From Deinococcales bacterium (GTDB lineage Bacteria > Deinococcota > Deinococci > Deinococcales > JAAFIG01), in assembly GCA_013298595.1 (NCBI GenBank), contig JAAFIG010000019.1:1-49439 (forward strand): a DNA stretch of 49,439 nt, read 5' to 3'. Positions 1-49,439 of this stretch are shown piece by piece. The notes under the pieces were generated by a model that had not been told where the DNA came from, made no database searches, and saw nothing but the letters and a program-made list of their open reading frames with translations. How positions within the stretch are numbered: the stretch's first letter is position 1; every line of letters starts with the position of its first letter. A program made the translations under genes and the position numbers.

Positions 1-562
1 ATTGAAGGCTCGAAAACGAGTTTGTCTCGTCAACAACAACCACACTGTCAAAGATCACACCCGCATTCGAGATGGTCTCGAACGAGGCGACGAAGAATGT
101 ATCACTAGTTTGATATTGTGTCAACAGGTAGCAAGGTGTTTGATCATAGTTTCGAGAAGTGCGTGAAAGACGGATAAGGTCTGTGCTGAATCGCTCGGGA
201 CTTGAAAAATAACGGGTGTGTGAACTCAGGTATAAGAAAGTAATGACTCGATAAGGCGAGGTATAAGTTAAAGAACCTTTTGTGTGTTTCTGACAATAAG
301 AAAGAGGCATTAATAGCTTTTGCGTTGATGTTGTACTATGAAATTTCAAGCTTAATAACTTTGAAGTGTCTTATTGCTTAATTGATTACACTCTCAAATT
401 CTGGCGATGTAACTAACCTGCGCTTCGGGTGCTGGCATAAACCCTTGGGCTAGATCAAGTGCAAATTTTTGCATTATTGCCTGCTACACACCTCGAGAAA
501 CACTTTGCTATTTTATAACCCTTGACCATTGACTGCATTCGTGCTTACAATAACTTCAGATG
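1..562. other. Unassigned non-coding DNA at left edge
   Basis: No convincing open reading frame, ribosome site or known RNA is visible here. The stretch has several short self-complementary pieces (for example around 8-20, a UUCG-type loop near 420-435 and a TGCAAA/TTTGCA pair near 461-474). It holds broken relatives of CTCGAG but no exact copy until 492. It ends at a strong terminator-like structure (563-654), so it may be the tail of a structured transcript or an rRNA-operon spacer, but I see no conserved rRNA, tRNA, tmRNA or RNase P sequence to support that. Confidence 0.4.
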
Positions 563-654
563 CTTCTGACCGCACGAGCTTGATCGCACAAGACAGCCCC
601 GAATAGGGGAGGGTCTTGTGCGAATCTAAACTCGAGAATGTCAGAAGTTTTTTT
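563..654 (+). terminator. Nested hairpin ending in T7 (terminator or small structured RNA)
   Basis: An outer 8-bp stem pairs 563-570 with 640-647 and is followed directly by seven Ts (648-654). Inside it is an 11-bp perfect stem (584-594 with 613-623) capped by a CCCC/GGGG hairpin (597-600 with 606-609). The outer stem plus T-run is a Rho-independent terminator shape. The long inner stem suggests the 3' end of a structured RNA or a leader upstream of the aminotransferase gene. I could not match it to a riboswitch class. Confidence 0.6.
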
Positions 655-695
655 ATGCCTACTCGAGGATTCGTGCCAAGTCGAAAGGAAACCTT

Positions 696-1844
696 ATGAC
701 TCAGTATCTCGAGCAAGTGCTACTCACCCCTGGTCCTACACCCATTGAACCTCATGCCCAGAAAGCCTTGGGCTTTGCCATGCGTGGACATATGGATCCC
801 GAAGTTTTCGCGGTGAATGCAAGAGTACAAGCCAATTTACGAACCTTATACGGCACAGATGCTAATGCGTTTACATGTTTACTGGCTGGTACAGGTAGCC
901 TCGGTATGGAAGCGGGTTTTGCAAATTTACTCGAGCCACAAGATAAAGTGCTGATTTGTGCTAATGGTAGCTTTGGGTATCGTATGGCAGAAATGTCTGA
1001 GCGTCTTGGAGCTAATGTCACAGTGGTCAAAGCTCCAATTGGACAAGCTATTCAACTCGAGGATGTTAAAACTGCACTCGAGGCAGATGCGTTTAAGTTG
1101 GTGGCTGTGGTGCATGGTGAAACCAGTACTGGTGTTTTGAACCCAGCTATTGAAGTTGCTCAACTTGCTAAATCCTACGGCTCGTTAGTGACTGTGGATG
1201 CTGTTACAACCGCAGGCATGATGCCATATCATATGACCGAATGGGGCATAGACTATGCTTATACAGGTAGCCAAAAATGTCTTAGCGCTCCTCCTGGTGT
1301 TGCACCCGTGGCATTCTCGAGCAGTGCAATAAAAGCTGTGGAAAATCGTACATCTAAAGTGCCATTATGGTACGCCGATCTTGAAGGCTTACAAGCTTAC
1401 TGGGATCGCCGCGAATATCATCACACTGTGCCAGTACAATTGCATTATGCCTTGGATGCTGCCCTGACCGCTGCACTCGAGGAAGGATTGCCCACCCGAG
1501 CTAAACGCGTTCAGGAAGTTGGCGGGGCTGCTCTGGCTGCCCTCGAAACAATCGGTTTTACTGCTTTTGTCGAACGCCCCGAGCACCGCTTACCAACAGT
1601 ACTAGCCGTGCGTTTACCTGAGTATATTCAAGATGTTCCAGTGCGCTCGAGCCTACGAGAACACAACGTCATTATTACAGGTGGACTTGGCGAAACGGCT
1701 GGTAAAATCTGGCGATTAGGTCTCATGGGCGAAAGTGCTCGCCCTGCGATTTACCATAAGTTCTTTGCAGCGCTCGAGAAAGTGCTAAATGTTAAAGGTT
1801 TAATAACAGCCTTCGATCAACAACTTGGTGTTAGCACCCGTTAA
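696..1844 (+). CDS. Alanine-glyoxylate / serine-pyruvate type aminotransferase (class V, PLP)
   Basis: This is a fold-type I, class V pyridoxal-phosphate aminotransferase of 382 residues, the usual family length. The N-terminal [11 protein letters not shown], the central VHGETSTGV and TVDAVTT segments and the [11 protein letters not shown] motif are hallmarks; Lys194 in the last is the expected PLP Schiff-base lysine. The family moves an amino group from alanine or serine to glyoxylate or pyruvate in the cytoplasm; the true donor cannot be read from sequence. The start has an AAAGGA ribosome site about 8 bases upstream. The stop codon overlaps the next gene's start (TAATG), so the two are probably co-translated. 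The gene lies just after the 563-654 terminator-like element. At least eight CTCGAG copies fall inside it. Confidence 0.9.
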
Positions 1845-2236
1845 TGCCAGAGTTTCGATTAACTTTGTACATCCTCGGATTTGCCCTCAGTTGCGTGGCA
1901 TTGCTGCGTTGGTTGTGGGCATTTCTACGTCACGGCAATGTACATGCAGCCAGCCGTTTTGCCATTATTGCTTTGCTCGTCTCGAGTTTTGACACAGTCT
2001 TACAAATTTTCTCGAGCCAAGAACGAATCTACTTATTTAAAGAATGGCATGGCATTGCTAGAGGCATTGCACTTGTGTTTATCCCACTGGTTTTTTGGTT
2101 AGATACTCGAGTCAAAAAATTGGATGCTCGAGCAACTTTTGTACCCGTTTTTATGGTTTGGTTGCTGGTATCGGCACCGTTTTTCTTAGTTAATTTATTT
2201 GTTGTTGCGATCACGTTTTTTCTGGGAAAAATCTGA
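1844..2236 (+). CDS. Small integral membrane protein of unknown function
   Basis: A 130-residue, very hydrophobic protein with about four predicted membrane segments (around residues 5-28, 38-56, 72-86 and 98-127) and a short cytoplasmic Lys/Arg-rich loop (DTRVKKLDAR). I recognise no domain. It begins at the overlapping TAATG junction with the aminotransferase gene and ends just before a strong bidirectional terminator, so it is the second and last gene of a two-gene operon. Translational coupling is the only clue to function. Homology would need a search. Confidence 0.7.
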   Translation: MPEFRLTLYILGFALSCVALLRWLWAFLRHGNVHAASRFAIIALLVSSFDTVLQIFSSQERIYLFKEWHGIARGIALVFIPLVFWLDTRVKKLDARATFVPVFMVWLLVSAPFFLVNLFVVAITFFLGKI

Positions 2237-2252
2237 GTTCTCGAGTGACAAA

Positions 2253-2282
2253 AAAGACGCAGGCTGGTATGCCTGCGTCTTT
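2253..2282. terminator. Bidirectional Rho-independent terminator
   Basis: A 12-bp perfect stem (2253-2264 with 2271-2282) and a 6-base loop. The outer arms are A-rich and T-rich, so it can stop transcription from both the plus-strand operon (ending 2236) and the minus-strand L31 gene (ending 2297). Confidence 0.9.
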
Positions 2283-2296
2283 GATAAGAACAACGA

Positions 2297-2521
2297 TTAA
2301 GCGTTTTCTTTTTTGGTACGGTAACTGGTTCCGAAACGCTTGGTGAATTTTTCCACGCGACCCTCGGTGTCTAAGAAGCGTTGCTGACCTGTCCAGTGTG
2401 GGTGTACGCCACTCCAAACATCAACATTGATTTCTGGTTTGACACTGTAGGTTTCCATGACAACTTCACCGTTGTAAATGATCTTGCAAGGAACCATCTT
2501 TGGATGTAAATCTTTTTTCAT
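2297..2521 (-). CDS. rpmE: 50S ribosomal protein L31
   Basis: Ribosomal protein L31, 74 residues, part of the large subunit. The MKKDLHPK start, the INVDVWSGVHPHWTG segment and the FLDTEGRVEKFTKRFG tail match the family and are especially close to the Deinococcus form. It lacks the paired CxxC zinc ligands (only one Cys, in VPCKI), so it is a zinc-independent type. The start at 2521 is chosen because a GGAGTCC ribosome site lies 5 bases upstream and the family begins MxKDLHP; the open frame runs further 5' but that part is not conserved. It is monocistronic, ending at the shared terminator 2253-2282. Confidence 0.96.
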   Translation of the reverse strand: MKKDLHPKMVPCKIIYNGEVVMETYSVKPEINVDVWSGVHPHWTGQQRFLDTEGRVEKFTKRFGTSYRTKKENA

Positions 2522-2662
2522 AAGGACTCCATGTGCCTCACGATTCCGACCGTGAGGGAGATTCGATAACCACTCTTTGAATGGACTCGTCTCGCATTTC
2601 GCTCGAGAACACGGCTTTGGCAGCCGTGGGAGTGTAGCATCTGTTACTAGGGAACGCAAGGG

Positions 2663-3589
2663 CTATTCGTGAATGTCTCGAGTACGGAAAGACCAAGTGG
2701 TAATGGCAACGAAAATAAGAGCGTAGACTGCTGCCGCTCCAACTGACCACCAGATTTTATCCCATTCGATACTTGGTAAAATATTTGCAGGTAAACCACT
2801 TTCTAAGCCAAAATTTTGTAAGGATTGCCCAATCAGGCGTTGCCCTAGGTTCAGGTTTGGTGTAAAGAAAAAGCGTTGCCATTCAGTTAAGGTTTCTTTG
2901 AGACGGTCTGCTTGGAAGGCGGCATTTAAGGCAGAAACTCGGTTGAGTTGAAAAAGTAAACTGGCAGTAATAATGCCTTCGATTAAACTTGGCAAAACCA
3001 CCACACCAATAACAGCTAAAGCAGGTGAAGCAAACAACCAACTAATTAAAAACCCTAACGATAATGGGGCGGCTAAAACCAACCATTGCAATAAAGTGAT
3101 TGGAATTAAACTCCCCCAATCGCCAGCGAAACTCGAGGCAAGCCCAAGTGGAATAGCAATTGCTCCGAACACTAAACCACCAACAATGCCAGCCAGAATG
3201 ATAGCCCCAAGAATTAGCATGCCTGTAATAAATTTAGAAGCAAGCACTTTTAAGCGATCTGGATTAGCAATCAGAATGGTCTTCCACATCTTAAAGGTGC
3301 GCTCCTCACCAATTAAAAAAATACCAACAATAGCAGCTAATGGTAACAACATTAATGGTAGTAAACCACCAACAGCATTGCGTGCCAGGCTATACGGCGA
3401 AGCAATTTCGGCAATGGCTCGAGCTGCTGTGTTCCCTTGGTCAACGATTGTGCCAGTAACTCGACTCGAGAGAAAACCAGCCGAGAATAATTGAAAAACA
3501 GGAACAATTAAACCAAACAAAATAACCATGCCCCAAAAACGTTTTTTCTTAAAAGCTTTAAACCACTCTGCACCAATCATCTCGAGCAT
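2663..3589 (-). CDS. ABC-2 type transporter permease
   Basis: A 308-residue integral membrane protein with six predicted transmembrane helices, a cytoplasmic amphipathic N-terminus (IGAEWFKAFKKKRFWG) and a large loop after the first helix. This is the layout of BcrB/NatB-like ABC-2 permeases. It starts by a TAATG overlap with the stop of the ATPase gene (3589), so the pair is translationally coupled and forms one exporter in the cytoplasmic membrane. Substrate is unknown; relatives export antibiotics, Na+ or lipids. Confidence 0.85.
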   Translation of the reverse strand: MLEMIGAEWFKAFKKKRFWGMVILFGLIVPVFQLFSAGFLSSRVTGTIVDQGNTAARAIAEIASPYSLARNAVGGLLPLMLLPLAAIVGIFLIGEERTFKMWKTILIANPDRLKVLASKFITGMLILGAIILAGIVGGLVFGAIAIPLGLASSFAGDWGSLIPITLLQWLVLAAPLSLGFLISWLFASPALAVIGVVVLPSLIEGIITASLLFQLNRVSALNAAFQADRLKETLTEWQRFFFTPNLNLGQRLIGQSLQNFGLESGLPANILPSIEWDKIWWSVGAAAVYALIFVAITTWSFRTRDIHE

Positions 3590-4527
3590 TATTTCACCCC
3601 TCCTGCATTCCCTTGATCGCCAATCACTTCTAAGTACATACTCTCGAGATCGGTTTGCACACTTGTATCACGCTGCATTTGGGTGAACATCACACCATTT
3701 TGAACCAGCAGTGGTGCTAATCGGTAAGCGGCGGCTCGAGGTAAACGTAAGCGCACACCAGCTTGGGTTGTCTCGAGATTTTGAATCCAAGATTCGCGGC
3801 GGAGCACTTCGAGGGCTTTGGCAGCATCGGTGGTCTCGAGGTGATACGAAGCATCGGCGCTGTCGGCGGTTGGGGCGAGTAAATGATGGGTGCTGGTGTC
3901 GCGCAGCAAAGTGCCTCGGTTAATAATCAGAACTCGGGGTGCAAATTTCTCAACTTCTGAAAGAATATGGCTCGAGACAAAAACGGTGATGCCTTGTTCA
4001 CCAAAACCACGAATCACTTCGCGTAACTCGGCAATACCTTCGGGGTCTAAACCATTGGCAGGTTCGTCGAGCATCAGCAATTTCGGACTTGAAAGCAAGG
4101 CTCGAGCCAAGCCTAAGCGCTGACGCATACCTTGGCTGTACTTAGCCACTCGGTCTGAACCTCGAGCTTTCATACCCGTTAATTCAAGGGTTTCTTCGAC
4201 ACGTTTTTCTGGGATATTGCCATGTAGCTTGGCGGCGTAGCGCAAATTATCGCGTCCAGAAAGATACGGATAAAAGGAAGGCTCTTCGATCATGGCTCCC
4301 ATATTTTTCAGGGTTTTACCGGGTACAGCTTGCCCAAGTAATTTAACATCGCCACTGGTCGGACTAATCAGCCCAGCAATCATTCGCATGGTGGTGGTTT
4401 TACCTGCACCGTTTGGACCAAGAAAACCCACAACTTCACCAGCCTCGAGTGTAAACGAAACATCGTTCACAGCAGCTCGAGACCCATATTTTTTAGAGAG
4501 GTGATTCACCTCGAGAACAGCAGTCAT
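3589..4527 (-). CDS. ABC transporter ATP-binding protein, BcrA/CcmA-like
   Basis: A 312-residue ABC ATPase. Walker A GPNGAGKTT is near residues 38-46, the signature is the variant YSQGMRQRLGLARALL, Walker B is LLMLDEPANGLDPEG, and the switch His follows in FVSSHILSEVE. The roughly 85-residue C-terminal extension is typical of drug or antibiotic exporters of the BcrA group. It powers the permease encoded immediately downstream (overlap at 3589). The start at 4527 is supported by a -10 box TAAAAT six bases upstream and the absence of a Shine-Dalgarno site, suggesting a leaderless mRNA. Confidence 0.9.
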   Translation of the reverse strand: MTAVLEVNHLSKKYGSRAAVNDVSFTLEAGEVVGFLGPNGAGKTTTMRMIAGLISPTSGDVKLLGQAVPGKTLKNMGAMIEEPSFYPYLSGRDNLRYAAKLHGNIPEKRVEETLELTGMKARGSDRVAKYSQGMRQRLGLARALLSSPKLLMLDEPANGLDPEGIAELREVIRGFGEQGITVFVSSHILSEVEKFAPRVLIINRGTLLRDTSTHHLLAPTADSADASYHLETTDAAKALEVLRRESWIQNLETTQAGVRLRLPRAAAYRLAPLLVQNGVMFTQMQRDTSVQTDLESMYLEVIGDQGNAGGVK

Positions 4528-4533
4528 GTTTGT

Positions 4534-4562
4534 ATTTTACGGGGTTTTTATGGGATTTGTCG
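4534..4562 (-). promoter_or_regulatory. Leaderless promoter of the ABC exporter operon
   Basis: On the minus strand a -10 box TAAAAT (4534-4539) lies six bases before the ATG at 4527. A weak -35-like CGACAA sits 17 bases further upstream (4557-4562). Confidence 0.55.
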
Positions 4563-4674
4563 TCGTCCCAAAGGTAGAGCTAAGTAAGGGTTTCTGTTTT
4601 TTGTGCTTGAGCCTGAATGAAGGTTGTGTAGCTTCTTAAATCTGTCAAGACTCGTTTTACATCACAATTCGAGA

Positions 4675-4680
4675 TACAAT
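4675..4680 (+). promoter_or_regulatory. -10 box of the aroK leader/aroK/dprA transcript
   Basis: TACAAT lies six bases before the ATG at 4687, the same geometry as other leaderless starts in the window. It points to 4687, not the aroK start, as the first codon of this mRNA. Confidence 0.6.
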
Positions 4681-4686
4681 GCAGCC

Positions 4687-4782
4687 ATGAAACCTTTCTT
4701 CTTTCTTAATTGCGCTGCTGCGCCGCCACCTCGAGCCGATTCACTCCTCGAGTGTGGGGGTGCCTATGTCACGCATTGGTGA
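4687..4782 (+). CDS. Phe-rich leader peptide upstream of aroK (candidate attenuator)
   Basis: A 31-codon frame beginning MKPFFFLNCAAAPPPRA and ending by TGA at 4782. It starts six bases after a good -10 box, so it would be the first thing translated. The three consecutive Phe codons (4696-4704) followed by an Ala/Pro/Arg tract recall the Phe leader peptides of enteric pheA and pheST. The gene behind it makes shikimate phosphate, on the route to aromatic amino acids. The frame overlaps the aroK start by 17 bases, so ribosome movement through it should affect aroK translation. Two CTCGAG copies (4730-4735 and 4747-4752) can pair with each other near the aroK ribosome site. I see no T-run terminator, so control would be translational. 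Function is inferred. Confidence 0.55.
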   Translation: MKPFFFLNCAAAPPPRADSLLECGGAYVTHW

Positions 4783-5377
4783 TCCAATTGAACTTGACCG
4801 TCCTGTGTCTTGGGTGGCATTGGTTGGTTTTATGGGTACAGGTAAAAGCCGAATTGGTTGGGAGTTATCCAGGGCTTTGGCGCTGCATTTTTTTGATACC
4901 GATAAGGTAATTGAAAAAGTGGCTGGTCTAACGGTGGCTCAGATTTTTGAAGCGTATGGCGAACTAACATTTCGAGCTTATGAATCTGAAACAGTGGATC
5001 GTTGTACAGCCTTAGATGAAGCAGTGATTTCTTGTGGTGGTGGTACATTTAATAATCCCGAAAATCGGTTGAAACTACTGGCTCGAGGTCCTGTGGTTGC
5101 ACTATCGGCAAGCCCAGAAACAATTCTCGAGCGTACTAAACGCAGCCCTCGAGTGCTTTTACAAGTACCAGACCCGTTAAAGAAAATTCGTGAATTGCTT
5201 GAAATTAGAAAACCTTTTTATGACGAAGCCCCAATTCAAGTTTCCACTGATGGGCGTTTACGTCGAGAAGTGGTACAAGAAATTGTGGAAAAACTCGAGT
5301 CTTGGTACGAAAGGAGCGATGAATTTCATGTTGTCAATCGTGATGAAAACTTGGAACATATCGCACAAAATCCATGA
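4766..5377 (+). CDS. aroK: Shikimate kinase
   Basis: Cytoplasmic shikimate kinase, which phosphorylates shikimate at the 3-OH with ATP in the pathway to chorismate. About 203 residues, slightly longer than the usual 170-190. The P-loop is GFMGTGKSRIG, the substrate Asp region is FFDTDKVIE, the shikimate-binding glycine motif is SCGGGTF, and the lid region carries RSPRVLLQ in place of the common RPLL. I choose ATG 4766 because a GGGGG stretch lies about 5 bases upstream; GTG at 4754 is the alternative. The start is overlapped by the Phe-rich leader frame, and the stop overlaps the dprA start (ATGA), so leader, aroK and dprA form one operon. Confidence 0.92.
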   Translation: MSRIGDPIELDRPVSWVALVGFMGTGKSRIGWELSRALALHFFDTDKVIEKVAGLTVAQIFEAYGELTFRAYESETVDRCTALDEAVISCGGGTFNNPENRLKLLARGPVVALSASPETILERTKRSPRVLLQVPDPLKKIRELLEIRKPFYDEAPIQVSTDGRLRREVVQEIVEKLESWYERSDEFHVVNRDENLEHIAQNP

Positions 5378-6447
5378 CCGAACTTCGAGCTTCGCTTGCC
5401 TTATTTTTCACACCAGGACTTGGCGCTGTCCGAGTTAAAGCCTTAATCGAACATTTTGGTAGTGCCCAAGCAGTGCTGAAAGCAAAACTGCTCGAGTTAC
5501 GAGATGTCCCAGGTTTAGATGCTGCCAGTGTAGCAGCTATTGGTTCAGAAGCAACTTTTGCTCGAGCTGATACCGAACTTGAACGTGCCGAAAAACTCGG
5601 TTTGACAATACTGGGTTTATCCGACTCGAGATACCCTGAAGCATTACGAGCCATTTACGACCCGCCACCAGTACTTTGGGTGCGTGGCGACCTTGCACCT
5701 CTCGAGGCACTCAAAGGTGTTATACCGCGTAGTGTTGGAGTGGTGGGCACTCGTAAAGCCAGCACCTTTGCAAAGGCATTTACCCAGAAATTAGCCCACG
5801 ACCTAGCCTTGGTTGGTGTGACTGTTATCTCGGGCTTAGCCAGAGGTATAGATACCGTGGCACACAGTGCTGCGGTAGATGCTGGTGGCTCGAGTATTGC
5901 TGTGCTGGGTTGCGGCGTGGACACCATTTATCCAAGCGAAAACAAAGCTCTTTCCGACAGATTAACTGTGATATCCGCTTACAGTATTGGCACACCACCG
6001 AACGCCTATAACTTCCCACCACGCAACCGTATCATCGCAGGATTAAGCAGTGGCAGTGTCGTTGTTGAAGGCGACATAGATAGTGGTGCAATGATTACCG
6101 CAGTTGCAGCCCTCGAGGCAGGACGAGAGGTTTTTGCTGTTCCCGGACGCGCAGGCGATCCGCTGGCTCGAGGTCCGCATAAACTGATTAAAGAGGGCGC
6201 TGCTCTGATCGAATCTGCTGCCGATGTGCTCGAGGCATTACATTGGAAAGCTGCGCCGCCCAGAATCGCACCTGCACTCGAGGGCGATGAAGCAACAGTT
6301 TACAACGCCCTCGAGAACGAAATGCTACTCGATGATATTTGTCTACGCACCAATTTCCCTACAGCTCGAGTCACTGTTGCCCTGATGATGCTAACCCTGA
6401 AAGGCGTGGTACTCGAGTTACCCGGTGGGCGTTACAGCAAAGGCTAA
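5374..6447 (+). CDS. dprA: DNA-processing protein DprA
   Basis: DprA loads RecA on single-stranded DNA taken up during natural transformation. The 357 residues show an N-terminal helix-hairpin-helix/SAM-like part, a Rossmann DprA core with GVVGTRKAS, ISGLARGIDTVAH, the ssDNA-binding Pro-rich stretch YNFPPRNRIIAGLS and the VVVEGDIDSGAMITA motif, then a C-terminal winged helix after about residue 300. All family motifs are intact, so the cell is probably transformable, which fits a Deinococcus-like organism. Translation is coupled to aroK by an ATGA overlap at 5374-5377. Confidence 0.95.
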   Translation: MTELRASLALFFTPGLGAVRVKALIEHFGSAQAVLKAKLLELRDVPGLDAASVAAIGSEATFARADTELERAEKLGLTILGLSDSRYPEALRAIYDPPPVLWVRGDLAPLEALKGVIPRSVGVVGTRKASTFAKAFTQKLAHDLALVGVTVISGLARGIDTVAHSAAVDAGGSSIAVLGCGVDTIYPSENKALSDRLTVISAYSIGTPPNAYNFPPRNRIIAGLSSGSVVVEGDIDSGAMITAVAALEAGREVFAVPGRAGDPLARGPHKLIKEGAALIESAADVLEALHWKAAPPRIAPALEGDEATVYNALENEMLLDDICLRTNFPTARVTVALMMLTLKGVVLELPGGRYSKG

Positions 6448-6501
6448 CATCTAAAGAAGCGGAATGACAAAGCTGCTTAACAGCACCGAAATAGGGGTGT
6501 G

Positions 6502-6594
6502 CTACTCGAGTAAAAGTGCAGGCATCGTATTACCACAAGCTATAAGTGTTGCAATCAGCGCCCAAATGCCGAGGAAACCTAAAACCTTTTTCAT
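6502..6594 (-). CDS. Tiny lipoprotein, entericidin-like (30 aa)
   Basis: A 30-residue reading frame, MKKVLGFLGIWALIATLIACG followed by nine residues. It has two N-terminal lysines, a hydrophobic core and a lipobox-like LIAC, so the mature lipopeptide would start at Cys20. A textbook AGGAGG site lies 4-5 bases upstream, much better than most sites in this window. The TTTTGCAACG motif is 56 bp upstream (6650-6659), as for two other envelope transcripts. A second peptide of this type is at 9586-9708. Function unknown; entericidin-like peptides are the nearest analogy. Confidence 0.6.
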   Translation of the reverse strand: MKKVLGFLGIWALIATLIACGNTMPALLLE

Positions 6595-6649
6595 AAAACC
6601 TCCTATTATCTAAGATTGGCGTGGTTGGCTTCAAGTGTGTAAAAGGTAA

Positions 6650-6659
6650 CGTTGCAAAA
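6650..6659 (-). promoter_or_regulatory. TTTTGCAACG motif upstream of the small lipoprotein gene
   Basis: A single copy of the motif that is present in tandem at 10840-10861 and 11465-11486, in the same orientation relative to its minus-strand gene. Candidate operator. Confidence 0.4.
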
Positions 6660-6687
6660 AATACCTCGAGTTCTCATTCAAACGCTT

Positions 6688-6693
6688 TAGCAT
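6688..6693 (+). promoter_or_regulatory. -10 box of a leaderless transcript
   Basis: TAGCAT, six bases before the ATG at 6700. No Shine-Dalgarno site is present. Confidence 0.45.
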
Positions 6694-6699
6694 AAAGCC

Positions 6700-7620
6700 A
6701 TGAAACGCGTAATCTTTTTTGGTTTAACCACACTTACTTTTGGCATGATTGCTTTGGCAGCCGAAACCATTCGTTATGAACCAGCTTTAAACACTATCAC
6801 CAAGTACCGTACCGTGACCCAAAGTACTGGCGAAGTGATAACTTCAAGCTTGGTGACATCCGATGGGCAACCTGCGCCCAAGGCGTTTGAAAACTTGCTC
6901 GAGTCCTTAAAAGCTGGATTGAACACCACCCAAACCCAAGAAATCACTGAAAAAGTCGTAGCGATAGACGCTGCTGGTACTCGGCAACTCGAGACCACTG
7001 TTATGAGTAAAAGCTCGCAAGCAACACAGCCAATTGGTTTTGAAATGCGTTCCAGTATGACTCCTGAAGGTGTACTAAACGTCTCGAGTTTTCAGTTTGA
7101 TGCTACAACACAAGCTCAACCTGGAATAGCCGCACTGGGTAATTCGTTTACCGAGTTAATGCGTGATGCTTTTTCACAACAATTCCCTAATATTTATGGC
7201 AAAACACTAGAACTTGGACAAACACTGACTTTTCCAGTGCTAAATTTTGCGGAAAACTTTATTCGTGCTTTTAAAGCCGTGCCAATTGCTAAAATTCAAG
7301 TCGAAGGAATGCAAGGCAACCTCAATTACACTTATCAAGGACGCAATCTGACAAGCGATTACACTTTCAAAATTATAAGCAGCACGAACCCTGGGAAATT
7401 TTTGGTTGAATTACCTAATTATAGTCTCGAGCAGCGCTTAACTGATAGCCGCGCAGAAGGTGAAGCCACATATTTTACGGATGGTCGAGCAAAAACCAGT
7501 TCGCAAAATGCTAATCAAACACTGACGCAAATACAAAAAATTAGTTTAGGTCAGCAAACCCTTACAATAACCTTTAGTACACGAACAAAAACAGTCTCAA
7601 CTACCGAGATTGTGCAGTAA
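6700..7620 (+). CDS. Exported protein of unknown function
   Basis: 306 residues with a clear Sec signal peptide (MKRVIFFGLTTLTFGMIALAAE, cleavage likely after about residue 20). The mature part is rich in Thr, Gln, Asn and Ser with beta-strand-like alternation and no Cys, suggesting a periplasmic or surface protein. I recognise no family. It is transcribed alone on the plus strand, starts six bases after a TAGCAT box without a ribosome site, and ends at a strong terminator built around CTCGAG. It sits opposite the minus-strand envelope operon, and the shared terminator separates them. Confidence 0.75.
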   Translation: MKRVIFFGLTTLTFGMIALAAETIRYEPALNTITKYRTVTQSTGEVITSSLVTSDGQPAPKAFENLLESLKAGLNTTQTQEITEKVVAIDAAGTRQLETTVMSKSSQATQPIGFEMRSSMTPEGVLNVSSFQFDATTQAQPGIAALGNSFTELMRDAFSQQFPNIYGKTLELGQTLTFPVLNFAENFIRAFKAVPIAKIQVEGMQGNLNYTYQGRNLTSDYTFKIISSTNPGKFLVELPNYSLEQRLTDSRAEGEATYFTDGRAKTSSQNANQTLTQIQKISLGQQTLTITFSTRTKTVSTTEIVQ

Positions 7621-7660
7621 AAAACTCGAGCCAGTCGTTTAAGCTGCTGGCTCGAGTTTT
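7621..7660. terminator. Bidirectional terminator with CTCGAG in each stem arm
   Basis: A 14-bp perfect stem pairs 7621-7634 with 7647-7660. Both arms contain CTCGAG, and the outer bases are AAAA/TTTT. It ends both the plus-strand gene (stop 7620) and the minus-strand envelope operon (last stop 7683). Confidence 0.9.
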
Positions 7661-7682
7661 TCTTAGATTTTACTCAAAAACT

Positions 7683-8684
7683 TTAGAAAGTAATCGAAAA
7701 ACTGGTGGATAATGCCACGCCATTAACACTAAAATTGAGTGTGCCACTAACCACAGTTCCTGGTGCTGGTACAGGATTAAAAGTAATCTCCATGCAGCCT
7801 TGTGCTTGCGTGGAATTGAACACACCATTGAATAAATTACCGAGTTCTGTGGTTTGACCTGTGGTGGCGTATAAACCACCTGTTTCCCTAGCAATGCGTT
7901 CCATATTTTCTGAATCTAAACTCGCGGGTGTGCCTAATCCAATCATATAAACTTTTACGCCTTTGCTGGTGGCATTGGCTATGGCTTCATCTACGGTTTT
8001 ACCAGTGGTAAAAGTATTTTTACCATCGGTCAGAACTAAGGCAATACGGTTTGTACTACTTTGTGTAGCGAGTAAATTACCAGCATCAAAAACAGCATTC
8101 CACAAATTCGTTCCAGTGTTTTGCTTAGTTGCAGCATCAACACCAGTTCGTAAAAGTGTTTTATTGGCTGTGAAATCCTGCGTCAGTTTCAAAGCTAAAT
8201 ATGGACTGGTTGCGGGTGTTCCTGTGTCAAAGGAAGCAGTCGCAGCTTGGTCATTTGCACCCATTCGAGCCACAAAAGTTTTAGCTGCTTGATTCCGAGC
8301 CGTCGTTGTAAAATCACCAATCACTGTTGGAGGGTCGTTATCTGCCATCGAACCTGTGCTATCAAGAATAATCGCGCAACGCAGAGCACCACTCGAGTCC
8401 ACGCGGATATTGGCACAAACTGTCACAGTTGCACTGCTGGCTTGCAACGCTAATCTCGAGTTAGAAACAGCTAAATTGCTAACACTGGCATTGCTGATTT
8501 GCCCACTGGGCAGCACTTGGTTTTGATTATCCAACGCCGAAACACTGAGTTTAACTTGACCAGCGGCTTTGTTGGTAAAGGTATACCCGTTGATTGTAGC
8601 GACACTGGGTACAAGCGGTGGTTTTTGCGTTTCACAAGCAATGATCGCAAAACCAAGGGCGGCAACAGCAAGGATTTTTTTCAT
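7683..8684 (-). CDS. Lipoprotein with von Willebrand factor A domain
   Basis: 333 residues. The start at 8684 is chosen because an AGGAGA site is just upstream and it gives a lipoprotein signal (MKKILAVAALGFAIIAC, Cys17). After a beta-rich N-terminal part, a vWA domain begins near residue 100 with the metal-site motif LDSTGSM (a DxTxS version of the MIDAS DxSxS) and continues with ALVLTDGKNTF and the VYMIGLGTP strand. vWA domains bind protein partners through a divalent metal. It is the last gene of the 10800-to-7683 minus-strand operon, 10 bases behind the barrel protein gene. Probably surface-anchored; partner unknown. Confidence 0.82.
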   Translation of the reverse strand: MKKILAVAALGFAIIACETQKPPLVPSVATINGYTFTNKAAGQVKLSVSALDNQNQVLPSGQISNASVSNLAVSNSRLALQASSATVTVCANIRVDSSGALRCAIILDSTGSMADNDPPTVIGDFTTTARNQAAKTFVARMGANDQAATASFDTGTPATSPYLALKLTQDFTANKTLLRTGVDAATKQNTGTNLWNAVFDAGNLLATQSSTNRIALVLTDGKNTFTTGKTVDEAIANATSKGVKVYMIGLGTPASLDSENMERIARETGGLYATTGQTTELGNLFNGVFNSTQAQGCMEITFNPVPAPGTVVSGTLNFSVNGVALSTSFSITF

Positions 8685-8694
8685 AATATCTCCT

Positions 8695-9207
8695 TTAGAA
8701 GTAAATACGAAAACCAAGTTGAATCCGAAACGAAGCTAAAAGCGAAGTGAATAACAAACCATTAAAACCAAGCAAAGAATCAACTTGGGAAATAGCTGTT
8801 GGAATCGGTAAACCCAAACCACCCTCGAGTGTCAAACTGATCTGCGGCAAAACCTCGAGATGAATACCTGTAAAAAGACTAGGTGTGATGTACTGGAAAC
8901 GAACAGCTTGATTGTTAAAATCCAAAGTGAATGTTTGATAGGCAACGCTAATGCCTAACAGCAGACCTGAACGGCTATCTTGAGTAAAACCTAAGCGATA
9001 ATACCCGTCTACTCGAGCACCAAAACCAGAACCAAAACCAACACTAACTCGAGTGCCAAAGGTGCTACCAATAGGATTTGTTTCAAAATTGAAATCAATA
9101 CTGAATGCGTTTGGAGCGCCAGTTTGAAAACCTATTGCATAAGTCTGGGCTGATGCAGTACCACAGAAAAATAGTAAAGCGAGAATAATCAGTAAACGTT
9201 GAATCAT
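8695..9207 (-). CDS. Predicted outer-membrane beta-barrel protein
   Basis: 170 residues starting MIQRLLIILALLFFCGTASAQ, a signal peptide with cleavage expected after ASA. The mature chain is a series of amphipathic beta-strands separated by Gly/Asn turns and ends LGFRIYF, with the C-terminal Phe typical of outer-membrane barrels. The length fits an 8-strand barrel. The start at 9207 has a GAGGA site, and its ATG overlaps the stop of the previous lipoprotein gene (ATGA). Function unknown; a porin-like or anchoring role with the neighbouring vWA lipoprotein is conceivable. Confidence 0.72.
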   Translation of the reverse strand: MIQRLLIILALLFFCGTASAQTYAIGFQTGAPNAFSIDFNFETNPIGSTFGTRVSVGFGSGFGARVDGYYRLGFTQDSRSGLLLGISVAYQTFTLDFNNQAVRFQYITPSLFTGIHLEVLPQISLTLEGGLGLPIPTAISQVDSLLGFNGLLFTSLLASFRIQLGFRIYF

Positions 9208-9482
9208 GAGTTCCTCACATTCGTTACAACAAACCATTGGGCTAAACTTGGCATGGCAGCACTCGAATAGTTTGTCCCAGAAAAAATACCAGTAGAACCT
9301 TGCCCTAGCACCGCCACTACATTCGTACCAATAATGGATTGCACACCCCTCGAGTAATTAGCAATTTGCCCTGTCAGCGTTAAACTATCGCCGTCATCAC
9401 CAATGATTGAGGTGTTGCTTAGGCAAGCACTTAAACTGCTCAGGAGTAATGCCGCCAGTGGTAAAATAAATAATTTTTTCAT
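9204..9482 (-). CDS. Small lipoprotein of unknown function
   Basis: 92 residues with a lipoprotein signal (MKKLFILPLAALLLSSLSAC, Cys20). The mature 73 residues (SLTLTGQIANYSRG and onward) resemble no family I know. The start at 9482 is supported by an AGAGG site; the longer open frame upstream runs through the tandem repeats and is not credible. It overlaps the barrel gene by ATGA, so the two are coupled. Confidence 0.7.
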   Translation of the reverse strand: MKKLFILPLAALLLSSLSACLSNTSIIGDDGDSLTLTGQIANYSRGVQSIIGTNVVAVLGQGSTGIFSGTNYSSAAMPSLAQWFVVTNVRNS

Positions 9483-9504
9483 AAAAAACCTCTTTATCTC
9501 GAGT

Positions 9505-9572
9505 GGGAGACATAATGATGCTCTGCGGGAGACACAGATGATGCTTTGCGGGAGACACAGATGATGCTCGAG
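9505..9572. repeat. Three tandem copies of a 22-23 bp unit, bounded by CTCGAG
   Basis: Units at 9505-9526, 9527-9549 and 9550-9572 all begin GGGAGACA and share the ATGATGCT core. CTCGAG stands just before the first (9498-9503) and forms the end of the last (9567-9572). They lie in the short untranslated gap between two lipoprotein genes of one operon. Confidence 0.85.
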
Positions 9573-9585
9573 TAGCGAGAGTGAG

Positions 9586-9708
9586 TTACTTCCAAATACT
9601 CGAATCCCACTTCGCGGCATCCCATTTGCTTTCAATCACTTCTTCGCCTTTGCAAGATGCCAATAAACCAAGGCAAATAGCCAGAATTAACAACACACGT
9701 TTTTTCAT
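9586..9708 (-). CDS. Small entericidin-like lipoprotein (40 aa)
   Basis: A 40-residue frame: MKKRVLLILAICLGLLASC then a charged, Trp-rich tail with two similar pieces, SKWDAAKWDSSIWK. The lipobox LLASC gives a mature lipopeptide starting at Cys19. A GGAGGAAT ribosome site is directly upstream, and it follows the repeat surface protein gene by 24 bases, so it belongs to that operon. The repeated W-D/K pattern suggests membrane or surface contact, but the function is unknown. Confidence 0.6.
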   Translation of the reverse strand: MKKRVLLILAICLGLLASCKGEEVIESKWDAAKWDSSIWK

Positions 9709-9732
9709 GATTCCTCCGTTATTCTCGAGGGC

Positions 9733-10800
9733 TTATTGTTTGATGACCAACACATTGACTTTCGTACCCTGTGCAATAGGTGTGACGTTTCCGATGCACC
9801 AGAAACCGAGGTTTGAGTAATACGTGTAATAGGGTGTGCTGATTGAACCCTGAGCAGTCAGCATCAGCATGGCACTTGGGGTATTGTTGGTCATTGGGTT
9901 ATCAATGCACTCGGCGGTTGTGCCATTGACTGCAAAGGTATGAATAAATGCGGCTTTGTTGCTGCCAACAACCTGAATCGCACCATCTAACTGCAAACTT
10001 GCAATGCTGCCACTGGCGTACACCCCAACTAGTCCTCTGCCAGACACACCTGCTTGCGTGCCAGTGCCTCGGACACCAATATTGCCGCCGTTACCATCAA
10101 TGCCAGCCACTGTGCCTTGACCAGAAACACCAATGATTCCATTGCCTTTGACACCTTCGGTTGTGCCTGTACCAGACAAACCAACCCCACCTGAGCCTTG
10201 TACACCAATCATGTTATTGGCGGCTTGTGCAACAATACTGCTACCCGTATCAGAAATAGCAATCAAGCTGGCATAAATACCATCTGGGTCGGTATTACGC
10301 AGCACCAAACCATCCCGACCAGCCCCTGAAACAGTTTGCCCAAAACTAAAAGCTGGACCATCTGCCCATGCCAAACCAGTGCCGTTATACGACAAAAACT
10401 TTGTCCCACTAGGCGCACTCGAGGTTTTTAGCATTGGCGCAGTAATTGCATTATTGGCAATACCAAGTGGTGTGGCAGTTGTGCCATTGCCTGTTAAACT
10501 CGAGTTGGCGTTCACACTCGAGAGTCCACCTGCACCCACCGCTTCACAAGTGACTGTGCCATCGGCTTTGACTTCCTTAATAGCCTGACTCGCCCCACAA
10601 GTCCCCATAACTCGAGTTTGCTTATTGGTCTCGAGTGCGTTAATACCAGCGCTTATCGCAGCAAAGTTCGCGTTGACCTCAGCGGCTTTAATGCTCGTAC
10701 CAGCTGTGAAGGTATTTGGAATACTGACCGCTGCAAGGGTGTACAAACTACCAATACCAAGTAAACCACCGAGTACAAAGTTCCTAAGTTCAAATCGCAT
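9733..10800 (-). CDS. Gly/Thr-rich repeat surface protein
   Basis: 355 residues with an N-terminal signal/anchor (LGGLLGIGSLYTLAAVSIP). Residues about 205-270 contain imperfect repeats of the form GV-G-GTG-AGV-GNG (for example GVGLSGTGTTEGVKG, GVRGTGTQAGVSGRG), as in extended beta-helical surface or phage-fibre-like stalks. The C-terminal part has two Cys (AECIDNP and FWCIGNV) that could form a disulfide. The start has a strong AGGAGGA site. It heads the 10800-to-7683 envelope operon and has two tandem TTTTGCAACG motifs 40-61 bp upstream. Probably exposed on the cell surface. Confidence 0.75.
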   Translation of the reverse strand: MRFELRNFVLGGLLGIGSLYTLAAVSIPNTFTAGTSIKAAEVNANFAAISAGINALETNKQTRVMGTCGASQAIKEVKADGTVTCEAVGAGGLSSVNANSSLTGNGTTATPLGIANNAITAPMLKTSSAPSGTKFLSYNGTGLAWADGPAFSFGQTVSGAGRDGLVLRNTDPDGIYASLIAISDTGSSIVAQAANNMIGVQGSGGVGLSGTGTTEGVKGNGIIGVSGQGTVAGIDGNGGNIGVRGTGTQAGVSGRGLVGVYASGSIASLQLDGAIQVVGSNKAAFIHTFAVNGTTAECIDNPMTNNTPSAMLMLTAQGSISTPYYTYYSNLGFWCIGNVTPIAQGTKVNVLVIKQ

Positions 10801-10839
10801 AGTATCCTCCTGTTTCGCTGTTTAGTTTGCACAAGGCAG

Positions 10840-10861
10840 CGTTGCAAAAGGCGTTGCAAAA
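10840..10861 (-). promoter_or_regulatory. Tandem TTTTGCAACG operator candidate before the envelope operon
   Basis: Two copies of TTTTGCAACG with a 12-bp period on the minus strand. The proximal TTGCAA could double as a -35 box, with TAAACA 17 bases downstream as -10. The same doublet is found at 11465-11486. Confidence 0.5.
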
Positions 10862-10884
10862 CCTTGAGCGTTTTTGAGCAACAA

Positions 10885-10913
10885 AAAACCCCCAGTTTTT
10901 CACTGAGGGTTTT
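10885..10913 (-). terminator. Rho-independent terminator
   Basis: A 12-bp stem with one mismatch (10885-10896 with 10902-10913) and a 5-base loop, reading into a T-run on the minus strand. It ends the lipoprotein gene whose stop is at 10928 and insulates the next envelope operon. Confidence 0.85.
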
Positions 10914-10927
10914 GAGCCACCAAAGAC

Positions 10928-11392
10928 TTATTTTTGTTCTAACCAGTATTCAATACTTTTCTCGTATTTATTGTACGCAGCTGCATGAACTTCCATACCA
11001 CTCGAGCCTAAGATACTGCGGAGTTTCGGGTCGAATTTCTCGAGTTCAAGAATCGCATTGCTCGGAATAAGCACGGTTTTTTCGTTGAAAGCATTGGCTT
11101 CGATGTACCCTTGTTGTCCGTACAATTGTTTCATTTTTTCACGACTTAAATTGCGAAGACTCAAACGGTAATCATTACCCGTTGGTACAGGTGGACAAAC
11201 CATGTTAATGCCTGGGTTATGGCATTCAACAATGTTGTACTCAGCATCCGAAAAACCCGGAGCGTACCCTTGAGGATAAGCAACAAAAGCATTACCACTG
11301 GCTTGAATCTCGAGTTGAGCAGGTGGTTGTACACTGTTACAACCAGTGCTGATAGCCAGTACCAAAGCAACAGCGGGTAGAATAATTTTCAT
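10928..11392 (-). CDS. Lipoprotein of unknown function
   Basis: 154 residues with a lipoprotein signal (MKIILPAVALVLAISTGC, Cys18). The mature part has a Pro-rich segment with two Cys (EYNIVECHNPGINMVCPPV) that could be disulfide-bonded, then a helical part (SREKMKQLYGQQGYIEAN). No family recognised. The start has an AGGAGGAAT site. The promoter region carries a TTGACGG direct repeat (11427-11446) and the tandem TTTTGCAACG motif (11465-11486). It is monocistronic, ending at 10885-10913. Confidence 0.72.
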   Translation of the reverse strand: MKIILPAVALVLAISTGCNSVQPPAQLEIQASGNAFVAYPQGYAPGFSDAEYNIVECHNPGINMVCPPVPTGNDYRLSLRNLSREKMKQLYGQQGYIEANAFNEKTVLIPSNAILELEKFDPKLRSILGSSGMEVHAAAYNKYEKSIEYWLEQK

Positions 11393-11426
11393 AAATTCCT
11401 CCTGTATTTCTAGGTTACTTTGACAA

Positions 11427-11486
11427 CCGTCAAAAAACCGTCAAAAGCAGTATCCAACTTTGAACGTTGCAAAAGGCGTTGCAAAA
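11427..11486 (-). promoter_or_regulatory. Regulatory region with two kinds of direct repeat
   Basis: On the minus strand 11465-11486 holds the same tandem TTTTGCAACG as 10840-10861. Closer to the gene, TTTTGACGG occurs twice with an 11-bp period (11427-11446), and the proximal copy forms the inverted repeat TTGAC-GGTT-GTCAA. Candidate binding sites for one or two regulators. Confidence 0.45.
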
Positions 11487-11830
11487 AAGCGGGTAGCTAC
11501 TAGCTAAAACCTTACCCTTGAGCCAATATCCCTACGTTTTTCCCGTAGGGGCGGGGCTTGCCTCGCCTGCTTGAGAATCAATAAAATGGTTTAGCGAGGA
11601 AAAATAACAACATATCTCGAGGGTGGGATTGTCAGTATCGTGTCGCACACCCTCACCCGACTCGCCTTAGGCTCGTCACCCTCCCCCGCCAAAAAGGGCG
11701 CGGGGGAGGGTTATTTGGGTTGCTTTGGTTTTTCAATTGATGCCTATCGGGTTTAATTTTCTTGAGTTTAATTGTGTGCCTTTGAGCAGAATCGCTTGTC
11801 TCGCCCAACCTGAGTTACCCATTTTCTGGG
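11487..11830. other. Intergenic DNA with GC-rich palindrome, no gene
   Basis: No coding frame is credible. The stretch holds a GTAGGGGCGGGGCTTGCC-type repeat-like segment near 11544-11562 and a perfect 11-bp GC-rich hairpin (11679-11689 with 11700-11710), followed by TTATTT. This looks like a REP/MITE-type repeat or a terminator. I see no second copy in the window. Confidence 0.45.
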
Positions 11831-14443
11831 CTATGTTTTGACTGGTATTGATTGCCGATGTTCACGCCATCGTTTTTGGTACTCGAGGGGGAGTGTTTGC
11901 TCGAGTTGTTGTTCGAGTTGGGTGATGGCTGGGTTTGGTTGGTTGGTTGCTTGCTCGAGTTCATCGAGTAGACCTAGGCGAAAGAGTGGTGGGATGGTTT
12001 GCTCGAGTTGTTGTGTGGCTGCGTCGAGGGTGCTGGGTTGTACTTTGCTTAGGGTATTTTCGGTTTGTAGTAGGAGTGTTATTCGTTGGGTTTCGCGTAA
12101 TGTTGTGCGTTCGTTGTATTCGAGTAATTGCTTGGCTCGCGTGGGTTGTCCTGCTTCAAGGTAGGTTTGGGCGTGAAGCAGTGTGCTGGGGTAGACATTG
12201 GATGCTAAATTCTGGTGTTGCTCGAGGATGGCTTCTAGGGTTTTGAGGGTTTTACTGGCTGCTTTTGGTGTTGTTTGGATTAGATTATGGCGCACTCGAG
12301 CCAGTTGAATCAGTGGGCGTGATTTTTCGAGATCGGGGCTTTGACAGAGTTGTTCGGCTTCTTCGATGCGTTCTAAGGCTTCGGGGCGTAATCCCAAATC
12401 TAAATAGCGATGGATCAGCCACTCGAGCCGTTCGATTTGATAACTGAGTACTCCAAGTCGTTGGTAACAAGCTAATCCCAGTTTGCCTTCCTCGAGTTGT
12501 TGCCCTAAGTTGCCTAGAAATGCGTGAATGGTGCTGCGTTGTTCGCGGAAAATGCCTTCGTACATGGCATCGTCTGGGCTGATGCTGATGCCTGTTTCAG
12601 TGTGTGTCCAAGCAATTTGCCAGTGGTATTGGGCGATGGCATTGCCAGCTAAACTCCATAAGGCATGGCGTTGTAAGCGTACATCCTCGATTTCTTTGGC
12701 TCGAGTGTAGGCTTGTTCGTATTGCATGGTGGCTTTGTTGCGTTCGTTGTTTTGGGCTAATAAAGACCCTGCGTGTAATCGGGCTGAAATCTCGCCACTG
12801 TAATTTCCACCTCGGCGGTACGATTCTACGGCTAAGGCATTGAGTTTCTGGGCTTTGCTGAGGTCTCCTAAGCGGTTGGCACAACCTGATAATCCAGTGT
12901 AAATTTTGGCTTTGAAATCATGTTCGGTTTCGGGTATCAGCTCGAGAGCAGTGCTGTGAAATCCTTGTGCTTGTCGTGGTTTTTGTAAGTATTCAAAGGC
13001 ACGTCCGATATAAAAATTGGCTCTGGCTTGATCGGTGCGGTTAGCGTGTTGGTGTTGCTCGAGTAAATGCTGGCAGCGTTCTATGCACGCTTGGTATTCG
13101 CTGGTCTCGAGGAAGAATTCGGCTTCAAATAACAGGGCTTCGGTTTCAAAAGCAGGGTTGTGGCTTTGTCCTGCTTGCCAGAGCATGGCTTCAATACTTT
13201 TGTGCCATGCAGCGCGGTTGTCTAAGCGGCGTTCAAGGCGACTCGAGGCGCAGTGTAATTCGTAGAGTGCGGTTGGGTCTTTGCTTAAATCAATTGCTTC
13301 TTGGTAACAGCTTAATGCCAGTGTGGGATTGTTGGTATTGTTTTCCTCGGCAGCTTTTTTTGCCCAGAGAATAATTTTGCTTGGGTCATGAGCGGCTTTG
13401 GCATGGTGCAGTAATCGCAGTGCGTTCAGACCAGCGCTCGACTCGAGGAAGGTTAGAATTCGGGCGTGGAGTAAAGTTTGGGCTGGTTTAGAAACTTGTT
13501 GTAAAACACGGTTGCGAATGTTTTCGCTGAGGCACATTCCATTTGTTAAAAAACCTTGTTGCTCGAGTTCATCGGCAGCTTCAAGAAAATCAAAGGCTTT
13601 TGAATCAAGTACAGCTGCGGCAAGTTCAAGCGAGAAATCTTGTTCGGCAAGAGCAGCGATTCTTAGTAAATCCCGAGCCGCTTTGGATAACGTCTCGAGT
13701 TGTCCAAGGTTTTTCTTTGGCTCGAGAATGGGTTCGGCAACGGGTAATTCTAAACGCAATTCCGAAGCCAGTGCCAGTGTTTCAACCGAAACACCAATGC
13801 CTAACTCGAGGCGTAAACGTTGCTCGAATTGCTTTAAGTACTCTAAAGCTCGAGCGGTTTCGTTCATGCCATGCAGCGTACTCATCGCGCCTCGCAAAGC
13901 CGATTCGCGTAAATCATCTAAAGCTAGGGCTTGTTCAAAACACTGCAAAGCGGCAACAAATTGTCCTCGAGTTGCTAGTTGCTCAGCGTGCATTTCTAAG
14001 GCATTGGCATAATCGCTGTTGTGCTGTTCACGCAGCCGCTCGAGCCACGCTTCGATCTCAGGAGCTTCGGCAAATTGCCACCCTGCACAGAACACACCGC
14101 GCCGCAACGCAATGGCTTCTGCCCACTCGAGCCGCTGCACATGATGCCAGAACAATTCAAGATCGGTCTGAGCATTCTGTAAAGACAACACACTGTTTTC
14201 CTCGAGAACAAAAGCACTAACAGGTGTTTGGTTAAGCCGAAATAATTCGCGGCGCAAATTGGCTCGAGCGCGATCATCCACGACTTCCCAGAAAAGTTGG
14301 GCTAGTGTGGCTCGAGGTTGCGCTCCTTCGACAGCAATATAAGCCAGAATCGCCATTAGTTTACGGGTTGGCAAATGCACAGTTTCTTGTCCGATGCGCC
14401 AGATTGGCTCACCAAGCAATGATAGTGTGGCTGTTTGCTCCAT
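11831..14443 (-). CDS. BTAD/SARP-type transcriptional activator with TPR region
   Basis: 870 residues. Residues 1-90 form an OmpR-like winged helix (LSLLGEPIWRI, LPTRKLMAILAYIAVEG, RANLRRELFRLN) and about 95-235 a bacterial transcriptional activator domain (AALQCFEQALALDDLRESALRGAM). The rest is helical tetratricopeptide-like repeats, including ARANFYIGRAFEYLQKPRQA. No Walker motifs are present, so it lacks the ATPase module of larger relatives. It would act in the cytoplasm as a DNA-binding activator. The start at 14443 lies six bases after a TAGAAT box with no ribosome site. The first 17 codons and promoter are duplicated at 16437-16505. Its targets are unknown; the envelope genes next door with the shared motif are candidates. 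Confidence 0.88.
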   Translation of the reverse strand: MEQTATLSLLGEPIWRIGQETVHLPTRKLMAILAYIAVEGAQPRATLAQLFWEVVDDRARANLRRELFRLNQTPVSAFVLEENSVLSLQNAQTDLELFWHHVQRLEWAEAIALRRGVFCAGWQFAEAPEIEAWLERLREQHNSDYANALEMHAEQLATRGQFVAALQCFEQALALDDLRESALRGAMSTLHGMNETARALEYLKQFEQRLRLELGIGVSVETLALASELRLELPVAEPILEPKKNLGQLETLSKAARDLLRIAALAEQDFSLELAAAVLDSKAFDFLEAADELEQQGFLTNGMCLSENIRNRVLQQVSKPAQTLLHARILTFLESSAGLNALRLLHHAKAAHDPSKIILWAKKAAEENNTNNPTLALSCYQEAIDLSKDPTALYELHCASSRLERRLDNRAAWHKSIEAMLWQAGQSHNPAFETEALLFEAEFFLETSEYQACIERCQHLLEQHQHANRTDQARANFYIGRAFEYLQKPRQAQGFHSTALELIPETEHDFKAKIYTGLSGCANRLGDLSKAQKLNALAVESYRRGGNYSGEISARLHAGSLLAQNNERNKATMQYEQAYTRAKEIEDVRLQRHALWSLAGNAIAQYHWQIAWTHTETGISISPDDAMYEGIFREQRSTIHAFLGNLGQQLEEGKLGLACYQRLGVLSYQIERLEWLIHRYLDLGLRPEALERIEEAEQLCQSPDLEKSRPLIQLARVRHNLIQTTPKAASKTLKTLEAILEQHQNLASNVYPSTLLHAQTYLEAGQPTRAKQLLEYNERTTLRETQRITLLLQTENTLSKVQPSTLDAATQQLEQTIPPLFRLGLLDELEQATNQPNPAITQLEQQLEQTLPLEYQKRWREHRQSIPVKT

Positions 14444-14461
14444 CTGCTTATTCTAGCGCAG
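14393..14461. repeat. 69-bp direct repeat, copy A (BTAD start and promoter)
   Basis: Identical to 16437-16505 except for four substitutions. It covers the first 17 codons of the BTAD gene, its -10 box and a few bases beyond. The two copies bracket the AbiE-like toxin-antitoxin pair. Confidence 0.9.
14450..14455 (-). promoter_or_regulatory. -10 box of the BTAD gene (leaderless)
   Basis: TAGAAT on the minus strand, six bases before the ATG at 14443. The repeat copy at 16437-16505 keeps this box as TACAAT with the same spacing. Confidence 0.6.
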
Positions 14462-14557
14462 TTGAGAGAATATGCCCATGAAATTCTTGACGGAATGCTG
14501 ATAATACGCGGATTCTTTTTGGTGAATAAAGAATTAATATTTTCAGTAAAATCAATA

Positions 14558-14590
14558 ATTTCAATAAATGTTGAAATATGCTATTATAAT
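14558..14590 (+). promoter_or_regulatory. Promoter and inverted-repeat operator of the AbiE-like pair
   Basis: A consensus -10 box TATAAT (14585-14590) lies seven bases before the ATG at 14598. Directly upstream is a perfect 7-bp inverted repeat, ATTTCAA (14558-14564) and TTGAAAT (14571-14577). AbiEi antitoxins of studied systems repress their own operon through inverted repeats. Confidence 0.6.
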
Positions 14591-14597
14591 GAAAATT

Positions 14598-15608
14598 ATG
14601 GAAGAAAAAAATATTCAAACACAGTTGCAAGAATTACTAAGCCGAGTACCAGACATACGACTGGACATGGAAACATTGACCATTCATAAAGATAAATACA
14701 AGTGGCAAATCAAATGGATTGACTTACCCCATGTGTCACCACGAAAAGCACAACTGGAAAGTCTGAACATCCTTAAAAACAAGCAGTCGAACTTGTTGCA
14801 AATTCTGGTTGCCCCTTGGATCAGCCCAGAAAGCGCAGCTATACTTACCCAAGAAAACATTAATTACCTCGATGAACAAGGCAATGCCCGAATAGCCTTT
14901 GGGAATACCTATATAGAACGATTGGGTTATCCTGCACCAAAAGCCGAAAAACGGTACTTGCGATCTATTTACAACCCAATTAGTTCTCGGGTTTTACGTG
15001 TACTACTGCAAAAACCAAGCCAAACATGGACACTGACCGCCTTAGCTAAAGCAGCCCAAGTTAGCATTGGGCAAGTCTATAACGTCAAAAACTTCTTACT
15101 CGAGCAAAGCTGGCTTAATCACCCAATCAGTCAAAAGGCAGTGCCATTACAGCTGACTCAACCACTTAAACTACTCGAGGCTTGGCGTTTGCAATACAAA
15201 CCAACAGGCAAAAAACAAGGATTTTATACACTCGAGAATCACAAAGGTATTGAACAGGCATTGCAACAAATCTCATCCCAAGAACTGGTTCTGGCGGGTC
15301 TTCATGCCGCAAAATTTATCATGCCGTACAGCAAATTTGTAACAACACAACTTTATGCCACGAAAAAAGGACTCGAGCAATTACAAGCTATTATGCAGTT
15401 AAAACCAGTAACTCGAGGAGAAAACATTCTGATTTACTTAGAACCCGATAAAGGAATTTTTTTTGATGCAAATCAGAATAATCAAGGTATTTGGCAAACC
15501 AGTCCAATTCAAACGTACCTCGATTTGCACGACCTCGGAGAACGAGCTTCTGAAGCTGCTGAGTACATGATGCAACACACCATCCTGCCATTGTGGGAAC
15601 AAACATGA
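14598..15608 (+). CDS. Type IV toxin-antitoxin system antitoxin, AbiEi-like
   Basis: 336 residues. Residues about 68-110 (ILVAPWISPESAAILTQ, then INYLDEQGNARIAF) match the conserved core seen in AbiEi-family antitoxins. About 147-173 is a helix-turn-helix (TALAKAAQVSIGQVYNVKNF), and the C-terminal YLDLHDLGERASEAAEYM is also family-typical. AbiEi proteins block the partner nucleotidyltransferase and repress their operon. I choose ATG 14598 because TATAAT lies seven bases upstream; 14568 and 14589 would place the -10 box inside the gene. The stop overlaps the toxin start (ATGA). The pair lies between 69-bp direct repeats, suggesting insertion or a local duplication. Confidence 0.78.
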   Translation: MEEKNIQTQLQELLSRVPDIRLDMETLTIHKDKYKWQIKWIDLPHVSPRKAQLESLNILKNKQSNLLQILVAPWISPESAAILTQENINYLDEQGNARIAFGNTYIERLGYPAPKAEKRYLRSIYNPISSRVLRVLLQKPSQTWTLTALAKAAQVSIGQVYNVKNFLLEQSWLNHPISQKAVPLQLTQPLKLLEAWRLQYKPTGKKQGFYTLENHKGIEQALQQISSQELVLAGLHAAKFIMPYSKFVTTQLYATKKGLEQLQAIMQLKPVTRGENILIYLEPDKGIFFDANQNNQGIWQTSPIQTYLDLHDLGERASEAAEYMMQHTILPLWEQT

Positions 15609-16393
15609 AAGCCAACCATGCCAGACAATACCCAAGCCTCGAAACCCAAGCCACGGAAATGATACGAGCAGAATTAGCGGCGCTGCTCGAGCCATACTGG
15701 CAAAAAATTGTGATTGTCGGCGGGAGCGTCCCAGCTTTACTGGTCAAAGGGCAACCAGAGCATTTGGGAACACTCGATATAGATTTATTGGTTGACTTAA
15801 AGCAATTCCAAGCTGGTGAGTATAATCTCATGATAAAAAAGCTCGAAAAAGCTGGATACGCTAAATCTCGAGACCCAAAAACACCATTTCGTCTTGAAAA
15901 AATTATCGGAGAAATAATTATTCCAGTTGATTTTCTCATACCAATACCGCCGTTACATCCAATGATGTCATTTCTTTTTGACCATGAAGAAAACCAACTT
16001 AGTGCTGCCGCTGGACTGAGTATTGCTTTGCATCAACCCATTCAAATAGAAATTGCTGGGCATCAAATCAACATTGCCAGTTTACCTGCCATACTTGCTA
16101 CCAAAGGTTATTCAATCAACGATACTCGCCGAAAAGATGCTTACGATATTTGGTACATCCTTTCACACCCAAGCGATGCACCACACCAACTTGGAATTAC
16201 CTGTAGAGCCAACCTCGAAATACCAGGCGCGAGACAAGGATATACACGCCTTGCAAGTTTTTTTCGATCTGATGATGATTTAGGACCACAATGGGTAGCG
16301 GCTTTTTTACAATCTGATGACCTCGAGCCAGAACAAATTATGCAAGACGCGTACCAACGAGTTCAAAGCTGGGTAGAAACACTGGGAATATAA
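15605..16393 (+). CDS. AbiEii/AbiGii-like nucleotidyltransferase toxin
   Basis: 262 residues with a DNA polymerase beta-type nucleotidyltransferase core: VIVGGSVPALL (GGS at 39-41), LDIDLLVD (DxD at 58-60) and a third acidic residue in IIIPVDFL (Asp109). The KDAYDIWYIL stretch (Lys177, Asp178, Asp181) is the hallmark of the AbiEii family, where this lysine is needed for toxicity. All visible catalytic residues are present, so the toxin looks active. The start is the ATG overlapping the antitoxin stop. Such pairs act in phage abortive infection or plasmid maintenance. The target nucleotide and acceptor cannot be told from sequence. Confidence 0.82.
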   Translation: MKANHARQYPSLETQATEMIRAELAALLEPYWQKIVIVGGSVPALLVKGQPEHLGTLDIDLLVDLKQFQAGEYNLMIKKLEKAGYAKSRDPKTPFRLEKIIGEIIIPVDFLIPIPPLHPMMSFLFDHEENQLSAAAGLSIALHQPIQIEIAGHQINIASLPAILATKGYSINDTRRKDAYDIWYILSHPSDAPHQLGITCRANLEIPGARQGYTRLASFFRSDDDLGPQWVAAFLQSDDLEPEQIMQDAYQRVQSWVETLGI

Positions 16394-16436
16394 ATGCTAA
16401 TGGCAAGTTTGAGATTGTTTTTGGTTTTGCTTGCCT

Positions 16437-16505
16437 GATGCGCCAGATTGGCTCACCAAGCAACGATAACGTGGCTGTTTGCTCCATCTGCTTATTGTAG
16501 CGCAG
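16437..16505 (-). pseudogene. Orphan copy of the BTAD gene start and promoter (direct repeat copy B)
   Basis: On the minus strand 16437-16487 encodes MEQTATLSLLGEPIWRI, identical to the first 17 residues of the BTAD protein, then the match stops. The -10 box is kept as TACAAT (16494-16499). The repeat is about 94% identical to 14393-14461 and lies about 2.04 kb away on the other side of the AbiE-like pair. It is either the remnant of a tandem BTAD paralogue or a long target duplication made when the toxin-antitoxin segment arrived. The frame continues as unrelated sequence to 16338. Confidence 0.8.
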
Positions 16506-16522
16506 CTTGGTATATTGTGCTG

Positions 16523-17020
16523 ATGCAATCCTTTGCCGATTTTCAAAATGCTGTGCAGCAGCTTGCACAACAACTCTCACAAGTACAAAAACAACAATTT
16601 GTGCTCTGGAGCGCTCAGTGTTTACTCGAGCAAACCATGTATTGCGAGGATGTAGACGAAAACCCAGAAGATATTGCTTTGCTAAACAGCATTTTCACTA
16701 AAGATTTAGCCCATAATAATGTTTCGGAGACAGGGCTGACAATCGCTCAGCAGAAACTCGAGCGAGTATTTAACGAAGAGCGCACTGATCTCGAGGATAC
16801 GTCTGGTTTTGCTTTGAACGTTTGCGAAATGCTCGAGATTGGTTTTCAAGAAATCAGTACCGAAGATGTGCTGCATGTTGCCGAGTTGCAAATTGGTTTG
16901 ACCGATTGGTTACTGAGCGGTACCACCAATTACAGTTTAGAGAACATGTTTACTTTTCCAGAAATGCAGATTCATTGGCAGCAAATCGAACAATTTTTCA
17001 AACGCATCACTCGAGCCTAA
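16523..17020 (+). CDS. Unknown soluble protein, possibly immunity-like
   Basis: 165 residues starting MQSFADFQNAVQQLAQQL, acidic and mostly helical, ending WQQIEQFFKRITRA. The start at 16523 is taken because TATATT (16511-16516) lies six bases before it, the leaderless geometry of this genome; a longer frame from 16448 would run through the BTAD repeat copy. No family recognised; size, acidity and its place before an Imm22 gene suggest an immunity protein of a polymorphic toxin or a DUF416-like protein, but this is inference. No toxin gene is adjacent. Confidence 0.65.
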   Translation: MQSFADFQNAVQQLAQQLSQVQKQQFVLWSAQCLLEQTMYCEDVDENPEDIALLNSIFTKDLAHNNVSETGLTIAQQKLERVFNEERTDLEDTSGFALNVCEMLEIGFQEISTEDVLHVAELQIGLTDWLLSGTTNYSLENMFTFPEMQIHWQQIEQFFKRITRA

Positions 17021-17059
17021 TTTGTGTTCTATGGTGTATTTGCCAGTCAACCACAATGC

Positions 17060-17065
17060 TAATTT
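17060..17065 (+). promoter_or_regulatory. -10 box of the Imm22 gene (leaderless)
   Basis: TAATTT, six bases before the ATG at 17072, with no ribosome site. Confidence 0.4.
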
Positions 17066-17071
17066 ATTGCC

Positions 17072-17443
17072 ATGGCACGTTTTTATGGTGGTGCAGAAGA
17101 AACCGAAGGTATGGTTTCTGTTTGGTTGCAAATAGACGATTCACATGCGGATGTTTTTGAAGAACAATACGATGACGAAGATGCGCCTATGTCGCCGTTT
17201 TCTGAAGCTTTCGAGTTTTACTACGATCACGATTATCTCGAGTCGGATTTGCAAGCTAAAGCCCAACCTGTTGAAGGTTTACTCGAGAATTATGATGGTT
17301 TTAGTAAAGAGGTATTGGCGGCAGCCAAACAACAAAAAATAACTAAGGCGTATGGCATCGTTGTGTTGTTTGATCATGTGTACCAAAAAGAAATTCAAGA
17401 GGCACTGGGTTTTGTTTACCTTGGCGCATTTGCGAACGAATAA
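17072..17443 (+). CDS. Immunity 22 family protein
   Basis: 123 residues. The opening MARFYGGAEETEGMVSVWL, the MSPFSEAFEFYYDHDYLES centre and the GIVVLFDHVYQ strand fit the Imm22 family of polymorphic-toxin immunity proteins. These are small cytoplasmic proteins that bind and block a nuclease-type toxin from a rival or sister cell. No toxin with delivery domains is nearby, so this is probably an orphan immunity gene kept for protection against neighbours. It has its own TAATTT box 6 bases before the start and stops at 17443, abutting the recN stop at 17444 on the other strand. Confidence 0.72.
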   Translation: MARFYGGAEETEGMVSVWLQIDDSHADVFEEQYDDEDAPMSPFSEAFEFYYDHDYLESDLQAKAQPVEGLLENYDGFSKEVLAAAKQQKITKAYGIVVLFDHVYQKEIQEALGFVYLGAFANE

Positions 17444-19027
17444 TTAATGTGTCTCGAGTAATTCTTTAGCATGAGCAATGGCGGTGCTGCTTTCAGAACC
17501 GCTGAGCATTCGGGCAAGTTCTCTCACCCGAGCTTCTTGGTCTAAACGCACAACTCGAGTGACAGTTCGACCTTTTTGTTCTTGCTTTTCAACTTTGAAG
17601 TGATGTGTGGCTCGAGCGGCTATTTGGGCTAAGTGTGTAACCACTAACACTTGGTGTGATTCGGCAAGTTGGGCGAGTTGCTCGGCAACGGCGAGGGCAG
17701 CTTGTCCACCAATGCCTGCGTCTACTTCGTCAAAAATAACGGTTGGTGTATTTGCCCCGAGTACTGTTGATAATGCTAACATGACACGGCTTAGCTCGCC
17801 GCCAGAAGCAATTTTACTCAAGTCGCCTAAATCTTCGCCGCTGTTCGCCGAGAAACGAATTTCAATGGCTTCTGCGCCATGTGGGTTAAAATCTGCGGGT
17901 AATAATAAAAACTCGAGTCTGGCTTTTGGCATGCCCAGATTACGAATGACTTTCTCGAGTTGAGGTGCAACTTTGGCAGCCGTTTTGGTGCGTGCAGCCG
18001 TCAGAGTTTTAGCGTGTTGCTCGAGGTTAATCCGTAAAACACCAAGTTGTTGTTCGAGGTCGGCGGCATCATCGGCGGCTCGTTCTAATTCCAGTAATTC
18101 TTCGCGTAAATTATTGGCATACTCGAGGACTTCGGCAATGGTTGCACCGTATTTGTTTTTGAGTTTCTCGAGTAAAGCCAATCGGGTTTCTATGGTGTCT
18201 AATGCTTCGGGGTCGGCGGCACCACGTTCGGTGTGGTCGCGGACTTCACCAATGATGGCTTGTACACTTGATAATGCTTCGCGTAATTCTAAACTGAGTT
18301 GCTGCATACTCGAGTCAAAACGCCCTGCATTGGCAAGGAATTTGGCGGCATCAGATAATAAACCCACAGCGTTGATATCGGCATCATCTAAGGCTTCTAG
18401 GGCATGACCTGTATCAGCAGCGATGCGTTCTGCATTGAGTAATCGTTCACGCTCGAGCCGTAAGGGTTCTTCGCCATTCATCTCAAGATTAGCTTCGTCT
18501 ATTTCGCGTAACTGATAAGATAATAAATCAATTCTGCGGGCGCGTTCACGCTCGGATTCTCGTAAGCGCTCGAGCCGAGTTTTACTGGTTTGGTACAATG
18601 TAAACGCAGATTTGTACATCTCGAGAACGTGTTTATCGGGTAAGCCTGCATCCAGAAAATCGCGGTGATATTTTGGGTCGAGTAACGCCTGAGCTGCGTG
18701 TTGCCAATGCACAGTCACCATGCTGGCAGCAGCATCTGCCAGTTCACGATTTGAGACAACTTCGCCATCTACTCGAGCCACACTGCGCCCATTTTGCGAG
18801 ATGCGCCGTGAAAGCATGACACCATCCCAAAAACCAGACACCACCAGACTATCTGCACCACTGCGAATCAATTCGGTATCGGCTCGAGCACCTGTTAAGA
18901 GCCAGATTGCATCCACAATAATACTTTTACCAGCACCTGTTTCGCCAGTAAAAACATTAAAACCACTGTCTAGCTCGAGTTCGAGCGAGTCTATAAGCGC
19001 TAAATTATGAACCTCGAGCCTTTGCAC
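17444..19027 (-). CDS. recN: DNA repair protein RecN
   Basis: SMC-like ATPase for double-strand break repair, about 527 residues. The N-terminal head has FTGETGAGKS (Walker A), followed by long coiled coils (about 150-210 and 260-360), then the C-terminal head with IASGGELSRVMLAL (signature) and VIFDEVDAGIGG (Walker B). I prefer GTG at 19027 over TTG at 19033: TATACT (19035-19040) is seven bases before the GTG, matching leaderless starts here, and the protein then begins MQRLEVHNLALI as in other RecN. RecN is important in radiation-resistant Deinococcus. It is divergent from the JAMM protease gene at 19065. Confidence 0.95.
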   Translation of the reverse strand: MQRLEVHNLALIDSLELELDSGFNVFTGETGAGKSIIVDAIWLLTGARADTELIRSGADSLVVSGFWDGVMLSRRISQNGRSVARVDGEVVSNRELADAAASMVTVHWQHAAQALLDPKYHRDFLDAGLPDKHVLEMYKSAFTLYQTSKTRLERLRESERERARRIDLLSYQLREIDEANLEMNGEEPLRLERERLLNAERIAADTGHALEALDDADINAVGLLSDAAKFLANAGRFDSSMQQLSLELREALSSVQAIIGEVRDHTERGAADPEALDTIETRLALLEKLKNKYGATIAEVLEYANNLREELLELERAADDAADLEQQLGVLRINLEQHAKTLTAARTKTAAKVAPQLEKVIRNLGMPKARLEFLLLPADFNPHGAEAIEIRFSANSGEDLGDLSKIASGGELSRVMLALSTVLGANTPTVIFDEVDAGIGGQAALAVAEQLAQLAESHQVLVVTHLAQIAARATHHFKVEKQEQKGRTVTRVVRLDQEARVRELARMLSGSESSTAIAHAKELLETH

Positions 19028-19034
19028 AGACAAG

Positions 19035-19040
19035 AGTATA
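19035..19040 (-). promoter_or_regulatory. -10 box of recN
   Basis: TATACT on the minus strand, seven bases before GTG 19027. It decides the start in favour of 19027, because TTG 19033 would lie only one base from the box. Confidence 0.5.
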
Positions 19041-19064
19041 CCAAGGAAATAAGCTGAGAACAGA

Positions 19065-19514
19065 ATGACTCGAGATACAAATCAGAACAACATGCTAAAC
19101 TCGAACATCTTGACCACAGCAACGGCTTATTTACAAATCCCTAGCGTATTTCTTCAGCAGCTGCGTCAACTTGCCAGCAGCGCCCGCCCGCTCGAGATTG
19201 TTGGTATTCTGGCAGGAACAAATGAGACCATCAGCGAATTAATTCCGCTCGAGAATATTGCTGCCGATCCAACCCGTGAGTACTTTGCCAGTCCTGACAG
19301 CATGATACGGGCGATTAAGCACCTAAAAACCCAGCACCTCGAGATCATTGCGTTTTATCATTCACACCCAAATGGGAGTGCCACGCCATCCATCACCGAT
19401 TTGCAACGTGCTCAGTGGGATGTGCCAATGTTGATTATAGATGCCCTGACACTCGAGATTAGAGCTTGGCAACTCGAGACTAACCAAGAAGTGCCGTGGC
19501 AAGAAATTGTGTGA
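19065..19514 (+). CDS. JAMM/MPN-type metalloprotease (M67 family)
   Basis: 149 residues with the zinc motif HSHPNGSATPSITD (HxHxPx6SxxD form) and an upstream glutamate in LEIVGILAG. In bacteria, stand-alone JAMM proteins of this size process ubiquitin-like sulfur carriers or cysteine-synthesis carrier proteins. No MoaD/ThiS or E1-like gene is next to it here, so the substrate is open. The start could be ATG 19065 or ATG 19092; conserved sequence begins well after both. It is divergent from recN with about 37 bp between starts. Confidence 0.82.
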   Translation: MTRDTNQNNMLNSNILTTATAYLQIPSVFLQQLRQLASSARPLEIVGILAGTNETISELIPLENIAADPTREYFASPDSMIRAIKHLKTQHLEIIAFYHSHPNGSATPSITDLQRAQWDVPMLIIDALTLEIRAWQLETNQEVPWQEIV

Positions 19515-19570
19515 AATCCAAATCAGCCTTCAGGGTTTGGTTACTTTGCATCCTGAACTAACGTTAACAA

Positions 19571-19606
19571 AACCCCTCATCCAAGCTTTTAGTGGGATGA
19601 GGGGTT
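19571..19606. terminator. Strong hairpin between convergent genes
   Basis: A 12-bp perfect stem (19571-19582 with 19595-19606) and 12-base loop, between the stop of the JAMM gene (19514) and that of lon (19679). No clear T-run follows on either strand, so the terminator role is likely but not certain. Confidence 0.5.
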
Positions 19607-19678
19607 ACGATGCGTTCATTCTCGAGGATCTTATTTTTGATGATGCTGTGATTCGCAATGAAGCCATGAGCCTAACTT

Positions 19679-22144
19679 TTAAGCACTGGCACTTGGTTGT
19701 AACTTAGCACTGCGTGGCTTCACTTTCTTTTTTGGCGTATCCGAAATGGCTTTACGCTCGAGAGCTGCTAAACCACCTTCGAGTGCCACCTCGAGCACTT
19801 GGTCAAGGTTCTCGCAGGGATGAAAAGTCATGCTGCGACGTAAATGCGTGGGGATATCATCAAGGTCGGCAGTGTTGGCTTTTGGCATGATGATGTGCTT
19901 GATACCTGCTCGGCGTGCACCGAGTACTTTCTCTTTTAAACCGCCAATTGGTAAAACCCGTCCAGTTAAAGTAATTTCCCCAGTCATCGAGACATCATGC
20001 CGAGCTGGTACACCTGTCAGTGCACTGACAAGGCTGGTAGTCATGGTCACACCTGCACTGGGTCCTTCTTTAGGAATGCCACCAGCTGGCACATGAATAT
20101 GGATTTCGCGTTCATCTAAACGCTCGAGTGGGATGTGGAATCGGGCAGCGTTTTTCTTGGCGTAACTGAGTGCGGCTCGAGCTGATTCTTTCATCACATC
20201 ACCCAGTTGCCCTGTCAGGATTAAACCTTTACCTGGCATGACACTGGTTTCGATAAAGAGAATATCACCACCGACTGGGGTGTAAAACATGCCTGTGGCA
20301 ACACCAACTAAGTTCTCGAGGTTTTCACGTTCGATTTGGTGTTTTTGACCACCAAGGTATTTTTCTAAATCTGTTTCGCCAATTCGCACGCGTTTGAGGT
20401 CGCCATTTGCCAGTTTACGAGCGGCTTTGCGTAATAATGAACCTACCTCACGCTCGAGTGTTCGTACCCCAGCTTCGCGTGTGTAATGCTGAATTAAACG
20501 CAGTAACGCCCCATCAGTAATGAGAATCTGGTTTTCTTTTAAGCCATTTTCCAGTGTCTGGCGTGGCAAAATGTAACGCTTAGCAATCTCGAGTTTTTCT
20601 TGTTCGATGTAACTGTTAAAGTCAATAAATTCCATACGGTCAAGCAATGGCGCTGGGATTTGCTCTGGGTAATTGGCTGTGGCAATAAACATCACTTCGG
20701 ATAAATCAAAGGGCACACCAAGGTAATGATCGGTGAAATGTGCATTTTGGGCTGGGTCAAGCACCTCGAGTAATGCCGAGCTAGGATCGCCTTGGTAAGA
20801 TGAACCGAGCTTATCAATTTCGTCCAGCAAAAACACAGGATTTTTGGTACCAGCTGTTTTTAAGCCCTGCACAATCCGTCCAGGTAAACTACCAATATAG
20901 GTGCGGCGATGCCCACGAATATCAGCTTCATCTCTGGCACCGCCTAACGCAATTCGTACATACTTACGCCCAAGTGCTTTAGCGATACTCTTAGCAATAC
21001 TGGTTTTACCTACACCAGGAGGTCCGACAAAGACCAAAATCGGTCCTTTATTGACATCAGTGGCACTCATCTCGCCTTTTTCGGCACGTTGTTTTCGCAA
21101 GGAACGCACTGCTAAAAACTCGAGCACCCGATCCTTGACTTTTTCTAATCCGTAATGATCTTCCTCGAGTACCTTTTCGGCTTCTTTGAGGTCAAGCATA
21201 TCCTCGGAACGTGTATTCCAAGGTAATTCGGTAATCCAAGTTAAGTAAGTGCGAATCACCGAAGCTTCGGCGCTATCGGGGTGCATACGGGCTAAACGAT
21301 TTAATTCTCGATCAATTTCTTTTTGCGTATCGGCTTCTAAACCAAGTTTCTCGATTTTAGCTTTGAAAGCTTCGACTTCATCATCGCCTTCTTCTTCACC
21401 ACGCAACTCTTTTTGAATCGCTTTCATTTGTTCACGCAAGAAATACTCACGCTGATTGCGATCAATCTCTTCTTTAACTTGCTGCTGAATGCGGGCTTGG
21501 GTTTGGGATAACTCGAGTTCAGAAACCAGTAACACCAAAACACGTTTCATTCGTTCAAGCACACTCAGCTCCTCGAGCAAAGCTTGCCGATCCTCGAGTT
21601 TAAAATCTAAGTCAAAAGCAATCCGATCTGCAATCTGACTGGGGTTTTCTAAGGTTTGAATAAATTGAATGGTTTCTTGTGGTAAAGATTTATTGCGAGT
21701 CACTTCACTAAAACGCGTTTCTAGTTCACGTTTCATGGCTAAGGTCTGGGAGGCATCGCCTTCGATGTCTTCAAGTAATTCGATATCAGCTTCGATATAA
21801 TTTGCGCCAAAGTAATACGCATGGACTTTAGCTCGAGCCGAAGCTTGAATCATGGTGCTGACAGTGCCATCTGGGTTGCGGCGCATTCGTAAAATGGTGG
21901 TCAGTGTTCCAACATCAAATAAATCGGTGGTGGTTGGTTCGTCAATGTCTTTGCTGCGTTGCGAAACAATAAATAACTGTTTATCACCATCAGCTGCCGC
22001 TTGAATAGCGGCTGAACTCAGTGCCCGCCCAGCATCTACACTCTGTACGATATTTGGGTAGATAACGCTGTTGCGAACAGGGCAAACGGGAACACGAATG
22101 GTTTCTATTAGGGGTGCTGCAATAATTTTTTTGGCTCGTGCCAT
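19679..22144 (-). CDS. lon: ATP-dependent protease Lon
   Basis: Cytoplasmic quality-control protease, 821 residues, normal for LonA. It has an N-terminal substrate-binding LAN domain ([14 protein letters not shown]), coiled coil (about 215-285), an AAA+ module with Walker A GPPGVGKT (about 374-381) and Walker [11 protein letters not shown], and a C-terminal serine-lysine protease domain with [11 protein letters not shown] (catalytic Ser) and [12 protein letters not shown] (catalytic Lys). The start at 22144 has a GGAGGAT site, and a near-consensus promoter lies upstream (22168-22196). Unlike recN and many neighbours, lon is a leadered, Shine-Dalgarno gene. Confidence 0.97.
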
Positions 22145-22167
22145 GATCTATCCTCCAAGAATGCAGC

Positions 22168-22196
22168 ATTATAAAACTTGAGTGTCCTAATATCAA
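22168..22196 (-). promoter_or_regulatory. Near-consensus promoter of lon
   Basis: On the minus strand TTGATA (22191-22196), a 17-base spacer and TATAAT (22168-22173), placed about 24 bases before the start codon. This is the best housekeeping-type promoter in the window. Confidence 0.8.
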
Positions 22197-22319
22197 TGTA
22201 ATTGAAATGACTTAACGCAACCTTAACTTTTTCGGCTATACCTAAACACCATTGAACTAACCCAAAAAATGTAGGCATAGAACAAGTATACTTTGAAAAG
22301 TTGATAAGGAGTGTGCTTG

Positions 22320-23234
22320 ATGTTGGTGCTAATTAGTAAAGAAAATATCTTCAACAAAAACTATTACCTCGAGTATTTTAAGCAACGTGGTATGGAATCA
22401 TTAGCCGAACTCGAGCGTGAAATCGGACGAAATCAACATAAAGAACTTGCGGCTGGACTGAATAAAGCATGTCAAGAAAGTCTACGAATTGTTGTCAATG
22501 TTCTTCTTGGGATGAAATTATCCCAAGAAGAACAGCTTTCAGCTATTTTGCTGGTGCATTACTCAACATATGTTGTGATGCTTGAGTTGCGTAACCAAGT
22601 TTGGCAGTATGAGTACATGGCATTTTCAAGGCGAATTGGTGAACTTTGGGAAGCATTTATTCGTGTGGTGTTTGAATATGCACCAAACCAATTGCAGCAT
22701 TTTGTACCACCGTTATTTGTCGATGTACGACAAAAACTGAAATCTGAAATCGTCCAATACATTCAAACACTACCACTTGCGGCTCAACAAAGCCAAGAAT
22801 TGCTCGAGTATTACGAAAAAGTCTGGTTGTTAGTTGATTCTGGAGAAATCAATTTGCAATTGGATTTGCATATCCAAATCGCGCAACAAAAAATCAATAT
22901 TGACTTAAAAAGTGGCTTTGGTTCAAATGAAAAAGGAAATACTAATCGTTTATTGATGGTCGCAACAATTTACCAGAACCTCGAGCTTGGGTATGAGAAT
23001 ATACTTTTGGTCAGGGCTTTGGAAGACCAGAATAATCATTATTTTCGGGTGTTAAAAAATTCTAGTGTTTGGAGTGCTTTTTGTGGTGCAGATGCTTATG
23101 CAAAAATTGGTCAATTAACTGGTTTTGATATTGCTTTATGGATTCAAACCAACATTGATTGGCAAAAAGATTTTTCAGCATTGACTGTAAAACAACTACA
23201 AAACAACCAATTACTTTCGTATTTGGAGTGGTGA
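22320..23234 (+). CDS. Probable type II restriction endonuclease (PD-(D/E)xK)
   Basis: 304 residues. I infer a restriction endonuclease from a PD-(D/E)xK-like core, LDLHIQIAQQKINIDLKSGFG (Asp182, then Asp195-Leu-Lys197), preceded by a helix with RRIGELWEAFI (Glu112), and followed by SNEKGNTNRLL and a conserved-looking KNSSVWSAFCG. It lies one base before an adenine methyltransferase gene, the usual layout of type II systems. The start at 22320 has AAGGAG eight bases upstream; GTG 22311 would overlap that site. Site specificity is not readable. The surplus of CTCGAG and the TaqI/XhoI-like class of the partner make CTCGAG, or its core TCGA, a hypothesis worth testing. Confidence 0.62.
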   Translation: MLVLISKENIFNKNYYLEYFKQRGMESLAELEREIGRNQHKELAAGLNKACQESLRIVVNVLLGMKLSQEEQLSAILLVHYSTYVVMLELRNQVWQYEYMAFSRRIGELWEAFIRVVFEYAPNQLQHFVPPLFVDVRQKLKSEIVQYIQTLPLAAQQSQELLEYYEKVWLLVDSGEINLQLDLHIQIAQQKINIDLKSGFGSNEKGNTNRLLMVATIYQNLELGYENILLVRALEDQNNHYFRVLKNSSVWSAFCGADAYAKIGQLTGFDIALWIQTNIDWQKDFSALTVKQLQNNQLLSYLEW

Positions 23235-23235
23235 C

Positions 23236-24735
23236 ATGACACTTGCTACCTCACAGCGTCACCAAGATACCTACCGAGCTTTTTATACGAGTAATCAGCC
23301 ATTGGTGCAGTACATGATTCAATTGCTTGAACCACAAGCAGGGGATTGCTGTCTCGAGCCTTCAGCAGGTCATGGTTTTTTTATTGATGGCTTACTAACT
23401 GCACAAAAAAACTTACAGATCCAAGCGATTGACTTAGCCCCAGAAGCTATCCGAGTTTTACAAGAAAAGTACGTACTGAATCATCAAATTGAAATTCTGC
23501 AACAAGATTTTCTATTATCCGGAGATCAGCAACAACACAGATTTAACCGCATTATTGCCAATCCACCGTATGGTGCTTGGCAAGATTACCAAAAACGCAA
23601 TCTTTTGAAAACTATTTTTCCAGATTTATATGTCAAAGAATCTTATGGTTTATTTATTGCAAAAAGTCTTAGCTACTTAAAACCAGATGGTCGAGCTGTG
23701 TTTATTATCCCAGAAACCTTTTTATATTTACATTTGCAACAAGGCTTACGACAAAGAATTCTCGAGCATTACTCAATCGTCTCAATTGATATTTTCCCGT
23801 CAAAAGTTTTCCCAAATGTCGATTTTGGTTATGCAAAAATGTGCATTATTGTGATTGAGAACAAAAAACCAAACAAGCAACAAACTTTTTTAATTCAACA
23901 ATGTGCTCATGCAGCTCAATTATTTTCTCGTTCTGGTAGTCAGTTTTATATTCAACAAAACGCTGTTCTTAGCCGCCCAGCAATGACTTTCCCACTCCAA
24001 GGTCACTCCGCACAAACGCATTTAATTGACACAGCTTCAATCCAATTAGGCGACATTGCCAATTGTGTGACGGGTTTATACACAGGAGCAGATGGGAAAT
24101 TCTTAAAACGAGCTACTGGTAACACTCGAGGTATGAAAAAATACGTATTGATTGACCCACAAAAAATCAGTGTTAGTACCAAACCAGATTTATATGGATT
24201 TAGCACAGAGCAATGCTTTTTGCCGATTCTCAAAGGTGGAGGTTCTGCCTATCTAAAACCTGTTTCATGGTTTATTGATTGGAGCGAATTAGCTGTTCAA
24301 CATTATCAAAGTGATAGTAAAGCAAGGTTTCAAAATAGCCAATTTTACTTTTCGCAAGGCATTGGTTTTCCAATGGTCAGTTCAGCTCGAGCGACAGCTT
24401 CAATCATAGAACCTACATGGTTATTTGATCAATCTGTAGTTGGAGTATTTCCAAAAAAGCCAGAGTATTTTGGTTTTTTACTGGCATTTTTGAACTCGAG
24501 TATTTGCTGGCAATTGTTGCGCCAAATTAACCCATCGGCGAATAATTCAGCTAGGTACTTAAAACGCTTACCAATTATCTTACCAACTACAAAGCAACTG
24601 CTTTGGTTTGACCAAACGATATCAAGCTATGTGGCACAACTCAAACAAAACTTTACTCGCGATGTCGCTCTTGAGATGCTGCTTGATCAAAAAATTTTGC
24701 AATTATACCCGAGTTTAATAGAAAATAAGACCTAG
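23236..24735 (+). CDS. N6-adenine DNA methyltransferase, gamma class (TaqI-like)
   Basis: 499 residues. The SAM-binding motif I is CLEPSAGHGFF (about 39-49), the catalytic motif IV is IIANPPYGAW (NPPY 109-112), and the order I before IV with a large C-terminal target-recognition region (after about 260) is that of gamma-class enzymes such as M.TaqI and M.PaeR7I. It transfers a methyl group to N6 of adenine in the cognate site. Its start follows the endonuclease stop by one base, with GGAG about 8 bases upstream. The stop overlaps the convergent ABC transporter gene by four bases. With the preceding gene it makes a complete candidate type II restriction-modification system. Confidence 0.85.
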   Translation: MTLATSQRHQDTYRAFYTSNQPLVQYMIQLLEPQAGDCCLEPSAGHGFFIDGLLTAQKNLQIQAIDLAPEAIRVLQEKYVLNHQIEILQQDFLLSGDQQQHRFNRIIANPPYGAWQDYQKRNLLKTIFPDLYVKESYGLFIAKSLSYLKPDGRAVFIIPETFLYLHLQQGLRQRILEHYSIVSIDIFPSKVFPNVDFGYAKMCIIVIENKKPNKQQTFLIQQCAHAAQLFSRSGSQFYIQQNAVLSRPAMTFPLQGHSAQTHLIDTASIQLGDIANCVTGLYTGADGKFLKRATGNTRGMKKYVLIDPQKISVSTKPDLYGFSTEQCFLPILKGGGSAYLKPVSWFIDWSELAVQHYQSDSKARFQNSQFYFSQGIGFPMVSSARATASIIEPTWLFDQSVVGVFPKKPEYFGFLLAFLNSSICWQLLRQINPSANNSARYLKRLPIILPTTKQLLWFDQTISSYVAQLKQNFTRDVALEMLLDQKILQLYPSLIENKT

Positions 24736-26546
24736 TGATTTTGATAGCCCCTGGCTTGTAGGGAAAATAACTGGGCGTACATACCGCCATTTGCCACCAA
24801 TACTTCATGCGAACCGCTCTCAGTAATTTTGCCTTGCTCGAGTACCACAATCGTATCGGCTAAACGCACTGTGCTGAATCGATGCGAAATTAAAACCGTC
24901 ATACGGTCTTTGGCTTGTTCTCGTAAGGCATTGATGGTGTCAAATTCGGCTTGGGCATCCAAAGCAGCGGTTGGTTCATCAAAGACCAGCAAACTGGCAT
25001 CACGAAAATACAACCTCGAGAGTGCCAAGCGTTGCCATTGCCCACCTGATAATTGTCTGCCACCAGCAAATAATCTGCCAAGCATTGTGTCGTAACCCTC
25101 AGGTAAGGTGTGCATAAATTCGTTAGCACCACTTTGTAAACCTGCTTTCTCAAGGGCAGCATTATTGCTTAAATCCTCGAGTTGCCCCAATGCCACGTTT
25201 TCTCGAGCGGTCATTTGGTACTGTCCGTAATCCTGAAAAATAATGCTCATTTCGCGTTGCAAACTGCGTGGCGAGTACGCACTGACATCCTCGCCATTAA
25301 ATAAAATTGTGCCACTACTTGGTTCAAATAAGCGGGTTAATAATTTGACAATTGTGGTCTTGCCCGCGCCATTTTCGCCGACTAAAGCCAAAGCTTGACC
25401 GCGTTTAATGGTAAAACTGACATCGCTGAGCACATCTCGAGTGGTTAATGGATAACGAAATGCCACATGACGAAATTCAATGGTTTCAAGCTGACCTTGC
25501 CAAACTTTACCAGCATCCAAATCGCGGTGGGTTAACTCGAGAAAAGAAAACAAATTTCGCATATACAACAAGCTTTGATAGATGTTAGAAACACCTGATA
25601 AAAGATTGGAAAATTGATTTTGAACTTGCCCAAGCCCACCAATAAAAAGGGCAAAATCACCAACACTTATTGCACCAACTGCCGCTCGAGCTAACACCGA
25701 AAGTGTCGCAATACCAATCAAAACACTCGAGAGCAAACTTGCGCCTAAATTCCAAATACTACGTTTAACAATCAGTGGCACAAGTTGAGATCGAAATTTC
25801 TGGTAATAAGCTTGCCACCGCGTTAACAAATATGATTCAAAACCGAAAAGTCGTACTTCTTTGACCAATTGATCGCTGGTAAGTAATGTACCAAGGTAAT
25901 TTTGAACTCGAGCATCAGGGGTGCGCCGCCGAATCATCCGATACGATTCTGCGCCAAAGCGGTTAGAAACAATCACACTTGGTAATGTGGCAATCAGTGT
26001 CAAAACCAACACCAACCAACCAAGTTGTGCCAATAAAACACCAATAGAACCCAGTGTCACGACTGCTTGCAGCAACGCCAGCACTTGCGAAGCCACACTA
26101 ATCGGACGCGAACCAACTTCGCTATACGCATCCTTTAAGGCATCATAGGTTTTTGCATTCTCAAACTGCTCTACCTCGAGATTGGCTGCTTTACCTAAAA
26201 TTTGCATGGTAATGGTGTACTGCAACCGATCACCCAGCAATTCTCGAGACGCTCCTTGCAACGCACTGAGCAAAGTACCAAGTGCGCCAATACCAATTTG
26301 AATCAATAATAACGTGGTTAAACTACTTAAACCACCTTCGAGTTTACCCTGAGTTGCCAATGCCACAGCATCCAGCAATAACTTACCAATCCAGAGTGTG
26401 GCAGCAGGAATAAAAGCTTGTAGCAAACTCGAGAGTAAAATAACCATGCTATGCAGTGGGCTGGCGCTCCAGACCAAACCCAGCGTGGCACGTAAATCGA
26501 GTAGCATTTGTTGAAAATCCGTGGTTTTAAGAGCTGAGGCTTGCAT
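24732..26546 (-). CDS. ABC exporter, fused permease-ATPase
   Basis: 604 residues: six transmembrane helices in about 1-330, then an ATPase domain with GENGAGKTT (Walker A), SIIFQDYGQY (Q-loop), RQLSGGQWQRLALSR (signature), LLVFDEPTAALD (Walker B) and VLISHRFSTV (H-loop). It works as a dimer in the cytoplasmic membrane. The TM domain resembles the peptide/lipid exporter group (MdlB/SunT-like without a peptidase domain); substrate unknown. The start is leaderless-type: TAGGCT lies six bases before the ATG. It ends convergently with the methyltransferase gene, with a 4-bp overlap. Confidence 0.9.
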   Translation of the reverse strand: MQASALKTTDFQQMLLDLRATLGLVWSASPLHSMVILLSSLLQAFIPAATLWIGKLLLDAVALATQGKLEGGLSSLTTLLLIQIGIGALGTLLSALQGASRELLGDRLQYTITMQILGKAANLEVEQFENAKTYDALKDAYSEVGSRPISVASQVLALLQAVVTLGSIGVLLAQLGWLVLVLTLIATLPSVIVSNRFGAESYRMIRRRTPDARVQNYLGTLLTSDQLVKEVRLFGFESYLLTRWQAYYQKFRSQLVPLIVKRSIWNLGASLLSSVLIGIATLSVLARAAVGAISVGDFALFIGGLGQVQNQFSNLLSGVSNIYQSLLYMRNLFSFLELTHRDLDAGKVWQGQLETIEFRHVAFRYPLTTRDVLSDVSFTIKRGQALALVGENGAGKTTIVKLLTRLFEPSSGTILFNGEDVSAYSPRSLQREMSIIFQDYGQYQMTARENVALGQLEDLSNNAALEKAGLQSGANEFMHTLPEGYDTMLGRLFAGGRQLSGGQWQRLALSRLYFRDASLLVFDEPTAALDAQAEFDTINALREQAKDRMTVLISHRFSTVRLADTIVVLEQGKITESGSHEVLVANGGMYAQLFSLQARGYQNH

Positions 26547-26710
26547 AGCACTAGCCTAACCTAAGACGTGAAAAGTCAGAATACTCGAGCATTTTGGCAG
26601 GGCAGTGGGTATTGATAAAAACTTTACTGATCATATCTTTGTAGTGCTCTTGATTTTTTGACGTTAGGCTGTTTCGAGCCTCAAGGGTTTTTTTGGGCTG
26701 CAAAAAGTTT

Positions 26711-26716
26711 TACAAT
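26711..26716 (+). promoter_or_regulatory. -10 box of the GGDEF gene
   Basis: TACAAT, nine bases before ATG 26726. No ribosome site is present, and this favours 26726 over the in-frame TTG at 26693. Confidence 0.45.
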
Positions 26717-26725
26717 GCTTTTTGT

Positions 26726-28363
26726 ATGACTGCTACCACTTCTTCCAGAGCTGAAATCCTTGCAGCGCTTGAGCTTTGGTTGCAAGTACGTTCGCAAAGT
26801 CCTCAAGATGCCGTGCCAACTTTAGAAACCGCTTTGGTATCAGCTCGAGATTTGGCTGATGCGGTTTTGTTGGCTAAGGTTTTGGTGGCACTTGGTCAGG
26901 TATCAAGTTTGTTAGGTAAAGGTTTGCTCGCATTGCAATATGCTGATGAAGCTGTTGAATTACTCGAGCCATTAGGTGAAGAATATGCGCCTGATTTAGT
27001 TGCAGCTTGGCGGATTGTTGGTCGGGTGCAGTACGATTATGGTCATGATGACCAAGCCCTCGAGGCATTTACGAAGGCATTAGCGATTTGTACAACATCG
27101 GTTGATCGGGTTTCGGTGCAGAGCGCAATTGCCAGTATCCAAATTGAATTAGGCTACTTAGAAGAAGCCATAACCATGCACAAACAACTAATTGGTATTG
27201 CCGAAAATGCTAATGATTTTGTAGGAGTCAGTCACTTACGTTCAAATCTGGCAATTGCTTTAGACAGATTAGCTCAAGACACCAGTGAAACCGAGTTAGC
27301 ACACAAACATCAATCAGCCGCGCTCGAGAATGCCCAATTGGCTTTGATTGGAGCTAGGCAAACTGAGCAAAAAGCATTGCAATCGCATGTGTTACGCACC
27401 CTTGGTGGTATGGCATTAAAATCAGGTAGCCTCGATCAGGCTTGGGATAATTTCGAGGAATCTTTATTATTGGCTCGAGATGTGCAATCACCCACGAATG
27501 AAATTCATGCTTTGCACCATTTGGCACGAATTGCCGAAAATCTACAAGATTACCCTCGAGCGCTTTCTTTAGCCAATGAAGCTTTAGAAAAAGCCGAAGA
27601 ACACGCTTATCAAGAACATGCTTCGCAAGCCCATCAGCGTTTAGCTGAAATTTTTGAAGCCATGCAGGATTACCAAGCTGCCTTAAAGCATGAACGTTTA
27701 CATGTCGAACTGGACGCACTGGTTAAAAGTCAAGCGGCTGCCCGACGTGCTGAAGCTCTAGCTGCACAAATGCAGGTTGAACGCGCCAGAGCTGAAGCCA
27801 AAGCCGAACGTGAACGTGCAGATGCACTTAGCCGCTTAAATTCGCAACTCGAGTTACAAGCCTTAACCGATGGTTTAACGGGAGTGGCAAATCGGCGAGC
27901 TTTAACGCAGTATCTCGAGCGAATTCATGCTTTGTCGCAGCGTTCAGAACAAGTTTTTAGTGTAGCGTTATTTGATTTAGATCATTTTAAGTTGATCAAC
28001 GATTCTTTTTCCCATGCTGTAGGCGATGCTGTGCTACGGCGCATTGGGTTATTGTTGCTTGAGCATTGCCGTAAAGGTGATTTTGTGGCGCGGTATGGTG
28101 GCGAGGAGTTTGCTTTGGTGCTGAGTGGTGCAACGGGTTCAACCACTTTCGAGATTTGTGAGCGCTTTCGTTTGTTAATAGAAGAAACCGATTGGCAGAG
28201 TATTCAAATGGGGTTAGCTGTCACGGCAAGTTTTGGTTTTACCGATCAAACCCAATTAACTAATGTCGATGCTATTTTAGCCGTTGCTGACCAGCATTTA
28301 TACATGGCAAAGAATTCGGGACGCAACCAAGTTTATCCGATGTCTGTTCTTAAAGTTGTTTAA
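26726..28363 (+). CDS. TPR-GGDEF diguanylate cyclase
   Basis: 545 residues. About 20-340 are tetratricopeptide repeats, then a short coiled coil (EALAAQMQVERARAEAKAER), then a GGDEF domain from about 375 with DGLTGVANRRAL, FDLDHFKLIND and the active-site RYGGEEFAL. An intact product-inhibition site RKGD lies five residues before GGEEF. It should make cyclic di-GMP from GTP in the cytoplasm, with the TPRs sensing a protein or peptide partner. TPR-GGDEF proteins are common in Deinococcus. Transcribed alone; a hairpin with a T-run at 28404-28436 may end it. Confidence 0.92.
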   Translation: MTATTSSRAEILAALELWLQVRSQSPQDAVPTLETALVSARDLADAVLLAKVLVALGQVSSLLGKGLLALQYADEAVELLEPLGEEYAPDLVAAWRIVGRVQYDYGHDDQALEAFTKALAICTTSVDRVSVQSAIASIQIELGYLEEAITMHKQLIGIAENANDFVGVSHLRSNLAIALDRLAQDTSETELAHKHQSAALENAQLALIGARQTEQKALQSHVLRTLGGMALKSGSLDQAWDNFEESLLLARDVQSPTNEIHALHHLARIAENLQDYPRALSLANEALEKAEEHAYQEHASQAHQRLAEIFEAMQDYQAALKHERLHVELDALVKSQAAARRAEALAAQMQVERARAEAKAERERADALSRLNSQLELQALTDGLTGVANRRALTQYLERIHALSQRSEQVFSVALFDLDHFKLINDSFSHAVGDAVLRRIGLLLLEHCRKGDFVARYGGEEFALVLSGATGSTTFEICERFRLLIEETDWQSIQMGLAVTASFGFTDQTQLTNVDAILAVADQHLYMAKNSGRNQVYPMSVLKVV

Positions 28364-28373
28364 ATCTCGAGAC

Positions 28374-28436
28374 TTGACAAGAGTTTTGGCATTAAGGTAT
28401 TTTACTAACACCTGTTACTAATTCGTGTTAGTTTTT
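28374..28436 (+). promoter_or_regulatory. Promoter and inverted repeat before the sugar transport operon
   Basis: TTGACA (28374-28379), an 18-base spacer and TATTTT (28398-28403) form a promoter for the permease operon. Immediately after lies an 8-bp inverted repeat, ACTAACAC (28404-28411) with GTGTTAGT (28425-28432), followed by four Ts. It could be an operator for the LacI-type regulator at 35717-36769 or a terminator/attenuator. Confidence 0.55.
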
Positions 28437-28462
28437 CTCAGAAACCGCAGAGAGGTTGTCGT

Positions 28463-29395
28463 ATGAAACAAGCTGCTGCAATAAAAGTACGTACTACCCT
28501 ACAGCGAAAAGCTTGGTGGAGAGCTTTTCTTAACCGCGAAGCCATAACAGCATATCTGTTTATTTTGCCTGCTATGCTTGGGTTTGCTGTATTTTATTTA
28601 TACCCAACCTTGCGTGGTTTACAAATTAGTACTACCGATTGGAATTTACTAAGCGACCCAGATTTTGTTGGACTCGAGAATTACCAAACCATGTTTCAAG
28701 ACCCTGTTTTTTGGAATGCTTTACGGGTTTCTGGAATTTATGTCTTACTGAATATTCCTGTGCAAACCATTGTTGGGCTGTTTTTAGCAGTCGCAATGGA
28801 TCGCTTAACCCGTTCTATGCTGGTAAGGGCAGCATTAATAGTTCCGTATCTCATTTCTAATGTCATTGCCGCAATGGTTTGGTTATGGTTGTTAGATCCT
28901 TTTCTTGGAATTGTTAACAGTGCTTTAACTACGTTAGGTTTTTCGTATCAATCGTTTTTTGGTACACCCGAATTGGCTCTGCCTACCATCGCAGGTGTAA
29001 ATATCTGGCGGCATATGGGGCTAACTGCCTTACTATTTTATGCTGGTTTACAGGGTATTCCACGTTCTGTTTACGAAGCAGCAATGATTGATGGTTCTGA
29101 TGAAATCACAACTTTTTGGCGCATAACGCTACCGTTACTACGACCAGTCACAGTTTTTGTTTTGGTTACGAGTATTGTTGGTTCATTCCAGATTTTTGAT
29201 ACCATCGCAGTTGCCACTGGTGGTGGACCAGTAGATGCCACTCGAGCTTTGGTTTTCTACATTTACGATAACGCCTTTAAGTTCTTCAAAATGGGGTATG
29301 CCTCTGCCATGGCAATTACCTTATTTGCGATCCTTATTTTCTTTTCAATTGTGCAATTGCGTTTATTTCGTGCTGACCAATCAGATTTATCTTAA
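28463..29395 (+). CDS. Carbohydrate ABC transporter permease, MalF/UgpA-like
   Basis: 310 residues, six transmembrane helices. The cytoplasmic EAA loop EAAMIDGSDEITTFWRITLPLL, which docks the ATPase, is intact. It should form the membrane channel with the MalG-like protein encoded next. The start has an AGAGAGG site. No ATPase gene is in this operon, so the pair probably uses a shared MsiK-type ATPase encoded elsewhere. With a GH4 glycosidase and LacI regulator downstream, the cargo is likely an alpha-linked oligosaccharide; that is inference. Few CTCGAG copies occur here. Confidence 0.9.
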   Translation: MKQAAAIKVRTTLQRKAWWRAFLNREAITAYLFILPAMLGFAVFYLYPTLRGLQISTTDWNLLSDPDFVGLENYQTMFQDPVFWNALRVSGIYVLLNIPVQTIVGLFLAVAMDRLTRSMLVRAALIVPYLISNVIAAMVWLWLLDPFLGIVNSALTTLGFSYQSFFGTPELALPTIAGVNIWRHMGLTALLFYAGLQGIPRSVYEAAMIDGSDEITTFWRITLPLLRPVTVFVLVTSIVGSFQIFDTIAVATGGGPVDATRALVFYIYDNAFKFFKMGYASAMAITLFAILIFFSIVQLRLFRADQSDLS

Positions 29396-29416
29396 ATCTC
29401 TCGAGGAGAAAACCCT

Positions 29417-29821
29417 ATGAGCCAAGCATCTAAAATTTCCAGCCGAGTTGTACAACGTTTCAGTTTTGGGCGTGGGCTTGCTTGGTTTCTATTGTTAATT
29501 TTTATTTTTATTTCCATCTTCCCAGTTTACTTTGTTTTAAAAACAGCGCTAACCAGCCATAAAGTTCTTGGTGAAAGTGCTTCAAGTTTTTTACCTGCAG
29601 AAGCTACTTTTTTTAACTTTGCTCGAGTCTTGGGGTTAGTTCCGAGCGAAGCTGCCCAAGCTGCTGGTGCGAGTGCCGAAACAATTAATTTTGTTGGGGC
29701 TTTACAAATCACATGTTTGTATGTACTTGTGACAGTGGTAGGACAAATCCTATTTAGTGCTTTGGCTGCCTATGCTTTTGCGCGATTACGTTTCCCTGGA
29801 CGCAATATATTATTTTTTTAG
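29417..29821 (+). CDS. Carbohydrate ABC permease, MalG-like, N-terminal part (frameshifted)
   Basis: 134 residues: first helix (FLLLIFIFISIFPVYFVL), periplasmic loop and the start of the membrane core (VTVVGQILFSALAAYAFARL). The frame then meets a stop at 29819-29821, right after a run of seven Ts (29813-29819). If the run had eight Ts, the frame would continue as NILFFLVLSAMMIPSIV into the next ORF, giving a normal MalG-like protein of about 305 residues. The cause may be a true mutation, an assembly or sequencing error, or a slippage site read by the polymerase. The start has a GAGGAGAA site. Confidence 0.85.
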   Translation: MSQASKISSRVVQRFSFGRGLAWFLLLIFIFISIFPVYFVLKTALTSHKVLGESASSFLPAEATFFNFARVLGLVPSEAAQAAGASAETINFVGALQITCLYVLVTVVGQILFSALAAYAFARLRFPGRNILFF

Positions 29822-29832
29822 TACTCAGTGCA

Positions 29833-30333
29833 ATGATGATTCCAAGTATCGTATTGTTTATTCCTAATTTTATTCTGATGAAGAATTTAGGTTGGTTAAA
29901 CACATTCCAAGGTATGATTGCGCCATCATTGTTGATGAGTCCATTCTCAGTGTTTTTCTTACGGCAATTTTTTCTGAGTATTCCACTTGAACTCGAGGAA
30001 GCAGCAAAACTTGATGGTGCAACCTCGGCTTTTATTTTCTGGCGAATTGTTTTACCACTTGCACAAGGTCCGATTGCAACATTGGGGATTTTGACTACGA
30101 TTGCAATGTGGAACGATTTTTTCTGGCCATTTATTGTTAATTCAGGTTCAAATGAAAATCTTCGTGTTTTAACCGTTGCTTTACAGCAATTTCGGGCTAA
30201 TCAACCTGGTGGTCCACCGGATTGGACTGGTTTGATGGCAGGTACTTTCCTGAGTATTGTTCCAGTTTTTGTTTTACTGATTTTTATGGGACGTAAAGTG
30301 GTTGAATCTTTGCAATTCAGCGGTTCTAAGTAA
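29833..30333 (+). CDS. Carbohydrate ABC permease, MalG-like, C-terminal part
   Basis: 166 residues carrying the rest of the MalG-like core: the EAA loop ELEEAAKLDGATSAFIFW..LP and the last helices (LSIVPVFVLLIFMGRKVV). ATG 29833 is only an internal Met; there is no ribosome site, so this part is probably made only if the frame at 29813-29819 is restored. Sequence conservation of the C-terminal half is excellent, with no further damage, which speaks against an old pseudogene. Confidence 0.82.
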   Translation: MMIPSIVLFIPNFILMKNLGWLNTFQGMIAPSLLMSPFSVFFLRQFFLSIPLELEEAAKLDGATSAFIFWRIVLPLAQGPIATLGILTTIAMWNDFFWPFIVNSGSNENLRVLTVALQQFRANQPGGPPDWTGLMAGTFLSIVPVFVLLIFMGRKVVESLQFSGSK

Positions 30334-30428
30334 TTTTTACAAACTACGCTCGAGTTTTTTAGAGCTTATAAAGGAGGTTTATCGCAATCGTCGGTTCGGT
30401 TCGGCATTTCAATTTTTATGGAGGAAGT

Positions 30429-31757
30429 ATGAAAAAACGGTTTGTTGCATTGGGTTCAGCGGTGTTGGCTTTAACAGTGGCTCTTATTCCGAGTCAAGCG
30501 CAAAGTGTGAGTATTGATTACTGGTTATGGGATACCAGTCAAGAACCAGCTTACAAAGCTTGTGCCACTAATTTTGAAAAACAAAATGGTATTAAAGTCA
30601 ATGTCATCCAAAAAGGTTGGGATAATTATTGGACTGGTATTACTACAGGCATGGTGGCAGGTAATGCTCCAGATATTTTTGCTAATCACCTTGCTAAATA
30701 CCCAGAGTACGCTTTGAATAAGCAAATTGTGGATATTGCACCTTGGATTGCCGAAGATAAAGTAGCAACAAATATCTACACTGGCGATTTGTTTAAACTT
30801 TGGGGACGCGCTGGTAAGCAATACGGTTTGCCTAAAGATTGGGATACTGTTGCTATTATTTACAACAAAAAGATGCTTAAAGATGCTGGTATCAGTGAAG
30901 CAAGCATGAATAGCCTGACTTGGAATCCAAAAAATGGTGGTAGCTTTGAAAGATTAATTCAAAGACTCACTGTTGATGGAAGCGGTAAACGCGGTAATGA
31001 AGCAGGCTTTGATAAGAATACAGCTAAGCAATGGGGTTGGACAAGCCTCAATGGAAATAGCTCTGGTGGTGCCTATGGGCAAACCGAATGGAGTCATTTT
31101 GCTGTTTCAAATGGCTTTAAGTTTAACGATGGTCCTTGGTCAACAAAGTATTACTACGACGATCCAAAACTGGCTGAATCGTTACAATGGCAAGCTGATA
31201 TTAGCTTGAAAAAAGGTTACTCCCCGTTATTTAAAGATATCAAAGCTACTCGAGGTGACACATTATTTACAAGTAGTAAAGTTGCTATGATTTTTGATGG
31301 TTCATGGATGATAGGTTCGTATAAAGCAAATTCCAAATTTGATATTGGTTTTGCCCAATTGCCAGTTGGTCCAAAAGGACGCAAAACGATGTTCAATGGT
31401 TTAGCTGATTCCATCTGGGTTGGTAGCAAAAAGCAAAAAGAAGCTTGGCAATGGTTAAAATATATGGGATCTGCCGCTTGCCAAGATGTCGTTGGTGGCT
31501 TTGGTGTTGTCTTCCCAGCCATTCCAAGTGCCGTCAATAAAGCTTTAGCTGCATTTAAAGCTAAAGGTGCCGATGTCAGTGCGTTCACCAAGCAAGCCTT
31601 GGCAAAAGACACCACATTCTTATTCCCAATCACAGATAACTCTTCGGAAATCAGTGCAATTATGGAAAAAGCCACGGACAAGATTTTCCTTGGGCAATCA
31701 GATGCTGCTAGTACCTTAACTGAAGCCGCACCAAAAGTTAACGCACTCTTTAAGTAA
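30429..31757 (+). CDS. Extracellular solute-binding protein, family 1 (sugar)
   Basis: 442 residues, with a signal peptide (MKKRFVALGSAVLALTVALIPSQAQS) and a periplasmic-binding fold of the maltose/oligosaccharide type (ANHLAKYPEYALNKQIVDI, YGLPKDWDTVAIIYNKKML, WQWLKYMGSAACQDVVG). It captures the sugar and delivers it to the upstream permeases. The start has a GGAGGAA site. The gene order permease-permease-binding protein is less usual than binding protein first. An internal terminator (31768-31795) follows, so this is probably the end of the main transport transcript. Only one CTCGAG is found in 1.3 kb, the lowest density of any long gene here. Confidence 0.92.
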   Translation: MKKRFVALGSAVLALTVALIPSQAQSVSIDYWLWDTSQEPAYKACATNFEKQNGIKVNVIQKGWDNYWTGITTGMVAGNAPDIFANHLAKYPEYALNKQIVDIAPWIAEDKVATNIYTGDLFKLWGRAGKQYGLPKDWDTVAIIYNKKMLKDAGISEASMNSLTWNPKNGGSFERLIQRLTVDGSGKRGNEAGFDKNTAKQWGWTSLNGNSSGGAYGQTEWSHFAVSNGFKFNDGPWSTKYYYDDPKLAESLQWQADISLKKGYSPLFKDIKATRGDTLFTSSKVAMIFDGSWMIGSYKANSKFDIGFAQLPVGPKGRKTMFNGLADSIWVGSKKQKEAWQWLKYMGSAACQDVVGGFGVVFPAIPSAVNKALAAFKAKGADVSAFTKQALAKDTTFLFPITDNSSEISAIMEKATDKIFLGQSDAASTLTEAAPKVNALFK

Positions 31758-31767
31758 ACTCGTTCTT

Positions 31768-31795
31768 GAGGGGTGAAAACCCCTCTATTTTTTCT
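31768..31795 (+). terminator. Terminator after the solute-binding protein gene
   Basis: A 7-bp stem with a GAAA tetraloop (31768-31774 with 31779-31785), then a T-rich tail. The next gene's ribosome site begins a few bases later, so it may act as a partial terminator within a longer operon. Confidence 0.8.
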
Positions 31796-31807
31796 CGAGG
31801 TGAATCA

Positions 31808-33490
31808 ATGAAAAAACATATTGCAAAGGTCATAGCCACGACCGTAACCACAAGCCTCCTCCTGATAGGTGTAGTGGTTGTGCAAAGTCAATCATCTGAT
31901 TCATCTCGGGTTACTGTTGCAATCCGTTCAAAAAATTCATTACTAATGGCTAAAACAACGTGTGCTGCTGGTTTTCTTGAGCATCGTCTTACACATACTA
32001 CGAAAGCTCGAGATGAGCAAAGAGCCGTTTTTGATAGTAATGGTTCAGGTGTAGCTGTTGCCGATTTAGATGATGATGGTTTATCGGATGTGGTGCTTGG
32101 TAATTTAGCAGATAATGTCAGTTTATTATGGAATCAAGGCGATTTTCGTTTTGCAAAAAAGAACTTAGTCAATCGCTTAGATATTGCTGAGCAAAATACT
32201 CGAGCAGTGGCAGTTGTGGATGTCAATGCAGATACCAAATTGGATATTGTTTTTACACACACAGCTGGTGCAATTACAGTTTGGTATAACCAAGGTAAGC
32301 GCCAATTTGTACAAGCTACCCTTGAGGGTGTGAATGTACCTGCGTACACCATGCTTTGGGATGATGTAGATAATGATGGCGATTTAGACTTGGTGACCAG
32401 TTCTTACGATGCACTTTTAGAGGCGGAGCAAAAAGATTCATTTATGCTGACTGGTGGTGCTGGTACAGTGCTGTACACCAATAATGCTGGTGTTTTTACA
32501 GCTAACCGTTTGACAAAATCTGCACAAACATTGGCATTGTTGATGTTTGATATGAATCAAGATGGTCAACGTGATTTGATTATTGGTAATGATTTTGCTG
32601 ATCCAGATACATATTGGCTCAATTCAAAAACAGGTTTTAGTACAACTCAACCATTTAAGCGCATTACCAAAAACACCATGGGTTTCTCGAGCGCTGATAT
32701 TGATAACAATGGTACTTTTGAACTTTTTGCAACTGATATGAAACCAAAATTTGATAACCTCGAGACAATTGCTAAATGGATGCCATTTATGGAACGTACC
32801 TATCAGAAATTACAATATAAAAGCTTACAACGTGCCGAGAATGTCTTACAAACTTGGACGGGTAATGGTTATCAAAATATGGCATATGAACAAAATATTG
32901 ATGCTACGGGGTGGTCATGGTCAGCACAATTTGGCGACCTTGATAATGACGGTTTTCAAGATTTGTACATTGTTAATGGTATGATTGATAAAGAGAACTT
33001 AAAATACTTAGTCAATAATGAATTGATTGAAAAAAATCAGACGTATCGTAACTACCGTGGTACTTTTCAAAAGGAAAGTACATGGAATCTTGACACACAA
33101 GCCAGTGGGCGTGGCATGGTAATGGCGGATTTGAATAATGATGGACGTTTAGATATTGTTATCAATAATCTTGAAACACCAGCTCAGATTTTTGAAAATC
33201 AAATTTGTAATGGCGATTCCCTCGAGATACATTTAGCTTGGTCACAAGTGAAAAATACAAAAGCCCTAGGCGCAATACTGAAACTCTATACCAGTGCTGG
33301 TATAATGCAACGCGAATTACTTAATCAAAGTGGGTATTTAAGCAGTAACGACACAAAACTTCACTTTGGTTTTAATAAAGGTACTACCCTCGAGAAACTG
33401 GAAGTGCACTGGTCAGATGGTGCGATCAGTACACTCGAAAAACCACAAGCCAATAGTCTGCTCGAGATCACTCGGGATGGAGGTCAATAA
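31808..33490 (+). CDS. Exported FG-GAP/VCBS repeat protein with ASPIC/UnbV domain
   Basis: 560 residues. It has a signal peptide, then beta-propeller repeats with Ca-binding DxDxDG loops: VADLDDDGLSDVVLGN, WDDVDNDGDLDLVTSS, FDMNQDGQRDLIIGND, FGDLDNDGFQDLYIVN, MADLNNDGRLDIVINN. The C-terminal ALGAILKLYTSAGIMQRELL and HWSDGAISTLEKP match the ASPIC/UnbV domain. Such proteins are extracellular or periplasmic and often bind carbohydrate or protein. The start at 31808 has a GAGGTG site. The stop overlaps the start of the membrane protein gene (TAATG), so the two are a coupled pair inserted between the transport genes and the GH4 gene. Confidence 0.85.
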   Translation: MKKHIAKVIATTVTTSLLLIGVVVVQSQSSDSSRVTVAIRSKNSLLMAKTTCAAGFLEHRLTHTTKARDEQRAVFDSNGSGVAVADLDDDGLSDVVLGNLADNVSLLWNQGDFRFAKKNLVNRLDIAEQNTRAVAVVDVNADTKLDIVFTHTAGAITVWYNQGKRQFVQATLEGVNVPAYTMLWDDVDNDGDLDLVTSSYDALLEAEQKDSFMLTGGAGTVLYTNNAGVFTANRLTKSAQTLALLMFDMNQDGQRDLIIGNDFADPDTYWLNSKTGFSTTQPFKRITKNTMGFSSADIDNNGTFELFATDMKPKFDNLETIAKWMPFMERTYQKLQYKSLQRAENVLQTWTGNGYQNMAYEQNIDATGWSWSAQFGDLDNDGFQDLYIVNGMIDKENLKYLVNNELIEKNQTYRNYRGTFQKESTWNLDTQASGRGMVMADLNNDGRLDIVINNLETPAQIFENQICNGDSLEIHLAWSQVKNTKALGAILKLYTSAGIMQRELLNQSGYLSSNDTKLHFGFNKGTTLEKLEVHWSDGAISTLEKPQANSLLEITRDGGQ

Positions 33491-34245
33491 TGACGACTGC
33501 ACCAACAATGCTGAATTTACTACGTTTTCGGGCGCGTACTTTGCCTGTGGCTATTGCTTCGAGTATTGGTTTACTGCTGGCTGGTGTAGCGATCACACAG
33601 GCGAATTTACCTGTGTGGGGTGGCACACTGATGTTTCTTGGTGCGATAGCTGTACCTGTTGCCTTAAAATTCCGTGATGATCTGGTTATTTGGGGAGCAG
33701 CTGCTTGTATGCTTAGTGGTTTATTATTACTACAAGGTTTTCATACGTTAGAGCATATTGTGCAGTTAGTACAATTTTATCTGCTCAACCGTCCGCCTGT
33801 TGATAGTCAGGGACTAATCTCGAGTTTGAATGTTGAATGGGTGCATTTTATTTGGAATTGGACTGTTTGGGGCATGGTGGTATACCTGATGCGTAACGGT
33901 ATGAAAAGCATTTGGACGTATCCTTTTTTTGCGTGGATGACCCTACATAGTTTCGAGCACACGTATATGTTACTCAATTACTTACATGTTTCAGCTGAAC
34001 TAGGTCAATTGAATTTGCCTCAATTTGGTTCAGCACAAGTGCTTCCAGGCATTCTTGGACGTGATGGTTGGTTGGCTAATAACTTAGCGTTTTGTCGTAG
34101 TATTCCTGGGTTAAGTACATTACCTCGAGTAGCCATTCATTTTTATTGGAATATCGGAGAGATGACCTTGTTGTTATTAGCAGCTCGGGAGGCTTTACCA
34201 AAAATGGTGAAAACCGCAGAGTTACGTAGTACTGCGAAAGTTTAG
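33490..34245 (+). CDS. His-rich integral membrane protein of unknown function
   Basis: 251 residues, about six transmembrane helices. Several His/Glu/Trp clusters sit in or near helices: GFHTLEHIVQ, EWVHFIWNWTVWG, TLHSFEHTYML, AIHFYWNIGEM. The spacing of two HxxEH motifs and the later HFYW suggests a metal or heme site within the membrane, but I know no matching family. Translation is coupled to the ASPIC/UnbV gene, suggesting they work together at the membrane. Confidence 0.72.
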   Translation: MTTAPTMLNLLRFRARTLPVAIASSIGLLLAGVAITQANLPVWGGTLMFLGAIAVPVALKFRDDLVIWGAAACMLSGLLLLQGFHTLEHIVQLVQFYLLNRPPVDSQGLISSLNVEWVHFIWNWTVWGMVVYLMRNGMKSIWTYPFFAWMTLHSFEHTYMLLNYLHVSAELGQLNLPQFGSAQVLPGILGRDGWLANNLAFCRSIPGLSTLPRVAIHFYWNIGEMTLLLLAAREALPKMVKTAELRSTAKV

Positions 34246-34328
34246 GAAGTTACTTTTTTACAGGTCGTTGAAGCAAATCGATAGTTGTTATCTTGGACTG
34301 TAAACAGCTAGAAATTAGGAGCTTAATC

Positions 34329-35708
34329 ATGAATCCAAAAATCACGCTTATTGGCGCTGGCAGTACAGTCTTTGCTAAGAATTTACTTGGCGATATTCTT
34401 TCTTACCCAGAACTCGAGAATTCAACCATTGTGCTTTTTGACATTAACCCTGAACGCTTAAAAACCTCGGAAATTGTGGCACATAAAGTGGCAGAAGCTC
34501 TTGGGATTGAACCAACAATTATTGCTACACTCGATGCCGAAAAAGCGCTCGAAGGTGCAAATTATGCGATCAGCATGATTCAAGTGGGTGGTTATAAACC
34601 CAGCACTGTGATTGATTTTGAAATCCCCAAAAAATATGGTTTACAACAAACCATTGCCGATACCCTTGGTATTGGTGGCATCATGCGTGGGTTGCGAACC
34701 ATTCCAGTTTTACTCGAGTACAGCCGTTTAATGGAACGTGTCTGCCCTGATGTACTACACATGAATTACGTTAACCCAATGGCAATCAACTGCATCGCTC
34801 TTGCCAAAGCAAGCCCAATCAAACTGGTTGGCTTATGCCACAGTGTGCCGCACACTGCCCACGAATTAGCATCTGATCTTGGTGTGCCACCCCAAGAAGT
34901 GCAATACCTTGTGGCAGGAATTAACCACATGGCGTTTTACCTCAAACTCGAGCAACACCACAAAGATGGTCGTATCGAAGATCTCTACCCAAAAGTGCGC
35001 GAATTTGTGGCTCGAGGGAAATTTTCGCACCGTGTCACAGCCGATATGCCGTGGGGTTTAACTGACCATGTTCGATACGAAGTGTTCAAGCACTTTGGGT
35101 ACAGTGTTACAGAGTCGTCCGAGCATTTTAGTGAATACGTGCCTTGGTTTATTAAACAAGGTCGCTCAGATTTACTCGAGCAATTTCATATCCCAATCGA
35201 AGAATATATTCGGCGTTGTGAACTCAACACTGCCAAATGGCAGGATTTGCAAACACGTCTCGAGAACCCAAATGAAAAACTCGAAGTCAAACGCAGCGTT
35301 GAATACGGTTCGTTAATTATTCACAGCCAAGAAACAGGGCAACCTCGAGTGATTTATGGCAATGTGCCTAATAAAGGTTTAATTAGTAACTTACCAGAGG
35401 ATTGTTGTGTTGAAGTGCCATGTTTGGTCGATAAAAACGGTATTCAACCTACCAAAATCGGTAAAATCCCACCACACTTGGCAGCGATGATGAGAACCAA
35501 TATCAATGTCCAAGAACTCACTGCCGAAGCTGTTCTCACAGGGAACCGTGAACACATCTACCATGCTGCTATGCTCGACCCACATACCGCTGCCGAACTG
35601 GATTTACAACAAATTCATAATATGGTTAATGAATTACTAGAAGCACATGGTCAAAGTATCCCCGAGGTATTACGCCTTGAGTCACGAAGCCCACAAGCAA
35701 TTGGGTAG
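34329..35708 (+). CDS. Glycoside hydrolase family 4, alpha-galactosidase-like
   Basis: 459 residues. GH4 enzymes use NAD+ and Mn2+ to cleave glycosides by oxidation-elimination in the cytoplasm. Seen here: the dinucleotide motif ITLIGAGSTVFAKNLLGD, NYVNPMAINC, GLCHSVPHTA with the metal Cys170, and GINHMAFYLKLE with His200. The opening is closest to MelA alpha-galactosidases, so imported melibiose- or raffinose-type sugars are likely, but alpha-glucosidase or glucuronidase activity cannot be excluded. The start at 34329 has a TAGGAG site. The -10 box of the lacI-type gene overlaps its stop codon. Confidence 0.88.
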   Translation: MNPKITLIGAGSTVFAKNLLGDILSYPELENSTIVLFDINPERLKTSEIVAHKVAEALGIEPTIIATLDAEKALEGANYAISMIQVGGYKPSTVIDFEIPKKYGLQQTIADTLGIGGIMRGLRTIPVLLEYSRLMERVCPDVLHMNYVNPMAINCIALAKASPIKLVGLCHSVPHTAHELASDLGVPPQEVQYLVAGINHMAFYLKLEQHHKDGRIEDLYPKVREFVARGKFSHRVTADMPWGLTDHVRYEVFKHFGYSVTESSEHFSEYVPWFIKQGRSDLLEQFHIPIEEYIRRCELNTAKWQDLQTRLENPNEKLEVKRSVEYGSLIIHSQETGQPRVIYGNVPNKGLISNLPEDCCVEVPCLVDKNGIQPTKIGKIPPHLAAMMRTNINVQELTAEAVLTGNREHIYHAAMLDPHTAAELDLQQIHNMVNELLEAHGQSIPEVLRLESRSPQAIG

Positions 35709-35711
35709 AAT
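35706..35711 (+). promoter_or_regulatory. -10 box of the LacI-type regulator, overlapping the GH4 stop codon
   Basis: TAGAAT: its first three bases are the TAG stop of the upstream gene. The ATG of the regulator follows five bases later with no ribosome site. Confidence 0.55.
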
Positions 35712-35716
35712 AGTGT

Positions 35717-36769
35717 ATGTCCAATCGGAATAAACGAATCACCAGTCAACAAGTTGCTACTAAGGCTGGTGTCTCGAGAACAACGGTTTCTTTTGTACTG
35801 AATAATGTTCCGAACGCCAATATTCCCGAAAGTACTCGAGTTAAGGTTTTAGAAGCTGCCGAAGAACTTGGGTATGTGCCAAATGCTGCTGCAAAAATGT
35901 TGGTTAGTGGTGAAACCCGTACCATTGGTTTGGTTATTTCACATGCCGAACATTTGGCTGTGGACGCATTTATTCCACAAGTTTTATATAGTCTTAGCAA
36001 ACACAGCCAAGAAGCGGGTTATAACCTTTTACTCGAGACAGTCCGCGATGTCTCAGCTCCGGATGCGTACATGCAATTGGTACGAGGGCATCAAATAGAT
36101 GGCTTAGTGGTGGTAAATACTCGTTCTGACGATTCACAATTACCCGAGTTGGTGCGTAAAAACTTTCCTGTTGTTATTATCGGATTTCCCAATTGGACAG
36201 CTATTGCCGATAATGTGCATTACGTTGCCACCAATGCGATTGAATCTGCACGCCTTGCCACAAAACACTTGCTTGATCTTGGACATCAACGAATTGCCCA
36301 TGTTACATTTTCACCCGAAAATTATTTTGCCACCCAAGACCGCCACCAAGGCTATACCATCGCGCTCGAGCAAGCAGGTATTGGCTACAAAAAGAATTTA
36401 GTCGCTTACGGCAATTACAGTGCCGAAAGTGGTTTTGTTGCCATGCAAACACTCTTAGCCCGTAAACCCAGCGCGGTTTTTGTTGGTAACGACACCGTTG
36501 CCATTGGTGTGATGGCAGCTATTCAACAAGCAGGCAAGCGCATCCCCGAAGATATCGCCATTGTTGGTTACGACGATATTCCCACAGCACCATATCTAAG
36601 CCCACCACTGACCACCGTCCGAGTATCTGCCCTCGAGCATGGACAAAAAGCCATAGCAATGCTCGAGAAACTGATGCAAGGCGAAACTGTGCTCGAGAAA
36701 GCTATTTACTGCCAAACCCCAGTGATTATTCGAGATTCGTGCGGAGCGAAATTACACGCCAAAAAGTAA
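35717..36769 (+). CDS. LacI family transcriptional regulator
   Basis: 350 residues. The N-terminal helix-turn-helix is VATKAGVSRTTVSFVLNN, the hinge helix is GYVPNAAAKML, and the rest is a sugar-binding core (TIGLVISHAEHLAVDAF, DGLVVVNTRSDD, RIAHVTFSP, AIVGYDDIPTAPYLSPPLTTV). It most likely represses the sugar transport/GH4 region upstream and is released by a sugar ligand; the inverted repeat at 28404-28432 is a candidate operator. It has its own leaderless promoter. Confidence 0.92.
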   Translation: MSNRNKRITSQQVATKAGVSRTTVSFVLNNVPNANIPESTRVKVLEAAEELGYVPNAAAKMLVSGETRTIGLVISHAEHLAVDAFIPQVLYSLSKHSQEAGYNLLLETVRDVSAPDAYMQLVRGHQIDGLVVVNTRSDDSQLPELVRKNFPVVIIGFPNWTAIADNVHYVATNAIESARLATKHLLDLGHQRIAHVTFSPENYFATQDRHQGYTIALEQAGIGYKKNLVAYGNYSAESGFVAMQTLLARKPSAVFVGNDTVAIGVMAAIQQAGKRIPEDIAIVGYDDIPTAPYLSPPLTTVRVSALEHGQKAIAMLEKLMQGETVLEKAIYCQTPVIIRDSCGAKLHAKK

Positions 36770-36834
36770 AGGCAGTAATTCTTCAGCTTTGCCAAGAATT
36801 TTCTATATTTTTGAGGTATCGTTTTTAGGAAAAA

Positions 36835-37635
36835 TTAGAGTAACAAATTCTGAGAAGCCGTAAAAATAGGGGCTAAGCCAAGCAAATTGTGTAACATCCG
36901 AGCATTCTCGAGTCCTTGCCCGCGAGTGGTGTTAGCAAAGTAAATATAAGCTGTTTTGACTTGAGTGGCTTTTAATGTTGTCACCCAAGGCTCGAGTTCC
37001 GCAGCGGTGTACAAATAATCGTGGCGTTCGGCTGCGTCTTTGCCTTCAAACCAATTGGCTTGGTTACGACCATGAAAGCGCAAGTAAATCATTTGATCGC
37101 GGCGTAGTACAGGTAAGGGTAAATCTTTGAGTGGTGGTAAATCTATACTGACAGCATGAACGCCCATATCGGCAAGAAATTGGTACACCGCTGCTTTATC
37201 CCAACTGGCATGACGAAACTCGATGGCTAACGGGAAACCAGTAAACCAACTTGCTAATTGCTCGAGGTACAACCGAGACTCGAGGGTGTTCTTAAAACCA
37301 AAAGGAAATTGTGCCAGTAAAGCCCCAAGTTTGCCTGCCTCGAGTAGAGGTTGCATGGTGTAACGAAATTCCGAAGCGCTTTTCGCTGTGGCTGTGAATT
37401 CGTGTGTAAAACTTTTATGTAATTTCGCGCAGAAATTGAGTTTGCCGTTGGTGCGAGTAATCATGTTTGTCATTTGTTTTTGAGCTGGTACAGCGTAGTA
37501 TGTGCTATTTATTTCTACTGTATTAAAATGCTCGGCGTAAAACTCGAGCCAATGGGTTTTCTTAACAGTTTCTGGGTAAAAAATGCCTACCCAATCTTCG
37601 TTGCTAAAGCCACTTGTGCCAATAAAAACTTGCAT
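36835..37635 (-). CDS. DUF72 family protein
   Basis: 266 residues of the DUF72 (YecE-like) TIM-barrel family: IGTSGFSNEDWVGIFYP, EFYAEHFNTVEINSTYY, LAIEFRHASWD and IYLRFHGRNQANWF are typical. The biochemical role of the family is not settled; the TIM-barrel pocket suggests an endonuclease- or isomerase-like function. The start is preceded by CATACT six bases upstream, so it may be leaderless. It is divergent from the flavin monooxygenase gene with 29 bp between the start codons. Confidence 0.88.
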   Translation of the reverse strand: MQVFIGTSGFSNEDWVGIFYPETVKKTHWLEFYAEHFNTVEINSTYYAVPAQKQMTNMITRTNGKLNFCAKLHKSFTHEFTATAKSASEFRYTMQPLLEAGKLGALLAQFPFGFKNTLESRLYLEQLASWFTGFPLAIEFRHASWDKAAVYQFLADMGVHAVSIDLPPLKDLPLPVLRRDQMIYLRFHGRNQANWFEGKDAAERHDYLYTAAELEPWVTTLKATQVKTAYIYFANTTRGQGLENARMLHNLLGLAPIFTASQNLLL

Positions 37636-37650
37636 CGCTCGAGTATGGCA

Positions 37651-37656
37651 TAATTT
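37651..37656 (+). promoter_or_regulatory. -10 box of the flavin monooxygenase gene
   Basis: TAATTT, eight bases before GTG 37665, with no ribosome site. Confidence 0.4.
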
Positions 37657-37664
37657 AATTCATC

Positions 37665-38948
37665 GTGAAATCAGTTTGTGTGATTGGGGCAGGTCCGAGT
37701 GGTATTGCGGCGATTAAAAACTTGCGTGATGCAGGTCTGGACGTAACTGCTTACGATTTACAATCCGACGTGGGTGGCAATTGGCGTTTCTCCGAGGATG
37801 TTGGTCACTCGAGTGTTTTTGCTACCACGCATATTATCTCGAGTAAATTTTATAGTGCGTATCAGGATTATCCAATGCCCGCGCATTTTCCTGATTATCC
37901 TTCGCATCAGCAGTTGCTCGAGTATTTTACGGGTTATGCTAAGCATTTTTTGTTGTACCCGTACATTCAATTTCAGACATTGGTAAAATCGTGTACCCCT
38001 CTCGAGGCTGGGCGTTGGCGTGTGATTACGCTGCACAATGGTGTTGAATCGTCTCGAGATTTTGATGCCTTGGTGGTTTGCAATGGGCATCATTACAAAC
38101 CCAGATTACCCGAGTATGCTGGTGAATTTACTGGGCAATTTTTGCATTCGCATGCTTTTAAGCGTGCCGAACCTTTCCGAGATCAACGTATTCTGGTGAT
38201 CGGAGGTGGCAATAGTGCTTGTGATATTGCCGTGGAAACCTCACGAATCTCGAGGTATACCGATGTTTCATGGCGGCGTGGTTATTGGGTGGTGCCAAAA
38301 TTTGTACTGGGTAAACCTGCCGATGTGCTTTCTCGAGGGGTGACTTGGATTCCTCGAGCCATTCGTTTTTGGTTGTACGAGAAATTGATGTTGTTACTCA
38401 ATGGTCGCAATAGCGATATTGGTTTACCGAATCCAGATCATAAAATTGGGCAATCGCATATTTTACTCAATTCCGAATTGGTTTATTTTGTGCGGCATGG
38501 CAAAATAAGGGTTCGCCCAGATGTGGCACGTTTTGCTGGGCAAACAGTGCATTTTACCGATGGCTCGAGCCAAGAGTACGACACCATTATTACAGCTACG
38601 GGCTACTGGATCGAGCATCCGTTTCTCGAGAAGAGTTTGCTGGATTTCTCGAGTGGAGCTGTGCCGTTGTACTTAAAAATGATGCCTGCGGGTATTGCCA
38701 ATTTGTATTTTTTGGGTTTGTTTCAACCGCTGGGTTGTATTTGGCCCGGTGCCGAGTTGCAAGCAAAGCTGGTGGCGAAGCATTTAACGGGCGCGTGGCA
38801 ACCCAGTGCCAATCTCGAGGATTTAATTGCTTCCGAATTAGCCCATCCTGATGTGCCACAAATAAACACGCCGCGCCATACCATTACGGTGGATGACGCG
38901 GCGTTTCGAGCGAGGTTGCAAGCGCAGTTATTACGCAGCGGTGGCTAA
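37665..38948 (+). CDS. Flavin-containing monooxygenase (FMO-like)
   Basis: 427 residues with GTG start. The FAD motif VIGAGPSGIAAIKNL is at residues 5-19, the FMO fingerprint FxGxxxHxxx(F) appears as FTGQFLHSHAF, and the NADPH motif is VIGGGNSACDIA. The later DTIITATGYW is also class-typical. The enzyme would add oxygen to a nucleophilic N or S atom, or act as a Baeyer-Villiger enzyme, using NADPH and FAD in the cytoplasm. Substrate unknown. It ends six bases before the stop of the convergent azoreductase gene. Confidence 0.9.
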   Translation: MKSVCVIGAGPSGIAAIKNLRDAGLDVTAYDLQSDVGGNWRFSEDVGHSSVFATTHIISSKFYSAYQDYPMPAHFPDYPSHQQLLEYFTGYAKHFLLYPYIQFQTLVKSCTPLEAGRWRVITLHNGVESSRDFDALVVCNGHHYKPRLPEYAGEFTGQFLHSHAFKRAEPFRDQRILVIGGGNSACDIAVETSRISRYTDVSWRRGYWVVPKFVLGKPADVLSRGVTWIPRAIRFWLYEKLMLLLNGRNSDIGLPNPDHKIGQSHILLNSELVYFVRHGKIRVRPDVARFAGQTVHFTDGSSQEYDTIITATGYWIEHPFLEKSLLDFSSGAVPLYLKMMPAGIANLYFLGLFQPLGCIWPGAELQAKLVAKHLTGAWQPSANLEDLIASELAHPDVPQINTPRHTITVDDAAFRARLQAQLLRSGG

Positions 38949-38954
38949 GCTCGT

Positions 38955-39596
38955 TTACGCAGCGGCTGCTAAGCTCGAGACTTTGCTCAGAGCAGCAGCG
39001 ATAATTTCAGCTTTTTTATCGGGGAATTGACCAACACCTTCGGCGGTGACAAATTCGACATCGCTGATACCAACAAAGTTCAGAATGCCTTTGAGGTGAT
39101 TGCTGGCATGGGTGTAACCTTCGGCTGGTGTGCCCGTAAAGTGTGAACCGCTGGACTCGAGAATAACAGCTTTTTTGCCTTTGTCGCCGAGTAGAGCAAC
39201 TGGTCCTGTTTGGGTGTAGTTAAAGGTTTTTCCTGCCACGACCACAGCTGCGTCTATGTAGGCTTTGACCATTGGTGGATAGCCGAAATTCCACATTGGG
39301 GCGGCAAAAATAATTTTGTCAGCTGCCACAAATTGATCGGCAAGTTCGCCCATACGAGCCAATTTTGCGCCTTCGGTGGCTGTCACTTCGGCGGCTTTAC
39401 CATTTTGGAATTTGCCCCATGCGCTCAGCACTTCGGCATCCACAAGTGGGATGTTGTCGTTGTACAAATCTACTACTTCGACGGTATCGCTTGGGTTTTT
39501 AGCGGTGTAATCGGCTTGGAAACGCTCGAGTAATTGCACTGAGATACTGGTTGCGCTGGTGCCTGGGTGTCCTTTAACAAATAATACTTTTGCCAT
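38955..39596 (-). CDS. azoR: FMN-dependent NADH-azoreductase
   Basis: 213 residues of the flavodoxin-fold AzoR family: KVLFVKGHPGTSATS (FMN phosphate site), FAAPMWNFGYPPMVKAYIDA and KTFNYTQTGPVALL. It reduces quinones and azo compounds by two-electron transfer from NADH, a detoxifying role. The start at 39596 is chosen because an AAAGGAG site lies about nine bases upstream and the family begins MxKVL. The gene behind it on the same strand is an Rrf2 regulator, likely its repressor. Confidence 0.9.
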   Translation of the reverse strand: MAKVLFVKGHPGTSATSISVQLLERFQADYTAKNPSDTVEVVDLYNDNIPLVDAEVLSAWGKFQNGKAAEVTATEGAKLARMGELADQFVAADKIIFAAPMWNFGYPPMVKAYIDAAVVVAGKTFNYTQTGPVALLGDKGKKAVILESSGSHFTGTPAEGYTHASNHLKGILNFVGISDVEFVTAEGVGQFPDKKAEIIAAALSKVSSLAAAA

Positions 39597-39702
39597 GATA
39601 ATGATCTCCTTTTGCACTCGAGCCTTGCTCTAAATGCGTAACAAAAATTATTACACATTAAAACTACGCAAGATGTGGTGTAACCAACCAAGTCCATGTT
39701 AG

Positions 39703-40140
39703 CTAGGCAACACGAAGTTCGGCTTCTCGAGGTATTGCAATAGCTTTATTCAGCACATCCTGCAAAGAAACTTGGCGCAACGTCTCGAGAAAAGCCACTT
39801 CGGCGGCATCCGAAGCAGCAGCAATTGTGGATTCAAGTGCACTCGAGAAAACACAGCCACAACGCTCGGCTGGAATGTTTTTCAGGAGATGTTCTTCTTT
39901 GGTCACAGCAAACACACACGCCAAAGTAATTTTTTCAGGCGGCAACGCCAATTTTAAGCCACCACCCGGACCAAGCCGCGACTGCACCATATTGGCTTTA
40001 CTCAGCGCTTGTGCTAAGCGCCGCACCACAACAGCATTGGTACCAACCATTTCGGCAAGACGATCCGAAGTCAGCAAAGCATCATCGCTCGAGCCGAGGA
40101 TGGTCAGGATGTGCATAGAAAGCGCAAACCGCGAATTCAT
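39703..40140 (-). CDS. Rrf2 family transcriptional regulator, YwnA-like
   Basis: 145 residues. The winged helix (LLTSDRLAEMVGTNAVVVRRLAQALSKA, then SRLGPGGGLKLA) is typical of Rrf2. It lacks the three-Cys Fe-S cluster of IscR but has a close pair in AERCGCVFSS that could sense oxidants or electrophiles. Its place upstream of azoR suggests control of that gene. The start follows TACAGT by seven bases without a ribosome site (leaderless). Confidence 0.88.
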   Translation of the reverse strand: MNSRFALSMHILTILGSSDDALLTSDRLAEMVGTNAVVVRRLAQALSKANMVQSRLGPGGGLKLALPPEKITLACVFAVTKEEHLLKNIPAERCGCVFSSALESTIAAASDAAEVAFLETLRQVSLQDVLNKAIAIPREAELRVA

Positions 40141-40147
40141 ACAAAAG

Positions 40148-40207
40148 ACTGTACAGCAAAAAAGAAATTTGTGTAGTTACATGGACAACCTATTTGCCAC
40201 GTATACT
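40148..40207. promoter_or_regulatory. Back-to-back leaderless promoters
   Basis: On the minus strand TACAGT (40148-40153) lies seven bases before the Rrf2 start. On the plus strand TATACT (40202-40207) lies seven bases before the prolyl oligopeptidase start at 40215. Confidence 0.5.
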
Positions 40208-40214
40208 ATTTACC

Positions 40215-42239
40215 ATGCAATCAGACCCTTATCTTTGGCTCGAGGACATCGAAAGCGAAGCATCACTGGCGTGGGTAAAAAGCCAAAATGCAATCAGTAC
40301 CTCACAACTCGAGGCATTACCAAACTTTGCCCCATTACGTAGCCGTATTGCCGCGATGCTTGACTCGAGTGAAAAAATTCCATATGTCACAGCTCGAAAT
40401 GGTTTGCTTTACAACTTTTGGCGCGATACCAAGAATGTGCGAGGTGTATGGCGACGCACTACCCTTGAATCTTTTCAAAGTGATACGCCTAATTGGGAAG
40501 TTTTACTCGACCTCGACGAATTAGCAACTCGAGAAGAAAAAAATTGGGTGTGGCACGAAGCCAATTTTCATTACCCGAGTTATTCTCGAGCACTGATTTA
40601 CTTATCTGATGGTGGCACCGATGCCCACACCATGCGCGAATTTGATATGGAAACAAAAACCTTCCTCGAGCATGGTTTTCACTTACCCCAAGCCAAATCT
40701 CGAGCCATTTGGATAGATTTAGATACGCTCTGGGCGGGTACCGATTTTGGCGAAGGCAGCTTAAATAATTCTGGCTACGCTCGCATCATTAAACAATGGA
40801 AACGCGCTACACCACTCGAGCAAGCTGTGACGGTGTTTGAAGGTGCCATGACCGATGTCTGGGCATTTGTGCAACGCCAAGACGAAACACCAAACCGCAT
40901 TTTTTTAATGCAGGGACTCGATTTTTACACCAATAACTTTATGCTTTGTGCCGATGGTGGCATGACCAAACTCGACAAACAAATCAGTGCCAATGCCACA
41001 CCATTTGGCGATTGGTTATTGCTCGAGTTGCGCGAAGATTGGACAACCAACGGCACAACTTACCCACAGGGTGCCTTAATCGTTTCAAAACTCGAGGCAG
41101 CCTTTGCGGGCAAAGCCGATTGGACAGTACTGTTTGCACCCACAGAACGCAGCGCCTTAGCCGATTTTACCCTGACCAAAAATTACATTATGCTCAATGT
41201 GCTCGAGAATGTGCAAAACCGGGTTTTTGCAGTGCAATTCAAAAATGGCTCGTGGCAAACCCAGAGTATTGCCATACCTGAAAACAGCACTGCCTATATC
41301 TCGGCATTTGACGCACACCTCAACGATGATTTCTGGCTGACACTAACAGGTTTTTTAACACCTTCTACACTCATGCTTGGCAGTGTTGGCAAAAGCAACT
41401 TGCAAACCATCAAAGCATCACCCAGTTATTTTGATGCCAGCCAATTAATAGTCCAACAACTCGATGCGATATCCAAGGATGGTACAGCAATTCCGTACTT
41501 TCAAATCTCGAGTAAAAATATGGTGTTAAATGGCAAAAACCCAACCATGTTGTACGGCTACGGGGGCTTTGAAGTTTCAGAACTCCCTTTTTACTCAGCC
41601 AGTATCGGCATGGGTTGGCTCGAGCAAGGTGGTGTGTTTGTTGTCGCTAACATCCGAGGTGGAGGTGAATTCGGACCACGCTGGCACCGAGCCGCCCTAC
41701 GCGAAAACCGCCAACGCGCCTACGATGATTTTATCGCCATTGCCGAGCACTTAATTGCTCGCAAAGTCACCTCGAGTCAACACCTTGGCATTCGCGGCGG
41801 CAGCAACGGCGGATTACTAATGGGAGCCATGTTTACCCAACGACCAGATTTATTTGCCGCAGTCATTTGTGCCGTACCACTACTCGACATGCAGCGCTAC
41901 CATAAGTTACTGGCAGGTGCATCCTGGATGGCAGAATACGGCGACCCAGACAACCCAACCGACTGGGAATTTATACAAAAATACAGCCCATACCAAAACG
42001 TATTTGCCAACAAAACCTACCCCAGTATTTTCTTCACCACCAGCACTCGAGACGACCGCGTACACCCAGGACACGCACGGAAAATGATGGCAAAAATGCT
42101 CGAGCAAAAACACAACGTGCTGTATTACGAAAATACCGAAGGTGGACACGCAGGAGCAGCCAACAATCTGCAAACAGCGTATAAATTAACCCTCGAGTAT
42201 TCGTACTTATGGCGCGAACTGACAAAGTCAGATATGTAG
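40215..42239 (+). CDS. Prolyl oligopeptidase family serine peptidase (S9)
   Basis: 674 residues. An N-terminal beta-propeller (MQSDPYLWLEDIESEASLAW start, KNWVWHEANF, GTDFGEGSLNNSGYARI) precedes an alpha/beta hydrolase domain with catalytic Ser in GIRGGSNGGLLMGA, Asp in TSTRDDRVHPGHARKM and His in EGGHAGAAN. It cleaves short peptides after proline in the cytoplasm. The start at 40215 is set by TATACT seven bases upstream. The end carries the -10 box (TAAAGT, from 42240) of the next small gene. Confidence 0.93.
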   Translation: MQSDPYLWLEDIESEASLAWVKSQNAISTSQLEALPNFAPLRSRIAAMLDSSEKIPYVTARNGLLYNFWRDTKNVRGVWRRTTLESFQSDTPNWEVLLDLDELATREEKNWVWHEANFHYPSYSRALIYLSDGGTDAHTMREFDMETKTFLEHGFHLPQAKSRAIWIDLDTLWAGTDFGEGSLNNSGYARIIKQWKRATPLEQAVTVFEGAMTDVWAFVQRQDETPNRIFLMQGLDFYTNNFMLCADGGMTKLDKQISANATPFGDWLLLELREDWTTNGTTYPQGALIVSKLEAAFAGKADWTVLFAPTERSALADFTLTKNYIMLNVLENVQNRVFAVQFKNGSWQTQSIAIPENSTAYISAFDAHLNDDFWLTLTGFLTPSTLMLGSVGKSNLQTIKASPSYFDASQLIVQQLDAISKDGTAIPYFQISSKNMVLNGKNPTMLYGYGGFEVSELPFYSASIGMGWLEQGGVFVVANIRGGGEFGPRWHRAALRENRQRAYDDFIAIAEHLIARKVTSSQHLGIRGGSNGGLLMGAMFTQRPDLFAAVICAVPLLDMQRYHKLLAGASWMAEYGDPDNPTDWEFIQKYSPYQNVFANKTYPSIFFTTSTRDDRVHPGHARKMMAKMLEQKHNVLYYENTEGGHAGAANNLQTAYKLTLEYSYLWRELTKSDM

Positions 42240-42251
42240 TAAAGTTTTTGT

Positions 42252-42479
42252 ATGGCAACAAGTGTACAAATAGACAAAGTATTGTTGAGGCAGGCAAAAG
42301 TCTTGGCTGGTTTGTCATCGCAGAACGAAATTGTCAATGAAGCATTACGTGAATTCATTCGAGTGCGATTAAAGTAACAACTGCTTGGATTACAAGGAAA
42401 AATTGTTTTCCACGAAAATCACGATTACAAAGCTCTGCGTGGTAAAAACGATAGTGCTCAATGGTTTGCGAAGTCATAA
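42252..42479 (+). pseudogene. VapB-like antitoxin gene with in-frame stop, no VapC partner
   Basis: The frame from ATG 42252 reads MATSVQIDKVLLRQAKVLAG and on to REFIRVRLK, then TAA at 42375-42377. The same frame continues without gaps as QLLGLQGKIVFHENHDYKAL up to TAA at 42477-42479, as expected for the C-terminal toxin-binding tail of VapB (PF09957-type). So one codon has become a stop. No PIN-domain VapC follows. A TAAAGT box six bases before the start suggests it is still transcribed; the ribbon-helix-helix part (41 residues) could still bind DNA. There is no CTCGAG in this area, so it may be a recent arrival. Confidence 0.72.
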
Positions 42480-42500
42480 AATTAAATTTTTGGAGGTGTT

Positions 42501-42857
42501 ATGTTCACGATCATTATTGCAGGGATCCTTGGACTGTTCATCATGCTTGTTGGAGGGATACTTGCACTGATCGGTGGGAACATTATCATCACTCGGAACC
42601 TACAACTGAAAGGTAAAGCAGCTCGGTATTACGGATTGACACTATTATTGTTATGTGTTCCATTTCAAATGCTTGTTTCGTTTATTTTCACCTCTTTGAT
42701 TACGATCGGACTTATGCCAATTGATGGCTTTCTTGTGATTATCCTTAATTTGGTTTGTGTTCTAGCATTTATTGCTGGTCTTACTTTTCTATTTCGACGA
42801 CTCAATGAAGCGAATCCCTCACTGGTATCTGGCGATAATCAGACAAGGGATTCGTAA
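42501..42857 (+). CDS. Small membrane protein of unknown function
   Basis: 118 residues, three transmembrane helices (about 3-28, 43-70, 75-98) and a short hydrophilic C-terminal tail. A GGAGG site is about 5 bases upstream of the ATG. No family recognised. It follows the broken antitoxin gene in a patch that has no CTCGAG, so it may have been acquired with it. Confidence 0.68.
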   Translation: MFTIIIAGILGLFIMLVGGILALIGGNIIITRNLQLKGKAARYYGLTLLLLCVPFQMLVSFIFTSLITIGLMPIDGFLVIILNLVCVLAFIAGLTFLFRRLNEANPSLVSGDNQTRDS

Positions 42858-42874
42858 ACTTTAGACTATTTGAG

Positions 42875-44605
42875 TTAAGCAGTCTTGAACGGTAAATACC
42901 TTGGATACCAGAATCTGGTCTGAGCAAATTCCTCGAGTTCGGCTAAACTCTTTTTGTATAAACTAAATTCGGCTGCTACGCCATCTTGCACAGCGCGTTG
43001 CATCACTCGAGCAGCAACCTGCACACTGGCTTCGCGTAGCCCTTGAATGCGTGGGTAGACGCGTCCAACCTCGAGTGAATCGGCTGGGGTGTTGTCCACT
43101 AAGGCATAAGCTGCCTCGAGTACCATGTTGTCGGTAATTTCGGATGCCCTAGCGAGGATGCTGCCAAAGCCGAGTCCGGGGAAGATAAAGGCGTTGTTGC
43201 CTTGTCCGATGGGGTAGGTTTTATTGCCAAATTCAACATCGGCAAAGGGGCTGCCAGTGGCGACAATGGCTTGTCCATCTGTCCATCGTAAGGCATCAGT
43301 GGGTAGAACTTCGGTGTTCACAGTGGGGTTTGACAATGGAAAAATAATTGGTCGAGGGGTGTTAGCGGCGACTGCTTTAACAATATCTTCAGAGAAACAA
43401 CCACCTTGCCCAGAAAGCCCGATCAGGGTGGTGGCTTTAGCGTTGACCACAGTCTCGAGTAGATTAGGTGCTCGAGTTTTATCGTATTGCCAATGGGTAA
43501 ATTCGCTGGGGGCGTGGGCAAATGGGTGTTTGTAGTCTTCCATGGTGCGGTTGTGCATCAGTAAACCTTTGGAATCCAGTACCAGCACTTTGGCTCGAGC
43601 TTGGGCATCGGTTAAGCCATCGCGTTTCATGCCTTCGATCAGTGCCCATGCAACGCCTGCGCCACCAGCACCTGCGCCATGAATGACGATGGTTTGGTCG
43701 CGCAAGGATTCTTTTTTCAGTTTGCAGGCATTGAGCACACCTGCCAGTGTGACCGCTCCTGTGCCTTGGATATCATCGTTGAAGCTTGGCACGATTTTAC
43801 GGTAACGCTCGAGTACTTTAAAAGCAGTATCTTTAGAAAAATCTTCCCATTGAATAATGGCTTTGGGGTAACGCGCCGAGACATCGCGGACAAATTGGTC
43901 TATGAACGCATCGTAAGCTTCGCCAGTTAAGCGCTTATGGCGCACCCCAAGGTACAACGGGTCGGCTAGTAAACTCTCGCGGTCGGTACCAACATCTAAG
44001 CCCACAGGTAAGGTTTTATCGGGGGCAACACCACCAGCACCAGTGTACAAACTGAGTTTGCCGATACTGATTGCCATACCACCAAAACCTTGATCGCCAA
44101 TACCAAGAATGGCACTCGAGTCGGTGGCAACAATCATACGGACATCCTCAAGTGGCACATTGGCAAGGCTGTCGGCACATCGGGAGATGGTGTCAGTAGA
44201 AACACTGTACCCTCGAGGGAAACGATAAATATGGCTGAATAATTTGACGGCATCACCAACTGTTGGGGTGTACAGTAATGGCAGCATTTCTTCGATATGA
44301 TCCTCGAGCAACGCGTAAAACAGCACTTCGTTACGGTCTTGTAAATTGCGAAGATAAATGTGTTTCTCGATTGGTTCGCTGTACGCTTTAACCCGTTCGT
44401 ATGCCCGAGTTTTTTGTTCTTCGATGGTGTTGACATGCGGTGGTAACAAACCTTCGATACCAAGTAAACGGCGTTCCTCGAGGGTGAAGGCGGTACTTTT
44501 ATTCATTAAAGGTAAGCGCAACAGCGTAAAACCTGTGACATTAACCTCGAGAAAACGCTGACCCGCAGCGTCGCGTTTGACATCGTAGAAACGTGAAATG
44601 GGCAT
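42875..44605 (-). CDS. NAD-dependent malic enzyme
   Basis: 576 residues of the large (SfcA/MaeA-like) malic enzyme type, which oxidatively decarboxylates malate to pyruvate with a divalent metal. Seen: [10 protein letters not shown], catalytic-region [18 protein letters not shown], metal-site [11 protein letters not shown] and [11 protein letters not shown], and the dinucleotide fold [19 protein letters not shown] or NADP preference is not certain from sequence. An AGAGG site lies before the start. Monocistronic. Confidence 0.93.
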
Positions 44606-44735
44606 AGGGAAGACCTCTTTAAAGATGAATAGGGCGATTGGTTTTCAACTCAAGACGTAAAACAAACGTTTGGTAGTATCTTACCCGAGAATATGCTTTG
44701 GGCGCTACTGCAAACACAGGTTTTGACTCGCGTTT

Positions 44736-46607
44736 TTATCTGGAGTTAAATAAAAATGGTTTTGATAAGACCAAACCTAAACTAAAAAAACAAAATCCAA
44801 TATAAGCGGGCAGCAAATGCACAAAACTGCTGTACCCAACCCAGAAATGAATACCAAGGGTGAACACAAAACCAATACTGCCAGCTAACAGCAGCATCCA
44901 CCACACCCAGCTTCTACCGCGTTCAAAACCCCATAAGCTACTGGTCAGCACTGCCACACCTGTACTCCAGAGTGCGCCACCAAAACCACTGCGATCATGG
45001 GCGATTAAGGCAATCAGTTTGCTGTTAGCAGCTTGTAAGGTTTCTCGAGTGGTTTGCATAAACTCGAGGTCTTGGGGTACAAACACCGCAATCGCTCCGA
45101 GTCCTGCAATGGTCATGCCTGCCAGAATTAAACCAATACCTGTGGCAACAAAGAAAAATTGTCCAATTAAACCTGCTCGCCAAATGGCATCGTTTTTGAC
45201 ATCTCGAGGATGATCGTAAACAGGTGTGGGGAGCTTTTTGCGAATACCAATCCAAAAAAATGGGAGCAAAATAATGCTGGCTAGCGCATGTAACCAATCA
45301 AAATACCCATAGAGCAAAAACAAAAAGAAACTGAGAAAACCAATACTGGCAGATAAACGAAAACTATTCCAAGCCCAGTGCATCCCGTGGCGAATACCAA
45401 AGAAAGCCAGAAAAGTATAAAGCGTGCCCACAGACATCATTGTGGCGGCTAGAGTCACTCGGTCGTGGCGTAAAAAATCGAGCAGCAACGGATTGATGTT
45501 TTCTAAATCGGCTCGAGCAATACCAAGAAACACTTCGTCGTAAGGTAGTGTGGCTCGAGTCATGCCAACCAAATTGACCAGCAACCCAGAAAAAATCATG
45601 CCAAAGCCAAGCAGCATTAACCACGTCCAACCTGCGCTTAAACTTAGGGTTTGTGGGTTTTGCTGGCTCGAGTTTAATGCAGCGAAGGCATTGTTGATCC
45701 GTTTGGGTAAACCCGGTCCATGAAAAATTAAACCAGCATGAACCGAAACACAATTGGCTCCAGCGCGGTCTAACTCGAGGGCATTATCAGGGCTGTACAC
45801 ACCACAAGCAATAATTGACGCTTGGCTGAACTGCCGTATGCGACGCACAGTTTGTGCTGAGTATGCCAGTGCATTGCTCGAGATATGCCAGCGCTCTTGA
45901 ATGGCAAGAGCGTCGAGTAAAGCAAAACCTTGGAAACCAATGGCTAAGGCTTTTTCAACAATGTCTTGTAATTGATTTTCTTTGAGTGTGATTGGTAACA
46001 ACAACAACATGGGTTTTTGGCAACTCGAGAGTAAACCTTGCCAGTGGCTTGGAAACTCGAGATTTGTGTTTGAGCTAAACCATTCCAGTGGTGGCATGAT
46101 AGTAAAACCGTCAGCGTGGCTCTGGAGGGCTTGCAGAACCTCGAGTGGTGCATCGGCGGCAAGTCTGACCAAGCATTTGGCTGCACCTGTGTCCAAAGCC
46201 ACTAAGCGTGATTGTGCCACCTCGAGCGATAAACTACCTGTCAAACTTTTTAACTCGAGACGGTCGTATTGGGTATTGCGTTCGATCTCATCTAAACCCG
46301 TTTGACCATGCAAACTGACAGCACCAAACTCGAGAATACCAATCCCAAACCGTGATAATGCGCTCCCACCCAAACCGTGTGGGTCTACACCAGCACCAAG
46401 CATCACTCGGGATTCGAGGTTCCAACCTAAAAATGTTGCACCAGCCGTTGCGGGTGGCTGCATATGTCCCATAAAAGCAATTAAAGAACGCCCCAATGGA
46501 TGACTGGCTAGTTTGCCCATTGCTCCTAAAGTGAAGTCGCGTGCTTGCGCCGCTGGCAAACGAAACAAAAGCGGTTGAAAGACATTCTGGTACGACCAGT
46601 CTGGCAT
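44736..46607 (-). CDS. Dihydroorotate dehydrogenase-like domain fused to a multi-TM domain
   Basis: 623 residues. About 1-310 resemble class 2 PyrD: the N-terminal PLLFRLPAAQARDFTL helix, TFLGWNLESRVMLGAGVDPHG where PyrD has G(L)DKNG, and the end RAGANCVSVHAGLIFHGPGL. The FMN-contacting Lys is lost (DPHG at 75-78) and the NxSSPNTPGLR-type segment is missing, so this is probably not an active dihydroorotate dehydrogenase. From about 325 to the end are roughly eight predicted membrane helices of no family I know. The start is leaderless-type (TAGGCT six bases upstream). It may be a flavin-less barrel used for sensing or lipid/quinone-linked work at the membrane. Confidence 0.75.
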   Translation of the reverse strand: MPDWSYQNVFQPLLFRLPAAQARDFTLGAMGKLASHPLGRSLIAFMGHMQPPATAGATFLGWNLESRVMLGAGVDPHGLGGSALSRFGIGILEFGAVSLHGQTGLDEIERNTQYDRLELKSLTGSLSLEVAQSRLVALDTGAAKCLVRLAADAPLEVLQALQSHADGFTIMPPLEWFSSNTNLEFPSHWQGLLSSCQKPMLLLLPITLKENQLQDIVEKALAIGFQGFALLDALAIQERWHISSNALAYSAQTVRRIRQFSQASIIACGVYSPDNALELDRAGANCVSVHAGLIFHGPGLPKRINNAFAALNSSQQNPQTLSLSAGWTWLMLLGFGMIFSGLLVNLVGMTRATLPYDEVFLGIARADLENINPLLLDFLRHDRVTLAATMMSVGTLYTFLAFFGIRHGMHWAWNSFRLSASIGFLSFFLFLLYGYFDWLHALASIILLPFFWIGIRKKLPTPVYDHPRDVKNDAIWRAGLIGQFFFVATGIGLILAGMTIAGLGAIAVFVPQDLEFMQTTRETLQAANSKLIALIAHDRSGFGGALWSTGVAVLTSSLWGFERGRSWVWWMLLLAGSIGFVFTLGIHFWVGYSSFVHLLPAYIGFCFFSLGLVLSKPFLFNSR

Positions 46608-46730
46608 GACCCTAGCCTAGCTCGAGAACGATAGCAACATGTCCTATGAAATCCAATTATTAAAATGATTTTTCCTGAATCTATAGCAATTCAATTCATC
46701 TCTTGATTTAAGTATGAAGCTTCAAGAGCT

Positions 46731-46946
46731 TCAGAGACGTACAAACCCCTCACGCCAATGATCTTCGTTTAACTCGTACTGGTTGATATGAAAACAATTC
46801 GGGTAATCCATAAACCCAGGTTGTAACCTGAGACGTTCAACGGCTTTTTCTGCCTCGAGCTGATTGCTGTAGACACCAATCAACTTGATTTCATCGCACC
46901 CAGATTCGGTTTCATACGAATGTTGCACCAGAAAAACGCTATTCAT
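46731..46946 (-). CDS. Small conserved protein of unknown function
   Basis: 71 residues: MNSVFLVQHSYETE, a helix with QLEAEKAVERLRLQPGF, and a C-terminal FHINQYELNEDHWREGFV that I recognise as a recurring pattern in small uncharacterised bacterial proteins. It overlaps the Nudix gene stop by ATGA (46943-46946), so the two are translated together. Cytoplasmic; function unknown. Confidence 0.75.
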   Translation of the reverse strand: MNSVFLVQHSYETESGCDEIKLIGVYSNQLEAEKAVERLRLQPGFMDYPNCFHINQYELNEDHWREGFVRL

Positions 46947-47443
46947 AACCCCTCAGAAATCAGTAAATAAGCGGCTGTAATTGCAGGTGCAGAAACTTTG
47001 AATTTACCGTATTTGGCACCCTCAAGTAACTCTTTAGGGGTTAGAAACTCGAGGCTAATATCTTCATCATCATCTGGGACACCATAGGCGGCGCGTAAAT
47101 TCTCGGCTCGAACCAAATGCACCAATTCATCACAAAAACCAGGAGAAACATAAAAACGACTAACCACACTTAAATCCCCGCCTAACATGCACTCCTCAGC
47201 AAATTCTCGAGCGGCAGCTTGCAGAATATCCTCGTTGGGTTCAATTAAACCTGCTGGAATCTCGAGGGTAAAATCCTCGAGTGGTGCACGGTATTGTTTC
47301 ACCAATAACATTTTGCCGTCTTGAACAGCCATAATTGCCACAGCGGGTTTGTGTTCAACAATTTCCCAGTAATTATTATCAACATGCAAATTGAGTACAC
47401 GCCCACGGTACAATGTCTGTCTCGAGCTTTTAGAATGTTTCAT
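46943..47443 (-). CDS. Nudix hydrolase, ADP-ribose pyrophosphatase-like
   Basis: 166 residues. The Nudix box is GLIEPNEDILQAAAREFAEEC, with Cys where the consensus has Gly after the REUxEE part. The VEHKPAVAIMAVQDGKMLLVKQYRAPL opening and FYVSPGFCDELVHLV loop are typical of the ADP-ribose/nucleoside-diphosphate-sugar group. It hydrolyses a diphosphate linkage with Mg2+ in the cytoplasm. The start is leaderless-type (TAAACT six bases upstream, 47450-47455). Confidence 0.9.
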   Translation of the reverse strand: MKHSKSSRQTLYRGRVLNLHVDNNYWEIVEHKPAVAIMAVQDGKMLLVKQYRAPLEDFTLEIPAGLIEPNEDILQAAAREFAEECMLGGDLSVVSRFYVSPGFCDELVHLVRAENLRAAYGVPDDDEDISLEFLTPKELLEGAKYGKFKVSAPAITAAYLLISEGL

Positions 47444-47459
47444 AGTGTCAGTTTACAAC

Positions 47460-48095
47460 TTAGCTTTGTTGTACCAAATTGACTGCCATTACAAAATGAG
47501 CCACACTGCCTGACAAAACAAATAAATGCCAGATTTCATGCGGAGTCCACCAGCCACGTTTCCAAGGACGTTGCCCTAAAGCATAAAAAGGCACACCAAA
47601 AGTATAAAAAAGTCCGCCAATCACCAAAGCCAGCAAAGAAGGAAACGGCAAACCAACCATAAATTTAGGAAATAACAACACTGCAACCCAACCCATACCC
47701 ACATAAATCAGTAATGAAAACCATTCAGGTGGTTTGGACACAGACTTTAAAACAATACCAAAAGCAGCTACCAACCAAATACCAACCAACCAATAAAACC
47801 GCATTTGCCCCTCGAGCACAACCCATAAAATAGGTGTGTATGTACCAGCAATCAGCAAATAAATAGCACTATGGTCAAAGCGGCGCAAACCTTCCTCGAG
47901 CAAAGCTGAACCACGCACGCCATGATGTAAAGTGCTCGCCACGTAACACGTAATCATGGTGATACCAAAAACCACAATAGCCCAATGCCCACGAGATAAC
48001 CAAGCCAGCACAATGGTAAAAATAAGTGCCATTGCAGCCCCTAAGCCATGCGTAATAGTGTTAATGGGTTCGCGGAAACTTGAAACAAAATTCAC
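47460..48095 (-). CDS. Hemolysin III family membrane protein (PAQR-like)
   Basis: 211 residues with seven transmembrane helices. Conserved His/Asp zinc-type residues appear in REPINTITHGLGA, STLHHG, RRFDHSAIYLLIAGTYTP and PHEIWHLFVL. Despite the name, the cellular role of most bacterial members is unclear (membrane lipid homeostasis is proposed). The start is GTG 48095, six bases after TAAAGT (48102-48107), again a leaderless pattern. Confidence 0.92.
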   Translation of the reverse strand: MNFVSSFREPINTITHGLGAAMALIFTIVLAWLSRGHWAIVVFGITMITCYVASTLHHGVRGSALLEEGLRRFDHSAIYLLIAGTYTPILWVVLEGQMRFYWLVGIWLVAAFGIVLKSVSKPPEWFSLLIYVGMGWVAVLLFPKFMVGLPFPSLLALVIGGLFYTFGVPFYALGQRPWKRGWWTPHEIWHLFVLSGSVAHFVMAVNLVQQS

Positions 48096-48143
48096 CTGTG
48101 CACTTTACAAAGTTCATGATGAGAATGCTAAACTCTGAACCTT

Positions 48144-48220
48144 GCGCTCGTAGCTCAGTAGGATAGAGCGAGGCACTCCTAAGGCTTAGGTCACCCGTTC
48201 GATTCGGGTCGAGCGCACCA
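48144..48220 (+). tRNA. tRNA-Arg (anticodon CCT)
   Basis: A full cloverleaf: acceptor 48144-48150 with 48210-48216, D-arm GCTC/GAGC, anticodon loop CTCCTAA giving CCT (reads AGG), T-arm ACCCG/CGGGT, discriminator A and an encoded CCA end. The anticodon stem is poor for a tRNA: AGGCA with GGCTT leaves an A-G mismatch at 31-39 and a G-U pair at 28-42. A -35-like TTTACA (48104) and TAAACT (48129-48134) lie upstream. Confidence 0.93.
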
Positions 48221-48222
48221 CA

Positions 48223-48250
48223 AACCCCATGCAAATGGGGTTATTTTTTT
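48223..48250 (+). terminator. Terminator of the tRNA gene
   Basis: An 8-bp stem (48223-48230 with 48235-48242), GCAA loop, then a seven-T run to 48250. It overlaps the end of the convergent ACT-like gene (stop from 48241). Confidence 0.92.
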
Positions 48251-48633
48251 GTTAAAGCCAGTAAAGCCTGCATTGCTGCTTCAGCTTGATGCACAGGAAC
48301 AAAAATATGATCATGATAAAATCCAGCCATAACATTGCAAGCAATGCCAGCCTCTCCAAGCGCACTCGAGAAAGCAGCGGTTAAACCCACTGCCTCTAAA
48401 CTCGAGTGAACTGTTAAACTAATCCAAGCGCATTCAAAACTAAACTCGAACTTGTGTTGCAATGCAATACTTTTCTCGAGAATAACCGTTATACCTTCGG
48501 TTTCGCAAAAAGTAGCAATGGCTTTTTCTGGAATACTCGAGCCAATAGGCAAGCAGACGTACACAAAAACTTCTGCGTTCAACACAGGTTGCATTGAACG
48601 CAGAAGAGTCTCTAAATTGCTGATTGGGTTCAT
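48241..48633 (-). CDS. ACT-domain-like protein
   Basis: 130 residues starting MNPISNLETLLRSMQPVL. The pattern VFVYVCLP, GITVILEKSIAL, FECAWISLTVHSSLEAVGLTAAF, GIACNVMAGFYHDHIFVPV matches a small ACT-like family (two ACT repeats, as in aspartate kinase regulators), which usually binds amino acids. The start at 48633 overlaps the stop of the multicopper oxidase gene (ATGA), and AGTATA on the plus strand gives a TATACT box eight bases upstream, so it may be expressed both from the operon and alone. Confidence 0.75.
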   Translation of the reverse strand: MNPISNLETLLRSMQPVLNAEVFVYVCLPIGSSIPEKAIATFCETEGITVILEKSIALQHKFEFSFECAWISLTVHSSLEAVGLTAAFSSALGEAGIACNVMAGFYHDHIFVPVHQAEAAMQALLALTKK

Positions 48634-49439
48634 GGTAAAACAGTATAACGTGCTGTCATTCCTGCAACAATGTGATCGTTGACATGGCAGTGCAGTAACC
48701 ACGTTCCAGGATTACGTGGACGCATATCAGCTTGTTTCATGCTACCAGGCAGTAACTCGAGCATATCCATTCGCATACCCGCATAAGTAATGGTTTCGCC
48801 ATGCCAATGCGGGGTGTGTAAATCTACTTCTGTTCCCATGCCAAGGGTGTACCAACGCACACGCTCACCAACCCGCATGACTAAACCCGGTACATTGCCG
48901 TAGACAAAACCATTAATGCCGTGCATCAGGTTTGATTCAGCAAATTCTTCATCGTTACCCTCTTTGAGTTTTTCGTACTTAGGTAATGGTGCAAAATTGA
49001 GATCAGCTAACAAACTCGAGTTTTCATCGTTCACTTGGTATAACGTCACAAATTCACGATCAACATCTTTTGGACTACCATCAGGTTTAGCTTGACCTTT
49101 AGCTGTCACAACCAGTGCTCCAACTAAACCAGCATACGTATCAGCTACTTCATCGGTATGCGAATGATACATCCAAATAGCACTCGAGCCATCCATTGTA
49201 GCCGGACCACTGGCAGCATCGGCAAGCCATTCATAGGTAAATGTTTGACCTGGCGCAATCGCATCATCCAGTTTATCTTTGCCACTGGTGCCATCATTGT
49301 ACGGTGCACCTTCAGCATTTTTCTTGTACCGCACGCCGTGCACATGAATTGAAACATCATATTTGTACTGAGCAGGTGTTAGGTTCTTAGTCACAACTCG
49401 GATGGTATCGCCAACTTCGGCATGTAACAACGGACCGGT
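48630..49439 (-). CDS. Multicopper oxidase, 5' end beyond the window
   Basis: The visible 269 residues contain all four copper motifs: SIHVHGVRY, WMYHSHTDE, LHTPHWHGETI and WLLHCHVNDHIVAGM (type 1 Cys-His with axial Met). The layout resembles two- or six-domain ceruloplasmin/hephaestin-type enzymes. It oxidises a substrate or metal ion while reducing oxygen to water, normally outside the cytoplasm. The frame is open through the window end (reading TGPLLHAEVGDTIRV), so the N-terminus and any signal peptide lie further right. The stop overlaps the ACT-like gene start. Confidence 0.92.
   Translation of the reverse strand, partial: TGPLLHAEVGDTIRVVTKNLTPAQYKYDVSIHVHGVRYKKNAEGAPYNDGTSGKDKLDDAIAPGQTFTYEWLADAASGPATMDGSSAIWMYHSHTDEVADTYAGLVGALVVTAKGQAKPDGSPKDVDREFVTLYQVNDENSSLLADLNFAPLPKYEKLKEGNDEEFAESNLMHGINGFVYGNVPGLVMRVGERVRWYTLGMGTEVDLHTPHWHGETITYAGMRMDMLELLPGSMKQADMRPRNPGTWLLHCHVNDHIVAGMTARYTVLP

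Follow-up and report, generated by a model that had tools for sequence, protein, structure and literature searches.

The 49,439-nucleotide stretch of DNA analysed here (the window) raises the question of why one six-letter palindrome, CTCGAG, recurs through it so densely, and what maintains it. The host is an uncultured relative of Thermus in the Deinococcota and belongs to a family-level lineage, f1, represented by four genomes. The window holds 303 copies against 9.3 expected from base composition, a 32-fold excess corresponding to approximately one site per 163 bp, with the first copy at position 492 and the last at 49183. An initial annotation, made from the sequence alone, had put the excess at 30–40 times chance and had estimated about 25 copies in the gene for a BTAD/TPR regulator; the first figure holds and the second is exact. 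Per-gene counts and an equal noncoding density bear out its statement that the word occurs in nearly every gene and many spacers. The whole genome (4,582,226 bp in 68 contigs, 94.4% complete) contains 27,159 copies, or 5.9 per kb, approximately 30 times chance; the reversed control, GAGCTC, occurs 15 times.

Table 1. Features of the window considered in the analysis (positions in the window).
Feature	Position	Strand	Observation
CTCGAG hexamers	492..49188	.	n = 303, in nearly every gene and in spacers; exact count, positions, per-gene counts and frames determined
dprA, transformation gene	5374..6447	+	Present; not evidence for uptake specificity
BTAD/TPR regulator gene	11831..14443	-	Most CTCGAG in the window: 25, in frames 18/6/1
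Type II restriction endonuclease	22311..23234	+	PADLOC REase_II, E 2.9e-106; no Pfam match; partner of the 23236..24735 gene
Gamma-class N6-adenine DNA methyltransferase (Eco57I/N6_Mtase, TaqI-like)	23236..24735	+	Paired with the REase_II gene
ABC-transporter-like operon	28463..31757	+	Few CTCGAG, ~1.5 per kb, by per-ORF counts

In a ranking of all 4,096 hexamers over 974 kb of the genome, CTCGAG came first, with 5,613 copies and a 29.3-fold excess. Once its sites were masked, the next hexamer reached only 4.7-fold. The next-ranked palindrome stood at 2.4-fold and 30 of the 64 hexamer palindromes fell below 0.2-fold, so that other palindromes are mostly avoided; the depletion of GAGCTC belongs to this general avoidance and was rejected as a special signal. 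These three results, the top rank, the modest runner-up and the avoidance of most palindromes, exclude simple composition bias, and the count proposed in the annotation revealed no equal enrichment of unrelated hexamers. An order-4 Markov model predicts approximately 270 copies in the window, but is circular, as its 5-mers derive from CTCGAG itself. The excess is 13.7-fold over an order-2 expectation, and a site-masked model predicts 17 sites where 1,074 were seen in 189 kb. The flanks are nearly random, with no extended core beyond the six letters. CTCGAG is thus a genuine highly iterated palindrome (HIP), a single word standing genome-wide far above chance as an outlier among words, and, as the annotation held, it is comparable only with words of the HIP1 type.

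Coding and noncoding DNA carry the word alike, at 5.78 vs 5.39 per kb in genome G000, 6.02 vs 6.66 in G001 and 6.25 vs 6.61 in G003. Over a site-masked or codon-usage baseline, the odds ratio is 50–60 in noncoding DNA and 53–121, 39–47 and 30–49 in the three reading frames (3 genomes). The force on CTCGAG works at the level of DNA, not of codons; each site is subject to it independently and to much the same degree throughout the genome, at odds of 30–120 to 1 against the local baseline (ln K ~3.5–4.8). Although 56% of coding sites are read as CTC-GAG in frame 0, bias in codons, codon pairs or composition is refuted as the source of the excess by the equal enrichment of noncoding DNA, the use of all three frames, masked models that predict approximately 60 times fewer sites and the near absence of reversed GAGCTC, which encodes Glu-Leu.

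The effect extends to proteins. In the four f1 genomes, CTCGAG writes 67–76% of Leu-Glu dipeptides (expected 2–13%), and Leu-Glu occurs at 2.1–2.5 times expectation with Glu-Leu at 0.96–1.03 times. Unrelated bacteria from a contig scan with Lon served as controls, and at 80 unrelated loci the corresponding values were 1.03 and 0.95. An excess of Leu-Glu with normal Glu-Leu means that the process rewrites proteins. The earlier proposal of some process at the DNA level that maintains or creates CTCGAG is upheld. The suggestion that four codons appear largely because they lie inside the word applies to CTC (51%) and GAG (53%), but not to CGA (36%) or TCG (33%). Around gene ends the density is flat except for dips beside start and stop codons, with no strong avoidance of promoters, and a promoter or terminator role was rejected on these grounds.

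Individual positions can be gained and lost. At orthologous Leu-Glu pairs within the genus, occupancy in the other genome was 0.885 where the first carried a site and 0.673 where it did not (p = 0.0015); across genera the values were 0.78 and 0.69 (p = 0.25). Between genera, positions turn over towards a fixed equilibrium, occupancy staying near 75%. Aligned sites are either exact (58%) or distant, and few differ by a single mismatch (5%, compared with 33% in controls). Of the one-mismatch neighbours, those reached by a single transition, CTTGAG in particular, are depleted less than the others (K ~11–24 vs typically 20–140). The ABC-transporter-like operon was probably acquired recently and has not yet filled up with sites.

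Sites exclude one another below approximately 25–50 bp. The occupancy of a possible Leu-Glu site is 0.26 at 6–12 bp from the nearest other CTCGAG and climbs with distance through 0.41, 0.59 and 0.67 to a plateau near 0.78 from approximately 55 bp; it then stays there to 300 bp, equal at 100 and 300 bp and independent of local density. Hairpin avoidance was rejected as the cause of the close-range deficit because ordinary GC-matched inverted repeats show none at 12–48 bp. The plateau bears on DNA uptake, in which natural transformation would favour fragments carrying CTCGAG and recombination would spread the word. Uptake signals form the other class of words that drive is known to multiply, dprA lies in the window, and Thermus has proteins dedicated to competence (ComZ was found in G007). 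However, with 6 sites per kb every fragment has several, yet occupancy holds from ~55 to 300 bp, so extra sites are not redundant. Selection on local density, under which a second nearby copy is superfluous over fragment lengths, is not what we observe, and a 6 bp word is unusually short for an uptake signal. Neisseria DUS and Haemophilus USS resemble CTCGAG as short words multiplied by drive across a genome, but they are longer, not palindromic and present at about one per kb or fewer, and the dependence on density that they should show was not observed for CTCGAG. The uptake specificity raised in the annotation is, in our estimate, very improbable.

All four f1 genomes carry CTCGAG at 5.9–6.5 per kb, across GC contents of 45–61%. 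Among the 111 genomes searched, which apparently did not include Deinococcus, the enrichment is weaker in Meiothermus-like and other relatives (f2–f5) and is missing from Thermus and a few small genomes. Density rises with genome size (Spearman 0.76 over 86 genomes, a statistic that ignores phylogeny). The repeat thus shows the clade-wide persistence, with losses in reduced genomes, that is typical of HIPs; it is probably ancestral to the clade and strongest in f1. Where CTCGAG clustered in viral contigs, chance at high GC mostly accounted for it, and none of these contigs had the f1 pattern.

By analogy with HIP1, a solitary cognate methyltransferase could mark the DNA, through CTCGAG or TCGA methylation, for repair, replication timing or gene control. 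Cyanobacterial HIP1 and the alternate HIPs (GGCGCC in Calothrix 7103, rCCGGy in Oscillatoria 10802, GCsGC in Cyanothece 7822) are each accompanied by a matching methyltransferase (PMC4390886). A PaeR7I-type CTCGAG enzyme is present in some Meiothermus-like relatives, in G015 with no adjoining restriction gene. Nonetheless, neither of the two CTCGAG methyltransferase families recognisable from XhoI or PaeR7I partners turned up in the host genome or the tested saturated relatives. The PaeR7I-type enzyme is absent from G000, G001, G003, G008, G012 and G016 (saturated or rich), G002 has only a distant, 25% paralogue, and PF07669, PF01555, PF02384, PF00145 and PF02086 yielded no DNA methyltransferase orthologous across the four f1 genomes. 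In Meiothermus-like genomes the density hardly differs with or without the enzyme, Thermus has a homologue of the XhoI-partner beta methyltransferase yet lacks the enrichment, and no strong m5C-type hot spot was seen at one cytosine of the word. These searches do not support methylation-directed repair, which the annotation had raised, with a cognate methyltransferase, and we regard the methylation model as unlikely; judged by homology, the HIP1-type partner may be missing or may be a non-homologous enzyme.

Restriction-modification by XhoI or PaeR7I shares the target word, but its effect is opposite: CTCGAG stands at 0.70–0.97 per kb in three relatives whose XhoI gene is intact vs 1.65–1.97 in congeners without it, about half, which is avoidance. 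Only 4 of 101 genomes have XhoI genes, and none of these is saturated. PF04555 is absent from G000–G003, G008, G012 and G016, for which reason such a system was rejected in saturated genomes, and PDLC03313 is absent from G000. The restriction-modification pair in the window was also rejected as a cause; it was found in the host genome only, and none of 100 relatives has an orthologue of its methyltransferase, so the pair cannot account for a repeat shared by the whole family.

HIP1 (GCGATCGC) itself, like CTCGAG, is one grossly over-represented palindrome spread genome-wide, persistent across its clade and lost in some reduced genomes. The two differ in word, in phylum and in the measurable rewriting of proteins by CTCGAG, and HIP1 has solitary GATC and CGATCG methyltransferases, whereas no counterpart was detected for CTCGAG in the saturated genomes searched. 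They also differ in density, approximately 6 per kb compared with mostly 0.5–2.5 for HIP1 and its alternates (PMC4390886). The alternate HIPs are likewise hexamer-size palindromes at high frequency, there replacing HIP1, but are sporadic in single strains, whereas CTCGAG is common to a whole family and, at a lower level, extends across the clade. In the literature searched we found no published CTCGAG counterpart of HIP1, in agreement with the annotation.

A close rival to our preferred explanation is a repair or gene-conversion drive, in which a sequence-specific repair or recombination enzyme would resolve mismatches towards CTCGAG and leave the repeat as a by-product without benefit. Elhai reportedly proposed a model of this type for HIP1; the CTCGAG version differs in dispensing with a cognate methyltransferase. 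Such a drive would suit the uniform, coding-blind strength, the overwritten amino acids, the scarcity of single-mismatch counterparts and the turnover of positions, and competition from a nearby older site in short-patch repair could produce the short-range exclusion. No repair-tract shadow was seen around shared sites, however, fourfold-site divergence being flat with distance (0.57 near, 0.56 far, in a test blunted by high divergence); transition neighbours persist instead of being cleared, and the saturated genomes tested yielded no CTCGAG methyltransferase. We consider this drive possible but doubtful.

We prefer, at a probability of roughly 0.4, the explanation that CTCGAG is a HIP-class repeat of an uncultured Deinococcota family, maintained by a factor that acts on each site independently, probably a dimeric protein that binds the palindrome. 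On this view an abundant dimer with sequence-specific DNA binding, such as a nucleoid or genome-marking protein, would land on each copy. Each occupied copy would contribute the same slight advantage, and a pair too close together to be bound at once would count as one. Nucleoid organisation, a role listed in the annotation, is possible and lies close to this explanation.

Several features sit uneasily with a binding factor. Weak selection and biased mutation or repair could lead to the same stationary distribution of sites, which by itself does not tell them apart. The weaker depletion of transition neighbours such as CTTGAG is not predicted by a simple equal-fitness model. And a tightly bound protein might disturb transcription, yet promoters are not strongly avoided.

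HIP1 has gone unexplained for decades and was regarded as a cyanobacterial peculiarity linked to DNA methylation. CTCGAG, in a different phylum, adds a second and denser case that is independently placed and for which no cognate methyltransferase was found, and it separates the repeat from methylation. Any model must now accommodate equal strength in all DNA, exclusion below ~25–50 bp, no density dependence at longer range and the rewriting of proteins. Codon-usage and dipeptide statistics in CTCGAG-rich genomes mirror a DNA word and not protein function. The partly enriched relatives appear to include Meiothermus-type bacteria with existing cultures, making bench tests feasible. Tentatively, CTCGAG may be the landing site of a candidate sequence-specific nucleoid or genome-marking protein of the Deinococcota, and the first HIP that does not rest on DNA methylation. 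If so, each genome would hold ~27,000 binding sites, under a pull sufficient to place Leu-Glu in protein sequences.

The window contains 303 copies of CTCGAG where 9.3 are expected, and the roughly 25 that the initial annotation had estimated for its longest regulator gene proved to be exactly 25. The genome to which it belongs (G000; 4.58 Mb in 68 contigs, 94.4% complete) carries 27,159 copies, or one per 169 bp, and 15 copies of the reversed word GAGCTC. In a ranking of all 4,096 hexamers over 974 kb of this genome, CTCGAG was the most over-represented (29.3-fold), and with its sites masked the runner-up reached 4.7-fold. The excess was still 13.7-fold under an order-2 Markov model, which bears out the over-representation first claimed from the window; an order-4 model gives 270 copies for the window, a figure that is circular because CTCGAG itself provides its 5-mers. 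Since 30 of the 64 palindromic hexamers in the 974 kb sample fall below 0.2-fold, a single palindrome has been multiplied in an otherwise palindrome-avoiding genome. GAGCTC, GGCGCC, TTCGAA, CTTAAG and AGGCCT have zero copies in the first 189 kb, and this very strong general palindrome avoidance suggests heavy restriction exposure.

Coding and noncoding densities per kb are, respectively, 5.78 and 5.39 in G000, 6.02 and 6.66 in G001, and 6.25 and 6.61 in G003, all members of the window's family, f1. Against baselines from the same genomes with CTCGAG masked, odds favouring the word come to 50-60 for noncoding DNA and, frame by frame in genes, to 53-121, 39-47 and 30-49; the process targets DNA rather than codons. 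Density is flat near gene ends except for small dips adjoining start and stop codons. In f1, 67-76% of Leu-Glu dipeptides are written CTCGAG, against 2-13% predicted from codon use outside the sites, and the other spellings are all disfavoured with broadly similar strength, ranging from 16 to 136 in G000, where CTTGAG is the mildest case. Leu-Glu occurs at 2.1-2.5 times expectation in f1 while Glu-Leu is normal, and the corresponding ratios at 80 unrelated control loci are 1.03 and 0.95, so CTCGAG rewrites protein sequences.

The searchable clade comprises 111 genomes in five families. A protein of G007 (genus g7) matches structure 6qvi, the ComZ of Thermus thermophilus, over nearly full length (943 bits); because of this match g7 is Thermus, and the phylum is therefore Deinococcota. 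The window's family appears to be uncultured. All four f1 genomes hold 5.9-6.5 CTCGAG per kb despite GC contents of ~45 to 61%. A second family has 6.2-7.7 in two genomes, 3.6 in one and none (0.3) in another; Meiothermus-like genomes (a label we infer, with kinship among its bases) and other genera mostly have 1-3.4, and Thermus has 0.8, without excess over GAGCTC. Larger genomes tend to carry the word more densely (Spearman 0.76 across 86 genomes, uncorrected for phylogeny). G070 (family f3, locus L030; GC 47%) shows the repeat in moderate form, with CTCGAG 10-fold over composition and 16-fold at order 2; 1.9 kb of sampled G070 noncoding DNA held one site only, and coding-only enrichment is possible there. 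A viral contig, L359 (IMGVR_UViG_3300044492_000233), has 49 CTCGAG and 2 GAGCTC in 14.7 kb and spells 24 of 36 Leu-Glu pairs with the word; it may infect a CTCGAG-rich host.

Between G000 and G001, which share a genus (51 orthologues, 72.5% nucleotide identity), aligned Leu-Glu pairs are CTCGAG in G001 in 88.5% of cases where G000 has the site and 67.3% where it does not (p = 0.0015); comparing G000 with G003 gives 78% and 69% (p = 0.25). Conservation at orthologous positions, raised by the initial annotation, exceeds baseline within the genus and does not do so significantly across genera, where positions turn over. Site positions are forgotten while occupancy stays constant, a pattern that speaks against regulatory roles tied to particular positions. 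Of the aligned counterparts, 58% are exact and the others are typically several changes off; those with one mismatch make up only 5%, compared with 33% when GC-matched hexamers serve as controls.

Filling of a possible Leu-Glu site depends on a neighbouring site at short range only. It is 0.26 when the nearest other site lies 6-12 bp away, 0.41 at 12-18, 0.59 at 18-24, 0.67 at 30-36 and ~0.78 from 55 bp on, with the same dependence in other frames and genomes and the same short-range deficit in pair counts. Hairpin avoidance is ruled out as the reason, because GC-matched non-palindromic inverted repeats show no depletion at 12-48 bp. Fourfold-degenerate divergence around sites is flat with distance.

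Every cyanobacterial highly iterated palindrome (HIP) has a matching methyltransferase (Elhai's rule, PMC4390886). Our survey of DNA methyltransferases (METHYLTRANSFERASES), in which five Pfam families were mapped over ~20 genomes and clustered, found none common to the four f1 genomes. CTCGAG methyltransferases of the clade were defined through neighbours of XhoI endonuclease family genes, which occur in four genomes only, one copy having internal stop codons. These neighbours yielded two families: gamma, represented in G015 by a protein that shares 59.5% identity with an enzyme annotated paeR7IM, and beta, close to a Thermus enzyme. In a phylum-wide search, gamma was present in some Meiothermus-like genomes and not found in G000, G001, G003, G008, G012 or G016, with a distant paralogue only in G002; among the methyltransferases already collected, beta had no f1 orthologue (at most ~28% identity over the domain). 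These negatives apply to homologues of known families in genomes 91-96% complete (G016, 58%). With no orthologue of either family found in the surveyed saturated genomes, Elhai's rule appears not to hold here, and the methylation-directed repair suggested initially is not supported. Meiothermus-like genomes with gamma have densities within the range of those without, and Thermus has a beta homologue and no enrichment.

Three of three Thermus genomes checked (L054, L055, L069) carry a beta-class enzyme 61-66% identical to the XhoI partner of family f4, and by this homology Thermus may methylate CTCGAG. The f4 genomes with an intact XhoI gene (G018, G042, G048) have 0.70-0.97 CTCGAG per kb and congeners without XhoI 1.65-1.97, roughly a halving, which is the expected restriction avoidance.

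Coordinates of methyltransferase genes and other features
Location	Genome	Feature	Remark
window 22311-24735	G000	type II restriction endonuclease with partner methyltransferase	pair found in no related genome
window 14568-16393	G000	AbiEi/AbiEii-like toxin-antitoxin pair	
window 11639-11727	G000	GC-rich inverted repeat	similar copy in L262; G003 has short matches of 93-95% identity and G001 weaker ones; may be a family of dispersed elements or terminators
L454:5596-6015 and onward	G009	stop-interrupted XhoI-family gene	adjoins intact PaeR7I-type methyltransferase
L457:4339-6087	G015 (Meiothermus-like)	PaeR7I-type CTCGAG methyltransferase	no restriction gene beside it; candidate solitary methyltransferase
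L460	G025 (Meiothermus-like)	PaeR7I-type CTCGAG methyltransferase	
L461	G103 (Meiothermus-like)	PaeR7I-type CTCGAG methyltransferase	
L462	G037 (Meiothermus-like)	PaeR7I-type CTCGAG methyltransferase	

Strength that is uniform in all DNA, filling that is indifferent to local density beyond ~55 bp and mutual exclusion of sites at close range fit a model in which each CTCGAG palindrome carries an independent benefit or is under an independent drive. The exclusion spans a protein-footprint distance, which tips the balance towards a model in which each site would be bound by a dimeric protein. We give this a probability of about 40%; the site pattern is what we observe, and the binding factor is what we infer from it. 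A repair or conversion drive that accumulates CTCGAG is nearly as likely, since an equilibrium distribution cannot separate the two. Under the mismatch-repair model of HIP1, the cyanobacterial prototype, sites should saturate at about one per kb, which disagrees with six CTCGAG per kb that are still filled at the plateau rate. Uptake-sequence models, and with them the DNA-uptake specificity suggested initially, predict redundancy over fragment lengths and disagree with the same filling.

Searches of the open literature on the word, on highly iterated palindromes and on the genera concerned turned up nothing comparable, in agreement with the initial view that no CTCGAG counterpart had been described. 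The repeat is the same kind of phenomenon as the HIPs, and we file it in that class. It differs from known members in having no cognate methyltransferase found, and it brings to the class a new word, a new phylum, a density above that of most HIPs and a demonstrated effect on proteins.
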